DNA from: Comamonadaceae bacterium ALPHA2B
GTDB lineage: Bacteria > Pseudomonadota > Gammaproteobacteria > Burkholderiales > Burkholderiaceae_C
Assembly: GCA_005503065.1 (NCBI GenBank)
Contig: SCOE01000003.1
Span: forward strand, 124,001 to 188,000
DNA length: 64,000 nt
Direction of reading: 5' to 3'
In this document: in pieces, positions 1 through 64,000 of the stretch
How positions within the stretch are numbered: position 1 is the first letter of the stretch
Layout of the letters: each line of letters starts with the position of its first letter
Program-made: the position numbers and the translations under genes
Notes under the pieces: generated by a model
The model's input: only the letters and a program-made list of their open reading frames with translations
Database searches by the model: none
Told to the model about the DNA's origin: nothing

Positions 1-139
1 CAGTGGCAAGTACGACCACCCAATCGACGCCATGGCTGTTTCGCTGGTCCAGGGCATGGAGCCTCAGGAACGCATGTTCTGGGAAGCGACCTATCAGCCC
101 CACGTCATGAAGGTAAAGCGCCCTCCTCCGCGCGACTGA
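1..139 (+). CDS. C-terminal end of an unknown protein (partial)
   Basis: An open frame enters from the left edge and stops with TGA at 137-139, giving the last 45 residues of a protein that ends in a basic, proline-rich tail (KVKRPPPRD). The visible part contains acidic and aromatic residues (ERMFWEATYQ) and no domain I recognise. It reads toward the UmuD-like gene but stops 37 bp before it, and the next gene has its own promoter and LexA site, so the two are probably separate units. Start and function are outside the window. Confidence 0.55.
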   Translation, partial: SGKYDHPIDAMAVSLVQGMEPQERMFWEATYQPHVMKVKRPPPRD

Positions 140-164
140 CCTCGACTCCCCACGGGGCCGCCCC

Positions 165-184
165 TATACTGTATGTATGTCCAG
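165..184 (+). promoter_or_regulatory. LexA box overlapping a -10 element and start codon
   Basis: Positions 169-184 read CTG-N10-CAG, and the match extends one base on each side (TACTG...CAGTA). This fits the SOS-box form of gamma- and betaproteobacteria. A TATACT hexamer at 165-170 fits a -10 box. The ATG of the UmuD-like gene (177-179) lies inside the LexA site, so any transcript from this promoter would be leaderless or nearly so, and repressor would cover both promoter and start codon. No good -35 box or Shine-Dalgarno sequence is seen. LexA control is inferred from the motif alone. Confidence 0.75.
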
Positions 185-764
185 TATCCCCGTGCCAGTG
201 CTTGCCAGGCCTATCCATGTGGCCCAGCTCAGCGCTTGCGTGCGAGCCGGGTTTCCCTCTCCTGCCGAAGACTTGGGCGCCAAGCGCGTGGACGTTCTGG
301 AGCAACTGCTCATACACCCTGCCGCGAGCTACTGGTTAACTGTTCGAGGCAACAGCATGAGAGAGCACGGGATCTGGGACCGGGACACCCTTCTCGTGGA
401 CCGCGCCATTCGCCCTGCTCACGGGCACATTGTGGTTGCCGTGCTCGACAACGAGTTCACCTGTAAGTACCTCTACAAGCGCTCTGGTGTGGTGAAGCTC
501 AAGGCTGGCAACCCCAAGGTCGGCGTGGGCCTCCCCCTTGTGCACATGCTGATAACCGGCTTCTTCGGCTTCGTGTTCGTTCTGGGCTTCCTGGCGAACG
601 TTTGGGACGGCATGTACACCCGAGGTGGAGCCGGCCTCAACTTCATGGGCGCCATGTTCTTTGCGGCCCTCGCCTTCTTCAGCCTTCGGGCCTTCCTGCG
701 CAGCCTGAGGGTGTTCAGGGACGGCGCAAAGGTGCGCTCCCTACCAGGCGCAGTGCTCCTGTAG
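177..764 (+). CDS. UmuD-like S24 protease domain fused to two membrane segments
   Basis: Residues 20-113 match UmuD closely. The self-cleavage site is AGFPSP with A24-G25 at the same position as C24-G25 of E. coli UmuD. The nucleophile lies in GNSM at S60 and the general base in FTCK at K97, again with E. coli numbering. After the core beta strand the protein departs from UmuD: the last strands are replaced by hydrophobic stretches at about 119-143 and 154-174 and a basic tail, for 195 residues against 139 in E. coli UmuD. I found no umuC downstream and no alternative frame that restores a normal UmuD end, so this looks like a real fusion. The start is the ATG inside the LexA box. Known for the family: RecA-stimulated self-cleavage. 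Inferred: an SOS-induced, membrane-tethered protease or sensor. Confidence 0.82.
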   Translation: MSSIPVPVLARPIHVAQLSACVRAGFPSPAEDLGAKRVDVLEQLLIHPAASYWLTVRGNSMREHGIWDRDTLLVDRAIRPAHGHIVVAVLDNEFTCKYLYKRSGVVKLKAGNPKVGVGLPLVHMLITGFFGFVFVLGFLANVWDGMYTRGGAGLNFMGAMFFAALAFFSLRAFLRSLRVFRDGAKVRSLPGAVLL

Positions 765-790
765 CGACTAAACCCTCTCTACTCCTGCCA

Positions 791-812
791 ACGGCCCTAC
801 GGGGCCGTTTTT
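791..812 (+). terminator. Rho-independent terminator after the UmuD-like gene
   Basis: A GC-rich hairpin (ACGGCCC, loop TAC, GGGGCCGT) is followed directly by a T run. It lies 27 bp after the stop codon. Confidence 0.8.
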
Positions 813-838
813 CATTGGTGAGACGAACGAATACCTGA

Positions 839-946
839 GCGGGATTTATGGTCAATAGATTTTTGAGATTTAGCTGCACTTTCCTTCAAAAGTGTGGCGC
901 GGGAATTACGTCAATAGCTTTGTAGCGCAGGAATTACAGTCAATAG
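839..946 (+). repeat. Three direct repeats, iteron-like
   Basis: Three copies of a 19-20 bp word lie at 839-858, 899-917 and 927-946, with consensus GCGGGAATTACNGTCAATAG. The first copy differs most and the second lacks one base. The spacing is 60 and about 28 bp, so they do not form a regular helical array. They lie in the gene-free stretch 765-1053, upstream of the gene at 1054. They may be protein-binding sites (replication iterons or operators), but there is no direct evidence of which protein binds. Confidence 0.6.
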
Positions 947-1053
947 CAATATTTTCAACCGTTGCATTTAATCAACTATTTCAAATTAAAGTTGACGAAA
1001 AATACCCATTTCCTGTTAACTATACAGACCGCAACACATGAAAGGAATACGGT

Positions 1054-1839
1054 ATGAAAAAAATTGAAATCTCCGAGCGTCACGCTACCTATGCTAAAGC
1101 AGTTTCTTTGGTTATGAACTACAACAACCGGGTCAACAAGCATCTTGGCGTCTGTGCTTACGCATTGAACAATGTGATCGTCGACCAAGAATGGAAGAAT
1201 AGCGCCGACTTCGCTCAATATCTCCTCGATAACGACGAACCTGAAGCATTTCTCAAGTTTTTTGGGAACAAGCCTTTTGTCTTGCAAGAAGACATGTACA
1301 AGGCTTTGAAGCTCCGGCCAGAAAGCTACGCAGAATTGTTGAGCGACTGCTATTGTTTTAGTTGGACTAAAGATCGTAAAGACTTGATTGAAAGCTTCTT
1401 CGAGGAATTTGCGCCGCAACTTAAGCAGGTGCCGGGCAGCTTCTTGCCGGACCGCCACCGTTCCAACAAGCCTCTAATTTTGAAGCTTCTGTTAAAGGAT
1501 TCTAATTACGTGATTTATTTGGCTGATCAAGACTTGGAAGACGCAGTGAAAGTGAATCCCAAATGCTTGGAGCACAAGACCTCCAAGATCACTGGCAGTA
1601 TCACCCTCATGCGTAAGCTTTGTACCGCCAATCCTGAGTGCGCCGTCTATGCCTGCTCTCCTATCACCACCAAGGCCGGCGTGAAGCGCGAGGACAGCAA
1701 CGACGAAAAGAAGCGCAAGGTGAATGCCTGGCTTACTGGCACGGGTGAGAGGAAGGCGCTGAACAACGCAAGTGGTGGTGGAGTGGTAAGGGTTGCCACC
1801 CCCAAGAACACGCCTCCCAAGCCCAAGTTCAAGATTTAA
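1054..1839 (+). CDS. Unknown protein with KPKFKI tail
   Basis: A 261-residue cytosolic-looking protein with no signal peptide. The middle (about 150-205) contains pieces resembling the repeated helical pattern of DUF4116 (NKPLILKLLLKDSNYVIYLA, then a second loose copy around ANPECAVYA), but the match is weak. The last 60 residues are low-complexity, basic and glycine-rich and end in PPKPKFKI, the tail shared with several other element proteins. A GGA-type ribosome site lies about 10 bases before ATG. It is the first gene of a tight three-gene unit (next start 11 bp after its stop). The function is unknown. Confidence 0.75.
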   Translation: MKKIEISERHATYAKAVSLVMNYNNRVNKHLGVCAYALNNVIVDQEWKNSADFAQYLLDNDEPEAFLKFFGNKPFVLQEDMYKALKLRPESYAELLSDCYCFSWTKDRKDLIESFFEEFAPQLKQVPGSFLPDRHRSNKPLILKLLLKDSNYVIYLADQDLEDAVKVNPKCLEHKTSKITGSITLMRKLCTANPECAVYACSPITTKAGVKREDSNDEKKRKVNAWLTGTGERKALNNASGGGVVRVATPKNTPPKPKFKI

Positions 1840-1849
1840 GGAGCAAATA

Positions 1850-2512
1850 ATGACACGAATCGTCCAAGCATATATGCCAAAAAACGATAGTTACAAGTCG
1901 ACCAAAAATTGTTTGTTTCAGGTCAATGCACTTCGCAAGCTGGGCATTGTCATTGACGGCGAGCTTACTTTGACGGCCGAGGGCAATTACAACGTTGACG
2001 GAAGCGTCGTAGTCTATGCGGACTATAAGGTTCTGCCTGTTAAGTTTGGCGTAGTCCACGGCTCCTTCTTCGCCAGTGAGGGCGCACTTGAAACACTCGA
2101 AAACTTCCCGAAGAATGTGGGGGGCATTTGCATGGTGAGCGAAAACAACTTGAAAGACCTCAGGGGTGCTCCCCGCTTCGTTGGCGGCAACTTCAATTGC
2201 TACGGCAACAAAATTGAAAGTCTGGAAGGAGCTCCGTTCAGGGTGGGCGGCAACTTCTATTGCCACCTCAACCCTTTGCGAAGTCTTGCTGGGTTCGACT
2301 GTGCGATTGGAGGGGACTTCTTCGGTCCAGAGTGCCTCAGTGACCTGCCTGGAGCCGAACTTCTCCAAGACTTCGAACTTGAGGGCACAACTACGCTTCG
2401 AGCGGCTGGCACCTATATCAAAGCCCTGTACCAGGCGCAGCAAGAGCGTGGTCGCCTCAGCGCAGCGTTATCCAACCGCTACGCAGCAAACAACCGAACT
2501 TTCAAAATCTAA
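1850..2512 (+). CDS. LRR-like beta-repeat protein, copy 1, FKI tail
   Basis: A 220-residue member of the element's paralogous repeat family. Residues about 65-165 hold units of roughly 20 residues of the type xLxxLxGAPxxVGGxFxC (for example LRGAPRFVGGNFNC then LEGAPFRVGGNFYC). Similar repeats occur in phage and mobile-element proteins and form LRR-like beta structures. The N-terminal 60 residues and the C-terminal helix (QAQQERGRLSAALS) are diverged from the other copies, but the protein still ends in TFKI. Start chosen at ATG 1850 because TAAGGAG, which contains the stop of the previous gene, lies just upstream; a longer frame from 1793 overlaps the previous gene and has no ribosome site. 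Confidence 0.8.
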   Translation: MTRIVQAYMPKNDSYKSTKNCLFQVNALRKLGIVIDGELTLTAEGNYNVDGSVVVYADYKVLPVKFGVVHGSFFASEGALETLENFPKNVGGICMVSENNLKDLRGAPRFVGGNFNCYGNKIESLEGAPFRVGGNFYCHLNPLRSLAGFDCAIGGDFFGPECLSDLPGAELLQDFELEGTTTLRAAGTYIKALYQAQQERGRLSAALSNRYAANNRTFKI

Positions 2513-2522
2513 GGAGATATTT

Positions 2523-2918
2523 ATGAACTACAAGCAAATCCGAGACAACGAGTTTCGACAAGCTGAGATTTTCAGCTATGTCGAGGAAGGCGACTACCTG
2601 GCGCAAACCATTGAGCAAGTGAAAACAAACCCAGTATTTCTTTTCTATGTAGATAACGACGAACTGAGGCGCCACATGGAGGAGGAGGAGATTGCCCCCT
2701 ATGTTGAAGAGCTCCACGAGGTCGCCTACGCGAGTTTCAGCGAGAAGTACGGGCCAGAGCTGACACTTCGCTTTCAACAAGCATTTGTGGCATGCGCCCT
2801 CCTCGAACTTCGGCGCTGTTGGTTTGAGCCATATCTAAAAATTGCTTGGATTTTCACTCCTGAGGCCTGCTCCGAGGACGTGCGCAGCACGATTGAAAAA
2901 AGTATTCCAAATTTTTGA
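2523..2918 (+). CDS. Unknown acidic protein, 131 residues
   Basis: Soluble, acidic N-terminal half (runs such as EEEEIAPYVEE) and a helical C-terminal half with two Cys. It ends in SIPNF and lacks the FKI tail. A strong AAGGAGAT ribosome site overlaps the stop of the preceding gene, so it is the last member of the 1054-2918 unit. No family recognised. Short GC hairpins just after the stop (around 2925-2937) could end transcription before the palindromic region. Confidence 0.7.
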   Translation: MNYKQIRDNEFRQAEIFSYVEEGDYLAQTIEQVKTNPVFLFYVDNDELRRHMEEEEIAPYVEELHEVAYASFSEKYGPELTLRFQQAFVACALLELRRCWFEPYLKIAWIFTPEACSEDVRSTIEKSIPNF

Positions 2919-2998
2919 TAACCCCGCCTTCGGCGCTTTGAAAAACATTGTTTGAGCAAACTTCTGCGCTCCACGCGCCCCTTTGCTATCAATTTTGG

Positions 2999-3286
2999 AT
3001 ACCCGCTTATACCCGCCTATACCCGTTTCAAAAATTTTAAAGCGGGTATAACTAAGTTGTTGATTTTATTGAGTTTTTTGCCATTATACCCGTTTACCCG
3101 TTTCATTTTTCAACTTCTACGTGAGAAAAGAAAAATGGACCAAAAACAGTATTTTTACTACATATATAGAAGTTGCAGTTTTGAAACGGGTAAACGGGTA
3201 TTTTGCTGTAAGTTGTTGATTTAATTAGATATTTTTATACCCGCTTTGATTTTTGAGAAACGGGTATAGGCGGGTATAACCGGGTA
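2999..3286. other. Putative origin of replication: 288-bp imperfect palindrome with 12 hexamer sites
   Basis: The gene-free stretch 2919-3379 holds six TACCCG words (starting at 3000, 3010, 3020, 3087, 3095, 3238) and six CGGGTA words (3043, 3187, 3195, 3261, 3271, 3281). The outer triplets have an exact 10-bp period. The left and right arms (about 3000-3050 and 3236-3286) are near-perfect reverse complements. The inner pairs (3087-3100 with 3187-3200, and CAACTTC at 3111 with GAAGTTG at 3169) share the same centre near 3143. AT-rich tracts lie between. AAGTTGTTGATTT also occurs as a direct repeat at 3054 and 3210. It is flanked by a ribbon-helix-helix gene and an SF3-type helicase gene. The architecture suggests a replication origin or a large symmetric operator; function is inferred. 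Confidence 0.6.
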
Positions 3287-3331
3287 CATTCTCGGAATTT
3301 TCAACAAATCAAATAATCGTCATGCAAAAGC

Positions 3332-3359
3332 TTGACAATAAATCAAAAATAAATAGAAT
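3332..3359 (+). promoter_or_regulatory. Promoter for the ribbon-helix-helix gene
   Basis: TTGACA at 3332-3337 and TAGAAT at 3354-3359 with 16-bp spacing, just right of the palindrome and 20 bp before the next ATG. It has the same -35 box and spacing as the other promoters of the element. Confidence 0.65.
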
Positions 3360-3379
3360 ATGTTTAAAAGGGAGACAAT

Positions 3380-3577
3380 ATGAAAGAGAAAAACACAATA
3401 ATGCTATCGAAGCGAGTTCCAAAAAGTCTTGTTAAAGACATGAAAGAGCTCTCGGAGAAATACGGCACAAACTGGACACACGAACTGGTTAGTGCCCTAC
3501 AGCAGCGAGTTGAAAGAATCAAAGCGATTCAACAGCACGCTACAGCACGAAGCCCACAAAGCTTCAACGCGCAATAA
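3380..3577 (+). CDS. Small ribbon-helix-helix (Arc-like) DNA-binding protein
   Basis: 65 residues. It starts with a short beta-strand-like stretch (NTIMLSKRVPKSL) followed by two helices (VKDMKELSEKYG, then WTHELVSALQQRVERI), the layout of Arc/MetJ-type ribbon-helix-helix proteins, with a short disordered tail. ATG 3380 has GGGAG upstream. It is encoded next to the hexamer-rich palindrome and is followed by its own terminator, so it is monocistronic. A role in binding the palindrome (origin or autoregulation) is inferred from position and fold only. Confidence 0.7.
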   Translation: MKEKNTIMLSKRVPKSLVKDMKELSEKYGTNWTHELVSALQQRVERIKAIQQHATARSPQSFNAQ

Positions 3578-3579
3578 AA

Positions 3580-3612
3580 AAGCCGACTCACGCTAATAAG
3601 TCGGCCTTTTAC
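3580..3612 (+). terminator. Terminator after the ribbon-helix-helix gene
   Basis: Stem GCCGACT (3582-3588) pairs with AGTCGGC (3599-3605), followed by CTTTT. Confidence 0.8.
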
Positions 3613-3670
3613 AAGTCTAACTTCCCATGACAAGGAAATTTATCGAACCATAAAGTTCAAAGGTGTTTCT

Positions 3671-5116
3671 ATGCTATCCGATAATTCAAATAATGTCAAT
3701 ACAAATGACGTAAATATTTCAAATCCAAACGCTTCTACTCAGCCTCCCCTGGAGGAAGAGCATTTTTACAGAGGCAAGCTCATTGAGTTCGCCACAGACA
3801 ACGATAAGACTAAGTATCTTGCTTTGCGAAAGAGTTTCGCCAAATATAGTTTGGTGAATCTTTCAGGCAAGACTTTTGTTGCTAAAACCGCAATCAAGAG
3901 TAAGCGCGAAATCTATGAGTTCAGCAGCACTCATGATTTTCATGAGTACCACAAGCCTGACTCTTTCAACGTTTTAGAGGACCGTCCAACCGGACAGGCA
4001 AAGGTTCACCACCGCTTTTCCGAAGTTTGGCAGGCGTCCAGTGAGCTTTGCAAGCGGTATGAGTCCGTGGTGTTCGACCTCGACCCAAAACGCCAGGATA
4101 ACGGCCAACTGAACCTTTGGAAGGGCTTCATTGAGCCAAAGGCTGGCGACCCCAGCAAGTTCACTCAGCACATCGAGCGGCTGTTGGTGAACGAGTCGGG
4201 CACCCTCTCGGAAGCTCGCTACCTCACCGACCTCATGGCCTGGGTCGTTCAGTACCCTCACCTCACGCCTGGCGTCATGGCTCTGCTCATTGGTGGGCAA
4301 GGAGACGGCAAGTCCACGATTTACGAGACGCTGCGCAGGCTATGCCCGTCCAACGCTTCGAGCACCAACAACCTTGAGGCCTACCTCAAGTGGAACGGAC
4401 ATACAGCTAACTGTAAGTTCATTGGCTTGGAAGAAGCGTTCAGCAACGGCAACTACCAGGTTCAGCAAAAAATCAAGGACATTGTGACGAACCCCTATCG
4501 GGATATCGAATGCAAGGGCAAAGACATTTTTCAAATTGAAAATGTCGTGTTTTATGTGGGTACTTCGAACTCAAAACGTCCATTTGCGATTGACGCTGAC
4601 GACCGCCGCACTGCTGTATTCGCCACGCAAAAGGCTGGCAACAAGGACTACTTCAAGGCGTACTACAAATGGCTTGACGAAGACGGTGGAGCTGCTATCA
4701 CGCTCAACTATCTCCTGAATGTTGATTTGACTGGCTTTGAGCCAAGCGACATTCCCAACACCGCCGCTCGCGCAGCACTGAAAGTTGAAAGCTTGCACTC
4801 CGAGGAAAGCTTTATCCACAACCTGCTGTGCTACGAGTATGACGAGCAGCTCAACATCAAAAGCTGGGACCACGAGCAACAGATTGAGCGAGCTACCCTC
4901 TTTGAGCTCTTCAAGAGCACTTGCCACAACCGCCCTGAGATTCGCCGCTTCTCGGCAAAGCTTGCCAAGATTTTCGACTTCCCAGCGAAGTGGTCAGATA
5001 ACTGGCGACGGCCCAGAGGTGGCGGCAACTTCTACAAGCTACCCCCCATGGACAAAGCGCGAGAGCTTTATGCCCGGCACTTGAACTCAAGCGTCGAGGA
5101 CACATTCAATACATAA
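3671..5116 (+). CDS. SF3-type replication helicase (DUF5906/VapE-like)
   Basis: 481 residues. The ATPase core has Walker A GGQGDGKST (about 208-216), Walker B FIGLEEA (about 250-257), a motif-C-like VGTSN (about 296-301) and a DDRRTAVF arginine-finger region (about 311-318). This is the pattern of DUF5906/virulence-associated-E-like helicases used by phages and plasmids as replication helicases. The first 130 residues are polar and look accessory; no primase motif is visible. ATG 3671 follows an AAAGGTG site. It heads an operon (3671-6953) and lies 385 bp from the hexamer palindrome, so I infer it is the replication helicase or initiator of the element. Confidence 0.8.
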   Translation: MLSDNSNNVNTNDVNISNPNASTQPPLEEEHFYRGKLIEFATDNDKTKYLALRKSFAKYSLVNLSGKTFVAKTAIKSKREIYEFSSTHDFHEYHKPDSFNVLEDRPTGQAKVHHRFSEVWQASSELCKRYESVVFDLDPKRQDNGQLNLWKGFIEPKAGDPSKFTQHIERLLVNESGTLSEARYLTDLMAWVVQYPHLTPGVMALLIGGQGDGKSTIYETLRRLCPSNASSTNNLEAYLKWNGHTANCKFIGLEEAFSNGNYQVQQKIKDIVTNPYRDIECKGKDIFQIENVVFYVGTSNSKRPFAIDADDRRTAVFATQKAGNKDYFKAYYKWLDEDGGAAITLNYLLNVDLTGFEPSDIPNTAARAALKVESLHSEESFIHNLLCYEYDEQLNIKSWDHEQQIERATLFELFKSTCHNRPEIRRFSAKLAKIFDFPAKWSDNWRRPRGGGNFYKLPPMDKARELYARHLNSSVEDTFNT

Positions 5117-5127
5117 AGGAGATAACT

Positions 5128-5583
5128 ATGACTTACCAAACCATTACTCAAACTATTTGCTACGTTGACGACTTGGGCTTTGACCGCGAGGAAGAAGTCC
5201 GTATGGAATTTTCACCCAACGGCCTCACAAGCAAAGGGACATTCATTCTGTATGAATGCCCGTCCGACGCCGAGGAAGAGGTAATCAACGAACACAAGGC
5301 CAACTGGGCAATTGAACACCGCTTCGAAGACTTCAGCAACCAAATAAACTATTGGAGCGAGTTCCAATCGTATGTAAATGCTGTGAAGTCCACAAGCGTT
5401 GGAAATATCTGCGAGGCGCTCAACTTCCTCCAGGGCAACGACTACAGCTCAAACGTTATCTACGCTCAAGACTTGCCGCTAATCAAAGACTACGAGATAT
5501 GGAAGATTCAGCAGCAACAACAAATGCTGAACAACGCTATCGCCCAAGCAGCCACACCCGCACCAACAACATTCAAAATATAA
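5128..5583 (+). CDS. Unknown protein with FKI tail, 151 residues
   Basis: Soluble acidic protein, no signal peptide, no recognised domain. The C-terminal 35 residues are Gln/Ala/Pro-rich (QQQQMLNNAIAQAATPAP) and end in TTFKI, so the shared tail is attached through a flexible linker. The AAGGAGAT site overlaps the stop region of the helicase gene (11-bp gap), so the two are probably co-translated. Confidence 0.75.
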   Translation: MTYQTITQTICYVDDLGFDREEEVRMEFSPNGLTSKGTFILYECPSDAEEEVINEHKANWAIEHRFEDFSNQINYWSEFQSYVNAVKSTSVGNICEALNFLQGNDYSSNVIYAQDLPLIKDYEIWKIQQQQQMLNNAIAQAATPAPTTFKI

Positions 5584-5594
5584 GGAGAACAAGA

Positions 5595-6131
5595 ATGACA
5601 ACAACAAAGGAACATTTATTCAAACTGGAGAGAGACATACAGACGGCCACTAACAGACTTGAGGCCACGCAATATCTCCTGCGTAATGTCGAAACCCTTG
5701 AATTCGATTGGATTTTTAAGCATGTATCTGTTAAAGACGGCGCTCCGGTGGTTCATACCTATCCAGCGGCTGTGGAAATTGAGCGGTGCGTCTTCGGAGG
5801 TATTGAGCTTCACCTTTTCGAAACGAAGACGCAATACCGGGTTCTTGAAGCGTACGACATACCGCCAGCACAGTGGGATATTCTTGTAGATATGGCTGAT
5901 GCTTTTGGTCGAAAGGGCCTTGAGCGCTTTGAGCTCTTTTTGAAGCAAGACGAAAAGTGGCGCGATATGTTCACGACGATTGTTTGTTCCGAGTACTCTT
6001 GCGCTGACTTTTGTGACACTTCTCTGTATGAGAACTTTCGCAAATGGAAGGAGCTTCTTGAGTTTAAAGAAGAGCTTGAATACGAGATACCGAAACCTAT
6101 TTCAAACTCAAAGCCGACCATGAAGATTTAA
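5595..6131 (+). CDS. Unknown protein with MKI tail, 178 residues
   Basis: Starts at ATG 5595 after AAGGAGAAC; the TAA of the previous gene is part of the ribosome site. A predicted helical start (EHLFKLERDIQTATNRLEAT) is followed by a mixed domain and an acidic end. The last residues SKPTMKI match the element's shared tail, with Met for Phe. No homologue recognised. It is the third gene of the helicase operon. Confidence 0.72.
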   Translation: MTTTKEHLFKLERDIQTATNRLEATQYLLRNVETLEFDWIFKHVSVKDGAPVVHTYPAAVEIERCVFGGIELHLFETKTQYRVLEAYDIPPAQWDILVDMADAFGRKGLERFELFLKQDEKWRDMFTTIVCSEYSCADFCDTSLYENFRKWKELLEFKEELEYEIPKPISNSKPTMKI

Positions 6132-6155
6132 CCGTCATAAACAAAGGAGACTACT

Positions 6156-6953
6156 ATGACAACACTACCCAAGGAGTTCTATCGAACCATTCAAGAAGTT
6201 GCTCGCAAGGCAAAGCACACCAGCTCTGTGAAGCAAGTGTTCAATGACTTGATTCAAGTCATGTTCAACTCACTGAACAAGTCTCAGCGTTTACACCCCT
6301 ACAACATGGACTTCGACTCCCGCTTGGTGCGCGAGCTCACCGAGTACAAGCCTCAACCAGAGCTTTGGGGGAAGCTGGGAGAGCTCAGCCTCATGTGGCT
6401 CAAAGCCATTCAGGACGCCCCACCCTTCACAGACGTAATGGGGTCCACCTACGACGAGCAGCTCGGAGAACAACTGGGACAGTTCCTCACGCCTCCAGAC
6501 GTAGCGGCTGGCCTGGCTCAACTCAACATGGCGATCAGCAAGGACCGCATTGACCAAACGCTTGCCAAGGGCCAACCCGTGTTCATGGGGGACGACTGCG
6601 GCTGTGGAGCTGGCTCCCTTATCCTGGCCTGGCTTAAGGCGTTCAGCGAGCAGTACGAGCCCTACAGGCTCCTCAGTGTGGGCGTGGAAGCGCAGGACCT
6701 CGATATGTCCATGGCCCAGCTCACCTCAGTTCAAGTGTTCTACAGCGCCGCCATTCACGGCATGCCACTGGGTGGCCTCAAGGTACGTTGGGGCAATTGC
6801 CTCACCGAGCCAGACGCACCAGCGGGCTTCACCGCTGTCCTGAGCCCCGAGAAGCTCGCTCCTGCCTACGCGCTCCAGCATGCCTACCAGACGCAGCGCG
6901 CACAGACACAGGCCTTCGAGAAGGTCATGAGCAAGCTGGCTGAGCCAGCATAA
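6156..6953 (+). CDS. N6-adenine DNA methylase-like protein lacking the catalytic NPPY motif
   Basis: 265 residues. It resembles HsdM-type methylases in two places: GQFLTPPDVA (about 108-117, compare GEFYTP) and DDCGCGAGSLI (about 145-155, compare DPACGTGG, the SAM-binding loop). Where the family has (D/N)PPY or (D/N)PPF after a VLS strand, this protein reads TAVLSPEKLAP (about 225-235) and then ends after a helix. Binding of SAM or DNA without methyl transfer is therefore possible. The first 70 residues are helical. Last gene of the helicase operon, followed by a terminator. Related short methylase-like proteins occur on other plasmids, so a shared non-catalytic role rather than simple decay cannot be excluded. 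Confidence 0.7.
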   Translation: MTTLPKEFYRTIQEVARKAKHTSSVKQVFNDLIQVMFNSLNKSQRLHPYNMDFDSRLVRELTEYKPQPELWGKLGELSLMWLKAIQDAPPFTDVMGSTYDEQLGEQLGQFLTPPDVAAGLAQLNMAISKDRIDQTLAKGQPVFMGDDCGCGAGSLILAWLKAFSEQYEPYRLLSVGVEAQDLDMSMAQLTSVQVFYSAAIHGMPLGGLKVRWGNCLTEPDAPAGFTAVLSPEKLAPAYALQHAYQTQRAQTQAFEKVMSKLAEPA

Positions 6954-6972
6954 CAAGCACAGACCAAAGCAG

Positions 6973-6998
6973 AAAGCCAACCATTTGGTTGGCTTTTC
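6973..6998 (+). terminator. Terminator of the helicase operon
   Basis: AAAGCCAACC, loop ATTT, GGTTGGCTTTT: a 9-bp stem with a T run, 20 bp after the stop. Confidence 0.85.
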
Positions 6999-7024
6999 TA
7001 TTCAAATACCGTTGCTTCCTCAAA

Positions 7025-7055
7025 AGAGAAACCCAATCTTTGGATTGAGTTTCTC
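7025..7055 (+). other. Second hairpin, no T run
   Basis: AGAGAAACCCAATC (7025-7038) is almost fully complementary to GATTGAGTTTCTCT (7042-7055). It lies between the terminator and the next promoter. Without a T run it is not an ordinary terminator. A further CCAGGC/GCCTGG pair encloses an unused GGAGG at about 7074-7110. The role of this gene-free stretch (6999-7149) is unknown. Confidence 0.5.
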
Positions 7056-7149
7056 TCCCTTGCCGGAGTATTTACCAGGCAAATAAGAAAGGAGGTAAAA
7101 AAGCCTGGCACACAAATCTTACTTAATTTTCCTACGAAAGTCAAGAAAT

Positions 7150-7177
7150 TTGACTTTACTCGCCATTGTGCTATTTT
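7150..7177 (+). promoter_or_regulatory. Promoter of the repeat-HTH gene
   Basis: TTGACT (7150-7155), 16 bp, TATTTT (7172-7177) preceded by TGC (extended -10). A member of the element's recurring promoter family. Confidence 0.65.
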
Positions 7178-7198
7178 GATTAGCTACGGGAGGGGAAA

Positions 7199-7870
7199 AT
7201 GATTAGTAAGAAACAAGAAGAATACTTAGCCGTGGCAAAGCGGCTCAAAACAAGAAAATACGCAACGATTGCCAAGAACGTGAACCGCACACGCCAAGCG
7301 GTCCATGCCGCTTTATCCAAACCAGAGGCCAAGAAAAAGCTCTTGAGCACGCAGATTGGCGTTGAAGAGGCTCAGGACAGCGCGTTTGTAGCGGCAGTAA
7401 AAGCCCTGAAGCTGAGCACTCAGCTCTACTGCGTACAGGAGCTCGCCTGGCGTGCTGGATTCCCCAAGTACCCAAGAGCTCGCCAGGCCTTACAGAAGGC
7501 CGGCATACCGTACCGAACACGCACGGGGGGAGTATCGCTACTCGTGAGATTCGCCAGTAAGCTTCCCAACACCCATAAGCTCACCGCCAGGCAGATAGCT
7601 GACCTCTCAGGCTTGCGTGGCTACAACTGGCCTCAGGGTGTCTTGAGACGCTACGGCATACCGTTTCTTGAGGTGAGACGAGGAGGAGCACAACGCAGCT
7701 CCCCATTAGCCGAGTTCGCCAGGACGTTGCCCAACAGCGCTTCACTCACGGCCAGGCAGATAGCCGACCTGGGCGGCTTCCAGCACTACAAGCGCCCGAG
7801 CGTGATCCTCAAGCAGTGCGGCATACCGTTTCTACAGGTCAAGCCAGGTGGCGCCAGGCTCGACAGTTGA
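7199..7870 (+). CDS. Repeat helix-turn-helix protein (three tandem modules)
   Basis: 223 residues, basic. A short N-terminal HTH-like part (YATIAKNVNRTRQAVHAAL) is followed by three tandem modules of about 55-60 residues. The last two are clearly homologous (FASKLPNTHKLTARQIADL...GIPFLEVRRGGA and FARTLPNSASLTARQIADL...GIPFLQVKPGGA); the first is worn. Each module looks like an HTH (LTARQIADLSG) plus a beta hairpin. The same GIPY/GIPF element ends the protein at 8374-8907. ATG 7199 has GGGAGGGG upstream. Probably a sequence-specific DNA-binding regulator; target unknown. Confidence 0.7.
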   Translation: MISKKQEEYLAVAKRLKTRKYATIAKNVNRTRQAVHAALSKPEAKKKLLSTQIGVEEAQDSAFVAAVKALKLSTQLYCVQELAWRAGFPKYPRARQALQKAGIPYRTRTGGVSLLVRFASKLPNTHKLTARQIADLSGLRGYNWPQGVLRRYGIPFLEVRRGGAQRSSPLAEFARTLPNSASLTARQIADLGGFQHYKRPSVILKQCGIPFLQVKPGGARLDS

Positions 7871-7911
7871 ATCACCAGCCAGGCCGTAGAGGGGCGTCCC
7901 AACCCCTACCC

Positions 7912-7958
7912 CACTCAAACGCCGTTGAGGCTCCCAGCGCGCCGTAGCGCTTCTTTGA
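7912..7958 (+). repeat. 47-bp repeat, copy 1
   Basis: Starts with CACTCAAACGCCGTTGAGG and is repeated with two mismatches seen at 9165-9211. This copy is non-coding, after the repeat-HTH gene; the second copy forms the end of a coding sequence. It contains an AGCGC...GCGCT dyad. Confidence 0.75.
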
Positions 7959-7976
7959 ATGAGCCCCAGCAAAACC

Positions 7977-8001
7977 AAGCCCTCAAGAAGAGGGCTTTTT
8001 C
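7977..8001 (+). terminator. Terminator, first copy of a duplicated intergenic cassette
   Basis: AGCCCTC (7978-7984), loop AAGAA, GAGGGCT (7990-7996), then T5. The terminator and the promoter after it (7977-8119) are repeated at 9500-9644. Confidence 0.8.
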
Positions 8002-8067
8002 ATTTCTACCGCTTGTTCCGAATATCGACCGTTTGATAACTCAACTCAAATAAATATCCTCATTTAT

Positions 8068-8095
8068 TTGACAAACAACAGTCTTTTGCTATATT
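8068..8095 (+). promoter_or_regulatory. Promoter, TTGACA / TGCTATATT
   Basis: TTGACA (8068-8073), 16 bp, TATATT (8090-8095) with TGC just before it (extended -10), followed by the shared GATTATTACAACA stretch. Almost identical to the promoter at 9593. Confidence 0.8.
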
Positions 8096-8119
8096 GATTA
8101 TTACAACACGGAGAACAAC

Positions 8120-8353
8120 ATGCATACCTACACTACCACATTCAAAGTACAACCCTCACACGGCGGCCTACAGGTTCACACTTTCCAAGGCGAAGCGAAG
8201 GACAAACGCATAGCTGAAGAGCGCGCCTATGAAAAGCTGATTGCTCAATACGACGACGAGATAAGCATAGTCTCGCAATCCACAAAAGCGGGAAACTCAT
8301 GCGACTACGACCGCAGGGACTTTCAAGCCAAGCAGAAAAAACAAAGACATTGA
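8120..8353 (+). CDS. Unknown 77-residue protein
   Basis: Small polar, basic protein. It carries a lysine/arginine-rich C-terminus (DRRDFQAKQKKQRH) and a helical centre (KDKRIAEERAYEKLIAQYDDE). It could be a nucleic-acid-binding protein by charge, but no family is recognised. CGGAGAAC precedes the ATG. First gene of a three-gene unit. Confidence 0.6.
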   Translation: MHTYTTTFKVQPSHGGLQVHTFQGEAKDKRIAEERAYEKLIAQYDDEISIVSQSTKAGNSCDYDRRDFQAKQKKQRH

Positions 8354-8373
8354 AAAATAAGAAGGGAGAAAAA

Positions 8374-8907
8374 ATGTTCAGCAACAACAATCATAATAAC
8401 TGGAGCGCAGGACAGCTTAGCGCAATCATCGATTCAATCCGAGATTCCAACAACGGAAAGTGCTCTGTTCGAATGGTGGCCGAGCGGATAGGACGAAGCG
8501 AGTGGGATACGTGGACTCTTCTACATGATTCAGGGCTTCAAACGAGGCTATATCAAGAGAGCTTAGAAGAACTTCATGAAAAAATACGAAGTGACGCTCA
8601 GACTTGCTCTATGGATGAGCTATATAAACGTTACGGAGCCAGTTGGAAGAACAAAAAAAGCTTTTGCAACTCATTGTATAACCATAAGGTCCTGAGGAGT
8701 GGCAGACCTCACGGACCAGGTCTGAAAGCATCGCAGCAACTGCAAACCGACGTCAGCAAAAATGGATACGACGTCTCAACGCTAACGCTGAAAGAGATTG
8801 GAGAAATGTATGGTCTGCCGGTTGCAAGCCTCCTAAAAATCGCAAAGCGACATGGCATTCCATACAAGAAAGCTCAACGCGGTCGGCCGTGTAAGGTGAG
8901 GGCATGA
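8374..8907 (+). CDS. HTH-like protein with GIPY element, 177 residues
   Basis: Two probable HTH segments: MVAERIGRSEWDTWTLLHDSG (about 30-50) and LTLKEIGEMYGLPVASLLKIA (about 140-160). The second is followed by RHGIPYKKAQRGRP, the same end as the modules in the protein at 7199-7870, so the two are related. ATG 8374 follows GGGAG. Its stop overlaps the next start (ATGA), so translation is probably coupled. Likely DNA-binding; target unknown. Confidence 0.65.
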   Translation: MFSNNNHNNWSAGQLSAIIDSIRDSNNGKCSVRMVAERIGRSEWDTWTLLHDSGLQTRLYQESLEELHEKIRSDAQTCSMDELYKRYGASWKNKKSFCNSLYNHKVLRSGRPHGPGLKASQQLQTDVSKNGYDVSTLTLKEIGEMYGLPVASLLKIAKRHGIPYKKAQRGRPCKVRA

Positions 8908-9200
8908 GCTCACCCATTATTGAGACCGTCACGCTCCTCATACGTGTGCGAGGCACCCGCACCCCTATCGCAGTGAGTATCGACTTCCAGGGCCGCCACA
9001 AGCTCAAGAAAACGCACTTTCACGAACGTGGTGTGCGCTACCCCTGCCACACCTGGGAGCGCCTGGACGGCGAGATTGACTGCTACCCCGAGGTGCTGGA
9101 GGAAGCCAAGCGCAACGGGCTCAACCCCGAGCTCAGCCAGGCGAGGTACTCCCAACACATAGAGCACTCAAACGCCGTGGAGGCTCCCAGCGCGCCATAG
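8904..9200 (+). CDS. Unknown 98-residue protein
   Basis: Overlaps the previous gene by ATGA. Contains His/Cys residues (HFHERGVRYPCHTW, DCYPE) but no clear zinc motif. The last dozen residues (NAVEAPSAP) are encoded by copy 2 of the 47-bp repeat, so its C-terminus was formed or replaced by a duplication event. Function unknown. Confidence 0.55.
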   Translation: MSSPIIETVTLLIRVRGTRTPIAVSIDFQGRHKLKKTHFHERGVRYPCHTWERLDGEIDCYPEVLEEAKRNGLNPELSQARYSQHIEHSNAVEAPSAP

Positions 9201-9211
9201 CGCTTCTTTGA
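9165..9211 (+). repeat. 47-bp repeat, copy 2
   Basis: Matches 7912-7958 with two differences. Here it covers the last codons and stop of the 98-residue gene. Confidence 0.75.
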
Positions 9212-9257
9212 GCACTTCGCTTTTAACCCCACTTAACCAACAACAATAAGGAGACAT

Positions 9258-9479
9258 ATGAAAAAACAAACACAAGCCCTCGCAATAACTCTACTTACTT
9301 TCGCCAACTTGGCTCAAAGCAAGACTTACGAAGCGCCCATTCCAGTAGATTTCCCCAAACCCGAAGCAATCACCATCTTTTGCTTTGAAGGGGTTCTTTA
9401 CCTATCCAATTCGAAGGGAATGACGCATGCAGTGGACCGCATGGGCAAACCTTTATCTTGTCAACAACGCAAAAGCTGA
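9258..9479 (+). CDS. Small exported protein, 73 residues
   Basis: N-terminus KKQTQALAITLLTFANLAQS is a typical Sec signal peptide with cleavage near AQS-K. The mature part is about 52 residues with two Cys (ITIFCFEG and LSCQQ) that could form a disulfide. AAGGAGAC lies before the ATG and a terminator follows. First of a run of small envelope proteins. Function unknown. Confidence 0.65.
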   Translation: MKKQTQALAITLLTFANLAQSKTYEAPIPVDFPKPEAITIFCFEGVLYLSNSKGMTHAVDRMGKPLSCQQRKS

Positions 9480-9499
9480 ATTTTCAGCCTCAACAACAT

Positions 9500-9526
9500 T
9501 AAGCCCTCTTCGTGAGGGCTTTTTTC
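9500..9526 (+). terminator. Terminator, second copy of the duplicated cassette
   Basis: AAGCCCTC, loop TTCG, TGAGGGCTT followed by T6. It corresponds to 7977-8001. Confidence 0.85.
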
Positions 9527-9592
9527 ATTTCTACCGCTTATTCCAAGTTTCTGCCGCTTGATAACTCTAATCAACTAAATATCCTCATTTAT

Positions 9593-9620
9593 TTGACAAA
9601 TGAGTAAGTTTTGCTATATT
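9593..9620 (+). promoter_or_regulatory. Promoter, TTGACA / TGCTATATT (cassette copy 2)
   Basis: TTGACA (9593-9598), 16 bp, TATATT (9615-9620), extended -10 TGC, then GATTATTACAACA. Drives the 9645-11305 gene run. Confidence 0.8.
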
Positions 9621-9644
9621 GATTATTACAACAAAGGAGAATTT

Positions 9645-9905
9645 ATGAATAACAACTACAAAACAATTATTGACGCTGGCTTTAATATTGAAATTCGCTC
9701 ACAGAGATTTTCAACAGCAAGAATTTATTTGACTAAACAAGGCGTTCGCACTGGGGATTGGAAAGAATTTCCAAGCGGTCAATATAATGCCTCTGTATTG
9801 ACTGATAAAGCTCCAAATACAAGAGCTGGCACACGAATTGACGAAGCTTTGAGCTGGCTCGCTAAACGCCCTCAAATAGCAAATGCCAAGGGCACAGCGG
9901 CGTAA
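9645..9905 (+). CDS. Unknown 86-residue protein
   Basis: Starts at ATG 9645, correctly placed after AAAGGAG; an upstream ATG at 9600 lies inside the promoter and is not used. Small basic cytosolic protein with mixed strand/helix pattern (FNIEIRSQRFSTARIYL). No family recognised. Confidence 0.6.
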   Translation: MNNNYKTIIDAGFNIEIRSQRFSTARIYLTKQGVRTGDWKEFPSGQYNASVLTDKAPNTRAGTRIDEALSWLAKRPQIANAKGTAA

Positions 9906-9941
9906 GACGATATCAAGGATAAATACATAAAGGAGGCAAGA

Positions 9942-10388
9942 ATGAAAACAACACAAGAACAAAATAACCTGATAAGCAAGCTTATTGTCTTGGGCTCTGC
10001 CCTCGGCACAACGCCGCAGATAGTCCCCAAAGCTTCTGTGTTCCCCAAGACTCAGGCTGGTGTCTACACAGCACATGAGCGCCAAAGCCTCATAGCGCTT
10101 CTCTCCACCGCACAGACCTACCACGGCGCTCACCACTACCGTGATTCCGAGGACGACTATGAGCGCAACCTCTGGGCCATGCGTAGCGCCGAGCTCAGCA
10201 CACAGATTGAGCGCCTGAAGACCGACCGTAAGGCCACAGGACTTTTGGACACTCTCATAGACGCCGAATGCTGGCTCTGCGAAGCCCAGGCCTATAGCGC
10301 ATACGACAGCGAGCTCACCAAAGCAATTTCAACACTCAGCCGCCGCATTCACAAAGAGATTGCGGGCTACTACTTCAAAATGAACTAA
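9942..10388 (+). CDS. Unknown helical protein, 148 residues
   Basis: AAAGGAGG before ATG. Mostly helical, with several Trp and Cys (AECWLCEAQAY) and an ERNLWAMRSAELSTQIERLK helix that could form a coiled coil. It ends in YYFKMN, which is only loosely like the shared FKI tail. No recognised domain. Confidence 0.6.
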   Translation: MKTTQEQNNLISKLIVLGSALGTTPQIVPKASVFPKTQAGVYTAHERQSLIALLSTAQTYHGAHHYRDSEDDYERNLWAMRSAELSTQIERLKTDRKATGLLDTLIDAECWLCEAQAYSAYDSELTKAISTLSRRIHKEIAGYYFKMN

Positions 10389-10419
10389 ACCAAAAATAAT
10401 GATAAGGAGGATTAAAACA

Positions 10420-10515
10420 ATGAAACGATTACTCAAAACCTTGTGGGCAATACTGTCCGCATTCAAACCAGAAGAAAGCTTGAACGACAGGGCGAGCAAG
10501 GAGCGCAGTTTATGA
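10420..10515 (+). CDS. 31-residue peptide gene with strong ribosome site
   Basis: ATG at 10420 lies 9 bases after a full AAGGAGG. It encodes MKRLLKTLWAILSAFKPEES and 11 more polar residues: a basic amphipathic N-terminal helix and a charged tail. The stop TGA overlaps the next start (ATGA at 10512-10515), so it may act as a leader that couples translation of the next gene, or as a small membrane-binding peptide. Confidence 0.5.
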   Translation: MKRLLKTLWAILSAFKPEESLNDRASKERSL

Positions 10516-10700
10516 GCAGCTTTTACTACATAGCCTTCGTTATCGGCTTCACCACAACTGCATTCAGCCAGTTCGACAAAGTTCAAGCAGACTTTACGAC
10601 ATACCAAACTCAGGTGCGCCAAATTAGCACTGCTACGCCACAGGCAACTTGCCAACGAGCGCTGAGCCAGAATTTTTGCTCAAACTTTATCAAATCATAA
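10512..10700 (+). CDS. Small exported protein, 62 residues
   Basis: Signal-peptide-like start (SSFYYIAFVIGFTTTAFSQF) with cleavage near AFS-Q. The mature part is about 43 residues with two Cys (ATCQRALSQNFCSNF) spaced by nine residues. The start is fixed by ATGA overlap with the 31-residue gene. Function unknown. Confidence 0.55.
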   Translation: MSSFYYIAFVIGFTTTAFSQFDKVQADFTTYQTQVRQISTATPQATCQRALSQNFCSNFIKS

Positions 10701-10719
10701 CTACAGAAAAGGGAGATAT

Positions 10720-10890
10720 ATGAAAAACAAAACAACAGCAATCGCAATCGGCCTACTCGCACTGGCAGCAGCTTATGGAGTGAAGGCTGAGCCAATCACT
10801 TGTGAGCCAGTCGTTCTAACAGCTCCTCAAGGCCAGCTCAATGACGCCTTGAGCGACAAGTACCGTGCTCAGCCTGAGGTGAGAGCATGA
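10720..10890 (+). CDS. Small exported protein, 56 residues
   Basis: GGGAGATAT precedes ATG 10720. MKNKTTAIAIGLLALAAAYG is a clear signal peptide with cleavage near VKA-E; the mature part of about 35 residues has one Cys (ITCEPVV). The stop overlaps the next ATG (10887). Function unknown. Confidence 0.6.
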   Translation: MKNKTTAIAIGLLALAAAYGVKAEPITCEPVVLTAPQGQLNDALSDKYRAQPEVRA

Positions 10891-11147
10891 GAGCTTTTTT
10901 GGCGCTCAACCTCTCCGTCCCTGCCTGGTTGGTCCTGGGTCTTCTTATGTCAGTCGCCGCCCAGAACCATTTTCTCTACACCCATGCAGTCCAGGCTTGG
11001 AGGGAGAAAGAAATGGCGCAGGCCAACTCACGCTCTTGCGACGACTATCTACAACCTGGCGTCAGATACAGCAATTTATCTGATTCACAGAAGACTCACT
11101 ACGACAAGTGCCACAACAACCCAACAACAAAAAAGGAGAAACCATGA
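10887..11147 (+). CDS. Small membrane or exported protein, 86 residues
   Basis: N-terminal hydrophobic helix (LNLSVPAWLVLGLLMSVAAQ) that is either a signal anchor or cleaved after VAA. The outer part has two Cys (RSCDDY, DKCHNN) about 29 residues apart. Overlaps its neighbours by ATGA on both sides, showing a translationally coupled string. Confidence 0.6.
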   Translation: MRAFLALNLSVPAWLVLGLLMSVAAQNHFLYTHAVQAWREKEMAQANSRSCDDYLQPGVRYSNLSDSQKTHYDKCHNNPTTKKEKP

Positions 11148-11305
11148 AATCAATCAAACGCACAAATGAACAACTCGAAGAGAGCACACAAAAACAGTTT
11201 GGCATTGCCCTGGCCGTCTGTCTTTCTATGATATTGACAGTAGCAGCAATAGCTGGAATGGCAGCATATGTGAACTGGAGCACGATTTTGCGCCTCCTTG
11301 CTTGA
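11144..11305 (+). CDS. Single-pass membrane protein, 53 residues
   Basis: AAGGAGAAACC lies before ATG 11144, which overlaps the previous stop. A polar N-terminus of about 18 residues (KRTNEQLEESTQKQ) is followed by one membrane helix (FGIALAVCLSMILTVAAIAGMAAYV). Its stop codon lies inside the next -35 box. Function unknown; the size and shape also fit entry-exclusion or small accessory proteins. Confidence 0.55.
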   Translation: MKSIKRTNEQLEESTQKQFGIALAVCLSMILTVAAIAGMAAYVNWSTILRLLA

Positions 11306-11329
11306 CAATGAAAGCCTTTGTGCTACTTT
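11302..11329 (+). promoter_or_regulatory. Promoter before the 11359-13251 operon
   Basis: TTGACA (11302-11307), 16 bp, TACTTT (11324-11329) with TGC (extended -10), then ATAGAACAACAACA. Same design as the promoters at 22190 and 27913. Confidence 0.75.
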
Positions 11330-11358
11330 GATAGAACAACAACAATTATGGAGGAACT

Positions 11359-11670
11359 ATGAGAAAAACAATTTACACAACTTTGATAGCAGCATTTGCT
11401 TTTAGCACATCAGTAAGCGCATTTGCAGCACAGGTAGACAAAGCTGAAAACGTTGATTGGAGCAAGATTTATCACGGCTACATTGACGATTGCTTAGGAC
11501 AAGAGCGAGGCTTTTACGCTCACCCTGTGGACTACGACGACCAATGCCGTCCAGTGCAATACTTCCCCAAAAACGCAACGCCTCAATCTATGCGCAATGT
11601 TTACACCATGCCTGACGGCGCGTATGTGAACTACTACGACATGCCAGGCATAAGAATAATTTTGAAATAA
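11359..11670 (+). CDS. Exported protein, 103 residues
   Basis: Clear Sec signal peptide (KTIYTTLIAAFAFSTSVSAFA, cleavage near AFA-A). The mature part of about 79 residues is rich in Tyr/Asp with two Cys (IDDCLGQ, DDQCRPV) that could pair. TGGAGGA precedes ATG. First gene of the operon that ends with the ParA-like ATPase, an unusual pairing. No family recognised. Confidence 0.65.
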   Translation: MRKTIYTTLIAAFAFSTSVSAFAAQVDKAENVDWSKIYHGYIDDCLGQERGFYAHPVDYDDQCRPVQYFPKNATPQSMRNVYTMPDGAYVNYYDMPGIRIILK

Positions 11671-11686
11671 CAGCAAAGGGAGGGAT

Positions 11687-12157
11687 ATGAAGACAATACA
11701 AGTAGAAAAAGAAAGTCTTAACAACAAAATCATGGGCCGCGACGGCAAAGAGCGCAGAAACATGCGCCCCTATGTGGCTGAGTTTGTGCTCAAGAGAGTT
11801 GGCAAGGAAACAAAAGTGCAGAAGGACTACTTGCGCCCAGCGCAAATGGTGTATCTGGGCGAGAAGGGTTGCTCCGAAGAGCTCGACCAGCGCCGCTACA
11901 CCTGGGAGGCTCCCCAGTTCGTGCCGCTCTCAATCGGCTCTTGTGTGAGCTTCAACGAGTTCGAAACCGTAGACGGTATGTTCGAGGACGGCCAATGGCG
12001 CGACATGACGTTCTTTGAGATTCGCAAGTACCTCACCGACCAGGCCGCGCAGGACAAGGCCAGCAAGCCCAAAGCCACACGCGCTGGCGCGCACGCTGAT
12101 AGCCCCATGGAGCCAGGACTTCCTGCAGACCCGTTCACGGAAGGCTTTGAGCTATGA
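11687..12157 (+). CDS. Unknown soluble protein, 156 residues
   Basis: Basic N-terminal half, then a disordered Pro/Ala-rich end (SKPKATRAGAHADSP). AAGGGAGGG lies before ATG. Overlaps the following gene by ATGA. No recognised domain. Confidence 0.6.
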   Translation: MKTIQVEKESLNNKIMGRDGKERRNMRPYVAEFVLKRVGKETKVQKDYLRPAQMVYLGEKGCSEELDQRRYTWEAPQFVPLSIGSCVSFNEFETVDGMFEDGQWRDMTFFEIRKYLTDQAAQDKASKPKATRAGAHADSPMEPGLPADPFTEGFEL

Positions 12158-12390
12158 CCCACCACTTGACAGACAGGGGGTACTACCAGCTTGAAGAGCT
12201 TTTGAAGCGCTGCGCCACAGCCGGGGACTTCCAAACTCTCACCTACGAGCTCTATTGCTTCGACCCAGAGCGCTTTGCTTACCTGGGGCCACACATGCCA
12301 GACAGCATGGATATTAGCTTTTGGGATATCTATGAGCTATTCAAGCCACTCTTTCAAGAAGAGAGACTAAAGGAAAGAACCACACACTAA
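12154..12390 (+). CDS. Unknown acidic protein, 78 residues
   Basis: ATGA overlap with the preceding gene. Soluble, rich in Tyr and Phe (RGYYQLEELLKRC...YELYCFDPERF), with a helical appearance. It lies directly before the ParA-like gene and might be its small partner, but no DNA-binding motif is visible. Confidence 0.55.
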   Translation: MTHHLTDRGYYQLEELLKRCATAGDFQTLTYELYCFDPERFAYLGPHMPDSMDISFWDIYELFKPLFQEERLKERTTH

Positions 12391-12411
12391 CAACTACAAA
12401 AAGGAGGAACT

Positions 12412-13251
12412 ATGAAAAAAGAGAAAACCATTGACCGCATGTCGGTCTACAACGACCAAAACCAGTATTTACCCTCATACAACAAGCTCAACATTGTTGT
12501 AGCGCAAAACAAGGGAGGACTGGGGAAAACCAAGTGTGCTTTGGCACTTGCCTCAATCGCACGCGACCAAGATTTTGCGTACCAAATGAGAGTGAACACA
12601 GAACGCTTCAAAGTCGCACTCTTCTCTGCCGACCCGGAGAACATGAAGACCATGGTGACGCAAGCTGGCAAGCCTGGCGACCCATACACCACCTTCGCTC
12701 TTCACAACGTCAACAAGCGTGAGGGCGTAGAAGACATTTTGAACGTGCTGGAAAAGCACCAAGACGCCGATATCGTGATAACTGACTTTCGCGCCAATGC
12801 GCTTAAGTTTTTCGGTCAAATCACAGAAGACCCTGAAGAGTATTTCACGTTGGCTGAGGAGCTCGGTTTTAAGACCGTGTTGGTGATACCCATTGACGGC
12901 CAGCAAGACAGCTTCCAAGGCCTTGAGTTTGCTCTCACCACTTTCGGGGACAAACCTATCTATGTGGTCGCACACCGCTCCACTGAGGCTGAGCCATACA
13001 ACTTCACTCGCTCTCGCACAAAGGAATACTTCAACCTTGTGAACGAAATGAAGAACGCAGGCCGCTCAATCATTGAGTGGGATACTCCACAAGTGAGCAA
13101 ACTTGTTCTCAACGCCGCTGAACAACATAGCCTTGGTGAATATGACGAGGCACTTATTAAGACAGGGGCAATCCCAATCGTCAATCGCTCTGGACTTCGC
13201 AAAGGCAAAGAACGATACATAACCCTGTTTAGGGAACTACTCACAGCTTAA
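12412..13251 (+). CDS. ParA/MinD-family ATPase
   Basis: 279 residues with the deviant Walker A QNKGGLGKTK (about 32-41; signature lysine KGGxGKT) and a switch-II-like strand DIVITDFRAN, in place of the usual D-x-P-P. The C-terminal half follows ParA-like strand/helix order (VLVIPIDGQQDSFQGLEFAL). AAAGGAGGA precedes ATG. ParA ATPases segregate plasmids or position complexes; on integrative elements they can stabilise the excised circle. No parB or HTH partner is evident directly downstream; the terminator at 13258 follows. Its place behind exported-protein genes is odd, so a role in positioning the transfer machinery is an alternative. Confidence 0.78.
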   Translation: MKKEKTIDRMSVYNDQNQYLPSYNKLNIVVAQNKGGLGKTKCALALASIARDQDFAYQMRVNTERFKVALFSADPENMKTMVTQAGKPGDPYTTFALHNVNKREGVEDILNVLEKHQDADIVITDFRANALKFFGQITEDPEEYFTLAEELGFKTVLVIPIDGQQDSFQGLEFALTTFGDKPIYVVAHRSTEAEPYNFTRSRTKEYFNLVNEMKNAGRSIIEWDTPQVSKLVLNAAEQHSLGEYDEALIKTGAIPIVNRSGLRKGKERYITLFRELLTA

Positions 13252-13257
13252 AAGAAG

Positions 13258-13281
13258 AAGGCCCAACAAAGGGCCTTTTTC
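13258..13281 (+). terminator. Terminator after the ParA-like gene
   Basis: GGCCC (13260-13264), loop AACAAA, GGGCC (13271-13275), T5. Confidence 0.8.
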
Positions 13282-13331
13282 ATAGTCTTGCCTGAAGCTT
13301 GAAGTTTGCGATAATAAATATGTGAATTAGC

Positions 13332-13475
13332 TTGACAAATGACGAAATTCCACTAACATAGATACTAATACTGTGTGTATCTATTTCAGAGTGATAAAAT
13401 TCTAGGAAAATTTTATCACAGAATACTGGAATATCGGCAACCGCCAAAAAGGCTCTCCTCGTGAGAGTCTTTTTT
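13332..13475 (+). ncRNA. Candidate small RNA with own promoter and terminator
   Basis: Between two convergent genes lies TTGACA (13332-13337), 16 bp, TAACAT (13354-13359), so a transcript would start near 13366. It contains a dyad ATAGATAC (13358-13365)/GTATCTAT (13377-13384). A perfect 11-bp hairpin follows (GTGATAAAATT at 13391-13401 with AATTTTATCAC at 13409-13419). A terminator follows at about 13449-13475 (GGCTCTC/GAGAGTC, T6). There is no ribosome site plus ORF. The terminator is close to symmetric and probably also ends the minus-strand gene at 13497. Inferred RNA of about 105-110 nt; function unknown. Confidence 0.5.
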
Positions 13476-13496
13476 ATGCCCGCCAAAGGGCCTTTT

Positions 13497-14324
13497 TCAT
13501 ATCCTTGCCTGAAGTCTTCCAAGCGTCTGCTTGGCTATCTGGGGCCAATCCATGGGCTCTATGACCTCCTGGCCGTAGCTCTCAAAACCGACGCGCTCAA
13601 GGTATCCCACGAGGAAGGTGCGAGCTGACCGGCAATCGGCGTCGCTTCCCACCTGGCACACAGTGGCTATGAGGCCGTCCAAGGTGCGCAGCTTGTCCAC
13701 GAGCTTCCCAGCTCGAATAGGGAACTCCACCCCTTGGAACACCGGGCATTGGCTGTCCAGGCTCCAGACAACCCCTTGTGGCTCTCCTATCCCAGCTTCG
13801 CTGGGTATGCGCAGTCCGCCTGGCTGAACTCCACCAGGCACCACCACTGAGGCCGCCAAACGCTCTACAGGCCCCGGACGCTTCACCTGAGCCTCTGGCA
13901 AAGGGTTTGACCTGGCAGTGTCTCCAGCACTTGTGTAACGCAGCCGTTGGCCGTTTTGCTGAACCTCTTGAGGACCGCCCTGAGCAGCACGAGTAACGCT
14001 TGCGCCGCTGTCCCAATGTTTGTTAGAGAAGGCTTGACCTGAACGCTTGAAGACCCGTTCTCCCCTTTCCATACGCACCGTATGAAACGTCGCTCTCAAT
14101 GCGCTAACAGTCGTATTTACCTCAAATTCGCGTGCCATGTAGTCTACCAAGTACTCATAACATCCAATTCTTTGAGCTTTTAGCAATCCAAACATTTCTA
14201 CATAACTATCGTAGTTTTCCCGCACTATTTCGATAAGTGTTGCCTGCGATACGCGAAAGTTGCTCCTCAGCTTCTCCAACTCGTTAGCGATACTTATTTT
14301 TGTTAGCTCTTTTAAATGACTCAT
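13497..14324 (-). CDS. Unknown protein, 275 residues, divergent from the transfer region
   Basis: The only clear minus-strand gene of the element besides the integrase. The first 90 residues are helical (LTKISIANELEKLRSNFRVSQATLIEIVRENYDSYVEMFG...), the middle is a disordered Gly/Pro/Gln-rich linker (about 105-180), and the last 90 residues form a second domain. The layout (N-terminal helical domain, linker, C-terminal domain) would suit a DNA-binding protein of the adjacent oriT-like region, but there is no recognisable motif. TCCTCC on the + strand at about 14332-14337 (AGGAGGA on the minus strand) marks its ribosome site. Confidence 0.68.
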   Translation of the reverse strand: MSHLKELTKISIANELEKLRSNFRVSQATLIEIVRENYDSYVEMFGLLKAQRIGCYEYLVDYMAREFEVNTTVSALRATFHTVRMERGERVFKRSGQAFSNKHWDSGASVTRAAQGGPQEVQQNGQRLRYTSAGDTARSNPLPEAQVKRPGPVERLAASVVVPGGVQPGGLRIPSEAGIGEPQGVVWSLDSQCPVFQGVEFPIRAGKLVDKLRTLDGLIATVCQVGSDADCRSARTFLVGYLERVGFESYGQEVIEPMDWPQIAKQTLGRLQARI

Positions 14325-14372
14325 TTTGATTCCTCCTATTGTCTCCTAAATTAGCAGATATTTTCTAAAAAG

Positions 14373-14560
14373 CAATAGCGATTATTGAACGAAGCCCAAC
14401 AAATAAGAGCTACCACTATACAAACCACAGCGAATCATAGCTCTGTATAGCGATTTACAGCCGTGTCCAGCGCTTCATAGCGCTTTAGAAGATGTGGTCC
14501 GTTTCACGGTTGAAAGAAAGAACAAGCACCCTCCGGACCAAAGGTCCAGTTTAGTGCTCA
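14373..14560. other. Candidate origin of transfer (oriT) and accessory sites
   Basis: The gene-free stretch 14325-14696 is rich in secondary structure. Three ATAGCG-centred words with local dyads lie at about 14373-14388 (CAATAGCGATTATTG), 14441-14460 (CTGTATAGCGATTTACAG) and 14473-14491. Non-nested inverted repeats AGAGCTA/TAGCTCT and CTATACA/TGTATAG cannot form at the same time. CCGT/ACGG lies at 14499-14509. GGACC-AAA-GGTCC at 14535-14547 is followed by AGTTTAGTG. R388-type MobF oriTs also have a short hairpin with an A-rich loop a few bases before nic. Position (upstream of the relaxase operon, between divergent genes) supports oriT; the nic site is not identified. Confidence 0.42.
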
Positions 14561-14637
14561 CCCCTCTAATTCTCAAACCTTTCCCTCTATAAATTAACCA
14601 TTCGATAACCTTTTCTAAAAAATAGTTGTCCGACACC

Positions 14638-14665
14638 TTGACAATCACTATTGTTTTGCTTTAAT
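14638..14665 (+). promoter_or_regulatory. Promoter of the relaxase-region operon
   Basis: TTGACA (14638-14643), 16 bp, TTTAAT (14660-14665) with TGC before it. Likely drives 14697 through relaxase, since no terminator is seen until 22151. Confidence 0.7.
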
Positions 14666-14696
14666 AGTAAGACAACATTATTAAATAGGGGGAGAC

Positions 14697-15023
14697 ATGA
14701 CCAAAGACAACTACATAGCTTTCACACTCAAATCAAACATTCGCAATGAGCTTTTAGCAACGAATGAGTGTTCCCGAGTTGTCCTCTTGCCGATTGACGA
14801 CCAACTTAAATCACAGTTGGCTACCACTGCCAAAACGCATGGCTTGGATACCTTCAAGGTTCTACGCGCCCTCACCCAGGCTTACTTACTGGTTCGCAAA
14901 TCCGCCCAGGAAGACCCATTCAAAGGCTTGCGTGCCATGGTGCGCTCATGGCTCAAGAAAGTGAGCAAAGGCCAAGTGGTCAATCTTTCCAAGTACGCCA
15001 GCGCTTATGGAGTGGCGATATGA
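14697..15023 (+). CDS. Unknown 108-residue protein, possible transfer accessory factor
   Basis: Basic protein beginning with a possible strand (NYIAFTLKSNIRNELL) followed by helices (DQLKSQLATTAKTHGLDTFKVLRALTQAYLL). It could be a divergent ribbon-helix-helix or relaxosome accessory protein like TrwA, judging from size, charge and its place right after the oriT candidate. No firm family match. GGGGGAGAC precedes ATG; its stop overlaps the next start (ATGA). Confidence 0.55.
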   Translation: MTKDNYIAFTLKSNIRNELLATNECSRVVLLPIDDQLKSQLATTAKTHGLDTFKVLRALTQAYLLVRKSAQEDPFKGLRAMVRSWLKKVSKGQVVNLSKYASAYGVAI

Positions 15024-15193
15024 GAGTGTTTCTAAAGCTGGTACGGGCCGTCTACTTCCAAGGCTTGCTCAAGGACTACGAGGAGCCAGAACGCGCCCCC
15101 AAACGCACACCAGCCCAGACGCCACAACAAACTCAGCAATCAGCGCAGCAGCAGATTCAACGAGCGACAGCACCCACAAAAATAAAACGATAA
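15020..15193 (+). CDS. Unknown 57-residue protein with Q/P-rich tail
   Basis: ATGA overlap with the previous gene. A short basic helix (FLKLVRAVYFQGLLKDY) followed by a Gln/Thr/Pro-rich disordered tail ending in APTKIKR. The basic end is reminiscent of, but not identical to, the shared tails. Confidence 0.5.
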   Translation: MRVFLKLVRAVYFQGLLKDYEEPERAPKRTPAQTPQQTQQSAQQQIQRATAPTKIKR

Positions 15194-15202
15194 GGAGAAA
15201 CT

Positions 15203-15823
15203 ATGCTGAAAACAAGAGAAGAGATAGAGAAATACATGGAGCGATTTGGCGGCATGGACGACTGGACCATCAACGACCAAGGCGAAGTTGACGTACCGGG
15301 AAACGTCAAGCTTCAACGAAGCTTCTTTCCCGAAGGAAAATTTCCATTCCAATTTGGTACGGTCAGGGGCTCATTTGATTGCTCAAACGCTTCCTTAAAT
15401 AGCTTACTCGGCTCTCCCCACACAGTAGAAGGCGACTTTGATTGCAAAGACAATTTACTTAAGTCATTGACAGGAGCGCCAATCACAGTTCAGGGGTTCG
15501 AGTGTCAACGCAACCCGTTGGCTTCGCTGGGAAACATTGAAACGCATATAAAAAAGATATTTATTGGACCCTATTTACCTGAGTTCCCACATGCGACGCC
15601 TAATATATATTCCTCGTTGAACACACTCGCCAATAGAATCAACACAATTCGCGCCGAAGATTTCAACGCTAAAATCCTTGAACTCAAGCGTATACGCGAA
15701 GAGAAATCGCTCTTTGAGAATTCGATATCCAAAGTGCTCGACACACCACCATTAGGTAAACCTACAAAGCAGGCCGCAGAGCCTCAACCACAGCAACGGG
15801 CAAAGCCAAAATTCAAACTATAA
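15203..15823 (+). CDS. LRR-like beta-repeat protein, copy 2, KPKFKL tail
   Basis: 206 residues. N-terminal module (LKTREEIEKYMERFGG...DWTINDQGEVDV), then PFQFGTVRGSFDC followed by two or three repeat units (LLGSPHTVEGDFDC, LTGAPITVQGFEC). Then a conserved helical module (FNAKILELKRIREEKSLFENSISKVLD) and a Q/P-rich linker ending in RAKPKFKL. The shortest member of the tandem family, with the fewest repeats. TAAGGAG lies before ATG. The same N-module, helix and tail recur in the next three LRR-like genes. A function as a delivered or binding protein is inferred only. Confidence 0.78.
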   Translation: MLKTREEIEKYMERFGGMDDWTINDQGEVDVPGNVKLQRSFFPEGKFPFQFGTVRGSFDCSNASLNSLLGSPHTVEGDFDCKDNLLKSLTGAPITVQGFECQRNPLASLGNIETHIKKIFIGPYLPEFPHATPNIYSSLNTLANRINTIRAEDFNAKILELKRIREEKSLFENSISKVLDTPPLGKPTKQAAEPQPQQRAKPKFKL

Positions 15824-15840
15824 GAACACGAGGGGGACCA

Positions 15841-16566
15841 ATGCTGGAAACAAGAAAAGAGATAGAGGATTGGCTAAGCCGGTGTTCAGAGGTGTGCGGC
15901 TTTAGAGAATACAAAATCAATGACAATTTGGTTGTTGACGTTAATGGCACTGTGAATCTTGCCAACGCCGACTTGGAAGAAATTCCATTACAGTTTGGTG
16001 TAGTGTCAGGAAGCTTCTACTGCGAGAACAATAAACTCAAATCATTGAAAGGAGCACCACACACAGTCGGAGAAATGTTTGTTTGCTCCAACAACCAAAT
16101 ATCTACACTCAATGGCGGCCCGGAGCTTGTTGGCTGCAGTTTCTTATGCGCAAACAACAGACTCTCCAATCTCACCGGCGCTCCAAAGCTTATTGGGTCA
16201 AATGTCTCGCCTTACCACGATACAGGGAATTTCGATTGCAGATACAACCCGCTCATTGAACTTGGGGCGCCAGAAACACAGCTGTTTGCTCTTGGAAAGT
16301 TTATCTTTACTGGTAATTGTAATTATGAGCCTTCACACATACCAGAACTAACGCGCTTTCAACACTTTTCTCCCTTTGCATCGGAAAAAATATGTGCAGG
16401 CGATTTCAATAGCGTGGTCAACAATCTCAAGCGCATACGCGAAGAGAAAGCACTCTTTGAATCTTCAATTGCTAAGGTGCTCGACACGCCACCATTAGGC
16501 GCACCTACAAAGCAGGCCGCAGAGCCTCAACCACAGCAACGAGCAAAGCCAAAATTCAAACTATAA
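15841..16566 (+). CDS. LRR-like beta-repeat protein, copy 3, KPKFKL tail
   Basis: 241 residues with the same architecture as copy 2: an N-module with EIEDWL...YKINDNLVVDV, then IPLQFGVVSGSFYC and three repeat units with varied faces (LKGAPHTVGEMFVC, LNGGPELVGCSFLC, LTGAPKLIGSNV). Then a helix NSVVNNLKRIREEKALFESS and the tail RAKPKFKL. The helix-to-tail segment is nearly identical at DNA level to its neighbours, while the repeats differ. GAGGGGGA precedes ATG. With the following 194-residue gene it forms one unit of a tandem duplication. Confidence 0.78.
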   Translation: MLETRKEIEDWLSRCSEVCGFREYKINDNLVVDVNGTVNLANADLEEIPLQFGVVSGSFYCENNKLKSLKGAPHTVGEMFVCSNNQISTLNGGPELVGCSFLCANNRLSNLTGAPKLIGSNVSPYHDTGNFDCRYNPLIELGAPETQLFALGKFIFTGNCNYEPSHIPELTRFQHFSPFASEKICAGDFNSVVNNLKRIREEKALFESSIAKVLDTPPLGAPTKQAAEPQPQQRAKPKFKL

Positions 16567-16591
16567 GAACACGAGGGAGAAAATAGGAAGA

Positions 16592-17176
16592 ATGGAGACA
16601 ACAACACACACAAAGCAAGTTGAACGAGCCCGAGCAATTTTGGGCATGATTTCACCGCTTAAGAGGCTCGACAAGAGCATTGGCATAGGCAACCTGGCCT
16701 TGGAGGCAGGAGTGAGCCTGGCAGCGTTTGAGGAGGCGCTACAGGCGTCCCGGCACCCACGAGACGGTCAGCACGTCTACTTCGGCATGAAGGCCGTCAA
16801 AGCAGCCGTCAAGGAGCTGGAGCGCCAAGAGCTCGCAGCACGGATTGACGAGCACACACAGGCGCTGGAGGCCCTCTTGAAGGCCGCTGGCCGCAGTCTT
16901 CGAGACATTGCCACTCCCAGAGCCGTACAGGCCCCCAAGACCTCGGGAAAGCTGTCGTTTCGCTTCACTCAGGCAGAGGCACAGACCATGGCGCACGCCC
17001 TCTCCCTCACGGGCAAGCCCAACACCTCAGCTCAGGTGAAAGCATGTGTGGAGGCCTATCCACGCCTTCACGACATAGAGCAAAGCTACACGGCCCTTAC
17101 TAAGGAGCTCCAAGAGCTAAAAGAAACCGTCAACCAACTGCCTTCGCTCATTTTAAGCCTGGCTGCTAAACAATAA
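16592..17176 (+). CDS. Unknown 194-residue protein (full-length copy of a duplicated gene)
   Basis: Helical protein. The N-terminal half is basic (HTKQVERARAILGMISPLKRLDK) with an HTH-like LALEAGVSLAAFEEALQASRH. The centre has long helices (LERQELAARIDEHTQALEALL) and the end an ELQELKETVNQLPSLI coiled-coil-like helix. A shortened paralogue at 17938-18234 lacks 95 central residues. It is encoded within the LRR-like array and before relaxase, so a relaxosome or chaperone role is possible but unproven. Confidence 0.68.
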   Translation: METTTHTKQVERARAILGMISPLKRLDKSIGIGNLALEAGVSLAAFEEALQASRHPRDGQHVYFGMKAVKAAVKELERQELAARIDEHTQALEALLKAAGRSLRDIATPRAVQAPKTSGKLSFRFTQAEAQTMAHALSLTGKPNTSAQVKACVEAYPRLHDIEQSYTALTKELQELKETVNQLPSLILSLAAKQ

Positions 17177-17192
17177 CAACAAGGAGGGAACT

Positions 17193-17912
17193 ATGCTTGA
17201 AACAAAAGAAGAGATAGAACAGTGGCTGGATAAATATAGCGTTGAAAATTACACAATCAACGAAGATCTAACAGTGGACGTTGCTGGCTCTCTCTACTTA
17301 GAAAGAAAAGGACTTACTGAAATACCAGTTCAGTTTGGCATTGTGACAGGTGAATTTGATTGCTCCAGAAATTCACTATCCTCTTTGAAAGGCGCTCCTC
17401 ATACAGTTTTCGACGACTATAACTGCTCTCGCAATTCGCTTACGTCGTTAGAAGGAAGCCCAAAATGCATAGACGGATATTTTGACTGTTCGTTTAACCA
17501 GATAACTTCATTGAAGGGAGCTCCTGAATCAGTGAGTAAGTATTTTTTATGCGTAGCAAACAAATTGACTACTTTAGAAGGAGCGCCACATGTAGTTGTA
17601 AGAGATTTTTTTTGCTTTGGCAACAACCTCTCCTCTCTTGGAAATATTGAAACCTCTATTGGGCGTCGATTCAAAAGCTCGCCTCTACCTGAGTTTGCCG
17701 CCTTGGCTCAAGTTGACAGCGACGGCGACTACATTGTGACTGCCGAAGACTTCAACGCCAAAGTTCAAGAGCTCAAACGCATACGCGAAGAGAAAGCGCT
17801 CTTCGAATCTTCGATAGCCAAAGTGCTCGACACTCCACCATTAGGTGAACCTACAAATCAGGCTGCAGAACCTCAGCTACAGCAACGCGCTAAACCAAAA
17901 TTCAAACTATAA
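17193..17912 (+). CDS. LRR-like beta-repeat protein, copy 4, KPKFKL tail
   Basis: 239 residues. N-module (KEEIEQWLDKYSVENYTINEDLTVDV), then IPVQFGIVTGEFDC and four regular repeats (LKGAPHTVFDDYNC, LEGSPKCIDGYFDC, LKGAPESVSKYFLC, LEGAPHVVVRDFFC). Then LGNIETSIG, the conserved AKVQELKRIREEKALFESS helix and QQRAKPKFKL. The repeat period is about 21 residues with a Cys or aromatic at each turn. AAGGAGGG precedes ATG. It has the most regular repeats of the family. Confidence 0.8.
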   Translation: MLETKEEIEQWLDKYSVENYTINEDLTVDVAGSLYLERKGLTEIPVQFGIVTGEFDCSRNSLSSLKGAPHTVFDDYNCSRNSLTSLEGSPKCIDGYFDCSFNQITSLKGAPESVSKYFLCVANKLTTLEGAPHVVVRDFFCFGNNLSSLGNIETSIGRRFKSSPLPEFAALAQVDSDGDYIVTAEDFNAKVQELKRIREEKALFESSIAKVLDTPPLGEPTNQAAEPQLQQRAKPKFKL

Positions 17913-17937
17913 GAACACGAGGGAGGACATAAGAAGA

Positions 17938-18234
17938 ATGGAGACAACACACACAAAGCAAGTTGAACGAGCTCGCGCAATCTTGGGCCTGATTTCACCG
18001 CTTAAGAGGCTCGACAAGAGCATTGGGATAGGCAACTTGGCCTTGGAGGCAAGGGTGAGCCTGGCGGCGTTCGAGGAGGCGCTACAGGCGTCCAGACACC
18101 CACGAGACGGTCAGCACGTCTACTTCGGTATGAAGGCCGTCAAAGCAGCCGTCAAGGAGCTGGAGCGCCAAGAGCTCAAAGAATCCGTCAACCAACTGCC
18201 TTCGCTCATTTTGAGCCTGGCTGCTAAACAATAA
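17938..18234 (+). CDS. Shortened paralogue of the 194-residue gene (98 residues)
   Basis: Almost identical to 16592-17176 over the first 80 residues and the last 18. It lacks 285 bp between two copies of CCAAGAGCT (16825-16833 and 17110-17118 in the long gene), a deletion by recombination between short direct repeats that keeps the frame. ATG 17938 corresponds to the start of the long copy. It may still make a functional N-terminal domain with the C-terminal helix attached. Confidence 0.7.
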   Translation: METTHTKQVERARAILGLISPLKRLDKSIGIGNLALEARVSLAAFEEALQASRHPRDGQHVYFGMKAVKAAVKELERQELKESVNQLPSLILSLAAKQ

Positions 18235-18249
18235 CAATAAGGAGGAACT

Positions 18250-19020
18250 ATGCTTGAAACGAGAGAAGAGATAGAACAATGGTTAGTTCACCACAACGTT
18301 TCCAACTATGAGATTCGCGACGACTTGACAGTTGACGTAAACACAGGTGTTTACCTTAACTATGTTGAAGACCCAATCAAGGACTATGCGTTTACTACTG
18401 GAGCCCCAATACAGGAAATCTACGCTTGCGAGTACCCTGACGTTGGCCGGATTGGCGACTTTGGAGACGGACATCCACTTATTTATGAATTCAAGCCGAT
18501 TGTCAGTCTTCCCGTTCGCTTTGGCAAAGTAAAGGGCGATTTTATAATCCGCGATAACGGTTTGACTTCACTTGAAGGCTGTCCTACATATGTAGGTGGT
18601 GAATTTGATTGCTCATATAACAATATAAATTCTTTAATCGGCAGTCCGTTAGAGGTTGGGGAGCGTTTTTCCTGTGAAAATAATGAATTGAAAAATCTTA
18701 ATGGCGCACCCAAAAAAATAGGAACAAACTTATATTGCTTTGCGAATCCATTGGAGGAACTGGGAATTATCGAAACACAGATTGGCCAAAATGGAAGATT
18801 TATTTGCACTCCATTGGAAGAATTTGGCCATACCGAGAATGACATTGCGGGTAAAACTTTCAACGCCAAGGTACAAGAGCTCAAGCGCATACGCGAAGAG
18901 AGAGCTCTTTTCGAATCTTCGGTTGCCAAAGTGCTCGACACGCCACCGTTAGGCACAACTGCACCACACGCCGCAGAGCCTCAACAGCAACCACGCGCGA
19001 AACCAAAATTCAAACTATAA
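18250..19020 (+). CDS. LRR-like beta-repeat protein, copy 5, KPKFKL tail
   Basis: 256 residues. It has the family N-module (REEIEQWLVHHNVSNYEIRDDLTVDV), then an extra insertion of about 40 residues (VEDPIKDYAFTTGAPIQEIY...) not present in copies 2-4. Then LPVRFGKVKGDF, three repeats (LEGCPTYVGGEFDC, LIGSPLEVGERFSC, LNGAPKKIGTNLYC), the AKVQELKRIREERALF helix and PRAKPKFKL. AAGGAGGA precedes ATG. Directly upstream of relaxase (18-bp gap), so it is co-expressed with it. Confidence 0.78.
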   Translation: MLETREEIEQWLVHHNVSNYEIRDDLTVDVNTGVYLNYVEDPIKDYAFTTGAPIQEIYACEYPDVGRIGDFGDGHPLIYEFKPIVSLPVRFGKVKGDFIIRDNGLTSLEGCPTYVGGEFDCSYNNINSLIGSPLEVGERFSCENNELKNLNGAPKKIGTNLYCFANPLEELGIIETQIGQNGRFICTPLEEFGHTENDIAGKTFNAKVQELKRIREERALFESSVAKVLDTPPLGTTAPHAAEPQQQPRAKPKFKL

Positions 19021-19038
19021 GAAAACGAGGGAGGACAC

Positions 19039-22000
19039 ATGCTTCAGTTCGCAGATGTAAACAACACTGAGTATCACGAGAAACAAATCAACTACTACAC
19101 CAAGCAAGTAGAAGACGCCACGTCCACGCTTGACCCTATGGTGCCCCGCTGCTTCGGCCTGCTGGCTCAAGCTGCTGGACGAGACGGCACTACTTTTACC
19201 GTGGACGAATGGCGGAAAGTGTCCATGGGGTACGACCCATTCCAGAAGGATTGGAGCCGCCACAAGTTGCGCGCCAATGCTCACAAGCTTGATTCGAACT
19301 TCAAGCCCATACCTGAACCCAAAGACGCAGAAAAGAAGAATCGAGATAGCCTTGAAATTGTGTTCAGCTCCGACAAGAGCATTTCAGTGTGGTGGGCCGC
19401 GCAGGACAAAGAAACACAAGACCGCTACTTAGCAGGCGTCAACAAGATTATGGAAGAGACCATGCTTCCACTTTTGAACCGCTTGGCAATGTACGAGCAG
19501 TACAACCAAAAGCTATTTGCCAACGGCCTTGCTTTTGTGTCTTGGTTCAATCACATAGAAAGCCGAGGCGTGGACATGTTTCTCCACACCCACCTAAACC
19601 TGAAGAACTCTGTTCAAGGCCTTGACGGCAAGTACCATGCGCTTTGCTCGGACGCAATCACAAAGGAAAGTGCTCACATAGACGCAGTATGGCAAATGGC
19701 GCACGCCACTATGCTTCGAGAACAGTTTGGCCTCAAGCTTGAAAGCACATACACCAAAGTTGACGCGAAGAACGACTACTTGGCTGAAGACAAGAAGAAC
19801 GTCTTCACATTCAAAGTGGCCGGTGTTTCGAAGGCCCTATGCAAGGAGTACAGCAAGCGTAGTGAGGAAATCAATGCGCAGCTCGAAAAGCTGGGTATCA
19901 CCGAGCACAGCCACCAGGCCTATGACGCCGCAGCACTCGCCCAGGTGTCCACAAGGCAACAAAAGACCGACCTCAACGCTACGCAGCTTCGAGAAGGTTG
20001 GCGCGCAGAGCTGGCACAGAAGTGGAACTACACCGCAGAGAAGGCCAAGCAGCTCAACGACCAGGCCGAACCCAAGCCCATGAAGATTCCCACCGACGCA
20101 GAGCTCATGGAGAGCTTCGACCGCCGCCACATGGACGTTCAGTTCACAGAAGCGCAGTTCAAGAGCCACGTCTACAAGCAACTCATGCTCTGCCAGTCGC
20201 AGGAAGAGATTGAGCGCCGCGCTGAAGAGCTTTTCATGAAGCAGGCCCGGCCCGTCTACGCCCACGGCAAAGAAAACCTCTACCAGGCTATGGAGGCGGA
20301 GACGAACCCACACAAGCGCACTGCGCTACAGCACCACTTGACCCTGCGCAGCTCATACACCGCTCGCTACTTCAAGGAACCTGAAGACGAGGCCATGGCG
20401 ACCTTCAAGGCGCGCGAAGGCGAAACACACCACCAGCTCAACAAGCTCACTGTCGTGAAAGCGCTGGACGCCTACCAGGCTGACCGTTCCACGAAGGACC
20501 GCAAGTTCGCGTTCTCGGCAGGGCAGCTCAACGCCTGTATGGCAGCACTCAGTGAGCCCGGCGCCGTGGTGTCTATCAAAGGCATGGCAGGCACTGGCAA
20601 AACAACTGTCGTTGAGGCCATACGCGAGCAGTACGAGGCACACGGCATGCGTGTCATTGGTACGGCCACTTCTGCCAAGGCGGCCTCTGGCCTTCTTCAA
20701 GAGGGTGGAATCAAGGAAGGTGGCAACACCGCAGAGCTCCTCTTGAAACTCACACCTCAAGGCGACAAACCCGCCAAGCTCACGCTCACGAAAAACGACG
20801 TGGTGATACTGGACGAGGCTGGCATGACCTCTGGGCGCGAGATCTGCCGCTTGGCCGAACACATAAACCGCGCAGGCGCGAAGCTCGTATGTATCGGGGA
20901 CTACGACCAGCTCCAGGCCTTGGGTTCAGGGCTCTTTCGCTCGATTGCCTCTCGCTTCAACACTGTGGAAATGACCGACATACAGCGCCAACGGGACGAC
21001 TGGGGGCGCGAAATGGTGCTGGCCGCAGCTGCAGGCAAAGGCCACGAGGCCGGCATGACCCTGTACGAGAAGGGTTGTATCTCGATCACTGAGAAGACCG
21101 CGCAGCGGTTAGAGGCCATTGCCCGCGACTACCTGGCCGACCGTTCAGCCCCCACACACAAATTCATTGTGGCAAGCCTCAACGAAGACGCCGACCGAAT
21201 CAACGAAGAGGTACAGCGCCAGCAGCTCAAGCGCGGCGATATCTCCGACAAATTGGGTGTTGCTGAAGTGGAAGACGAGGACGGCTACACACGCCGCTTT
21301 CATGTTGGTGAGCGCATAGTCTTCACGAAGAAGACGAAGAACAACGACCCCACGGTGTTCAACTACGCGGCCAACAGCGATACCGGGCACGTCAGGCGTA
21401 TCGAGCATAGAAAGGGCAAGCTGCGCTGTATCACCGTGGAGCTCGACAACGGCAAAGAACTCACCTTGAGCCCGAAGGATTGCCGCAACCTCAAGCTCGG
21501 CGCCGCCCTCACCACGCACAAGAGCCAAGGAGCCACGGTGGTGAACAGCTACCTCTTCGCCAGCAACCAGATGGCCAACCTTCACCAGTTCTATGTGCAG
21601 CTCTCACGGCACAAGGAAAACACGCGCCTCTACCTCTCCGAGGACCAGGTGAACAAGTTGGCCGAAGCGGCACGCCTGGCGAAACCCGCCCCTGCGCAAC
21701 AAGGCTGGGCGCACGACCTCATAGACCGCGACCTGGCAAGCCAGAAAATCACCCAAGAGCGCGCCAAAGAGCTGCGGGAGTTGTGCGAAACATTCCAGGG
21801 TTGCCGCGAATACCTGAACTCTCACAGCGAAGCCTACAAGGCCGACGCCAACGTGTCTCGCCAAAAGCTCATGGAAACGAAGACCATGCGGGACTTTGTG
21901 AGCCTCTTTGAGGCGTACAGCAAGGCCAACCACAAGAAGAGCACCCAGGAGCTCGACCTACTCTCCGAGCCTCACCAAAAGCGTCTTGAGGAAGTGCGCC

Positions 22001-22125
22001 AACTGCTCAACGCCAAGCAGCATGTCAAAGCGCAACCCCTTCCAGTTCAAGAGACCACTCAAGCGCCCTCGCCTCAAAACGAATCGCCAAAAAGGAAACT
22101 CTCACCTACGCTCGCAATGGTTTGA
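19039..22125 (+). CDS. MobF relaxase-helicase (TraI/TrwC-like)
   Basis: 1028 residues. The N-terminal relaxase domain has candidate catalytic tyrosines in EYHEKQINYY (Y12, Y19, Y20) and the three-histidine metal site FNHIESRGVDMFLHTH (about 172-187). The C-terminal RecD2-like helicase has Walker A GMAGTGKTT (about 514-522), DEAGM (about 591), a Q-rich motif DYDQL and HKSQGATV (about 826). This fits the MobF family: it nicks oriT, stays attached to the 5' end and unwinds the strand for transfer. The last residues SPKRKLSPTLAMV form a basic tail that shares SPKRK with the end of the next gene product. GAGGGAGGA precedes ATG. Last gene of the long transfer operon; a terminator follows. No symbol assigned because nomenclature differs between systems. 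Confidence 0.92.
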   Translation: MLQFADVNNTEYHEKQINYYTKQVEDATSTLDPMVPRCFGLLAQAAGRDGTTFTVDEWRKVSMGYDPFQKDWSRHKLRANAHKLDSNFKPIPEPKDAEKKNRDSLEIVFSSDKSISVWWAAQDKETQDRYLAGVNKIMEETMLPLLNRLAMYEQYNQKLFANGLAFVSWFNHIESRGVDMFLHTHLNLKNSVQGLDGKYHALCSDAITKESAHIDAVWQMAHATMLREQFGLKLESTYTKVDAKNDYLAEDKKNVFTFKVAGVSKALCKEYSKRSEEINAQLEKLGITEHSHQAYDAAALAQVSTRQQKTDLNATQLREGWRAELAQKWNYTAEKAKQLNDQAEPKPMKIPTDAELMESFDRRHMDVQFTEAQFKSHVYKQLMLCQSQEEIERRAEELFMKQARPVYAHGKENLYQAMEAETNPHKRTALQHHLTLRSSYTARYFKEPEDEAMATFKAREGETHHQLNKLTVVKALDAYQADRSTKDRKFAFSAGQLNACMAALSEPGAVVSIKGMAGTGKTTVVEAIREQYEAHGMRVIGTATSAKAASGLLQEGGIKEGGNTAELLLKLTPQGDKPAKLTLTKNDVVILDEAGMTSGREICRLAEHINRAGAKLVCIGDYDQLQALGSGLFRSIASRFNTVEMTDIQRQRDDWGREMVLAAAAGKGHEAGMTLYEKGCISITEKTAQRLEAIARDYLADRSAPTHKFIVASLNEDADRINEEVQRQQLKRGDISDKLGVAEVEDEDGYTRRFHVGERIVFTKKTKNNDPTVFNYAANSDTGHVRRIEHRKGKLRCITVELDNGKELTLSPKDCRNLKLGAALTTHKSQGATVVNSYLFASNQMANLHQFYVQLSRHKENTRLYLSEDQVNKLAEAARLAKPAPAQQGWAHDLIDRDLASQKITQERAKELRELCETFQGCREYLNSHSEAYKADANVSRQKLMETKTMRDFVSLFEAYSKANHKKSTQELDLLSEPHQKRLEEVRQLLNAKQHVKAQPLPVQETTQAPSPQNESPKRKLSPTLAMV

Positions 22126-22150
22126 TAGACCACACGCCAAGCGCCAATCA

Positions 22151-22178
22151 AAGGCCAGCCATTGAGCTGGCTTTTTTA
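22151..22178 (+). terminator. Terminator after relaxase
   Basis: GCCAGC (22154-22159), loop CATTGA, GCTGGC (22166-22171), T6. Confidence 0.85.
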
Positions 22179-22189
22179 TTGCCAAAAAC

Positions 22190-22217
22190 TTGACAAACGG
22201 GGCCTTTCTGCTACTTT
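22190..22217 (+). promoter_or_regulatory. Promoter of the DUF4116/LRR gene
   Basis: TTGACA (22190-22195), 16 bp, TACTTT (22212-22217) with TGC; then GAAATAACAAC. Same family as 11302 and 27913. Confidence 0.78.
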
Positions 22218-22244
22218 GAAATAACAACTACAAAAGGAGGCACT

Positions 22245-24644
22245 ATGGAGAAAAAAGACAGTCGCTCACTATGGAAGCGCGTAAAAGAAACGCTCAAAAC
22301 AATCAAACCCGTTGAACCCGGAAGCTACAAAGCTCGCTCGCTCAGTATCGAGGCTCAGCGAGATAACGCAATCAACTGGCTTTCCAAGCAACCCTACATA
22401 GAGCGCAAAAGTGAAGGCTTTGGCTCTGATATTCCTGACCACCTACTTGAAGACCAAGAGTTTGCCCGTGAGCTTCACGAGCGCTTTGGTGAGAAGGTGG
22501 CCGACCGGGTGATTCCCTTGGAAGTGCGCCGCTCCGCTGAGTACCAAGCCGCCACCACAGAAAACTACAACTTTCTCAATGCTGCCCTTAAGCATGACGA
22601 GGTAGCGCTTCAGTTGCCCACAAAAGACCACAGCGAAAACTTCAGCGACACCGACAAGCTCCACGCCATTGAAACTGTGCGCCGCATGGGTCCAGAGGAA
22701 GCATTGCAGTTCTTGACCAAAGAGCTAAATGAAGACCCTACGTTATTAAGGGATCAAGCAGAGTACATGCCTGGATACGCTCCTAAGCTCACCGAAGTGC
22801 AGCGCCGAGCTTTAAGCTGTATGAGCGACGAGGTGCTCACGGACAGAAACTTTCTTCTTGCCATTGATAAGGCAGGTGTCAATCTTCATGCGCTACCTCA
22901 ACACATACGCGACAACGACAAGCTCATGGCGGAATGCGTCGCAGAGTCCCCATTCTTCTTTGAAGTAGCAAGTAAAAACATTCGCTCTAACCAAGAGTGC
23001 CTTGAGGCGTCACTCAAGTCTATTGAAAACTTGGACTATGACAGTCACGAGAAAGTCTTTAGCGCGAGAAGCCAGGCAGCAACAAATTACTCCAAAGCCT
23101 CGATTGAATTGCGCAGCAAAGCAGAGAACTTCACGCTTGCTAACAGCTACAGCTTGAGCCAAGTTGCCGTTCGAGACGTCCCAGAGTCCATACGCAACGA
23201 CAAAACCGTTATCGAGGAGCAGCTACTAAACGACCCCAACGCTCTTCGGTTCGCAAGTCGCGAGCTGCGCAAAGACCGCCAATTTATCTTGAACATGACT
23301 GAGCGCTACAGAATTGACGTTCCAAGAGCAGACCTAATCAAAGACAGAGACATTGCCGCAAACCTTGCTCGTACCGATTCTGTCCAGCTTCACAACTTGC
23401 CAGACGACTTGAAGAACGACAGAGATTTTGTAGCTCAAGTGGTGAAGCTCAACCCCGAGCAGCTTGAGTACGCAAAGCCTGAATTTCAAGACGATTACGA
23501 GATAGCCTACAACGCCGTCTCACAGAAATCTGACAGATACGCCGCCTTACAACATTGCTCCAGCAGACTTCAGGCAGACCCTTCTATTGTCTACAAGGCA
23601 GTTGAGAGCAACGGCTACAACATAATTTATGCAAGCCACGACCTTCAAGATAATTTCGCCATGGGCATGCATGTGGTTCAAAACGAACCATGGGCCGTCA
23701 AACAATTACCTATAAATCTTCGCAATAACTTGGAGATTGCCAAAGAGGTGATAGCAAGAGTGCCTTCAGCTTCCACCGGGCTTGGCGAAGAAGTTAAGAA
23801 GAACCTGATTGCCAGCCTCTCTCCAGAAGATAAAGCGCAGTATGACTACTGGTTTACGGAAAACGAGCCAGAGGTAGTGGGCCGCTATATTTCCAAAGGG
23901 CTGGAGCCTTACCTCATTAAGTTAGAGAGAGAAGAGCTCGAAACGCACCTTGAAGAGTTTAGGGAACGAGAAGTGCAACGCATTAAATCAAGCACAGAAC
24001 TCACCAACGAGCGGGACATTAAGCTTTGGCTCGATAGCTACGGCGTAGAGAACTACACCATAAACAATGACTTGACGGTTGACGTTCATGGAGACGTAAA
24101 CCTGAGAAATAAAACGACAGGTGATGTAATCCCTACTGATTACAATTTTGCCGGTGAACTCAATCACACCGTAGTTGACGAGAAGTTATCCGCAATCCCT
24201 TTTCAATTCGGCATTGTTGAGGGGTCCTTCGATATCTCCGGAAACTCCTATGGGATAGATTTTGAATCTTCTGGGCTGACCAGCTTAAAGGGCGCTCCCC
24301 GTGAAGTCAAAGGCGACTTTGATTGCTCGGAGAATGTGAGATTGACCGACACTGACAATTTGCCAAAATTTATAGGTGGCGCGCTAAAATACGCCGGAAC
24401 TGCTATGCCCGAGGAGAAAATTCGCGCCTATTTGATAGTCAACGAGAAAGAAAAGTTAGGTAGGCAAGTGGCTATCGCTGAACAAGCCCCTACTCTCACC
24501 GCCGAGCAGTCAGTTAACAAATTGCTGAGCGACGTTCTCGCTTCGACTGACTTGGGTGTATCGAGTAAGCCCACTACTACTCCAGTAGCCCAAGCCATTG
24601 CCCCTACTCAAAGCGCTTCACCCAAACGCAAACACAAGATTTGA
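22245..24644 (+). CDS. DUF4116-repeat protein fused to an LRR-like domain, SPKRKHKI tail
   Basis: 799 residues. Residues about 100-560 are a chain of helical repeats of the DUF4116 type (consensus like LQxDxxIVYKAVxxNGYxxIYAS, with ELRKDRQFIL, DLKNDRDFVAQVVKLNPEQLEYA). From about 590 it repeats the element's LRR family: IKLWLDSYGVENYTINNDLTVDV, then IPFQFGIVEGSFDI, LTSLKGAPREVKGDFDC, and the linker LLSDVLASTDLG corresponding to KVLDTPPLG in the array genes. It ends in ASPKRKHKI, joining the FKI-type end to the SPKRK block of relaxase. DUF4116 has no defined function; I recall it from large repeat proteins, including some Legionella proteins. Encoded between relaxase and the coupling protein; a delivered effector role is inferred. 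Confidence 0.8.
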   Translation: MEKKDSRSLWKRVKETLKTIKPVEPGSYKARSLSIEAQRDNAINWLSKQPYIERKSEGFGSDIPDHLLEDQEFARELHERFGEKVADRVIPLEVRRSAEYQAATTENYNFLNAALKHDEVALQLPTKDHSENFSDTDKLHAIETVRRMGPEEALQFLTKELNEDPTLLRDQAEYMPGYAPKLTEVQRRALSCMSDEVLTDRNFLLAIDKAGVNLHALPQHIRDNDKLMAECVAESPFFFEVASKNIRSNQECLEASLKSIENLDYDSHEKVFSARSQAATNYSKASIELRSKAENFTLANSYSLSQVAVRDVPESIRNDKTVIEEQLLNDPNALRFASRELRKDRQFILNMTERYRIDVPRADLIKDRDIAANLARTDSVQLHNLPDDLKNDRDFVAQVVKLNPEQLEYAKPEFQDDYEIAYNAVSQKSDRYAALQHCSSRLQADPSIVYKAVESNGYNIIYASHDLQDNFAMGMHVVQNEPWAVKQLPINLRNNLEIAKEVIARVPSASTGLGEEVKKNLIASLSPEDKAQYDYWFTENEPEVVGRYISKGLEPYLIKLEREELETHLEEFREREVQRIKSSTELTNERDIKLWLDSYGVENYTINNDLTVDVHGDVNLRNKTTGDVIPTDYNFAGELNHTVVDEKLSAIPFQFGIVEGSFDISGNSYGIDFESSGLTSLKGAPREVKGDFDCSENVRLTDTDNLPKFIGGALKYAGTAMPEEKIRAYLIVNEKEKLGRQVAIAEQAPTLTAEQSVNKLLSDVLASTDLGVSSKPTTTPVAQAIAPTQSASPKRKHKI

Positions 24645-24652
24645 GGTAAGGC

Positions 24653-26755
24653 GTGAAAACTATCTATCGAACAAGGAAAGGGCTCGACAACATACCAAGG
24701 GACAAACAGGTGGTGTATATCGAGGACTGGTCAATCGTGGCGGCCATTGTGTTTGCTCTCTCGTTTGTGGCCTTCATGTGGGCAAGCCTCAAAGCCGGTG
24801 AGCTGGTGGGGTATGGGCAGCACACCTGGCCCCAGGCCTTGAAAGACACCCTGCTCTACCTGAACCTGGCCCTCTCTGGCCTGGCCGGCTGGAGCACTGC
24901 GCAGGCAGTGGTGAAGCCGCAGAAGCTCAAGCAGACACGAGGCGCCCAGCTCCATGAAGACGACCGCATTGGTGGCGACGGCTTCCAGGCTATGAAGATG
25001 CTCTTGGACGAAGAGCTGAAGTCCCAACCTGGCAAGGCCCCACCGCTGGCTCTGGCAGCACCACGAGGCGTCGAAATCCTGAGGACGGACTCGCGCTCGT
25101 TCGCCCTCTGTGCGCCACTTTCGGACGACCGCTCACGAACGCACATTCTGGTTGTGGGCGGCACCGGCACTGGTAAGAGCCTCACACTCAAACCCATACT
25201 CCACCAGGCCATTCGAGCCGGCCACAAGCTGGTCATTCTCGACAAGAAGGGTGAGTACACCGAAGAGATCGAGGAGCGCCGAGCGATTCTCATTGGCATA
25301 CATGAACGGCGACAGTGGCAATGGTGGATTTCGCGCGACATACGCACGATTCCAGACGCTCAGCAGTTCTTGGAGGGCGTCATTCCGGTAGACGCCTCAC
25401 AGCCATACTGGGGCACTTCGGCGCGCCTCATTGGCACTGCCCTCATGGCCCACTTGATACAAACAAAGCCTGGCGTGTGGACGCTCAAAGACTTCGAGGA
25501 GCTCTGCGCAGTCCCGCCAGAGGAAATAAGCCCGTACGTTCGAAAGGCCTACTCCGAAGCTGAAGCGATTCTTAAAGGCGAGGGTCAAGCGCTGACTTCT
25601 GTACTTGGGAATCTGGCCGCTTTCACAGCACCGCTTAAGACTTTCGGCAAGGAGTGGGACGGTAGCAGCTACCCGCTCTTCTCTTTCAGTGAATGGCTCG
25701 AAGACCCAAGCCCTGAGCGGAACTGCCTCATTTTCCAGTCTGGCAGTAAGTATGGAAGCCTCAACGACCCACTGATACGCGGTTGCCTCACCTTCATGGC
25801 AGGCTATGTCGATAGCCCCATGTTCCACCGAGACAGCACTGAGGCGCCCCGCTCTCTATGGTTCTTCTGCGACGAGTTCCAAAGCTTTGGCAAGCTCGAC
25901 ACCTTCACTAAGATTTTTCTGGAGCGCGGGCGCGACAAAGGCGCTCGCATGGTGATTGGCGTTCAGGACGTGTCTCAGCTCAACGAGCTCTATGGGCAAG
26001 ACTTCGTGAAGTTCCTCATGTCGAACGTGGGCACGTCGATCCTGGCCGGGGCGAACCAAGGCGAAACAGCAGAGACGTTTAGCAAGAATCTGGGCCAACT
26101 GTCGTTCAACAAGACGCACACCACGCACACCGAGAGTGGCAAAAGCGTCACCGAGCAAGAGCACCAAGAAGACGTACTCAACACGGCAGAAATCATTGGC
26201 AAGCTCGGCTTCAAGAATGGTCGCACCAGGGCGCTCTATCGCTTCACGCGAAGCCCAGACGCCTACATAGTCCACCAACCCCTTATTGCCTACCCGCGTA
26301 TCACCAAACCCACCGTGGAGGCTGACTGGGTGCTCGGCATACCGAAGACCCGCATAGCCGCACCTGGCGCTGCAGCAACCGCTGAGGCCCCCGACCGCAC
26401 TCCTTCGGTCAACACCACCTCAACGCGGGCTCAGGAACAGCAGCACCAGCAAATGCCAAGCGAAGAGCTCCCGGAAGAACTGGACGACTTGCCGCCAGGC
26501 TACGAGGACTTTCCTGAGTTCGAAGACGAGGAGGACGCAGAGCTCTACTACCACCAGGCGAGCGAAGCCGACGAAATGGCCGCACCTGTAGCAAGTATGG
26601 CGGGTGTATCTGGGGTTGAACATGCCATAGCGCTGATTGACCTCTTGGCAAGTGATAAGCCAAAACTTAAGTCGTCAAAGTCAATCGCTGATATGCGCTC
26701 TCAAATCAAACAAGAACTTCAAAGCTTGACTACAAAGAATAATATGATAAGGTAA
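24653..26755 (+). CDS. Type IV coupling protein (VirD4/TraD/TrwB family)
   Basis: 700 residues. Two N-terminal membrane helices (WSIVAAIVFALSFVAFMWASL and LLYLNLALSGLAGWSTAQAVV, about 25-85), Walker A VVGGTGTGKSLTLK (about 164-177), and a Walker-B-like WFFCDEFQSFGKLD (about 402-415). Next come the family motif VIGVQDVSQLNELYG and an acidic disordered C-terminus (about 590-640, PEELDDLPPGYEDFPEFEDEEDAE). The start is a GTG with GGTAAGG upstream, 8 bp after the preceding stop. It links the relaxosome to the secretion channel and selects substrates; an acidic tail would suit recognition of basic substrate tails (inference). Confidence 0.9.
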   Translation: MKTIYRTRKGLDNIPRDKQVVYIEDWSIVAAIVFALSFVAFMWASLKAGELVGYGQHTWPQALKDTLLYLNLALSGLAGWSTAQAVVKPQKLKQTRGAQLHEDDRIGGDGFQAMKMLLDEELKSQPGKAPPLALAAPRGVEILRTDSRSFALCAPLSDDRSRTHILVVGGTGTGKSLTLKPILHQAIRAGHKLVILDKKGEYTEEIEERRAILIGIHERRQWQWWISRDIRTIPDAQQFLEGVIPVDASQPYWGTSARLIGTALMAHLIQTKPGVWTLKDFEELCAVPPEEISPYVRKAYSEAEAILKGEGQALTSVLGNLAAFTAPLKTFGKEWDGSSYPLFSFSEWLEDPSPERNCLIFQSGSKYGSLNDPLIRGCLTFMAGYVDSPMFHRDSTEAPRSLWFFCDEFQSFGKLDTFTKIFLERGRDKGARMVIGVQDVSQLNELYGQDFVKFLMSNVGTSILAGANQGETAETFSKNLGQLSFNKTHTTHTESGKSVTEQEHQEDVLNTAEIIGKLGFKNGRTRALYRFTRSPDAYIVHQPLIAYPRITKPTVEADWVLGIPKTRIAAPGAAATAEAPDRTPSVNTTSTRAQEQQHQQMPSEELPEELDDLPPGYEDFPEFEDEEDAELYYHQASEADEMAAPVASMAGVSGVEHAIALIDLLASDKPKLKSSKSIADMRSQIKQELQSLTTKNNMIR

Positions 26756-26779
26756 GTGAACAACTAAAAAGGAGGAGAT

Positions 26780-27880
26780 ATGAAATCAATCAACGAATAC
26801 AGAGACACCACCAACGAAGACGAGCTGGCAAAGCTTGAGCGCGAGCTCCAAAACAAAGTTCTTGGCCTTCAAACTGAAAAACTCGGCAGCAAGATTGAAG
26901 AGCGCAGATTGAAGAGTGAATCAGTCGAAAACAACCGGGAAGCTGAAGAGTACACCCGCCAAGTCTTGGAACTCGTAGAGGAGTTCCAAAAGCCCAAAGC
27001 CACAGAGGTGGAGGACAAAGCCGCTAACCCGCACGACTACACCCCTGAAGAGCTCCAGCGTCTGGCCGCTGAGTCCTCCCAGGCATTCGCCCCCAAGGCC
27101 TCGCCTACCTTCGCCCAGGTGAAGGAGCCGCACAGCGAAGAGCTCGACCACACCGTAGCACTCGACCCTCGCAGGGTGGGCGCCGAGGCCCTCATGAAAG
27201 ACATTTCCAAGAGCGAGCTGAGCAGCACACAGGGCATTCGCGACTTCTACCACCAGGTCTACAGCAAGCACGGCGAGACACGCCTTCGAGAGAAGGAGGC
27301 CTACCTAAACCTCACCCACACGGGGAGCGTGGCCGCAGCACGCGAGAAGCTCGACCAGTTTGCGAGCCTCAACGGCTTCAACACCGCCAGCTTGGACACG
27401 CTCAATGACGGCCTTGTATCGGCCATGCATGACCTGCACAAAGAAGAGCTCCAGAACACCCCCAAAGGCGCAGCACGCGAAACACTGGAGCGCCGGCACG
27501 ACGTGGAGAAGGCCCTCTTCCACTACCGCGAGCACACCGATAAGCACGGCCAGGACAACCACCCTACTGCGCAGCAGGAACACAAGAACGCTTACCGCGA
27601 CCTGCAGAAGGCCCACATTGCCTACGCCGAGAACCGCTGGGGCAGACAACTGGCGCACAAGGACGTGCCAAGCGTCAACGACGAGGTAGACAAATTCGAT
27701 ATGAAAGCGGCACCCACCCTCCCCGAGTTCAAAGGCTCAGGCAAGAGCTCTATTGGCGATAGCGATATCGCAGACCCAATGGGTGAAGTGAAGATTGAAA
27801 TGGAGCGCACTGGCAAGCGCATACCTATCGCTTTAAATCCAGCTTACATAGATCGAAAAGTGTTCATACCAAACTTTTAA
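26780..27880 (+). CDS. Unknown charged helical protein, 366 residues
   Basis: Long charged helices suggest a coiled coil at about 12-75 (ELAKLERELQNKVLGLQTEKLGSK and onward). A Pro/Ala linker and a helical domain of about 200 residues rich in His/Lys/Glu follow. It ends in VFIPNF, similar to SIPNF at the end of the protein at 2523-2918, and lacks the FKI tail. AAAGGAGGAG precedes ATG; a strong terminator follows. Function unknown; its place after the coupling protein suggests a transfer-linked role. Confidence 0.68.
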   Translation: MKSINEYRDTTNEDELAKLERELQNKVLGLQTEKLGSKIEERRLKSESVENNREAEEYTRQVLELVEEFQKPKATEVEDKAANPHDYTPEELQRLAAESSQAFAPKASPTFAQVKEPHSEELDHTVALDPRRVGAEALMKDISKSELSSTQGIRDFYHQVYSKHGETRLREKEAYLNLTHTGSVAAAREKLDQFASLNGFNTASLDTLNDGLVSAMHDLHKEELQNTPKGAARETLERRHDVEKALFHYREHTDKHGQDNHPTAQQEHKNAYRDLQKAHIAYAENRWGRQLAHKDVPSVNDEVDKFDMKAAPTLPEFKGSGKSSIGDSDIADPMGEVKIEMERTGKRIPIALNPAYIDRKVFIPNF

Positions 27881-27906
27881 AAAATACGCCTTCGGGCGTA
27901 TTTTTA
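27881..27906 (+). terminator. Terminator of the coupling-protein operon
   Basis: AAATACGCC, loop TTCG, GGCGTATTTTT: 9-bp stem with T run directly after the stop codon. Confidence 0.88.
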
Positions 27907-27912
27907 TTGCGC

Positions 27913-27940
27913 TTGCTTTTTGACGATTTTCTGCTACTTT
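27913..27940 (+). promoter_or_regulatory. Promoter of the ardC operon
   Basis: TTGCTT (27913-27918), 16 bp, TACTTT (27935-27940) with TGC; then GAAATAACAACA. The -35 box is weaker than in the other family members. Confidence 0.62.
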
Positions 27941-27970
27941 GAAATAACAACATTATTTCAAGGAGGCAGC

Positions 27971-28999
27971 ATGCCACATAACAATCAAAAAATTGCCGAA
28001 TCATTTTTAGGTGATAAAGACGGCGTTAAGGTCGCTTTTCACCAAGAGTCCGATTCATACTACATTCAAATTGAAGACTACGCGCTTCGCAATCACACAA
28101 GATTTTCCAGAGACTTTAGGTCTTACTTTACTCAAGCCCCACAGTGGGATAGCAAAACCAAGTCATATGTGGTTCAGGGTGCCAAAGAGGAGGCAATTTT
28201 TCAGGCCGTTGGCTATGCGAGAAGCGCGAGTGCGGAACTTCAGCACTTCAAGTCAACTGCCCTTGAAGATATCAAGCGCGATTTGTGGCAAGACATAGAC
28301 GACCACGAAAGAGCCGAATTCAACCAGCGGCTACAGGACGCCATGGCGTACCGGACCGACCACCCAGACGAGATAGCGAAGCTTCCGCCGCTACCTGAGC
28401 GCTACCCCCACCCAGTGCTCAAAGAAACATACGCGAACACCAGGGACGGCGCGTACAGCAATGGGCCAATCGTTGCTATCACAGATTACTTCGTCGTTCA
28501 GTACACCAGTCGCGGCAAGCTGAATGAAGACCGGGTGTCCAAAAATCCAGAGCACTGGATAACACTTCACTCCACGGACAAGTTTCTACATTCACCGCAG
28601 GACTGGCAGAACCCACGCCAAGCAATAGAGCGGGCTATGGGCGTTTGGGAGAACCAAGAGGGCCAGCCTCGACTACAGCGCCCTTGGAAGAGCATTGAGT
28701 ACAACTCTTCCATGAAGGCCAATGTCTTCGAGTATCAGCGCGACCTCCACTCACCAAAGGCCCGCAAGCTCCTGGCTGAGCAACTGGCTCAATTAAGCCA
28801 GCAAGTAGAGCAGCGCACACAAACCTCAACACCCACTCAAACTCCAGAAGCTCAACCACTGGTTGCCGCAAAAGCCGCGAAGGTGCGCCTCAAAGAAGTC
28901 CACGCCGAACTCAAAGAGGAAGTGAAAAAGCAGGCCAAAGCAAAACCTTCGCGCTCACGCTCCAAGAAGCAAACCCAAAGCCTTGGCATGACTATGTGA
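27971..28999 (+). CDS. Unknown protein, 342 residues, SLGMTM tail (possible KfrB-like segment)
   Basis: Start at ATG 27971 after AAGGAGG; a longer frame from 27920 would run through the promoter. The first 80 residues (VKVAFHQESDSYYIQIEDYAL...SKTKSYVVQG) look like the small beta domain found next to antirestriction and primase-type plasmid proteins. The segment GPIVAITDYFVVQYTSRGKL (about 165-185) resembles KfrB-type domains, a weak match. The C-terminus is a helical, lysine-rich tail ending in KKQTQSLGMTM, close to the ends of ArdC (SMGMRM) and relaxase (TLAMV). Followed 7 bp later by ArdC. Confidence 0.65.
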   Translation: MPHNNQKIAESFLGDKDGVKVAFHQESDSYYIQIEDYALRNHTRFSRDFRSYFTQAPQWDSKTKSYVVQGAKEEAIFQAVGYARSASAELQHFKSTALEDIKRDLWQDIDDHERAEFNQRLQDAMAYRTDHPDEIAKLPPLPERYPHPVLKETYANTRDGAYSNGPIVAITDYFVVQYTSRGKLNEDRVSKNPEHWITLHSTDKFLHSPQDWQNPRQAIERAMGVWENQEGQPRLQRPWKSIEYNSSMKANVFEYQRDLHSPKARKLLAEQLAQLSQQVEQRTQTSTPTQTPEAQPLVAAKAAKVRLKEVHAELKEEVKKQAKAKPSRSRSKKQTQSLGMTM

Positions 29000-29006
29000 G
29001 GCAGCT

Positions 29007-30179
29007 ATGGCAACAAAGAAAGAATTCGACAAACGAGACTATCACCAAGAGCTCACTGACAAATTGGTTGCCAAGATGGAGAGCGCCCAAAATTTGAAGT
29101 GGGAAAAACCATGGTTCACACTGCCACCAATGGCCCCTTACAACGTGGAAACCGGCACGCGCTACTCAGGCTGCAATCTTATGTCCACCGCTTTGTCAGG
29201 ACACAACGACCCACGCTGGCTCACATTCAACGGCATGAGAAGCTATGGCAAGAAAAACAACCTTGATTTGAAAGTGAGAAAAGGCGAGAAAGGAACACCC
29301 ATTTTCAAAGCATTTGTCAAGGAGATAACAGAGGACAAGAATGGTGTTGAGCTCGACAAACCACGCAAGATAGTTTTCATGGCCTACGCGGGAACCGTAT
29401 TCAACGCTGAGCAAATCGACGGCATGCCACCCCTTGAGCAGCAAAAACGCCGAGACTTCAATCCAGTGTTCGCGGGCGAACAACTGAAAGATTCACTGGT
29501 TGAAAGAACGAAACTCGAACTGGTCGAAAGTCCAAGGGGCGCATGGTATCGACCAACAACTCACACAGTAGGCATGCCCAAAGCTGAACACTTCAAGTCC
29601 GAGGCGCTCTACTACGACACTCTACTTCACGAGTTCGGCCACTCCACTGGGCCTGCACTTAACCGAAAAATGGAAGGGCTACACGGCTCCGAAAGCTACG
29701 CCTATGAAGAGCTCATTGCTGAACTCTCGTCTTGCTTTATGGCTGCTGAACTGGGCGTACACCATGACCAGTACGCACACGACCAAAATGCCGCATACCT
29801 GAATTCTTGGCTCAAAGCGCTGAAAGACGACAAGAACCTGATTTTCAAAGCTTCAAACGCTGCCTCCAGAGCCTCTAACTATCAAATGGAGCACCTACGC
29901 GAGTATCTCTATGAGCTCAACATGAAGCACACAGCAACACCGCAGCAAAACGAGCTACTTGAAAGCATTGGCGTTCCGGAGCGGGTCTTGAAGCAGCTAC
30001 ACACAGAGAAAGCCGAGGAGCAGCTCGAATCACGCCAGGAAGAGCGAGCTCAGGCGATTGAGGTGAGCCCTACCCCGAGCATGGACGCCCGGCAGTTCTT
30101 GGAAACCCTTAAGACCGAGCAAGGCATGGCGCCTCAGGTGATTGCCCGTCCCCGACCCTCTATGGGCATGCGTATGTAG
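29007..30179 (+). CDS. ardC: ArdC-like antirestriction protein (ssDNA-binding domain plus zincin)
   Basis: 390 residues. The N-terminal ArdC/DUF1738 ssDNA-binding domain (KWEKPWF..., YSGCNLMST, MRSYGKKNNLDLKVRKGEKG) occupies about 1-130. A zincin domain follows with HEFGH (about 208-212) and the downstream YEELIAELSSCF helix carrying a third ligand Glu. ArdC of other conjugative plasmids binds ssDNA, protects incoming DNA against restriction in the recipient and has been reported to travel with transfer. The Glu/Gln-rich tail ends in RPRPSMGMRM, matching the neighbour's SLGMTM. Second gene of a two-gene operon. Confidence 0.85.
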   Translation: MATKKEFDKRDYHQELTDKLVAKMESAQNLKWEKPWFTLPPMAPYNVETGTRYSGCNLMSTALSGHNDPRWLTFNGMRSYGKKNNLDLKVRKGEKGTPIFKAFVKEITEDKNGVELDKPRKIVFMAYAGTVFNAEQIDGMPPLEQQKRRDFNPVFAGEQLKDSLVERTKLELVESPRGAWYRPTTHTVGMPKAEHFKSEALYYDTLLHEFGHSTGPALNRKMEGLHGSESYAYEELIAELSSCFMAAELGVHHDQYAHDQNAAYLNSWLKALKDDKNLIFKASNAASRASNYQMEHLREYLYELNMKHTATPQQNELLESIGVPERVLKQLHTEKAEEQLESRQEERAQAIEVSPTPSMDARQFLETLKTEQGMAPQVIARPRPSMGMRM

Positions 30180-30180
30180 C

Positions 30181-30200
30181 GTGTTGCACCAGGGCAACAC
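30181..30200 (+). other. Hairpin after ardC
   Basis: GTGTTGC (30181-30187) pairs with GCAACAC (30194-30200), and GTGTTGCC follows once more at about 30211. There is no T run, so it is either a weak terminator or an operator for the gene at 30269. Confidence 0.4.
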
Positions 30201-30268
30201 ACTATTGAGGTGTTGCCAAAGGTATCACAGTCTGTAAGCATTGGCAGGCCACATACTCTGGAGGACAC

Positions 30269-31267
30269 ATGGCAGAAGATTTTGAACAAGTCGCAAAGCG
30301 TCGGATTGAGGCCATCTTTCAAAGAGCAGAACTCTTTTCCAACCTCAATTTGTCTTCTGTTCCCGATATGGTGAACACAGCTTCAGAGATCGGAATTCCA
30401 AAGAGCGAGTTTCGCCCAAACAACAATTCCACAGCCCCCTTCAATTTTCTTGTTCAGATTGGCGCACTTCACAAGGAAGTCAAAGAATTTGACGAATACT
30501 TTGAAGACTACGACGCAAACGATGAAATGCTAAGAGTTTGCAAGAACCATATTTTTTGGCTGGCTGCATCACTTTTTAAACTCAATCTTCACTTGGCCGC
30601 TGACCCCCTAGGGCTATACGATAGCAAAGACCAATCAGCAATTCATAATATCAACGGCATAATCCTTGAAAAAATGGGAGGCACTACAGCTATTTGCGTG
30701 CCTTTGATTGAAGCCTTCAAACTTCTTCGAGAGTTTTCATATTTGCACTACAAAGCGCATTTAGAAGGCTCTGACGATCCACAAATAACTATTCATGCTG
30801 TCGCTTCAATACTGGAAAAGTTCGATAATCTGAGTCCTGCAGGTCGTTTCATTGGCCTGGCAGCAATAATGGCCTATGGCTACACAGTTAGTTTGTTCGC
30901 TGTCGGAACGCGAAAAGACCTTGCCGAGAACGTCAAGGTGAATTTCTCAGTTGAGCGTGGTAAATCGGGTTATCAGCGGGGTGTCGTCATTAACGCTTTT
31001 CATACTCGATTTGCAAAGTACGCCGCTTCGTATGCACACTGGTACGAGCTCGATGATCGAGGCAATCTTAAAGAAGTCCAGGACATAGGCGACTTTAGCC
31101 CTCAAAAGCAGATTGTCTTGCAAATAGACAATCAGTTTGTCTACGTTGCTTTGCCCGAATCAGCAGCATTGGCATATACGCTTGGCAATCATTTTGAATT
31201 TGCTCAACTAATCTCACAAAACAAGCTTGACAAGAAAATCCAAATTGTTATTTTTCCGATTTTTTAA
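30269..31267 (+). CDS. Unknown cargo protein, 332 residues
   Basis: Soluble, with no signal peptide and no known motif. Helical N-terminal half (FEQVAKRRIEAIFQRAELF..., HKEVKEFDEYFEDYD) and hydrophobic segments in the middle (IGLAAIMAYGYTVSLFAVG, about 195-215) that may be a core helix or membrane-associated. It ends in IVIFPIF. It lies alone between ardC and the integrase, the usual slot for accessory cargo. TGGAGGAC lies before ATG. A defence or fitness function is possible but nothing in the sequence shows it. Confidence 0.65.
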   Translation: MAEDFEQVAKRRIEAIFQRAELFSNLNLSSVPDMVNTASEIGIPKSEFRPNNNSTAPFNFLVQIGALHKEVKEFDEYFEDYDANDEMLRVCKNHIFWLAASLFKLNLHLAADPLGLYDSKDQSAIHNINGIILEKMGGTTAICVPLIEAFKLLREFSYLHYKAHLEGSDDPQITIHAVASILEKFDNLSPAGRFIGLAAIMAYGYTVSLFAVGTRKDLAENVKVNFSVERGKSGYQRGVVINAFHTRFAKYAASYAHWYELDDRGNLKEVQDIGDFSPQKQIVLQIDNQFVYVALPESAALAYTLGNHFEFAQLISQNKLDKKIQIVIFPIF

Positions 31268-31273
31268 ATAGTG

Positions 31274-31290
31274 ATGGGGCCATGCCCCAT
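31274..31290. other. Palindrome between convergent genes
   Basis: ATGGGGC (31274-31280), CAT, GCCCCAT (31284-31290). It lies between the stops of the cargo gene and the integrase. The T run is poor in both directions; probably a weak shared transcription stop. Confidence 0.4.
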
Positions 31291-32678
31291 TACTTCTGCG
31301 TCTCCTTAAACTCCTTTGCCCTTTCCAAAAAAACATTCTCAACCCGCTGAAGGATTGAGCGCAGCACGGTTTCGTTTTTGACGAAGTAGTGCTTGTTTAC
31401 ATCGTTTTCCTTGTGCTTGAGCAAATAGTTAATTTCACGCTCTTTAATATCAGCGATTGAGTTTGCAGCGCTGGCCCAGGTTCTTTTCAAATCATGGCTT
31501 GATACATACTTAGCGCCCAGCTCTGCAATTTGCTGAAAGTGGTGCTTCATATCCTTGGGAACATGTCCAGTGGCAGAGCTTGGGTAATGCCACACCCAGC
31601 TATTGCCTTTCGGGTTTGCCTTCATTCTTCGCTCAAGAATTTCCTTAGCCCGTTGACTAAGCGGCACAACGTAATCTAAACCGTTTTTTGTTTTCTCATA
31701 CACCACCACCCCTCGCTTCATATCCACTTGCTCCCACTTTAAAGGGACCAACTCAATGGAGCGTCCAGCTTGAAGAAGTGAGAATTCTATGTAGTCAGTC
31801 GCAACTTCATTAGTACTGCGATATTTTTGTAGCGCACACCACCATTTACCAAACTCGTCCTTGTCTTGGTAGTTGACAATGCGGGTTCTCACTCCTGTCT
31901 TTTTCCACTTTTTGAACACATTCAAAATCTTGAACGGGTTTTCAAGTATTTCTTGCTTATCAGTGGAGTGATAGTTGCGCGGAATGAACCACTCATACGC
32001 ACACTGCGCAAACTTGAATGTTAGTTGGTGTGTTCGAACCATAGGCGCCAGCTTTCCTCCCAGTAGCTTTTGAGGCTTGGTGATCTCCATGGTTTCGAAG
32101 CGAGCGAGAATTTCCTTGGGCTCTATGGAGCGAAGCGGACGCTCAAGCCAGCTATTGAGCTCAACAATCTGCGCCTCTTCCCAGCATTTCTTCTTTTCGT
32201 TGTACTTCAATGTTTGGCATTTACGCTTGTCAAACATTTGAAAACAGTATTCAAAGCTTGACAAAGTAGACTGACTTACTTTGTCTTTTGACTTGATAAG
32301 TTGATTGTCTTTGTACTCCTTCAAAAGCCAAGATAGCGTTTGTTCACTTTGCTCTTGCTCAGTACGCTTTTCTTCCTCCAAGGCGTTTTGCTCTGCCTTG
32401 ATGACTTTTTTCTGCGCATTGATATCTGTGCCACCCGAGAGCTTAGCCAGAGCCTCGATAGCGAGCTTGCGCGCCGTATCCACCGTGAGAGCGCCGTACT
32501 TCCCGAGCGTGACGCGCTGGGGGGCCTTGTGAGGTAGCCGCTTGACCACAATGAAGGTCTTGGACTGCGCGCCCACTCGCAGACCAAAGCCAGGTGTTTG
32601 GCTGTCCATGAGGGTGTACTGACCAGTAGTGGAGAACGGCGTACTGTCGATGAGCGCCTTTGTGAGCTTTTCGGTCAT
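31290..32678 (-). CDS. int: Tyrosine-recombinase integrase (P4-like)
   Basis: 462 residues. The N-terminal DUF4102-like arm-binding domain (TPGFGLRVGAQSKTFIV...VTLGKYGALTVDTARKLA) is followed by a core-binding domain and a catalytic domain with LLQAGRSIELVPLKW (Arg I, about 304), SSHDLKRTW (His-x-x-Arg, about 393-397) and NKHYF (nucleophile Tyr, about 429). The usual LGH is replaced by LKHKENDVNKHY. Together these fit tRNA-targeting integrases of integrative elements. It is transcribed inward, away from the tRNA half-site 200 bp upstream. No excisionase is visible next to it. Confidence 0.9.
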   Translation of the reverse strand: MTEKLTKALIDSTPFSTTGQYTLMDSQTPGFGLRVGAQSKTFIVVKRLPHKAPQRVTLGKYGALTVDTARKLAIEALAKLSGGTDINAQKKVIKAEQNALEEEKRTEQEQSEQTLSWLLKEYKDNQLIKSKDKVSQSTLSSFEYCFQMFDKRKCQTLKYNEKKKCWEEAQIVELNSWLERPLRSIEPKEILARFETMEITKPQKLLGGKLAPMVRTHQLTFKFAQCAYEWFIPRNYHSTDKQEILENPFKILNVFKKWKKTGVRTRIVNYQDKDEFGKWWCALQKYRSTNEVATDYIEFSLLQAGRSIELVPLKWEQVDMKRGVVVYEKTKNGLDYVVPLSQRAKEILERRMKANPKGNSWVWHYPSSATGHVPKDMKHHFQQIAELGAKYVSSHDLKRTWASAANSIADIKEREINYLLKHKENDVNKHYFVKNETVLRSILQRVENVFLERAKEFKETQK

Positions 32679-32696
32679 GGTGAAGTTTCCCCGCTT

Positions 32697-32799
32697 GTGT
32701 AGCCTACCTGTGGGAACTCTACCATCGCCGCCCTGATTAGGCTACGCATAGGCTACACGCCAAACCCAATCAACGCCACGAATCGCCAATGAACGCCAC
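32697..32799. promoter_or_regulatory. Repeats upstream of the integrase (possible arm or control sites)
   Basis: GTGTAGCCTA (32697-32706) and TAGGCTACAC (32749-32758) are perfect inverted repeats, with another TAGGCTAC at 32738-32745. AACGCCAC occurs at 32772 and 32792, 20 bp apart. Such words between an integrase gene and its att site are typical of arm-type binding sites or an integrase promoter operator. The rest of the gene-free stretch 32679-33263 holds the att site, the tRNA terminator and the receptor promoter described separately; nothing else is recognised in it. Confidence 0.55.
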
Positions 32800-32880
32800 C
32801 TATCTTTTCCTTATGCGACAAGCACTTAGCAGCATTCCAGTCCTTTTTTCACTTGAGACGCCTTCCCTGGTGTCTCTGAA

Positions 32881-32925
32881 ATCATAATCCACAGGTCCGC
32901 GGTTCGAGTCCGTGAAGCGCCACCA
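32881..32925 (+). other. attachment site: 3' half of a tRNA gene (probably tRNA-Met CAT)
   Basis: The sequence has the T arm CGCGG-TTCGAGT-CCGTG and 3' acceptor strand AAGCGCC followed by ACCA, preceded by an anticodon-loop-like TCATAA, but no 5' half (no matching GGCGCTT or D arm upstream). It is therefore the displaced 3' end of a tRNA gene, the att product at this end of the element. The anticodon reading CAT is tentative. It marks the right boundary of the element; the sequence after it is chromosome. The intact tRNA should lie at the far left end of the element. Confidence 0.82.
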
Positions 32926-32930
32926 GATCC

Positions 32931-32964
32931 AAGCCTTGCAGGCCGCCCGCCTGCAAGGCTTTTT
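32931..32964 (+). terminator. Terminator of the interrupted tRNA gene
   Basis: A perfect 13-bp stem (32931-32943 with 32949-32961), loop CGCCC, then a T run, six bases after the CCA end. It belonged to the tRNA gene and now begins the chromosomal side. Confidence 0.9.
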
Positions 32965-33100
32965 CGTTTCCAGAGCGTCAGCGGATCGAGTGCCGCCATT
33001 GGCGCGCCGACCTCGGCATCCTTCGACCTCGCGTCCTTTCTTCGTAGCGCGCCAGCCACAACCGCTCGCGGCGAGATGCAGGACGGCGCGCACAAAGTTA

Positions 33101-33119
33101 GTAAGAGTGATTATCATTT
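33101..33119 (+). promoter_or_regulatory. Fur-box-like operator
   Basis: Core AGTGATTATCATT matches 11 of 13 bases of the Fur-box segment AATGATAATCATT. It lies about 145 bp upstream of the siderophore receptor start. Iron-dependent repression is inferred from the motif and the gene product. Confidence 0.6.
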
Positions 33120-33263
33120 GTCGCGTTCACGTTGCCGTGAAATCGCATTTCGTCTATCCGCTGACCAGCCAGCCCCTCCCCCGTCACGCCACGTGATCCG
33201 CCGGGGGATCCGAGCAAGCCATGTCAGGTCTTCGACCGATGCCCTCAAGGAGGAGGGCTCTCC

Positions 33264-35669
33264 ATGGCTTACATCAAGACCCGCAAGCACGCCGTCGCGC
33301 GCGCCGTCCCGCCGCTGACCGCGGCCGCCACGCTGATGGCCCTGTCGCTGCCGACCCTGGCGCAAACGGCCTCGGGCACGCTGCCCTCGGTGCAGGTGCA
33401 GGATTCCGCGCCCGCGGCCGACTACAAGGCCGAGACCTCGGCCAACCCGAAGTTCACCGCGCCGCTGGTCGACACGCCGCAGACGGTGCAGGTGATCCGT
33501 GAACAGGTGCTGCGGGAACAGGGCGCGACCACGCTGACCGAGGCGCTGCGCAACACCCCGGGCGCCGGCGCCTTCTACCTGGGCGAGAACGGCAATACCT
33601 CGACGGGCGACGCCGTCTACATGCGCGGCTTCGACTCGTCGAGCAGCATCTTCGTCGACGGCATCCGAGACACCGGCTCGATCGCCCGCGACACCTTCAA
33701 CATCGACCAGGTCGAGGTCGTGAAGGGCCCGGCGGGTTCCGACACCGGCCGCACCTCGCCGACCGGCTACATCAACCTCATCACCAAGAAGCCGAGCCTG
33801 TCGGACAGCTTCTTCGGCTCGGTGGGTGCGGGCAGCGACAGCTTCAAGCGCGCCTCCATCGACTGGAACAAGGCGCTGAGCGGGCCCAACGGCATCGGCG
33901 CGGCCTTCCGCCTGAACGCCGTGGCCGAAGACGCCGACGTTTCGGGCCGCGACGTGGTCAAGAACAAGCGCTGGGGCATCGCGCCCTCCTTCGCCTTCGG
34001 CCTGAACAGCCCGACGCGCTTCTTCTTCGACTTCGTCCATATCAAGCAGAACAACATCCCGGACGGCGGCGTGCCGACCATCGGCCTGCCAGGCTATTCG
34101 AACCCGGACCCGACGACCATCAACGCCGGCATCCTGCGCCGCGGCTACCTCGACTTCGCGCCACGCGTGAACTCCAGCAATTTCTACGGCACGAGTTCGG
34201 ACTTCGAGAACGTCACGCAGAACATGTTCACGGCGCGCGTCGAGCACGACATCACGCCCGACGTCACGCTGCGCAACACCTTCCGCTACGGCAAGACCGA
34301 GCAGGACTACATGCTCACGGCCTTCATGGGCGCGGGCCTGAGCTCGACGCGCGTCGGCACGAGCAGCACCTACCGTGGCGGCCTGCCGGCGGCCACCTCG
34401 GGCTTCATCAACACCTTCGTGCCCGGCACGACCACGGTGGCCAATCCGCTGGCCTGGACGATCACCCGCAACCTGCCGACCAACAAGACGCAGGACAACA
34501 CGATCCTGACCAACCAGACGAACCTCAGCGCCAAGTTCAACACCGGCAGCGTGGGCCACACGCTCAACGCCGGCGTGGAGCTGATCCGCGAGGAGCAGGA
34601 GTCGATCGGCTACTACGGCCAGGGCGCGACGGTGTTCGGCGTCCCGGGCATCCGCACCGCCGGCTTCTGGCCTGCCGCCAACCTCTACGCGCCCAACCCC
34701 AACGTGCTGGGCTACCTGCGCCTGCCCAACGGCACGAGCACCGACGGCACGACGACCACCGTCGGCGCCTATGTCTTCGACACGCTGAAGTTCAACGAGC
34801 AATGGTCGCTCACCGGCGGCCTGCGTTACGACCACTACTCGACCGACTACGACGCCACCGCGCTGAACGCGACCACTGGCGTGCTGACCCCCAGCTCGTT
34901 CAGCAAGTCGGGCAGCCTGTGGACCGGCAAGCTCGGCGTGGTCTACAAGCCCACCGACTACAGCAGCGTCTACCTGGCCTACGGCACTGCCGCACAGCCG
35001 CCGGGCGGCAACAACTTCACCCTGGCCGCCGGCGGCACGGGCAACAACGCCAACCGCACCGACTTCGACCCGCAGAAGACCAAGACCTGGGAACTGGGCA
35101 CCAAGTGGGACGTGCTGAACAAGAAGCTGGCGCTGACGGCCGCCCTCTTCCGCACCGACGTGAGCAACGAGGTGGTGCAGGACGCCGTGAGCGGCAATTA
35201 CTACCAGACCGGCAAGAAGCGCGTGCAGGGCGTCGAGCTCGGCGCCGCCGGCGCCATCACCGAGAACTGGGGCGTGAGCGCGGGCTACACCCACCAGGAC
35301 ACCAAGGTGCTCAGCGGTCCCTCGGTGCTGGCCGATGGCAGCTCGGTGCTCGCCTACACGCCCAAGGACGCCTTCACGGCATGGACCACCTACCGCCTGC
35401 CGATGGGTCTGACGCTGGGCTTCGGCGCGCGCTACAACGGCAAGCTGCACCGCGGCACAGACGGCGCCGTGGGCACCCCGTCGTACGTGGATTCGTACTG
35501 GGTCTTCGATGCGATGGCGTCTTACCGCATCAACAAGAACGTCGACCTGCAGTTCAACGTCTACAACCTCGCGGACAAGGACTACGTGGCGGCCATCAAC
35601 AAGAGCGGCTACCGCTACACGCCCGGTGCGCCGCGCACCTTCCGCCTGACGGCCAACTTCGCGTTCTGA
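33264..35669 (+). CDS. TonB-dependent siderophore receptor (Fiu-like)
   Basis: 801 residues with a signal peptide (cleavage near LAQT at about 33). The plug domain starts with LVDTPQTVQVIREQVL and contains EALRNTPGAGAFYLGENG...YMRGFDSSSSIFVDGIRDTG and VEVVKGPAGSDTGRTSPTGYINLITKKP. A beta barrel follows, ending in TFRLTANFAF, the normal C-terminal aromatic signature. The plug is typical of catecholate-type receptors such as Fiu; the ligand cannot be told from sequence. AAGGAGGAG precedes ATG. It is monocistronic, with a Fur-like box upstream and a terminator downstream. It lies next to the tRNA site occupied by the element. Confidence 0.9.
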   Translation: MAYIKTRKHAVARAVPPLTAAATLMALSLPTLAQTASGTLPSVQVQDSAPAADYKAETSANPKFTAPLVDTPQTVQVIREQVLREQGATTLTEALRNTPGAGAFYLGENGNTSTGDAVYMRGFDSSSSIFVDGIRDTGSIARDTFNIDQVEVVKGPAGSDTGRTSPTGYINLITKKPSLSDSFFGSVGAGSDSFKRASIDWNKALSGPNGIGAAFRLNAVAEDADVSGRDVVKNKRWGIAPSFAFGLNSPTRFFFDFVHIKQNNIPDGGVPTIGLPGYSNPDPTTINAGILRRGYLDFAPRVNSSNFYGTSSDFENVTQNMFTARVEHDITPDVTLRNTFRYGKTEQDYMLTAFMGAGLSSTRVGTSSTYRGGLPAATSGFINTFVPGTTTVANPLAWTITRNLPTNKTQDNTILTNQTNLSAKFNTGSVGHTLNAGVELIREEQESIGYYGQGATVFGVPGIRTAGFWPAANLYAPNPNVLGYLRLPNGTSTDGTTTTVGAYVFDTLKFNEQWSLTGGLRYDHYSTDYDATALNATTGVLTPSSFSKSGSLWTGKLGVVYKPTDYSSVYLAYGTAAQPPGGNNFTLAAGGTGNNANRTDFDPQKTKTWELGTKWDVLNKKLALTAALFRTDVSNEVVQDAVSGNYYQTGKKRVQGVELGAAGAITENWGVSAGYTHQDTKVLSGPSVLADGSSVLAYTPKDAFTAWTTYRLPMGLTLGFGARYNGKLHRGTDGAVGTPSYVDSYWVFDAMASYRINKNVDLQFNVYNLADKDYVAAINKSGYRYTPGAPRTFRLTANFAF

Positions 35670-35708
35670 CCGGCGGCGGGCGCTGCCGCCCGCCCCATCG
35701 GCGCGCCA

Positions 35709-35748
35709 CGGCGCCGGTGTCCGCCTCGTGCGGCACCGGCGCTTTTTC
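35709..35748 (+). terminator. Terminator after the TonB receptor
   Basis: GCGCCGGTG (35711-35719) pairs with CACCGGCGC (35734-35742), then T5. Confidence 0.82.
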
Positions 35749-35840
35749 TGCCCTGCGGCGCGCAGGAAAGTGAAAAGTGCAATCGGCCTGCAGCCCACGC
35801 CAGCCGGGCGTTGTAGCCGAATTCGTCACGAACGTGACGA

Positions 35841-36719
35841 TCAGATGCCGGCGGCCGCGACCTGCGTTGCGGTCATGCCGCCCCGGTTCGCCGCGCGCAT
35901 CTGCGCCGACCAGTCCAGGATCTCCAGCGTGCCGTCGGCATGCTCGGCCAGCGCCGTGAGGCTCTCGACCCAATCGCCGTCGTTGCAGTAGAGGATGCCG
36001 TCGATCTCGCGCATCTCGGCATGGTGGATGTGGCCGCAGACCACGCCCTGCACGCCGCGCTTGTGCGCCTCGCGCGCCACGGCGTGCTCGAAGTCGCCGA
36101 CGTAGCTCACGGCCCGCTTCACTTTCCCTTTGAGGTACTTCGACAGCGACCAGTACGGCAGCCCCATGCGCGCGCGCAGGCTGTTGAGGTGCCGGTTGAG
36201 CTTGAGCGTGAACTCGTAGAGCGAGTCGCCCACGTAGGCCAGCCACTTGGCGCACTGGATCACGCCGTCGAACAGGTCGCCGTGCATCACCCACAGCTTG
36301 CGGCCGTCGGCCGTCTCGTGGATCCACTCCTCGGCCACGTCGATGCCGCCGAAGTTGTGGTGCAGGTACTTGCGCGCGAACTCGTCGTGGTTGCCGGGAA
36401 TGAAGATCACCCGCGTGCCCTTGCGCGCCTTGCGCAGCAGCTTCTGGATGACGTCGTTGTGCGCTTGCGGCCAATACCAGTGACGCCGGAGCTGCCAGCC
36501 GTCGATGATGTCGCCCACCAGGAACAGCGTGTCGCACTCGGTGTGCTTGAGGAAGTCCAGCAGCGCCAGCGCCTGGCAGCCGGGCGTGCCCAGGTGCAGG
36601 TCCGAGATCCACAGGGTGCGGTAGCGCTGCGGCGGGCGACCCGGCTCGTCGTCCTCCGGCGCGAGGGCCCGGGCCGCGGTGTCGCGCCAGGCGCGCAGGA
36701 AAGCGTCGTCGCGTTGCAT
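35841..36719 (-). CDS. LpxH-like metallophosphoesterase
   Basis: Calcineurin-type phosphoesterase with all metal motifs in order: DLHLG, GDIIDGW, GNHDE, HGDLFD and GHIHHAE. Proteins of this branch are usually annotated as UDP-2,3-diacylglucosamine diphosphatase-like, but true LpxH is shorter (about 240 residues), so lipid A synthesis is not certain. I chose the ATG at 36719 (292 residues), which has a weak GAGG upstream; an in-frame ATG at 36797 would add 26 non-conserved residues. Single gene reading away from dmeF. Confidence 0.75.
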   Translation of the reverse strand: MQRDDAFLRAWRDTAARALAPEDDEPGRPPQRYRTLWISDLHLGTPGCQALALLDFLKHTECDTLFLVGDIIDGWQLRRHWYWPQAHNDVIQKLLRKARKGTRVIFIPGNHDEFARKYLHHNFGGIDVAEEWIHETADGRKLWVMHGDLFDGVIQCAKWLAYVGDSLYEFTLKLNRHLNSLRARMGLPYWSLSKYLKGKVKRAVSYVGDFEHAVAREAHKRGVQGVVCGHIHHAEMREIDGILYCNDGDWVESLTALAEHADGTLEILDWSAQMRAANRGGMTATQVAAAGI

Positions 36720-36813
36720 GGCCTCGCAGCATCCCGCCTCCGCGTGACCGCGATGTGTCCATGGGATGACGAGCAGATGACGCGGCGCGGCCGCCACGCC
36801 GGCCCGGGCGCCT

Positions 36814-37788
36814 TCAATCGCAGCGCTGGACTTCCACCGTGCTGTGGCGGACCTCCTCGTGCATCGAGAAGGTGGCGCGCACCTGGTCGGCCGTGAGCGT
36901 GGGCGAATGCGTCACCACCGTCACGGCACAGGCGTACGCGGCACGGCCCACGCGCCATACGTGCAGGTCGGACACGCGGGTCTCGGAATCGGCCAGCGCG
37001 GTTTCGATGCCCTCGCGGATCTCCTCGGTCACCGGGTGGTCCATCTCGCGGTCGAGCAGCACCTTGCCGGTTTCCCTGAGCAGGCCCTTGGCCCACAGCG
37101 CCACGAGCACCGCGCCCACCAGGCCCATCACCGGGTCGAGCCAGGCCCAGCCGAAGAACCAGCCGCCCAGCAGTGCGCCGATCGCCAGCACCGAGGTGGC
37201 TGCATCGGCCACGACGTGCAGGTAGGCCGAGCGCAGGTTGAGGTCGTGGTGGTGGGCGTCGTGCGAGTCGCCGTGCGCATGGCCATGCCCGTGGTGACCG
37301 TCGTGGTGATGGCCGTGCCCGTGGCTATGCCCATGACCCGCATGCAGCAGGCGTGCGCAGACCAGGTTGACCACCAGCCCCAGCACCGCGATCACCACCG
37401 CCTCGCGGTAGTGGATCGGCGAGGGCGACCACAGCCGCTCCAGCGAGCCGAAGACCATGAGTGCCGCCACGCCCAGAAGGAACAGCGCGCTGGCGAAGCC
37501 ACCCAGGATCTCGATCTTCCAGGTGCCGAAGGCAAAGCGCGGGTCGCGCGCATAGCGCCGCGCTGCCGCATACGCGAAGGCGCTCAGGCCGATCGCCACC
37601 GCGTGCGAACTCATGTGCCAGCCATCGGCCAGCAGGGCCATCGAGTTGAACCACCAGCCGGCGCCGATCTCGACCACCATGGCCACGGCGGTGATCCACA
37701 TCACCAAGCGCGTGCTGCGCTCTGCCGCGGTGTTGCCGGTGTCGAACTCGTGGCTGTGCTGCCAGGGGCTGAGGTCGTGGGTGTGCAT
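36814..37788 (-). CDS. dmeF: Cation diffusion facilitator, DmeF-type (Co/Ni efflux)
   Basis: 324 residues, with about six membrane helices and the CDF signature HMSSHAVAIG / HVVADAATSV (metal-site His and Asp). A very His-rich loop lies between helices IV and V (about 155-185, repeats of GHGH and HDAHHHD). N-terminus WQHSHEFDTGNTAAERSTR matches DmeF proteins, which export cobalt and nickel from the cytoplasm. Start ATG 37788; the frame stays open far upstream, but that part overlaps ruvB on the same strand and is not coding in this frame. Confidence 0.85.
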   Translation of the reverse strand: MHTHDLSPWQHSHEFDTGNTAAERSTRLVMWITAVAMVVEIGAGWWFNSMALLADGWHMSSHAVAIGLSAFAYAAARRYARDPRFAFGTWKIEILGGFASALFLLGVAALMVFGSLERLWSPSPIHYREAVVIAVLGLVVNLVCARLLHAGHGHSHGHGHHHDGHHGHGHAHGDSHDAHHHDLNLRSAYLHVVADAATSVLAIGALLGGWFFGWAWLDPVMGLVGAVLVALWAKGLLRETGKVLLDREMDHPVTEEIREGIETALADSETRVSDLHVWRVGRAAYACAVTVVTHSPTLTADQVRATFSMHEEVRHSTVEVQRCD

Positions 37789-37811
37789 GCGGCCATTGTC
37801 GGCCGCCCGCC

Positions 37812-38876
<1,065 letters not shown>

Positions 38877-39078
38877 GCGGCAAGGTGGGTCAGGACGGAC
38901 TGAGTCTAGGGCAGTTGCCCAGCCAGGGACACGATGCGTCGTCACCGGAAAGTGGCGCTCGCCGATACCGGCAAGCCGGGAGCCCGATACCAGTACACGC
39001 ACACGCCCCGGCGGCATCACCCTGCACTGGCAGAATCCGCCGCCACCCGAGAACAAAGAGAACGAGGAGCTCCCCCCT

Positions 39079-39684
39079 GTGTCCATCTACGAACTGAAGC
39101 CGCGATTCCAGGCCCTGCTGCGGCCGCTGGTCGGACGCCTTGCCCGGGCCGGCGTCACCGCCAATCAGGTGACGGTGGCGGCCTGCGCGGTGTCGGTGGC
39201 GCTCGGCGTCTGGCTGTTCTTCGCCGCGCCCGGCCGCTGGGCCTTTGCGCTGATTCCTCTGTGGATGTTCCTGCGCATGGCCTTCAACGCCATCGACGGC
39301 ATGCTGGCGCGCGAGCATGGCCAGAAGAGCGCGCTGGGCGCCTTCCTCAACGAGCTGACGGACGTGATCTCCGACGCGGCGCTGTACGCGCCCTTCGCGC
39401 TCATCGCGCCGTTCGGCGGCTTCTGGGTGGGCGCGGTGATCGTGCTGGCGGGCCTCTCGGAATTCGCGGGCGCGCTGGGCCCCACGGTTGGTGCCTCGCG
39501 CCGCTACGACGGGCCGATGGGCAAGAGCGACCGCGCCTTCGTCTTCGGGGCGCTGGGCTTGTATGTCGCGCTGGGCTGGCCGCTGGCCGGATGGACCGCG
39601 TGGCTCATGCCGCTGCTGGCTGCGCTCGTCGCCTGGACCATCGCCAACCGCATCCGCCGCGCGCTGGCCGAAGCGGGGCACTGA
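39079..39684 (+). CDS. CDP-alcohol phosphatidyltransferase, YnbA-like
   Basis: 201 residues, six membrane helices. The class signature is present in a variant form: [30 protein letters not shown] split as N-x2-DG-x2-AR-x8-G-x3-N-x3-D-x3-D, with Asn in place of the first and third Asp of the canonical motif. I recall E. coli YnbA having the same length and the same Asn substitutions. GTG start at 39079 with GAGGAG upstream. First gene of a cluster matching ynbABCD in content; substrate alcohol unknown. Confidence 0.82.
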
Positions 39685-39690
39685 TCCGGC

Positions 39691-39760
39691 TTTCAAGCGA
39701 AATATGTCCGCAACGCCCGTGGATCGGGCGCCAGTAGCTATCTTTTTCATAGCAAAATAA
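39691..39760. repeat. Dispersed intergenic palindromic repeat, copy D
   Basis: Contains CAACGCCCG...CGGGCGCCAGTAGCTATC and then TTTTTCATAGC. It resembles the other copies at 46833, 47411, 54068 and 60525. Lies between the two first genes of the phospholipid cluster. Confidence 0.5.
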
Positions 39761-39781
39761 GACCCCGTCTTCTGGAGCTTT

Positions 39782-41545
39782 ATGACCCCCTCGTCCCGCA
39801 CCGCGCAGGAGCTGCACTTCGACACGCACGACGGCGAGTCGCTGTTCTACCGCCACTGGCCCGCCACCGGCGGCGTCCGTCGCGGCGCCGTCGTGCTGTT
39901 CCACCGCGGCCACGAGCACGGCGCGCGCATGGCGCACCTGGTCGACGAACTCGACCTGCCCGATTTCGACTTCTTCGCCTGGGACGCCCGCGGCCATGGC
40001 CGCTCGCCGGGCCAGCGCGGCCACAGCCCCAGCTTCGCGCACTCGGTGCGGGACGTGCAGACCTTCATCGAGCACATCGGCACGCAGCACGGCGTGGCCG
40101 AGCACGACATCCACGTGATCGCGCAGAGCGTGGGCGCGGTGCTGGTGTCGACCTGGGCGCACGACTACGCGCCCAAGGTGCGCGGCCTCACGCTGGCCTC
40201 GCCGGCCTTCAAGGTCAAGCTGTACGTGCCCTTCGCGCGGCCCGGACTGGCGCTGATGCACAAGCTGCGTGGCCTCTTCTTCGTCAACAGCTACGTGAAG
40301 GCGAAGTTCCTCACGCACGATCCCGAGCGCATCGCCAGCTTCGAGGCCGACGCGCTCATCACGCGGCCGATCGCCGTCAACATCCTGCTCGACCTGTACG
40401 CCGCGGCCGAGCGCGTGGTGCAGGACGCCAACGCGATCGTCGTGCCGACCCAACTGCTCATCTCGGGCGCGGACTGGGTGGTGCACCACCAACCGCAGCA
40501 CGCGTTCTTCGAACGCCTGGGCAGCGCGGTGAAGGAGAAGATCGAACTGCCGGGCTTCTTTCACGACACGCTCGGCGAGAAGGACCGCGCCCCGGCCGTG
40601 GCCGCGGTGCGCGACTTCATCCTGCGCCTGTTCGACAACCCGCCGGCGCCGGTCGACCTGCGCGAAGCCGACCAGGCGGGCGCGACCGCCGACGAGTCGC
40701 GCGCGCTGGCCGAGCCGCTCTCGCCCCTGTCGCCGCGCGGCGCCTACTGGGCGATGACGCGCGCCGGCCTGAAGCTGGGCGGCAAGCTCTCGCGCGGCAT
40801 CGCGCTCGGCCACGCGACCGGCTTCGACTCCGGCAGCACCCTCGACTACGTCTACCGCAACGAGGCCGCCGGCGCGCCGCTCGTGGGCCGGACGATCGAC
40901 CGCACCTACCTCGACTCGATCGGCTGGCGCGGCATCCGGCAGCGCAAGCTGCACGTCGAGGAGTTGCTGCGCGACGCCATGGAGCGCCTGGCCGAGCGGC
41001 ACCGCGAGGTGCGTTTGATGGACATCGCCGCCGGCCACGGCCGCTACGTGCTCGATGCGGTGGCCGCCAGCCCGGTGAAGGCGCAATCCATCCTGCTGCG
41101 CGACTACAGCGACATCAACGTGCGCGACGGGCGCGCGCTCATCGCCCAGCGCGAGCTGCAGGACCGTGCCGAATTCGTGCAGGCCGACGCCTTCGACCGC
41201 ATGAGCCTGGCGACCGTGACGCCGCGGCCCACGCTGGCGGTGGTCTCGGGCCTGTACGAGCTCTTCCCCGACAACGCGATGGTGCGGCGCTCGCTCGCCG
41301 GCGTGGGCGACGCAGTGGAAGACGGCGGCTACCTGGTCTACACCGGGCAGCCCTGGCACCCGCAGCTGGAGATGATCGCCCGCGCCCTGACCAGCCACCG
41401 CCAGGGCCAGGCCTGGGTCATGCGGCGGCGCACGCAGGCCGAGATGGACCAGCTCGTGGAGGAAGCGGGCTTCCGCAAGATCGCCCAGCGCGTCGACGAG
41501 TGGGGCATCTTCACCGTCTCCCTGGCGCAGCGCGTGGAGCGATGA
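39782..41545 (+). CDS. Alpha/beta hydrolase - SAM methyltransferase fusion, YnbC-like
   Basis: 587 residues. The N-terminal lysophospholipase-like hydrolase has HRGHEHGAR, WDARGHGRS, the nucleophile elbow AQSVGA (S in the GxSxG position, about 119) and HDTLGE near the catalytic His. The C-terminal half is a class I methyltransferase with motif I MDIAAGHGRYVLDA (about 414-427). This two-domain layout is known from E. coli YnbC (585 residues). Its stop overlaps the next start (ATGA). Likely modifies a phospholipid head group or removes an acyl chain; substrate unknown. Confidence 0.82.
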   Translation: MTPSSRTAQELHFDTHDGESLFYRHWPATGGVRRGAVVLFHRGHEHGARMAHLVDELDLPDFDFFAWDARGHGRSPGQRGHSPSFAHSVRDVQTFIEHIGTQHGVAEHDIHVIAQSVGAVLVSTWAHDYAPKVRGLTLASPAFKVKLYVPFARPGLALMHKLRGLFFVNSYVKAKFLTHDPERIASFEADALITRPIAVNILLDLYAAAERVVQDANAIVVPTQLLISGADWVVHHQPQHAFFERLGSAVKEKIELPGFFHDTLGEKDRAPAVAAVRDFILRLFDNPPAPVDLREADQAGATADESRALAEPLSPLSPRGAYWAMTRAGLKLGGKLSRGIALGHATGFDSGSTLDYVYRNEAAGAPLVGRTIDRTYLDSIGWRGIRQRKLHVEELLRDAMERLAERHREVRLMDIAAGHGRYVLDAVAASPVKAQSILLRDYSDINVRDGRALIAQRELQDRAEFVQADAFDRMSLATVTPRPTLAVVSGLYELFPDNAMVRRSLAGVGDAVEDGGYLVYTGQPWHPQLEMIARALTSHRQGQAWVMRRRTQAEMDQLVEEAGFRKIAQRVDEWGIFTVSLAQRVER

Positions 41546-42939
41546 ACGCCACGCGCCCGCGAAGGCCCTGGCCCTGGAAGCGCGCGGCCGCCTGGCTGGC
41601 GCTGCTGGGGCCGCTCTTCTACCTGAGCTATGGCCTCGCCAACTGGTGGGCCGGCACGCGGGCGCAGGTGCCCTCGGTGGTGTTCGACTGGGAACGCGGC
41701 ATGCCCTTCTGGGCGTGGACGATCTTTCCCTACTGGTCGATCAACGCCTTCTACGCGCTGTCGCTCTTCCTCGGCCGCACGAAGCACCTCGTCGACCGGC
41801 ACGCGTTGCGGCTGCTCACGGCCACGGTGATCGCCTGCACCTGCTTCGTGCTGTGGCCACTGCACTTCAGCTTCGGCCAGCCGGCGGTGGAAGGGGCGCC
41901 GGCCTTCCTCTTCGACGCCCTGCGCGGCTTCGACCAGCCGTACAACCAGGCGCCCTCGCTGCATATCGCGCTGGCCGTGATCCTGTGGGACTGGTACCGC
42001 CGCCTCGTCACACCGCGCTGGGGCCGGTGGGTGCTGCACCTGTGGACGCTGGCGATCTGCGGCTCGGTGCTCACCACCTGGCAGCACCACTTCATCGACA
42101 TCCCCACCGGCGCCCTGCTGGGGCTGGTGTGCGTGTGGCTCTGGCCGCTGGAGCGCACGGTGGCGCTGCCGCGCGCCTGGCGCCCGACGCGCGATCCGCA
42201 GCGCTGGAAGCTCGCCGGCTTCTATGCGGCGGGCGCTGGCCTGTGCCTGGCCCTGGCGATCGGCCTGCACGGCGCTGCCCTGTGGCTGGCCTGGCCGGCG
42301 GCCTCGCTGGCGGTCGTCGCGCTCAACTACGTCGGCTTCGGTGCGCGCGGCTTCGGCATGGGCCGCGACGGGCGCATGCGCTGGAGCGCGAGCTGGCTGC
42401 TGGCGCCCTATCGTTTCGGCGCCTGGATCAACGCGCGCCTGTGGACGCGACGCCTGCCTGCGAGCGTCGAGGTCGCGCCCGGCCTGCGCCTGGGGCGCGT
42501 GCCCACCACGAACGAATGGCAGGCGGCCGGCCGGCCGCGCCTCGTCGGTCTGAGTGCGGAACTGCAGCTGCCGGCCGAGGCCGCCGCTGCGGGCCGCGCG
42601 CGCTGTGCGCCCCTGCTCGACCTGGTGGTGCCGAGCGCCACGCAACTGCGGCGCGCGGTGCTGCTGGTCGAAGCGCAGCGACGGGCAGGCGGCGGACACC
42701 AGGCGGTCTGGGTCTGCTGTGCATTGGGCTTTTCGCGCAGTGCGGCCGCGGTGGTAGGTTGGCTGCACCTGCACGGCGGCGCCGCCGATGCCACGGCCGC
42801 AGAAGCCCTGGTGCGCAGCGTGCGGCCGCAGATCGTGCTCAAGCCGGCCTGGCGCGCGCTGCTCGGGTCGCCGCCCGCTGCATCGGCGCCTGCACTAAGC
42901 TCCGCCCTCGGGAACGAGAAGGAGCAGGGCACCGCATGA
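41542..42939 (+). CDS. PAP2 phosphatase - dual-specificity phosphatase fusion, YnbD-like
   Basis: 465 residues. The N-terminal PAP2-type membrane phosphatase has SLHIALAV and WQHHFIDIPTGALLG (the S-x-H and H-x3-D motifs, about 140-200). The C-terminal cytosolic phosphatase has the CX5R loop CCALGFSRSAA (about 393-403), with Cys at the position where many enzymes have His before the catalytic Cys. Matches YnbD in layout. ATG overlaps the previous stop and its own stop overlaps the next start. Expected to remove phosphate from a lipid phosphate intermediate. Confidence 0.82.
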   Translation: MNATRPRRPWPWKRAAAWLALLGPLFYLSYGLANWWAGTRAQVPSVVFDWERGMPFWAWTIFPYWSINAFYALSLFLGRTKHLVDRHALRLLTATVIACTCFVLWPLHFSFGQPAVEGAPAFLFDALRGFDQPYNQAPSLHIALAVILWDWYRRLVTPRWGRWVLHLWTLAICGSVLTTWQHHFIDIPTGALLGLVCVWLWPLERTVALPRAWRPTRDPQRWKLAGFYAAGAGLCLALAIGLHGAALWLAWPAASLAVVALNYVGFGARGFGMGRDGRMRWSASWLLAPYRFGAWINARLWTRRLPASVEVAPGLRLGRVPTTNEWQAAGRPRLVGLSAELQLPAEAAAAGRARCAPLLDLVVPSATQLRRAVLLVEAQRRAGGGHQAVWVCCALGFSRSAAAVVGWLHLHGGAADATAAEALVRSVRPQIVLKPAWRALLGSPPAASAPALSSALGNEKEQGTA

Positions 42940-43370
42940 ACGAGAACGAACGCGCGCAGTGCGCGACCCTGGCCGCGCTGCTGCGCGCCGAGCACCTGGC
43001 CGGGTGGTGGGGCTTCGCGCTCGGCGTGATCGCCGCTGCGGTGCTGGCGCTGACGGTGCGCGCCCTCTCGATGACGGCCACCATGGGCTTCGGCGCAGTC
43101 GCGGTGCTCGGCGTGCTGGAGCGTTACTTCGCCTTCCGCCTGCGCTTCGACCAGCGGCTGTTCGAGTCGCTCGCGGCGGGCGCCCTGCCGTCCCTGCGCG
43201 CACTCGATGGCGCGCTTGCCGCACTGGGCTTGCGCGCCGTGCCCGAGTCGGAGCGCGCCCTCGCCGACCGCGTCGGGGGCACGCGCCAGCTGATGCAGCG
43301 CCACCTGATCGTGGTCGCCTGCCAGAGCGCGATGTTCCTGCTCGCCGTGATGACCGAGGACTTGAGATGA
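42936..43370 (+). CDS. Small membrane protein of the phospholipid cluster, 144 residues
   Basis: Two hydrophobic helices near the N-terminus (GWWGFALGVIAAAVLALTVRALS, MGFGAVAVLGVLERYFAF), a helical domain and one more hydrophobic segment at the end (LIVVACQSAMFLLAVM). Overlaps the PAP2 gene by ATGA. E. coli ynbABCD has no counterpart that I know. Function unknown, likely an accessory of the lipid enzymes. Confidence 0.65.
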   Translation: MNENERAQCATLAALLRAEHLAGWWGFALGVIAAAVLALTVRALSMTATMGFGAVAVLGVLERYFAFRLRFDQRLFESLAAGALPSLRALDGALAALGLRAVPESERALADRVGGTRQLMQRHLIVVACQSAMFLLAVMTEDLR

Positions 43371-43454
43371 AGCTCCCCCAAGCCGCTTCGCTGCGCTGGC
43401 CACCTGGTCCGGGTTGCGTCATGCGGGTGGCGCGCAGCGCCTTGGAAGACTGAT

Positions 43455-44216
43455 ATGAACGACGTCCTGGACTCCGATGCCCCACCGCCGCGCGTGATCG
43501 TGCGCCGCGTGCTGGCCTTCATCGCCGGCCGGCTGATCATCGGCATCGCGGCGCTGCTGACCGGCGTGCGCGCCATCTGGTCGGGCGCCACGCCGCGGGC
43601 CGAGCAGACCCTGTATTTCGCCAACCACACCAGCCACGGCGACTTCGTGCTGCTGTGGGCCACGCTGCCGCCGGACCTGCGCGCGATCACGCGCCCCGTG
43701 GCCGGGCAGGACTACTGGATGGCTTCGAAGCTGCGCCGCTTCATCGGCGAGGACGTGTTCAACGCCCTCATGATCCGCCGCGACGGCGGCAGCGACGGCC
43801 CGAACCCGGTGCAGCAGATGACCGATGCGCTGAAGGCCGGCGACTCGCTCATCATGTTCCCCGAGGGCACGCGCAACACGGGCGAGGACATCCTGCTGCC
43901 GCTCAAGAGCGGGCTGTTCCACATCGCCCGCTACCTGCAACAGGAAGACCTGCCGGTGCGGCTGGTGCCGGTGTGGATCGAGAACCTCAAGCGCGTGCTG
44001 CCCAAGGGGCAGCTGGTGCCGGTGCCGCTGGCCTGCTCGGTGCGATTCGGGGCGCCGCTGTCGCTGGGCGATGGCGAGGACAAGGCCGCCTTCCTGGCCC
44101 GCGCGCGCCAGGCCATGCTGGACCTGCGGCCCGAGTACGACCGCGAGGACGACATCGACGTGTCGAAGCCGGCCGTGGCCGTGCAGCCTGCCGCCGGCAC
44201 GGAGGGCGCGCCATGA
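43455..44216 (+). CDS. 1-acyl-glycerol-3-phosphate acyltransferase-like (PlsC family)
   Basis: 253 residues with NHTSHGD (NHx4D-type catalytic motif, about 55-61) and FPEGTR (about 135-140), one N-terminal membrane helix. Adds an acyl chain to a lysophosphatidate-like acceptor. In the extended ynb-type clusters this would supply the diacyl lipid used by the CdsA-like enzyme encoded directly after it (ATGA overlap). The 84-bp gap before it holds a GC-rich stretch with AAGCTCCCCCAAGCCGCTTCG, an intergenic motif I have often seen in Comamonadaceae. Confidence 0.82.
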   Translation: MNDVLDSDAPPPRVIVRRVLAFIAGRLIIGIAALLTGVRAIWSGATPRAEQTLYFANHTSHGDFVLLWATLPPDLRAITRPVAGQDYWMASKLRRFIGEDVFNALMIRRDGGSDGPNPVQQMTDALKAGDSLIMFPEGTRNTGEDILLPLKSGLFHIARYLQQEDLPVRLVPVWIENLKRVLPKGQLVPVPLACSVRFGAPLSLGDGEDKAAFLARARQAMLDLRPEYDREDDIDVSKPAVAVQPAAGTEGAP

Positions 44217-45160
44217 ACGCCTCGACCCAGACCACGCTGCAGCTCTTCGCCGGCGTGGCCGGCGTGCTGATCCTCGCCTCGGCCATCGGCGCGCTGCTCA
44301 AGTGGCGCGTGGCGCACGGGGCGCCGCATTCCGTCATCGACAACCTCAACGCCCGCGTCAACGCCTGGTGGATGATGGTGGCGGTCATCGGCATCGCCTT
44401 CGCGCTCGGCAAGGGCGGCGTGATCGTGCTGTTCTACCTGATCTCGTTCTACGCGCTGCGCGAGTTCATGAGCCTGAGCTACACGCGCCGCGGCGACCAC
44501 TTGGCCATCGCGGCGGCCTTCTACATCGCGCTGCCGGTGCAGTACTTCCTGGTGTGGATCGAGTGGTACGGCATGTTCGCGATCTTCATCCCGGTCGAGG
44601 CGTTCCTGATCCTGCCCATCCTCTCGGCCGTGGGCGGCGACACCAAGCGCTTCCTCGAACGCACGGCCAAGGTCCAGTGGGGGTTGATGGTGTGCGTGTT
44701 CTGCATCAGCCACGTGCCGGCGCTGCTCACGCTGAAGATCCCGGGCTTCGAGGGCCGCAACCTGCTGCTGATCGCCTTCCTGGTGATCGTGGTGCAGGGC
44801 AGCGACGTGCTGCAGTACGTGTGGGGCAAGCTCTTCGGCCGGCGCAAGGTGGCGCCGGAGCTGTCGCCGTCCAAGACCTGGGAAGGCCTGGTCGGCGGCG
44901 TCGCCAGCGCCACCGCGCTGGGCGCGGCGCTTTACTGGGCCACGCCCTTCACGCCCTGGCAGGCGGCGCTCATGGCCTTCATGATCTGCGTGATGGGCTT
45001 CTTCGGCGGGCTGGTGATGTCGGCCATCAAGCGCGACCGCGGCGTGAAGGACTGGGGCACCATGATCGAGGGCCACGGCGGCATGCTCGACCGGCTCGAT
45101 TCGGTGATCTTCGCGGCGCCGCTGTATTTCCATGCGCTGCATCACTGGTGGGTGCCTTGA
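44213..45160 (+). CDS. Phosphatidate cytidylyltransferase, CdsA-like (YnbB type)
   Basis: 315 residues, about eight membrane helices. The CDS signature is clear at the end: SPSKTWEGLVGG (about 222-233) and SAIKRDRGVKDWGTMIEGHGGMLDRLDSV (in parts about 265-293). It makes CDP-diacylglycerol or a related CDP-lipid that the YnbA-like enzyme at the start of the cluster could use. The essential housekeeping cdsA is normally in the rpsB-tsf-frr-uppS region, so this is probably a paralogue (YnbB-like). Confidence 0.85.
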   Translation: MNASTQTTLQLFAGVAGVLILASAIGALLKWRVAHGAPHSVIDNLNARVNAWWMMVAVIGIAFALGKGGVIVLFYLISFYALREFMSLSYTRRGDHLAIAAAFYIALPVQYFLVWIEWYGMFAIFIPVEAFLILPILSAVGGDTKRFLERTAKVQWGLMVCVFCISHVPALLTLKIPGFEGRNLLLIAFLVIVVQGSDVLQYVWGKLFGRRKVAPELSPSKTWEGLVGGVASATALGAALYWATPFTPWQAALMAFMICVMGFFGGLVMSAIKRDRGVKDWGTMIEGHGGMLDRLDSVIFAAPLYFHALHHWWVP

Positions 45161-45253
45161 ATCGACGGTGGCCCGCGGCACAGCCACTTGCTGCCCAGAC
45201 TGGCATTTTCCATCCACCGTGGTGGTGTGTGGTTGACCGGTCGCGCGCGTCCG

Positions 45254-45835
45254 CTACTTGGCAAGTGCCTTCAATGCCGTCTTGATGCCCTCGCTCACGC
45301 CCACGTCCCTGGGCAGGGTCTTCAGCGCGGCGGCCGCTTCCTTGTCGCTGTAGCCCAGCGCCACCAAGGCCTGCAGGATGTCTGCCTGGGTCTCGCCGGC
45401 AGGCTGGATCATGGAGCCGGCGGCGTTCACGGCGTCGCCCAGCTTGCCCTTGAGTTCAAGCAGCAGACGCTCGGCCGTCTTCTTGCCAATGCCGGGAATC
45501 TTCACGAGCCGACCCGGCTCCTGCAGCGCGATGGCCTGAGCCAGTTCATCCACGCTCAGGCCCGACAGGACGCCCAGAGCCGTGCGCGGCCCCACCCCGG
45601 CCACCTTGATCAATTGCCGGAAGGCCGCTCGCTCGTCGGCGGACGCAAAGCCGTAGAGAATCTGCGCATCCTCGCGCACGACGAAGTGCGTGAGCAGCGA
45701 GACCTTCGCCCCCACCTGCGGCAGGTTGTAGAAGGTGCTCATCGGCACGTCCACTTCGTAGCCCACGCCGCCGCAATCGATCACGATCTGGGGCGGGTTG
45801 CGCTCGGCCAGTATTCCAGTGAGTTTTCCTATCAT
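45254..45835 (-). CDS. ruvA: Holliday junction DNA-binding protein RuvA
   Basis: 193 residues, full length: [11 protein letters not shown] start, two helix-hairpin-helix motifs ([16 protein letters not shown] and [19 protein letters not shown]) and the C-terminal domain that binds RuvB ([16 protein letters not shown]). ATG 45835. Tetrameric junction clamp for RuvB. Confidence 0.96.
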
Positions 45836-45883
45836 GGGTGTCTTGCCGATCCTTCGAATCCATCTGCCAGAGAAATAAGCCGC

Positions 45884-46825
45884 GTGATTCTCCGCCACAC
45901 CTTCACCCCTCCCAACAACACCCGCCTGTCCCACCTGTGCGGCCCGCTGGATGCCCACCTGCGACAGATCGAGGACGCACTGGGCGTGAAGATCGCCCAT
46001 CGGCATGAGGCCTTCAAGGTCGACGGGCCCAAGGCCAAGGCAGAGCGGGCCATGGAAACGCTGCAGGCGCTCTACGAGATCGCGCAGCGGCCAATCGACG
46101 CGGCGGTGGTGCAGCTCACGCTGGCAGGCGACAGCAGCATGGCCGAGGACGGGGATGGCGCGATGACGCTCGCCACCCGGCGCGCCAACCTGCGTGCGCG
46201 CACGCCCAACCAGAGCGTCTACCTCGACAACATTGCGAACCACGACATCACCTTCGGCATCGGCCCGGCCGGCACGGGCAAGACCTACCTGGCCGTCGCC
46301 TGCGCGGTCGACGCGCTGGAGCGTTCGGCCGTGCAGCGCATCGTGCTCACCCGCCCGGCCGTCGAGGCGGGTGAGCGCCTGGGCTTCCTGCCGGGCGACC
46401 TGACGCAGAAGGTCGACCCGTACCTGCGGCCGCTGTACGACGCGCTCTACGACCTGATGGGCTTCGAGAAGGTGGCCAAGGCCTTCGAGCGCAATGCGCT
46501 GGAGATCGCACCGCTGGCCTTCATGCGGGGGCGCACGCTGAACAACGCCTTCGTCATCCTCGACGAAGCGCAGAACACCACGCCCGAGCAGATGAAGATG
46601 TTCCTCACGCGCATCGGCTTCGGCAGCAAGTGCGTGGTGACGGGCGACGTGAGCCAGATCGATCTGCCCAAGCAGCAGACCAGCGGGCTGATCGATGCCG
46701 AGCGGGTGCTCAAGCGCGTGCAGGGGCTGGCGTTCACGCACTTCAACAGCAGCGACGTGGTGCGGCACCCCCTGGTGGCACGCATCGTGGATGCCTACGA
46801 CGCCAATGGCAAGCGAGCACGTTGA
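45884..46825 (+). CDS. PhoH-like ATPase (YbeZ type)
   Basis: 313 residues. An N-terminal KH-like part ([20 protein letters not shown]) is followed by the PhoH domain with Walker [14 protein letters not shown] (about 127-139), [20 protein letters not shown] and Walker [10 protein letters not shown] (about 222-230). GTG start at 45884, divergent from ruvA. Adjacent to ybeY, as in most Proteobacteria, where the pair acts in rRNA maturation and RNA quality control. Confidence 0.9.
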
Positions 46826-46832
46826 GGTGGTC

Positions 46833-46880
46833 GCTATGGAATGGATAGCAAGCAGCGCACGCCGGATGGGCGCCGCGGCC
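46833..46880. repeat. Dispersed palindromic repeat, copy E (diverged)
   Basis: GCTATGGAATGGATAGC followed by AGCGCACGCC...GGGCGCCG resembles the reverse of copy D (GCTATGAAAAAGATAGC...GGCGCCCG). It lies in the gap between phoH-like and ybeY. Confidence 0.4.
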
Positions 46881-46908
46881 CTTTGCGGCACGAAGACTTG
46901 CTGACGCC

Positions 46909-47370
46909 ATGAGGCTGCCCCAGCTTTCGCTGTCCCTGCAGTTCGGCCGCTTCGAGGGCGTCGCCCGGCATCGTGCCGCGCTGCCGCGGCACCGCGTGGC
47001 GCGCTGCATACGCCATGCGCTGGCGCTGCCCGGCGAACTGACGGTGCGCATCGTCGACGCCGAGGAAGGCCAGCGCCTGAACCGCGAGTTCCGCGGCAAG
47101 GACTACGCCACCAACGTGCTGACCTTCGACTACACGCAGTCGCCCGTGGTCATGGCCGACCTCGTCCTGTGCGCGCCCGTGGTCGCGCACGAGGCGAAGG
47201 AGTTGCGCGCCACGCTGGCCGACCATTACGCCCACCTGCTGGTGCACGGCACGCTGCATGCCCAGGGCTGGGACCACGAGACCGGCGAGGCCGACGCCGA
47301 GGCCATGGAAGCGCGCGAGATCGAGATCCTCGCCGGCCTGGGCGTGCGCAACCCCTATCGCCGCCGCTGA
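46909..47370 (+). CDS. ybeY: Endoribonuclease YbeY
   Basis: 153 residues with the metal motif [16 protein letters not shown] (three His, about 108-122) and [11 protein letters not shown]-like [17 protein letters not shown]. Acts in 16S rRNA 3'-end maturation. In operon with the PhoH-like gene. Confidence 0.94.
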
Positions 47371-47410
47371 GCGCCCCGACGCCGCGCGATATACGCGGTG
47401 GCAACAAGCA

Positions 47411-47462
47411 GAATCGGGCTGCAGCGCCCGTCCTGCTTGAGGATGCAGCTATGAAATCTGCA
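47411..47462. repeat. Dispersed palindromic repeat, copy A, overlapping the end of dtd
   Basis: AATCGGGCTGCAGCGCCCGT and GCAGCTATGAAATCTGC. It includes the stop codon and last codons of dtd (47449 onward), so this insertion defines the C-terminal residues QIS. Confidence 0.6.
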
Positions 47463-47889
47463 GCGGAATGGTGACCGGCCCGTCGTTCACCAGATGGACC
47501 TTCATGTCGGCCGCGAAGATGCCCGTCGCCACCTCGGAATGCGCCGCGCGGGCCTGGGCCACGAAGAGCTCGTAGAGCCGGCGGCCCTCGTCGGGTGGCG
47601 CCGCGCCGGTGAAGCTGGGCCGGTTGCCGCCGCTCACGTCGGCCGCGAGCGTGAACTGGCTGACCAGCAGCAGGCCGCCGCCGACATCCTGCACGCTGCG
47701 GTTCATCTTCCCGGCGTCATCCGAAAAGATGCGCAGCTTCAGGATCTTGGCCAGCAGGCGTCCGCCGGTGGCCTCGGTGTCCCCGCGCTCGGCGCACACC
47801 AGCACCAGCAAGCCATGGCCGATGCGCCCGACCACATTGCCGCCGACCTCCACGCGCGCCTCGCTCACGCGCTGCAGCACGGCCTTCAT
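47449..47889 (-). CDS. dtd: D-aminoacyl-tRNA deacylase
   Basis: 146 residues; start [13 protein letters not shown], the conserved SQFTLAAD and the cross-subunit NDGPVTIPL loop are present. Removes D-amino acids (and glycine from tRNA-Ala) after mischarging. Its ATG overlaps the stop of the upstream CDF gene (TCAT on the + strand at 47886-47889). Confidence 0.95.
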
Positions 47890-48821
47890 GCCGAGCCTCC
47901 ACCGGCCGCCTCGGTCCCCGGATGGCCGTCGAGCTGCACAGCGCGCGCCTCCATGGTCAGGGGCAGCAATTGCAGCGTGACGCGCAGGCCCGGCACGGCG
48001 TCCATCAGCGCCTGCTCCACGCCGTCGCGCAGCGCCGCCGCGCGCTGCAGGGACCAATCGCCTGGTACGTGCATGTGCAGGTCGGCGAAGCGGCGCTGCC
48101 CGGCGCGGCGCGTGACGATGTCGTCGAAGCGCAGCTGCGGCCCCTCGGGCACGCGGGCCACGAAGCGCGCGAGTGCGGCGTGCAGGGCCTCCTGCGCCTC
48201 CGCCTCCAGCGCCTGATCCATCAGGCCCTGGCTCGACCGCCACACGAGGTGCGCGCCCTCGCGCACGATGTTCAGCGCCACGCCCAGCGCCAGCACCGAA
48301 TCCAGCCACAGCCAGCCGGTGGCCAGCACGGCCAGCAGCCCGACGACCACGGCGGCCGAGGTCCACACATCCGCCATCAGGTGGCGGCCATCGGCCTCCA
48401 GCGCGATCGAGCGATGCACCTTGGCCGCACGGAAGAGCATGAAGGCCAGACCGGCGTTGAAGGCGGAACTGAGCACCGACAGCGCCAGGCCCCAGCCCAA
48501 CTGCTCCAGCGGGTGGGGATGGATCAGCCGGTCGACGGCAGCCCAACCGATCGCCACGGCGGCGCCAATGATCAGGATGCCCTCGAAGCCCGACGAGAAG
48601 TATTCGGCCTTGTGGTGGCCATACGGATGCTCGTCGTCGGCCGGCCGCGTGGCAATGGTCACCATGCCGAGCGCGAACACCGCGCTCGCCAGATTGACGA
48701 AGGATTCCATCGCGTCGGAGATCAGGCCCATCGAATGCGTGATGTAGCCGGCCCAGCCCTTGAGCAGGATGGTGACGAGGGCCACGAGCACCGACAGGCG
48801 CAGCAGCGCCTTCGGGCTCAT
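47886..48821 (-). CDS. Cation diffusion facilitator (FieF-like)
   Basis: 311 residues with about six membrane helices. Metal site motifs: DAMESFVN (helix II) and HLMADVWTS (helix V), and the [13 protein letters not shown] loop. A cytosolic C-terminal domain follows ([20 protein letters not shown]). Divalent metal/proton exporter; metal not predicted. Overlaps dtd by 4 bp and lacks the His-rich loop of the DmeF-type protein. Confidence 0.85.
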
Positions 48822-48963
48822 GGAAGCGCGCGGGGTGGGCGAAGGATCGGATGGCAAGGCAGGCAGGGCGACGAGGGCGGGCGGCGGATTATCCGGCCCG
48901 GGCACACCGCCAGGACGCCTCGCGTACCATTGCGCCCCTCTCGGCTTCCCCTGGAGACACTGC

Positions 48964-49485
48964 ATGTCTTTCCGCCCGACGCCCGGCCTCGCCGTCTGCG
49001 CGATGGCTCTGGCCAGTGCGACGGCCGGGGCGCAGACCGCGCCCGCTGCCGCCACCGTGCCCCCCGCGCCCACGGCGACCACGCCAGCACCCGCGGCCGA
49101 CGCGCATGCCGGCTTCATCAAATCCGTGCGGGGCGAGGTCCACGTGCTCAGTGCCGGCGGCGACGCGCGCCTGGCCCGGCCGGGCGACCGCGTCTCGCCC
49201 ATCGATCGAATTTCCACCGGCGCGGCCAGCGCCGCCAGCGTGGTGCTGCGCGACGGGACGGCGCTGGTCCTTGGTCCCGATTCGCGGCTGGACCTCAAGC
49301 AGTTCCATTTCGACTCGACCACGCAGGACGGCGGGCTGCTCGTCTCGCTGCTGCGCGGATCGCTGCGCATGGTCAGCGGCCTGATCGGCAAGACCAACCC
49401 CGACGCGGTGCGGGTGGACACGCAGACCGCCACCATCGGCATCCGCGGCACGGACTTCATCGTCACGGCCGACGCCCAGCCGTGA
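48964..49485 (+). CDS. FecR-domain periplasmic protein
   Basis: 173 residues. Signal peptide cleaved near AGA-Q, an Ala/Pro/Thr-rich spacer, then a FecR-like domain (VRGEVHVLSAGGDARLARPGDRV, GTALVLGPDSRLDL, VRVDTQTATIGIRGTDFIV). It is exported here, so it is not the anti-sigma FecR but the envelope form, and it is paired with an OmpA-type lipoprotein gene (TGATG overlap). Confidence 0.82.
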   Translation: MSFRPTPGLAVCAMALASATAGAQTAPAAATVPPAPTATTPAPAADAHAGFIKSVRGEVHVLSAGGDARLARPGDRVSPIDRISTGAASAASVVLRDGTALVLGPDSRLDLKQFHFDSTTQDGGLLVSLLRGSLRMVSGLIGKTNPDAVRVDTQTATIGIRGTDFIVTADAQP

Positions 49486-50096
49486 TGACGATCCGCCGCC
49501 GAATCGCTCTCGCCGCGGGCAGCGCACTCGCCGCGCTGCTGGCCGCCTGTTCGACGCCCGCCACACGCGTGGTGCTGCTGCCGCAAGCCGACGGCCGGCC
49601 GTCCGCCGTGGTGGTGCGGGCCCAGGGCGGCGAGCAGACGCTGGACAAGCCCTACCAGCGCGCGACCGCCCCCGTCGGCGCCACCGGCGCGCCGGTGGTC
49701 GACGCGGCCGACCCGGCCCAGGTGCGCAAGGACAACGCCACCCTGTTCGACCTGATGCCACCGGGACCGCAGCGCTACACGGTGTACTTCGACGCCGGCG
49801 GCACGGTGCTGACCGAAGCCTCCCAACGCACGGTCCAGGAGATGCTGGCCGCCGCCGCGGCGCGGCCGGGCGCCGACATCGTGGTCACCGGCCATACCGA
49901 CACGGTCGGCACCGGTGCGCAGAACGACCAGCTTTCGCGCCGCCGTGCCGAGGAGTTGCGACAGCTCCTGATCCAGCGCGGCTTCCCGGGCCAGCGCATC
50001 GAGGCGGCGGGCCGGGGCGAACGCGACCTGGCCGTGCCGACAGCCGACGAGGTCGATGAGCCGCGTAACCGGCGGGTGACGATCGAGGTGCGCTGA
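49485..50096 (+). CDS. OmpA-family lipoprotein
   Basis: 203 residues; lipobox LLAACS (about 19-24). The C-terminal OmpA-like peptidoglycan-binding domain has VYFDAGGTVLTEAS, VTGHTDTVGTGAQNDQLSRRRAEEL and the NRRVTIEVR end. Anchors the outer membrane to peptidoglycan. ATG 49485 sits in TGATG with the upstream stop. Confidence 0.86.
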   Translation: MTIRRRIALAAGSALAALLAACSTPATRVVLLPQADGRPSAVVVRAQGGEQTLDKPYQRATAPVGATGAPVVDAADPAQVRKDNATLFDLMPPGPQRYTVYFDAGGTVLTEASQRTVQEMLAAAAARPGADIVVTGHTDTVGTGAQNDQLSRRRAEELRQLLIQRGFPGQRIEAAGRGERDLAVPTADEVDEPRNRRVTIEVR

Positions 50097-50105
50097 GCCG
50101 ACGAG

Positions 50106-51338
50106 TCAGGCCAGGTGCACGCGCGCGAACTTGCGCTTGCCCACCTGCACCACGTAGCTGCCGGCGCCCAGCTTGAGCCCCTTGTCGCTCACCACGGCCG
50201 AGTCGACGCGCACGCCGCCGCCGTCGATCAGGCGGTTGCCCTCCGAAGTCGACGGGGCGAGGTTGGCCTGCTTGAGCAATTGGGCGATGCCCAGCGGCGC
50301 GCCCGAGAGCGTCACTTCGGGAATCTCGTCCGGCACGCCACCCTTGCTGCGGTGGATGAAATCCTGCTCGGCCGCCTCGGCCGCCTGCGCGCTGTGGAAG
50401 CGCGCCGTCAGTTCCTTGGCGAGCAGCACCTTGGCGTCCTTGGGGTTGCGTCCGGCCGCCACCTCGGCCTTGAGCGCGGCGATCTCTTCCAGCGAGCGGA
50501 AGGACAGCAGCGTGTACCACTTCCACATCAGCTCGTCGGAGATCGACAGCGTCTTGGCGAACATGCTGTTCGCGTCCTCGCTGATGCCGATGTAGTTGTT
50601 CTTGCTCTTGGACATCTTCTCGACGCCGTCGAGCCCCTCCAGCAGCGGCATCGTCAGGATGCACTGCGGCTCCTGGCCGTACTCCTGCTGCAGGTGCCGG
50701 CCCACCAGCAGGTTGAACTTCTGGTCGGTGCCGCCCAGCTCGAGATCGCTCTTGAGCGCCACCGAGTCGTAGCCCTGCATCAGCGGGTAGAGGAATTCGT
50801 GGACCGAGATCGACTGGCCGGCCTTGAAGCGCTTGTTGAAGTCGTCGCGCTCCATCATGCGGGCCACCGTGTATTTGGCCGCCAGCTGGATCATGCCGCG
50901 CGCGCCCAGCGGGTCGCTCCACTCGGAGTTGTAGCGGATCTCGGTCTTCGATTCGTCCAGCACCAGCTTGGCCTGGGCGAAGTAGGTCTCGGCGTTGGCG
51001 CGGATCTGCTCGGCCGTGAGCGGCGGGCGCGTGCTGTTGCGGCCGGACGGATCGCCGATCAGGCTGGTGAAGTCGCCGATCAGGAAGATCACCGTGTGCC
51101 CCAGGTCCTGGAGCTGGCGCATCTTGTTGAGCACCACGGTGTGGCCGAAGTGGATGTCCGGGGCCGTCGGGTCCAGCCCGAGCTTGATGCGCAGCGGCTG
51201 GCCGGTGGCCTCGGCGCGCTGGAGCTTCTTGACCCACTCGTCCTGCGGCAGCAACTCGTCGGCGCCGCGGAGGGAAATTTCCAGGGCTCGTCCTACACGA
51301 TCTGACGGCGGCTGACCAGTAACAAACTCGGGATTCAT
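50106..51338 (-). CDS. tyrS: Tyrosyl-tRNA synthetase
   Basis: 410 residues: class I motifs HFGHT (HIGH, about 63-67) and KMSKSKNN (KMSKS, about 244-251), plus an S4 domain at the C-terminus ([20 protein letters not shown]). The length and motif context suit the TyrZ-like branch common in betaproteobacteria. Confidence 0.95.
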
Positions 51339-51500
51339 TGGATTTTTTGGGGGGAAAGCAACGGCCGAAAGCTATACTCCAGCCGGTTTCTTGAGCGCTG
51401 CATTCTAAGCGCCGCTCCTTTTTCGCCCCGCCTGAAGACCTTCGTTGGCCCGCAAATTGCTGGCACAGGCGGTCGCCGAACCCGAGCTGGATTTTCTGAG

Positions 51501-52859
51501 TTGTCCAAACTGATCAACGGCATCCTGGCCGCCGAGGAGCTTGTCGCCTCTCGCGTCGCCTACACCGTCAAGACCTACCCTCGCCATCTGACAGCGGCCA
51601 TCGCCGCCATGCTGCTGTGTGCTGGCGGCGGTGCCTTCGCCGTGGCCTCGCTGGGTCCCGACGCGTCCGACCTGCCCATCCACCAGGTGCTCGAGGCCGT
51701 GGCCCCGCTGCCGGTCGCGAGCCAGAGCGAAGTGCTCGATGCACTCAGCTTCACGCTGTTCCGCAGCGAGCAGAGCCGCTCCGGCGACACGGCCGAGGCG
51801 CTGCTCAAGCGCCTGGGCGTGATCGACCCGGCCGCAGCCGCCTTCGTTCGCGGCAGCGGCGATGCGCGCACGGCCTTCTTCAACCGCGTCGGGCGCACCA
51901 TCAATGCCGAGGTGGGACAGGACAACAGCCTGCGCAAGCTCACGGCGCGCTGGATTCCCGACGGCGACGGCGGCTTCAAGCGCTTCGTGGTGGAGCGGCT
52001 GCCGGCCGGCTTCGTTGCCCGCACCGAGACCGACACGCTGACCCCCGGCACGCGCCTGGCCAGCGGCATCGTGCGCAGCTCGCTCTTCGCCGCCACCGAC
52101 GAGGCCCGCATCCCCGACGCCGTCGCCAGCCAGTTGGCCGACATCTTCCAGGGCGACGTGGACTTCCGCCAACTGCGCAAGGGCGACCGCTTCGCCGTGG
52201 TCTACGAGACCTTCGAGGCCGACGGCCAGACCATGCGCACCGGCCGCGTGCTCTCGGCCGAGTTCGAGAACAACGGCAAGACCTGGCAGGCCATGTGGTA
52301 CCAGGAGCCCGGCCAGAAGGGCGGCTACTACCGGCCCAACGGCGACAGCCTGCGCAAGGCCTACCTGAGCTCGCCGGTCGAGTTCACGCGCGTGTCCAGC
52401 GGCTTCGCGATGCGCATGCATCCCATCCTGAACAGCTGGCGCCAGCACAACGGCATCGACTTCGCCGCTCCCACCGGCACGCCGGTGCGCACGGTGGGCG
52501 ACGGCACGGTCGATTTCGCGGGCCAGCAGAACGGCTATGGCAACATCGTCATCATCGGCCACCGCAACGGCCAGCAGACGGCCTATGCGCACCTCTCGCG
52601 CATCGACGTCAAGGAAGGCCAGGCCGTGAGCCAAGGCCAGTCCATCGGCGCCGTGGGCGCCACCGGCTGGGCCACCGGCCCCCACCTGCACTTCGAGTTC
52701 CGCATCAACGGCGAGTACCACGACCCGACGACCATCGCCCAGCAGGACGGGGGACAGCCCATCTCGGCGGCGGCGCGTCCCACCTTCGAGAAGGTGGCCA
52801 GGGCCACGCGCACCGAGCTGGCGGCCGCCTTCTCGGTGGTGCAGGCGAGCGCCGACTGA
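51501..52859 (+). CDS. M23-family peptidoglycan endopeptidase
   Basis: 452 residues with an N-terminal signal anchor (LTAAIAAMLLCAGGGAFAVASL), a middle domain (about 80-290) and a LytM/M23 domain with HNGIDFAAPTGTPV (zinc ligands in HxxxD) and GPHLHFEF (HxH, about 394-401). All metal ligands are present, so it is probably an active endopeptidase. The TTG at 51501 is the most likely start; no ATG stands upstream in frame. Divergent from tyrS. Confidence 0.86.
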   Translation: MSKLINGILAAEELVASRVAYTVKTYPRHLTAAIAAMLLCAGGGAFAVASLGPDASDLPIHQVLEAVAPLPVASQSEVLDALSFTLFRSEQSRSGDTAEALLKRLGVIDPAAAAFVRGSGDARTAFFNRVGRTINAEVGQDNSLRKLTARWIPDGDGGFKRFVVERLPAGFVARTETDTLTPGTRLASGIVRSSLFAATDEARIPDAVASQLADIFQGDVDFRQLRKGDRFAVVYETFEADGQTMRTGRVLSAEFENNGKTWQAMWYQEPGQKGGYYRPNGDSLRKAYLSSPVEFTRVSSGFAMRMHPILNSWRQHNGIDFAAPTGTPVRTVGDGTVDFAGQQNGYGNIVIIGHRNGQQTAYAHLSRIDVKEGQAVSQGQSIGAVGATGWATGPHLHFEFRINGEYHDPTTIAQQDGGQPISAAARPTFEKVARATRTELAAAFSVVQASAD

Positions 52860-52885
52860 GCGCCTCCCGCGCACCGTCACAATCC

Positions 52886-52912
52886 GAAGCGCCGCTGTTG
52901 CGGCGCTTTTCT
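52886..52912 (+). terminator. Terminator after the M23 gene
   Basis: AAGCGCCGC, loop TGTT, GCGGCGCTT followed by TTCTTTT. Confidence 0.82.
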
Positions 52913-52931
52913 TTTGGGGGATCTCACCAGC

Positions 52932-54062
52932 ATGGCCGCAGAACTCTTCATCGGGCTGATGTCGGGCACCTCGCTCGACGGCGTGGATGGCGTGGTGGCT
53001 GACTTCGGCGAAGGCGCCATCGCCGTGCGGGCGCATGCGAGCGCGCCCTTTCCCGCCGCGCTGCGCGAGGAGCTGCTGGCGCTCAACCGTCCCGAAGGCA
53101 CCCACGAGCTGCACCGCGCGGCACTCGCCGGCAATGGGCTCGCCCGCGTGTATGCGGAGGTCGTTCGCATGCTGCTCGCGGAAGCGGGCCAGGACGCCGC
53201 GCCGATCGTCGCCATCGGCGCCCACGGCCAGACCGTGCGCCATCGGCCCGGCGAGTTCGACGGCACCGGCTACACACTGCAACTGAACAACCCGGCCCTG
53301 CTGGCCGAACTGACGGGCATCGACGTGGCGGCCGACTTCCGCACGCGCGACCTCGCGGCCGGCGGCCAGGGCGCACCGCTGGTGCCGGCCTTCCATGCGG
53401 CCCTGTTCGGACGGCCCGACGAGACCGTGGCCGTGCTCAACCTCGGCGGCATCGCCAATCTGAGCGTGCTGCCCCCGGCTGCCCAGGCCGATGGCCGCGC
53501 GGTGCTCGGCTTCGACTGCGGACCAGCCAACGCGCTGATGGACCACTGGTGCCAACAGCATCGCGGCATGCCCTTCGACGCCGGAGGCGCCTGGGCCGCC
53601 AGTGGCCAAGTCCATCCCGGCCTGCTGGCGCGCCTGCTGGCCGAGCCCTACTTTGCGCGGCCCGCCCCGAAGAGCACCGGCCGCGACCTGTTCCATCCCG
53701 GGTGGCTGGCCGCGGCGCTCGGCCTGGAGACGCCGCCCGCACCCCAGGACGTGCAGGCCACGCTGGCCGAGCTCACCGCGGAAAGTGCCGCCCGGGCCGT
53801 GCGCGAGGCCGCCGGCGAGGCACGCACGCTGATCGTCTGCGGCGGCGGCGCGCTCAATGCGCACCTGATGGCGCGGCTCGCGGCCCTGCTGCCCGGGCTG
53901 GCTGTACTTTCCTCCGAAGCGCGCGGCCTCCCGCCGCAACAGGTGGAAGCCACGGCCTTCGCCTGGCTGGCGCGCCGTACCGTTCGGCGTGAGCCGGGCA
54001 ACCTGGCCAGCGTGACGGGCGCCCGCGGCGCGCGGGTGCTGGGCGCCGTCTATCCGGCCTGA
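52932..54062 (+). CDS. anmK: Anhydro-N-acetylmuramic acid kinase
   Basis: 376 residues: FIGLMSGTSLDGVDGV (ATP-binding start), GAHGQTVRH, TDFRTRD-like ADFRTRDLAAGGQGAPLVPAFH and the end CGGGALNAHLM. Phosphorylates anhydroMurNAc in cell-wall recycling. Start at ATG 52932; an upstream TTG is not needed. Confidence 0.94.
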   Translation: MAAELFIGLMSGTSLDGVDGVVADFGEGAIAVRAHASAPFPAALREELLALNRPEGTHELHRAALAGNGLARVYAEVVRMLLAEAGQDAAPIVAIGAHGQTVRHRPGEFDGTGYTLQLNNPALLAELTGIDVAADFRTRDLAAGGQGAPLVPAFHAALFGRPDETVAVLNLGGIANLSVLPPAAQADGRAVLGFDCGPANALMDHWCQQHRGMPFDAGGAWAASGQVHPGLLARLLAEPYFARPAPKSTGRDLFHPGWLAAALGLETPPAPQDVQATLAELTAESAARAVREAAGEARTLIVCGGGALNAHLMARLAALLPGLAVLSSEARGLPPQQVEATAFAWLARRTVRREPGNLASVTGARGARVLGAVYPA

Positions 54063-54067
54063 GTTTT

Positions 54068-54127
54068 CGAATCAAAAGTGGCTGCAGCGCCCGCGGGAGG
54101 GGCGCGAGCAGCTATCAAAATGAGAGC
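54068..54127. repeat. Dispersed palindromic repeat, copy B
   Basis: GAATCAAAAGTGGCTGCAGCGCCCG, then GGGCGCGAGCAGCTATCAAAATGAGAGC: the most complete copy, between convergent anmK and mdtD. Its arms (CTGC...GCGCCC / GGGCGC...GCAG) can pair. Confidence 0.65.
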
Positions 54128-54129
54128 AA

Positions 54130-55581
54130 TCAGCCGTGACCGGAGACTTCCGGGCCATCGAGCTGCGGCGCCCGCGCCTCGGCGGGCAGCTGCCAGAACA
54201 CCGCGGCCGAAGCCAGCGTGATCAGCCCCACCGTGACGAAGGTGGCCTGGAAGGCTTCGAGCGCAGCGCCTGGCGTACCGGTCCCGCCGAAGGCCGCGCT
54301 GAAGCCCGACAGCACCGCACCGGCCACGGCCACGCCCAGGCTCATGGCCAGCATTTGCACCATCGACAGCAAACTGTTGCCGCTGCTGGCGCTGGCGCCG
54401 TCCAGGTCCTTGAGCGTGATGGTGTTCATGGCCGTGAACTGCAATGAGTTGAAGGCACCGAAGGCCGCGAGCTGCAGCACGCGCAGCCACAGCGGCTCGC
54501 CCGGCGTCGCCAGGGCGAAGCTGGCCATCAGCAGGCCGATGATCGCGGTGTTGCCGACCAGCACGTTGCGGTAGCCGAAGCGCAGGATGAGCGGCGTCGC
54601 CACCCGCTTCATCGCCATGCCGGCCAGCGCCGTCGGCAGCATCATCAGCCCCGCCTGCAGCGGCGAGTACCCCAGCGAGATCTGCAGCGAGATCGGGATC
54701 AGAAAGGGCATCGCGCCGCTGCCCAGCCGGCAGAACAGGTTGCCCAGCAGCCCCACCGAGAGCGTGCGCACGCGGAACAGCTGCGTCGAGAACAGCGGCT
54801 GCGGATGCCGCACCGCGTGCAGCCAGTACACCACCAGCGCCGCGAATCCGAATACGCCCAGTACCAGCGTGCCGGCCTGGCGCAGGCCCAGGTCGGAACC
54901 ACCCTCGATGGCCAGTGAAATGGCAACCATGCCGAAGGCCAGCAGCGCATAGCCCCAGAGGTCGAAGCGGCCGGTCTGCTCGGCCCGCGCGTCGGGCATG
55001 AAGCGCTGCGTAGCGACCAATCCGATGAGCCCCACCGGCAGGTTGATGAGGAAGATCCAGTGCCACGACGCGTACTGCACCAACCACCCGCCGAGCGTCG
55101 GCCCCAGCAGCGGCCCGATCAGGCCCGGAATCGCAACGAAGCTCATCGCCTGCAGGAACTCGCCGCGTGGGAAGGTGCGCAGCACCGAGAGCCGCCCCAC
55201 CGGCAGCAGCAGCGCACCGCCCAGCCCCTGCAGCACCCGCGCCGCCACCAGTTCGCCCAAGCCGCGGGAGGCCGCACAGGCCAGCGAGCCGAGCGAGAAC
55301 AGCGCGATCGCCAGCATGAACACGCGCCGCGTGCCGAAGCGGTCGGCCAGCCAGCCGGATGCCGGGATCAGCATCGCCATCGTCAGCGAATAGGCCACGA
55401 TCACCGACTGCATGCGCAACGGGCTTTCACCCAGGCTCGCGGCCATCGCCGGCAGCGCCGTGTTGATGATGGTCGCGTCCAGCGTCTGCATGAAGAAGCC
55501 GATCGCGACCAGCCACAGCAGCACGCGGCGGCTGGCGGCATCGGGTGACGGATCGGCGATGACGGGCGTCGGTGCGCTCAT
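54130..55581 (-). CDS. mdtD: MFS transporter, MdtD-like (DHA2 family)
   Basis: 483 residues, about 14 membrane helices; motif A GWLADRFGTRRVF, motif C-like GPLLGPTLGGWLV. The start FFMQTLDATIINTALPAMAASLGESPL and the end LKDLDGASASSGNSLLSMVQMLAMSLGV follow E. coli MdtD closely. Putative drug or metabolite exporter; substrate unknown. Confidence 0.88.
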   Translation of the reverse strand: MSAPTPVIADPSPDAASRRVLLWLVAIGFFMQTLDATIINTALPAMAASLGESPLRMQSVIVAYSLTMAMLIPASGWLADRFGTRRVFMLAIALFSLGSLACAASRGLGELVAARVLQGLGGALLLPVGRLSVLRTFPRGEFLQAMSFVAIPGLIGPLLGPTLGGWLVQYASWHWIFLINLPVGLIGLVATQRFMPDARAEQTGRFDLWGYALLAFGMVAISLAIEGGSDLGLRQAGTLVLGVFGFAALVVYWLHAVRHPQPLFSTQLFRVRTLSVGLLGNLFCRLGSGAMPFLIPISLQISLGYSPLQAGLMMLPTALAGMAMKRVATPLILRFGYRNVLVGNTAIIGLLMASFALATPGEPLWLRVLQLAAFGAFNSLQFTAMNTITLKDLDGASASSGNSLLSMVQMLAMSLGVAVAGAVLSGFSAAFGGTGTPGAALEAFQATFVTVGLITLASAAVFWQLPAEARAPQLDGPEVSGHG

Positions 55582-55638
55582 GGTCTTCGGGCTTTCTGGA
55601 GCGGGGGCCTCACGGCCGGCGGCGGGCGCCGCGGGAAC

Positions 55639-55662
55639 GAAAAAGCCGCCCGAAGGCGGCTG
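55639..55662 (-). terminator. Terminator of erpA (minus direction)
   Basis: GCCGCC, loop CGAA, GGCGGC with an A5 run on its left, that is a T run when read on the minus strand after erpA. Confidence 0.82.
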
Positions 55663-55725
55663 GACCGGTCAAATGTGGGGGCGCGGGGTGGTGGTCGGTG
55701 TGCGCCCGCCCGGTCAAGATGCAGA

Positions 55726-56097
55726 TCAGGCCGAGAAGCTCGAGCCGCAGCCGCAGGTGCTGGTGGCGTTCGGATTCTTGATCACGAACTGGGCGCCCTG
55801 CAGGTCTTCCTTGTAGTCGATCTCGGCACCGACGAGGTACTGGTAACTCATCGCGTCGATGAGCAGCGACACGCCGTTCTTGGTCATCGTCGTGTCGTCG
55901 TCGTTCGTGATCTCGTCGAACGTAAAACCGTACTGGAAGCCCGAGCAGCCGCCACCCTGCACGAACACGCGCAGTTTCAGGTCGGGATTGCCCTCTTCGG
56001 CGATCAGGTCCGCCACCTTGGCGGCCGCACTGTCGGTGAAGACGATCGGCTCGGGCATCTGGCTGGGGGTGCTGATGGTTTCGGCAACTGCGCTCAT
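55726..56097 (-). CDS. erpA: Iron-sulfur cluster insertion protein ErpA
   Basis: 123 residues, A-type carrier with the three cluster cysteines GGGCSGF and [10 protein letters not shown]. The family end CGCGSSF(S)A is intact. Delivers Fe-S clusters to target enzymes. Single gene between mdtD and rpsI on the same strand. Confidence 0.94.
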
Positions 56098-56171
56098 GGA
56101 TGGTTCTCCGTGGGGGCCGCCATCCGCAAGATAGCGAGCGGCCAATGAGGGGGATGCTACCCCAGACGAAG

Positions 56172-56194
56172 AAAAACCGCCTCGAGGGCGGTCT
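56172..56194 (-). terminator. Terminator of the rplM-rpsI operon (minus direction)
   Basis: Read on the minus strand: ACCGCC, loop CTCGA, GGCGGT and T5. About 130 bp after rpsI. Confidence 0.8.
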
Positions 56195-56324
56195 TTCCAG
56201 GCAATGTCTGCCAAGCGTATGAGATTTGCGTCGCGAGCCGCCGCAGGGCAAGGCGCAAACCGGAGCCGGACTCGCGTCCGGCGAGGATTTGCAACGCCGC
56301 CATGCGGTGGCGCAGCAGCAAAGC

Positions 56325-56717
56325 TCAGCGCTTGGAGAACTGCTTGCGGCGGCGTGCGGAGTGCAGACCGACCTTCTTGCGTTCCACTTCGCGGGCGTCA
56401 CGGGTGACGAAACCGGCCTGGCTCAGCACCGGCTTGAGGTTCGCGTCGTAGTCGATCAGCGCGCGGGTGATGCCGTGGCGGGTCGCGCCGGCCTGGCCGG
56501 ATTCGCCGCCGCCGTGGACGTTGACCTGGATGTCGAAGGTCTCGACGTTGTCGGTCAGCACCAGGGGCTGCTTGGCAATCATGATCGAGGTCTGGCGGCC
56601 GAAAAACTCTTCGATCGCCTTGGCGTTCACCGTGATCTTGCCGGTGCCCTTCTTGAGAAACACGCGGGCGACGCTGGACTTGCGACGGCCGGTGCCATTG
56701 TTCCAATCACCAATCAT
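56325..56717 (-). CDS. rpsI: 30S ribosomal protein S9
   Basis: 130 residues, complete: [21 protein letters not shown] and the basic end [14 protein letters not shown] that reaches the decoding centre. Directly follows rplM. Confidence 0.97.
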
Positions 56718-56728
56718 CTCAAGGCTCC

Positions 56729-57157
56729 TTAGATTTCCAGCGGCTTGGGCTGCTGGGCGGTGTGCGGATGCTCTGCACCGCCGTACACCTTGAGTTTCTT
56801 GATCATCGCGTAGCCGAGCGGGCCCTTGGGCAGCATGCCCTTGACAGCCTTCTCGAGCGCACGGCCGGGGTGCTTGGCCTGCATGTCGCGGAAGTTGGTG
56901 GCCGTGATGCCGCCGGGGAAGCCCGAATGGCGGTAGTACACCTTGTCGAGCGACTTGGTGCCGGTGACCTTGAGCTTGGAGGCGTTGACGATGACGATGA
57001 AATCGCCGGTGTCGACGTGAGGCGTGTAAATGGCCTTGTGCTTGCCGCGCAGTCGGAGGGCCACTTCGCTGGCTACCCGTCCGAGGACCTTGTCGGTCGC
57101 GTCAATCACAAACCACTCGTGCACGACCTCAGCGGGCTTTGCGCTGAAAGTGGACAT
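56729..57157 (-). CDS. rplM: 50S ribosomal protein L13
   Basis: 142 residues starting at ATG 57157 ([15 protein letters not shown]), with [20 protein letters not shown] and [10 protein letters not shown] longer frame exists upstream but carries no conserved residues. First gene of the rplM-rpsI operon. Confidence 0.97.
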
Positions 57158-57448
57158 GAGTTTTCCTGAAAAGGAGGTTTGCTGAGGGCCCTTTTCCACG
57201 GTCGGTCTTCCTCTGAAGGGAAGCTCTTAGGTGGGAGAAATGCCTGGGATCCGGAGGATCGAAGGCGTCTTTGCCGCGGGGCCCGAAATCGCTGCAAAGC
57301 CCACGATTATAGATCGGCCAGCGCGGCGGGGCAATTTCCTGCCTGCGCAAAAGATCCGGGCGCGCCCAACCCGACCGACAATCAGGGATTACCGGCGGCG
57401 GCGCCCGCCACGGCATCGACCGCGCTCCCACCCAGGATTCAGCCCCTC

Positions 57449-58351
57449 ATGTTCAGCTACCGCCACGCCTTTCACGCCGGCAACCACGCCGATGTGCTCA
57501 AACACACGGTGCTGATCGCCACTCTCGAGCACCTGCTCGAAAAGCCCACGCCGGTCACGGTGGTCGACACCCATGCCGGGGCCGGCCTGTACCGGCTCGA
57601 CGGCGACTACGCCGGCACCAGCGGCGAGGCCGCCGATGGCGTGCTGCGCCTGCTGGGGCCCGCGGCCAACGACGCTGCGGCGCAACCGTTGCCACCGGCC
57701 CTCGCCCGCTACCTGGAGGTCGTGCGCAGCTTCAACCGCGGCGGCCAGGCCCGCGTCTACCCCGGATCGCCGTTCATCACCCACCACCTGCTGCGCGACG
57801 ACGACAAGCTCAAGCTCTACGAACTGCACCCGACCGACGCGCGCACGCTGGACGCCAACATCGCCCAACTCGACGCCGGCCGGCAGATCGCCGTGCTGCG
57901 CGAGGACGGCTTCGGCAGCGCCACCAAGTTCCTGCCGCCGCCCTCCCGCCGGGCGCTGGTGCTCGTGGATCCGAGTTATGAACTGAAAACCGACTATGGC
58001 CGCACGGCAGCCTTCATCGGCGAGGCGGTGAAGCGCTTCGCCACCGGCGTGTACGCCGTGTGGTATCCCATCATTCCCCGGCCCGAGGCGCACGACCTCC
58101 CGCGCAGGCTCAAGACGCTGGCCAACAAGGCCGGCAAACCCTGGCTGCATGCAACGCTGACGGTCAAGTCGAGCAAGCTCACCACCAACGCGGCCGGCGA
58201 GACGCAGCGGCCGGGCCTGCCCGCCAGCGGGATGTTCCTGATCAATCCGCCTTACGTGCTGGCCGACCAGTTGCGCCCCGCCCTCGCGCACCTGGCAGAG
58301 GTGCTGGCCCAGGACCGCCACGCGGGATTCACGGTCGAGGCAGGGGGCTGA
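57449..58351 (+). CDS. rlmJ: 23S rRNA (A2030-N6) methyltransferase RlmJ
   Basis: 300 residues; start MFSYRHAFHAGNHADVLKH is diagnostic, with VVDTHAGAGLY (SAM loop) and LVDPSYE (DPPY-type motif with S). Divergent from rplM; the start is ATG 57449. The 290-bp gap to rplM contains the ribosomal operon leader and promoter region, with no further gene seen. Confidence 0.92.
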   Translation: MFSYRHAFHAGNHADVLKHTVLIATLEHLLEKPTPVTVVDTHAGAGLYRLDGDYAGTSGEAADGVLRLLGPAANDAAAQPLPPALARYLEVVRSFNRGGQARVYPGSPFITHHLLRDDDKLKLYELHPTDARTLDANIAQLDAGRQIAVLREDGFGSATKFLPPPSRRALVLVDPSYELKTDYGRTAAFIGEAVKRFATGVYAVWYPIIPRPEAHDLPRRLKTLANKAGKPWLHATLTVKSSKLTTNAAGETQRPGLPASGMFLINPPYVLADQLRPALAHLAEVLAQDRHAGFTVEAGG

Positions 58352-58615
58352 CAGGGCGCATCCGCGGTGGACCGGTGCGGATTCCGTCACGCGAAGCTCC
58401 ACGCTCATGCGCGTCATCGCCGCCAAGAAGTGTCGATTTATCACTGCCGCTTCGCGATGCCGCCCTTCGGAGTGCGGCGCGTCGCACGAAGGCGTCAGGG
58501 AGAAGAGAAGGAAGGCCGGGCCTGGGAGTCGCATCGCACGAGTCGGTTCAGCCCAAGTCCAGGGGCCACGCTGCCAGGCGGGGCCGCGTGACCTCTAAAG
58601 GACATGGCGTCTTGC
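58352..58615. other. Gene-free stretch between rlmJ and rlpA
   Basis: 264 bp with several short overlapping frames in all directions but no ribosome site or recognisable protein. It holds GC-rich inverted words (GCCCTTCGGAGTGCGGCGCG and neighbours) and nothing I can identify as a gene or clear terminator. Confidence 0.5.
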
Positions 58616-59326
58616 CTAGCGGCGACGCCGCGATGCCTGCGCCGTCTTCCTGGGGCGTGGATCCGGCCTCGGCGCTTCGGCGAGGCCACTGCCACTGGCA
58701 TCGTCGGATGGCGCAATCGCCAAACCGTTGCAACGCCCGCCTTCGGCCGCGATGCGTGTCAGCGCCACCTGCTTGATGCCCAGGCCCACCATCTGCAACT
58801 GCTCCGCCGCCGCCTGGCTCAGGTCAATGATGCGGCCGGCCGCATAGGGGCCGCGATCGTTCACCCGCACCAGCACCTCGCGGCCATTGACCAGGCTGCG
58901 AACGCAAAGGCGCGTGCCGAAGGGCAATGTCTTGTGGGCCGCGGTGAAGGCGCTCATGTCGAAGCGCTCGCCACTGGCCGTCCTGCGCTGGTGGAACTGC
59001 AGCCCGTACCACGAGGCGCCGCCGCGCTGGAACACTTCGCCGGGCGGGCTGTCACCTGGCACGCCGTCATCCGGAGGCAGATCGCCGTCGGTTCCCACTG
59101 CGAGGTCATAGCGGACCGACGCGACACGAGAGCGCGGCGCATCCGCTGGCGCCCCGCCCTGCCGCGCGAGCGGGCGCAAGGGTGCGGCCGAGGACACTCC
59201 GTCGCCGGCCTTCGTCCCGGCTCCGGATTCGCCGGGCGGCGTGGTGCAGCCGGCAAGCGCCAGCGCCAGGCCGACACACGCCAGCCACGAACCGCCGCGA
59301 CGCAGGGCGCGGCCCGCCGCCGTCAT
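58616..59326 (-). CDS. rlpA: RlpA-like septal ring lipoprotein
   Basis: 236 residues; lipobox LALAGC near position 25. The double-psi beta-barrel domain has GGASWYGLQFHQRRTASGERFDM, LPFGTRLCVRSL and VRVNDRGPYAAGRIIDLSQAAAEQL (catalytic Glu in SGERF and Asp in VNDRGP). No C-terminal SPOR domain, unlike many RlpA proteins; the end is short and basic. The start overlaps the stop of metF. Confidence 0.88.
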   Translation of the reverse strand: MTAAGRALRRGGSWLACVGLALALAGCTTPPGESGAGTKAGDGVSSAAPLRPLARQGGAPADAPRSRVASVRYDLAVGTDGDLPPDDGVPGDSPPGEVFQRGGASWYGLQFHQRRTASGERFDMSAFTAAHKTLPFGTRLCVRSLVNGREVLVRVNDRGPYAAGRIIDLSQAAAEQLQMVGLGIKQVALTRIAAEGGRCNGLAIAPSDDASGSGLAEAPRPDPRPRKTAQASRRRR

Positions 59327-60168
59327 GCGCGCCAGCCCAGGCCCTGCAGCACGCCCAGCGTCGCCGCAGCCTGGTTCATCGTGTAGAAGTGGATCGACGG
59401 AGCGCCGCCGGCCTGCAATTGCTCCACCAGCCGCGTCACGACCTCCAGGCCGAAGGCCTTGATCGAGGCGGTGTCGTCGCCGAAGCCCTGCAGCCGCAGC
59501 CGGATCCAGCGCGGGATCTCGGCACCGCAGGCGTCCGAAAAGCGCATGAGCTGTGTCGAACTCGTGATGGGCATGATGCCCGGCACGATCGGCACGTCGA
59601 TGCCCAGCCGGCGCGCATCGTCGACGAAACGGAAATACGCGTCCGGGCTGAAGAAGTACTGCGTGATGGCCGAATGCGCGCCCGCCTTCACCTTGGTCGC
59701 GAAGGCCTGCAGGTCGGCCTCCGCCGAGCGGGCCTGCGGGTGCACTTCGGGGTAGCAGGCGACCTCGACATGGAAGTCGTCGCCACACTCCTCGCGGATG
59801 AAGCGCACCAGGTCGCTCGCGTAGTGGAACTCGCCGCCCACGCCATAACCGCTGGGCAGATCGCCGCGCAGGGCCACGAGCCGGCGCACGCCCATGCCCT
59901 TGAGCTCGGCGAGCTGCGTGCGCACGGTGTCGCGCGTGGCGCCGATGCACGAGAAATGACTCGCCGCATTCACGCCCTCGGCCAGGATCTCCTGCACGGC
60001 GCCGAAGGTGCCGGCCTGCGTGGAGCCGCCCGCGCCATAGGTGACCGAGCAGAACTCGGGCCGGTACGCGTACAGCTGCTGACGCACGGCACGCAGCTTG
60101 ACCACGCCTTCGGGCGTCTTGGGCGGGAAGAACTCGAAACTCAGGGGCAAACGTTCGGGGGTGGCCAT
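59323..60168 (-). CDS. metF: 5,10-methylenetetrahydrofolate reductase
   Basis: 281 residues: SFEFFPPKTPEG start, SVTYGAGGSTQ, LRGDLPSGYG and ITQYFF are all family motifs. Makes 5-methyl-THF for methionine synthesis. Start at ATG 60168 (MATPERL) rather than an upstream ATG in a Thr-rich stretch. In operon with ahcY and tlyA, so it is expected to follow SAH levels through the riboswitch. Confidence 0.95.
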   Translation of the reverse strand: MATPERLPLSFEFFPPKTPEGVVKLRAVRQQLYAYRPEFCSVTYGAGGSTQAGTFGAVQEILAEGVNAASHFSCIGATRDTVRTQLAELKGMGVRRLVALRGDLPSGYGVGGEFHYASDLVRFIREECGDDFHVEVACYPEVHPQARSAEADLQAFATKVKAGAHSAITQYFFSPDAYFRFVDDARRLGIDVPIVPGIMPITSSTQLMRFSDACGAEIPRWIRLRLQGFGDDTASIKAFGLEVVTRLVEQLQAGGAPSIHFYTMNQAAATLGVLQGLGWRA

Positions 60169-60211
60169 CGCCAGGGTCCTCTCGTGTCTTGTCGTTGTGG
60201 TGGTCGTCGTC

Positions 60212-61009
60212 TCAGGCACGCGCCGCGTGGACGAAGAACTCGCGGTTGCCGTCGCCTCCCGCGATCGGACTGTCCAGCCATTTCAGCACACGCAGCCCGG
60301 CGCTTTCGCAACCGGCCCGCACCCGCTCTTCGACCATGGCGTACAGCGCCGGGTCGCGCACGATGCCGCCCTTGCCGATCTGCGCGGGCTGCAGCTCGAA
60401 CTGCGGCTTGACCAGCATCAGCAGGTCGCCGCCTTGCGCCAGCAGCGGCGCCAGCGCGGGCAGCACCAGCGTGAGGGAGATGAAGGACAGGTCGCCGACG
60501 ATCAGGTCGAAGGCCAGCCCATTTTCAAGCTCAAATCGGGCTCCGGCGCCCGTCCCGCCTGCACATGCAGCTATCAATTCAGGAGCATTCAGCGTGCGCG
60601 CATTCACGCGCTCGATCGCCGTGACGCGCGCATCGCCGCGCAGCCGCTCGTGCAACTGCCCGTGGCCGACGTCGATGCCCACCACATGCGCAGCACCACG
60701 CTGCAGCAGGCAGTCGGTGAAGCCGCCGGTGGACTGGCCCACGTCCAGGCACAGCCGGCCTGCGACCTCGACGCCCGCGGCATCCAGCGCGCCTTCGAGC
60801 TTCAGCCCGCCACGCGAGACGTAGCGCGCCCCGGCCGCGTCGGCGAGATCCAGCTCGGCGCCGTCGGGCACCACGTCGCCATTCTTGGCAACCGTCCGCC
60901 ATGCCTCGCCCGCATGCAGGCGCCAGCGCAGGCCGCCGGCGATGAGCCGGGCCGCCTGCGAACGGGAGACCGCAAGTCCGCGGTCGACGAGCAACTGGTC
61001 TGCGCGCAT
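60212..61009 (-). CDS. tlyA: TlyA-family rRNA methyltransferase with repeat-derived insertion
   Basis: 265 residues: N-terminal S4 domain (MRADQLLVDRGLAVSRSQAARLI), then an FtsJ-type fold with DVGQSTGGFTDCLLQRGA (SAM loop) and LIVGDLSFISLTLVLP. Between them, at about 141-160, lies APELIAACAGGTGAGARFEL, encoded by copy C of the dispersed repeat in frame; relatives usually have a short loop here. 2'-O-methylation of rRNA is the known activity of TlyA; its Proteobacterial members are less studied. Confidence 0.85.
   Translation of the reverse strand: MRADQLLVDRGLAVSRSQAARLIAGGLRWRLHAGEAWRTVAKNGDVVPDGAELDLADAAGARYVSRGGLKLEGALDAAGVEVAGRLCLDVGQSTGGFTDCLLQRGAAHVVGIDVGHGQLHERLRGDARVTAIERVNARTLNAPELIAACAGGTGAGARFELENGLAFDLIVGDLSFISLTLVLPALAPLLAQGGDLLMLVKPQFELQPAQIGKGGIVRDPALYAMVEERVRAGCESAGLRVLKWLDSPIAGGDGNREFFVHAARA
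60525..60587. repeat. Dispersed palindromic repeat, copy C, inside tlyA
   Basis: CAAATCGGGCTCCGGCGCCCGTC...GCAGCTATCAATTC matches copies A and B. It lies wholly within the tlyA coding sequence and keeps the reading frame. Confidence 0.65.
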
Positions 61010-61029
61010 GACGCGGCGCAGTTCCCGCG

Positions 61030-62475
<1,446 letters not shown>

Positions 62476-62549
62476 GCGGACTCCAAAACAGGTTTGAAAG
62501 ATGCCACTGCGTTCGGGGGAGAGATGTGAAACTCACCGCGGGGACAGCG

Positions 62550-62610
62550 GGTGAGCGTGGTTGCATGGAAATCCGAGCCTCACGCCTGATGGCGCTGCAA
62601 CGCTCCTCGG
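62550..62610 (-). promoter_or_regulatory. SAH riboswitch of ahcY
   Basis: On the minus strand: CCGAGGAGCGTTGCAGC (62610 leftward), the pairing AGGCTCGG around 62574, then the ACGCTCACC 3' strand around 62550, matching the conserved core (CCGAGGAGCGYUGC...CAGGCUCGG...GCGCUCAC) of SAH-responsive riboswitches. It lies 75 bp before the ahcY start. Known for the family: SAH binding raises ahcY expression. Confidence 0.9.
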
Positions 62611-62665
62611 AACGCGGGATTTTAGTCGACTCACGCGCGGGCGTGGATCGGCGTACATTGGGGCC

Positions 62666-63328
62666 ATGACCTTCCCCCCCCTCGCCCGCATCGCCGCCGC
62701 CCATCTGGGAGCCTGCGCGCTCGTCGGCGCCATGGCCCTGCCCATCGTCTCGGCCGCGCAGTCCACCGCCGCGTCAGCCGCCAGCCCGCCGGTCCGCGTG
62801 CGCGGCACGGTGGTGTACGCAGATGCAGCCAGCCTGGTCGTGCGGGATCGCAGCGGTGAGGTCGTCAGCCTGGCGCGCCCCCAGGAGCTGCCGGTGTCCG
62901 AGGTCTACCCCATCAAGCTCGCCGACATCAAGCGCGGCAGCTTCATCGGCACGGCGGCGATGCCGCAGCCGGACGGCACGCAGAAGGCGCTGGAGGTCCT
63001 CGTGTTCCCCGAGGCCGCGCGCGGCACGGGTGAAGGGCACTTTCCGTGGGACCTGCAGCCCGAGAGCACGATGACCAACGCCACCGTGGCCGACCTGGCG
63101 GCGGCGCCGTCGTCGGTACGCGGCGGCCAGCAGATGCGCCTGACCTACAAGGGCGGGGAGAAAACCGTCGTCGTGCCCCCGGGCACGCCGGTGGTCACCT
63201 TCGCACCGGGCACGCCGGGCCTGCTGGTGCCGGGCGCCAAGGTGCTGGTCAATGCACAGGCCCGCAATGGCACCCCGACCGCGCTGCGCGTGCTGGTCGG
63301 CCGCAACGGCTTCACTCCGCCGATGTGA
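62666..63328 (+). CDS. Exported beta-rich protein (DUF5666-like)
   Basis: 220 residues; signal peptide to about residue 31 (cleavage near SAA-Q). The mature part consists of OB-like beta repeats ([44 protein letters not shown]) resembling DUF5666-type proteins. Divergent from ahcY. Function unknown. Confidence 0.7.
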
Positions 63329-63410
63329 GCATCCGCGGGGCGCATGCGGCCGGCACCCTGGCCGCCCGTGGCCCCCTCTGCGAAAATCCCGGGTTGCCTG
63401 GAGTAACCCC

Positions 63411-64000
<590 letters not shown>

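What the first reader, a model, noticed from the sequence alone, without database searches (positions are those of the whole stretch)
1054..30179. Two recurring C-terminal tails on at least 12 unrelated element proteins: possible type IV secretion signals
Seen: proteins ending at 1839, 2512, 5583, 6131, 15823, 16566, 17912, 19020 and 24644 end in KPKFKI, TFKI, TFKI, TMKI, KPKFKL (four times) and KRKHKI. Relaxase, the 342-residue protein and ArdC end in SPTLAMV, SLGMTM and SMGMRM. Relaxase and the DUF4116/LRR protein share SPKRK just before the end. The tails follow flexible Q/P/K-rich linkers and sit on different folds. Known: relaxase is translocated in conjugation, ArdC of other plasmids is reported to be, and several type IV secretion signals are C-terminal and basic. 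Inferred: the tails are a common address for the coupling protein (which has a strongly acidic C-terminus), defining a delivered protein set. Competing explanation: part of the similarity reflects stop codons merged with TAAGGAG ribosome sites, or simple gene duplication in the four array genes.
Basis: partly seen in the sequence, partly recalled or inferred. Interest (0 to 1): 0.92.

Follow-up and report, generated by a model that had tools for sequence, protein, structure and literature searches.

The report
Shared protein tails on conjugative element
A mobile DNA element in a bacterium puts the same short end-tag on several unrelated proteins, most simply read as an address for exporting them together with the element's DNA, though no experiment has shown export yet.

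Summary
The tails are real. The window holds a 35.5-kb element in a tRNA-Met gene (46-bp repeats). Nine of 26 listed element proteins end in [FMH]K[IL]; 0 of 495 genes called elsewhere in the genome and 0 of 837 called on 25 other element stretches do. KPKFK[IL]-stop occurs five times in the genome, all here, and not in 298 other family genomes. 'Unrelated' is overstated: six of nine share an LRR-like domain, leaving four families, plus three for the second tail. Family-collapsed sharing exceeds internal-segment controls (0, 5 and 0 of 1000 for 4, 5, 6 residues), less so other elements' tails (0.9, 7.3, 1.3%). Merged stop/ribosome sites elsewhere lack the tail (0 of 21).

The second tail is weaker and the relaxase fits poorly. 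An Azonexus relative's relaxase and ArdC end alike; plasmid pVb1978's relaxase, ArdC and three others end [DE]xER. But only that one of 11 ArdC-bearing named plasmids shows clear relaxase-ArdC sharing.

A private C-terminal T4SS address is the best explanation (0.45); a docking tag for another partner is the main rival.

The parts
1054..1839 (+). 261-aa protein of unknown family, tail PKPKFKI (set 1)
   Evidence: no Pfam or PHROG match; no match at E 1e-4 in 339 other genomes of the order
1850..2512 (+). 220-aa LRR-like protein, tail RTFKI (set 1)
   Evidence: homologous to the array genes
5128..5583 (+). 151-aa protein of unknown family, tail TTFKI (set 1)
   Evidence: no Pfam or PHROG match
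5595..6131 (+). 178-aa protein of unknown family, tail KPTMKI (set 1); stop codon not merged with a ribosome site
15203..15823 (+). LRR-like array gene 1, tail RAKPKFKL
15841..16566 (+). LRR-like array gene 2, tail RAKPKFKL
17193..17912 (+). LRR-like array gene 3, tail RAKPKFKL
18250..19020 (+). LRR-like array gene 4, tail RAKPKFKL
19039..22125 (+). MobF (TrwC-type) relaxase-helicase, end SPKRKLSPTLAMV (set 2, poor fit)
   Evidence: Pfam PF08751 and PF13604; NCBIfam NF041492 over its cut-off
22245..24644 (+). DUF4116 repeats plus C-terminal LRR-like domain, tail SPKRKHKI (set 1)
   Evidence: PF13475
24653..26755 (+). TrwB/TraD-type coupling protein with acidic patch at residues 601-640; presumed reader of the tails (inferred)
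   Evidence: PF10412
27971..28999 (+). 342-aa protein of unknown family, tail QSLGMTM (set 2)
   Evidence: no match in the plasmid collection or in 339 other genomes of the order
29007..30179 (+). ArdC-type antirestriction protein (ArdcN + MPTase-PolyVal), tail RPSMGMRM (set 2)
   Evidence: PF08401 and PF18818
31290..32678 (-). tyrosine integrase of the element
   Evidence: PF00589 and PF13356
32880..32925 (+). attR, 46-bp repeat of a tRNA-Met 3' end; the partner attL lies outside the window at -2579..-2534 (contig C33:121421-121466)

Best explanation
The tails are short C-terminal type IV secretion addresses, usually a flexible linker, then basic residues, then a hydrophobic-x-hydrophobic end, carried by proteins that the element sends into the recipient with its DNA. 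The element's own coupling protein, perhaps through its acidic patch, would collect the relaxase, ArdC, the 342-aa protein and the LRR/DUF4116/unknown proteins and pass them to a helper T4SS, because no channel protein was recognised on the element. Shown: the tails, their restriction to the element, their presence on unrelated families, protein-level constraint in the array, gene neighbourhood with relaxase and coupling protein, and some similar sharing on other conjugative elements. Inferred: recognition by the coupling protein, translocation, helper use.
For: Specificity: 9 of 26 element proteins against 0 of 332, 0 of 495 and 0 of 837; KPKFK[IL]-stop only in this element among 299 family genomes. 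Independence: with the last ten residues trimmed, carriers are unrelated by phmmer except the LRR group; family-collapsed similarity of the last 4 residues 4.5 family pairs against 0.36 for internal segments, 0 of 1000 draws (0.5% for 5 residues, 0 for 6). Constraint: 14 synonymous, 0 non-synonymous. Reported T4SS signals include C-terminal positive and/or hydrophobic ones (passages of PMC11288057, and PMC10025392). Relaxases are translocated (passages); an ArdC is reported to be (recalled). Parallels: Azonexus relative relaxase KRSAMRI, ArdC KKSVAMSM; pVb1978 relaxase, ArdC, LPD7 protein, phosphoribosyltransferase and a 135-aa protein all [DE]xER (ER ends 6 of 47, one of them an integron integrase, against 6 of 825, Fisher p about 1e-5, post hoc); TraI and KfrB share GRS[RM] in p7ME01, the Methylophaga plasmid and R751. 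Over 24 other stretches, within-element pairs of non-homologous proteins with similar last 5 residues (score 13 or more) number 61 of 15863, against 16-30 at six upstream offsets.
Against: No experiment. The relaxase, the one certain substrate of such a system, has the least typical end (LAMV). Of 12 named plasmids read, 11 have an ArdC; a clear relaxase-ArdC match was seen in one (pVb1978) and a loose one in MNS-0; in p7ME01, the Methylophaga plasmid, R751, pAV3334 and pK4022 ArdC and relaxase end differently, and R388, M. bovis, pTHAF9d and Y. aleksiciae plasmids show nothing convincing. The four MobF relatives show no set-1 tail; three of four relaxases end MHR. Net positive last ten residues occur in 10 of 14 non-carriers too. 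TrbJ and TrbK also share a tail (SPxRxW), so shared tails can serve other purposes. Relaxases of R388 and F have internal signals (passages of PMC10025392 and PMC8406263). Against tails of other elements as null, 0.9%, 7.3% and 1.3% of draws reach the observed value for 4, 5 and 6 residues. In the element 3 of 4 genes with a stop merged into a ribosome site carry the tail. Motifs and thresholds were chosen after seeing the data.
Confidence: 0.45

Rival explanations
1. The tails are docking tags for a different shared partner inside the cell (relaxosome, partition or replication complex, a chaperone, or the coupling protein acting in the donor only), without export.
For: TrbJ and TrbK share a tail although they are a channel-operon protein and an exclusion lipoprotein, not cytosolic cargo. 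No channel protein among 30 element proteins scanned by Pfam. Most carriers have no known export function.
Against: The carriers include relaxase and ArdC, known or reported cargo of other systems; the element's DUF5906 helicase, ParA-like protein and integrase lack the tail.
Confidence: 0.25
2. The set-1 similarity is mostly DNA-level: a translation-coupling signal TTCAARHTHTAAG at gene ends, plus duplication in the array.
For: The exact DNA motif occurs 7 times on the + strand of the element, each time at one of these gene ends, and not on the other strand; three of the element's four merged-stop genes carry the tail, and the fourth (5116) ends TFNT from similar DNA; the four arrays share the last five codons and stop at DNA level.
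Against: Lys and Ile codons vary (AAA/AAG; ATT/ATC/ATA); 6131 and 24644 keep MKI and HKI without the DNA motif; KPK is synonymously varied between 1839 and the arrays; 0 of 21 merged-stop genes elsewhere end so.
Confidence: 0.17
3. The tails are stability or proteolysis signals (C-degrons or caps).
For: Short hydrophobic C-termini can be read by bacterial proteases (recalled).
Against: Nothing found here points to it; not tested.
Confidence: 0.07
4. Set 2 is chance: three methionine-rich ends that look alike.
For: Only two proteins (GMTM, GMRM) are close; the relaxase end differs; the rate elsewhere in the genome is 1 of 495.
Against: Binomial p about 0.001 for two of 26 families at that rate (post hoc); the ArdCs of the four MobF relatives end A-[IM]-S-[MI], and an 89-aa protein of two related IncP-type plasmids ends KRGMRM.
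Confidence: 0.3

Closest known systems
C-terminal signals of Agrobacterium VirB/D4 substrates (VirF, VirE2, VirE3, MobA)
   Same: C-terminal, short, positively charged, shared by several substrates of one system (review passages)
   Different: Those have an Arg consensus; here set 1 is Lys/Pro followed by a hydrophobic-x-hydrophobic end, and export is untested
F plasmid (pED208) co-transferred proteins, the conjutome
   Same: Many proteins move through the conjugation machine; some use C-terminal signals (passages)
   Different: No common tail is reported in the passages read; internal signals also occur
Polyvalent proteins and ArdC of conjugative elements (PMC5512222, passages)
   Same: ArdcN with MPTase domain is present here; such proteins are proposed to be delivered with the DNA
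   Different: The passages read do not describe a shared C-terminal address
XVIPCD domain of Xanthomonas X-T4SS effectors (review passage)
   Same: A common C-terminal address read by the coupling protein
   Different: XVIPCD is about 120 residues with a glutamine-rich tail; here only about 4-8 residues are shared

Membership tests
T4SS substrates with a C-terminal signal | short signal at the extreme C-terminus | tested here: met
   linker rich in P/Q/S/T/N/A/K/G in 10 of 12
T4SS substrates with a C-terminal signal | net positive and/or hydrophobic last residues | tested here: inconclusive
   last 10 residues net positive in 12 of 12 carriers and last 25 in 11 of 12, but last 10 also in 10 of 14 non-carriers, so the feature does not discriminate
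T4SS substrates with a C-terminal signal | shared among substrates of one system, absent from non-substrates | tested here: inconclusive
   enriched in the element; the relaxase fits poorly; the true substrate list is unknown
T4SS substrates with a C-terminal signal | required for translocation / bound by the coupling protein | not testable with these tools
Agrobacterium VirB/D4 Arg-type signal | Arg-rich C-terminal consensus | tested here: inconclusive
   by inspection only: set-1 ends are Lys-based; ArdC (ARPRPSMGMRM) and the 342-aa protein (SRSRSKK upstream) do have spaced arginines; no profile of the consensus was run
MobF relaxase | TrwC relaxase domain plus helicase | tested here: met
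   PF08751 113.1 bits, PF13604 142.1 bits; NF041492 107.3 bits against cut-off 100
ArdC antirestriction protein | ArdcN plus zincin-like metallopeptidase domain | tested here: met
   PF08401, PF18818
Integrative mobilizable element | integrase, att repeats at a tRNA gene, relaxase | tested here: met
   46-bp repeats and tRNA-Met; integrase and relaxase
Integrative mobilizable element | no own T4SS channel | tested here: inconclusive
   no channel protein among 30 proteins scanned by Pfam; four left-end genes and several small ORFs were not scanned

The most novel reading that the evidence does not exclude
Many conjugative elements carry a private C-terminal address, a few residues long and different from element to element, shared by relaxase, ArdC and accessory proteins and co-evolving with the coupling protein. 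The set of proteins delivered to the recipient could then be read from sequence alone. In this element two variants of the address mark a delivered set of about a dozen proteins, including a duplicated LRR/DUF4116 repertoire.
Probability: 0.3. Interest if true: 0.85.

Novelty: new variant of a known kind. Interest (0 to 1): 0.6.

Why it matters
What makes a protein a substrate of a conjugation machine is an open question; the F conjutome paper says signals vary considerably and that better knowledge would help prediction (passages). Shared element-specific tails would give a simple, testable rule, predict unknown delivered proteins (LRR, DUF4116 and unknown families here) and offer a natural set of tail peptides for mapping the binding site on a coupling protein.

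Tried and rejected
Close relatives of the element: relaxase and coupling-protein scans of viral contigs found none; an array-protein scan gave 4 loci of 11 matched stretches, with LRR-like proteins and no such tail; the one genome scan gave 4 loci of 21 matched stretches, at 29-32% relaxase identity, without set-1 tails. The 342-aa, array and 1054 proteins have no match in 339 other genomes of the order. A tail scan of viral contigs gave 37 stretches; in 10 an ORF of at least 40 aa ends in KPKFK[IL], 8 of these are called genes and 7 of the 8 look like one protein family by their ends; no stretch had two such tails: unrelated.

'Merged stop and ribosome site' rejected as full cause. 'Only duplication' rejected. 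The claim that the relaxase shares the tail was downgraded. TraI/KfrB sharing may partly reflect a common small domain before the tail; only blastp at 1e-3 was used to exclude homology. My gene caller is a simple codon-score caller that misses some genes, for example 5128-5583, and drops ORFs below a set length, so denominators are approximate.

A search for DUF4116 in print listed two papers, neither on secretion by title and the start of the abstract. Searches for a shared tail on relaxase, ArdC or KfrB listed no paper whose title or shown start of abstract reports it; only passages of PMC5512222, PMC8406263, PMC10025392 and PMC11288057 were seen.

Full report
WHAT IS THERE. The window lies in contig C33 of a 6.0-Mb genome. 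A 46-bp direct repeat, the 3' end of a tRNA-Met(CAU) gene, flanks the stretch from -2579 (outside the window) to 32925, and a tyrosine integrase lies at 31290-32678 on the minus strand. In 1-kb bins G+C is 0.38-0.59 inside and 0.66-0.76 outside, boundary bins apart. This is a 35.5-kb integrative element with a MobF relaxase, a TrwB/TraD-type coupling protein and ArdC. No T4SS channel protein was found in 30 proteins scanned by Pfam; four left-end genes and several small ORFs were not scanned. The genome has four other places that match the coupling-protein family PF02534, possible helpers.

THE TAILS. [FMH]K[IL] at the C-terminus occurs in 9 of 26 listed element proteins, 0 of 332 genes called elsewhere in the genome, and 9 of 7766 internal positions of element proteins. 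A larger sample gave 0 of 495 and, on 25 other stretches around relaxase or ArdC genes, 0 of 837. As DNA, KPKFK[IL]-stop was searched in 299 genomes of the family, own included: five hits, all in this element; one further hit reads TGG, not a stop.

HOW MANY INDEPENDENT FAMILIES. 1850-2512, the array genes and 22245-24644 are homologous; with the last ten residues removed, 1054, 5128, 5595, relaxase, the 342-aa protein and ArdC show no relation to them or to each other at phmmer E 1. So set 1 marks four families and set 2 up to three. With one protein per family (26 families), family pairs with similar ends average 4.5, 2.8 and 3.8 for the last 4, 5 and 6 residues. Internal segments give 0.36, 0.33 and 0.16, and 0, 0.5 and 0% of 1000 draws reach the observed value; tails of other elements give 1.03, 0.96 and 0.76, and 0.9, 7.3 and 1.3% reach it. 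Post hoc binomials for set 1, four of 26 families: 3e-8 at the internal rate, 2e-5 at the rule-of-three bound 3/495. Motif and thresholds were chosen after seeing the data, so these overstate the strength.

DNA OR PROTEIN. In the four array genes the last 8 codons differ only synonymously (14 synonymous, 0 non-synonymous over six non-independent pairs), while the 15 codons before have 16 and 28. The synonymous changes are in the R, A and K codons; the last five codons are identical at DNA level, which recent duplication could explain. Across families Lys is AAA or AAG and Ile ATT, ATC or ATA; 6131 and 24644 keep MKI and HKI with other DNA. The DNA string TTCAARHTHTAAG occurs seven times in the element, always at these gene ends. 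In the element four stops run into a GGAG site (1839, 2512, 5583, 5116) and three of them carry the tail; of 21 such genes elsewhere (6 in the genome sample, 15 on other stretches) none does.

LINKER AND CHARGE. The last 25 residues are at least 60% P/Q/S/T/N/A/K/G in 10 of 12 carriers and 2 of 14 other listed proteins. The last ten are net positive in 12 of 12 carriers but also in 10 of 14 others, so charge does not discriminate.

RELATIVES. One genome scan gave four loci (Zoogloea, Ramlibacter, Azonexus, Propionivibrio) with 29-32% relaxase identity; three carry an ArdC of about 44% identity in the locus, the Zoogloea one on another contig. No homologue of the array, 1054 or 342-aa proteins was found in the 21-23 kb loci or the 84-kb Ramlibacter contig, and no set-1 tail; a 121-aa protein in two of them ends VIKI. 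Their ArdCs end KKGCAISM (Zoogloea, Ramlibacter), KKSVAMSM (Azonexus) and QKSTAISI (Propionivibrio); their relaxases end RSTMHR (two), RSAMRI (Azonexus) and HQTMHR. In the Azonexus element relaxase and ArdC thus end alike.

OTHER CONJUGATIVE PLASMIDS. Twelve named plasmids were read, nine picked from an ArdC search, R388 and R751 as models, one from a coupling-protein search; 11 have an ArdC. In pVb1978 the relaxase, ArdC, an LPD7 protein, a phosphoribosyltransferase and a 135-aa protein end in [DE]xER; ER ends are 6 of 47 there (the sixth an integron integrase) against 6 of 825 in other stretches, the window included (post hoc). In p7ME01, the Methylophaga plasmid and R751, TraI and KfrB share GRS[RM], and in pAV3334 TraI ends GRSR and KfrB GLSR, but their ArdCs end differently. 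In Diaphorobacter MNS-0 relaxase, ArdC, a KfrB-domain protein, a KfrB-like hypothetical, a primase and the coupling protein end GISR, EIAR, AIGR, SLAR, GIER and PMSR, a loose likeness. pK4022 shares SKGGGISM/SRGGGIAID between KfrB and an unknown protein, not with relaxase or ArdC. R388 (relaxase GMEAGR, a 200-aa protein GREHGR) and the Xanthomonas plasmid (relaxase IGVGR, Fic RDFGR) are weak at best; M. bovis, pTHAF9d and Y. aleksiciae show nothing convincing. Over 24 stretches without the window, pairs with similar last 5 residues (score 13 or more) are 61 of 15863 against 16-30 at six upstream offsets; at 17 or more, 14 against 1-6. Several stretches are related, so these counts are not independent. 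TrbJ and TrbK also share an end (SPxRxW), a warning that tails may mark other interactions.

MECHANISM. I favour a T4SS address read by the element's coupling protein, whose residues 601-640 carry net charge -17 and are followed by 60 residues of net +2. The carriers lie in two same-strand runs, 1054-6131 and 15203-30179, the latter with relaxase and coupling protein. The coupling protein, ParA-like protein, integrase and DUF5906 helicase lack the tail. Export, binding and helper use are inferred. Main weakness: the relaxase, the certain substrate, has the least typical end, and relaxases of F and R388 have internal signals (passages of PMC8406263 and PMC10025392).

STATUS. C-terminal T4SS signals are known; an element-private tail shared across unrelated proteins is, as far as my searches of a partial library go, not reported in the titles, abstract starts or passages seen.

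Noticed in passing
-2579..-2534 (outside the window, contig C33:121421-121466) and 32880-32925: 46-bp att repeats at a tRNA-Met gene give the ends of a 35.5-kb integrative element.
   Followed up: yes
L021:17643-18629 and L021:19145-19801 (left end of the element, outside the window): A 328-aa protein ending KPTKKIRPFGL and a 218-aa protein (DUF4116-like by eye) ending STRSNGKL: possible further, divergent tail carriers.
   Followed up: no
window 16592-17176 and 17845-18234: A second protein, 90% identical over 84 residues, is duplicated and interleaved with the LRR array, suggesting duplication of a two-gene unit; its end (SLAAKQ) is not a set-1 tail.
   Followed up: partly
window 3671-5116: DUF5906 primase/helicase-like protein ends DTFNT from DNA close to that of the TFKI ends, before a TAAAGGAG site.
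   Followed up: partly
L130, L154 and L170 (IncP-type plasmids): TrbJ and TrbK, neighbours in the trb operon, share a C-terminal SPxRxW-like tail although TrbK is an exclusion lipoprotein.
   Followed up: no
L132 (pVb1978): Five plasmid proteins including relaxase and ArdC end in [DE]xER.
   Followed up: partly
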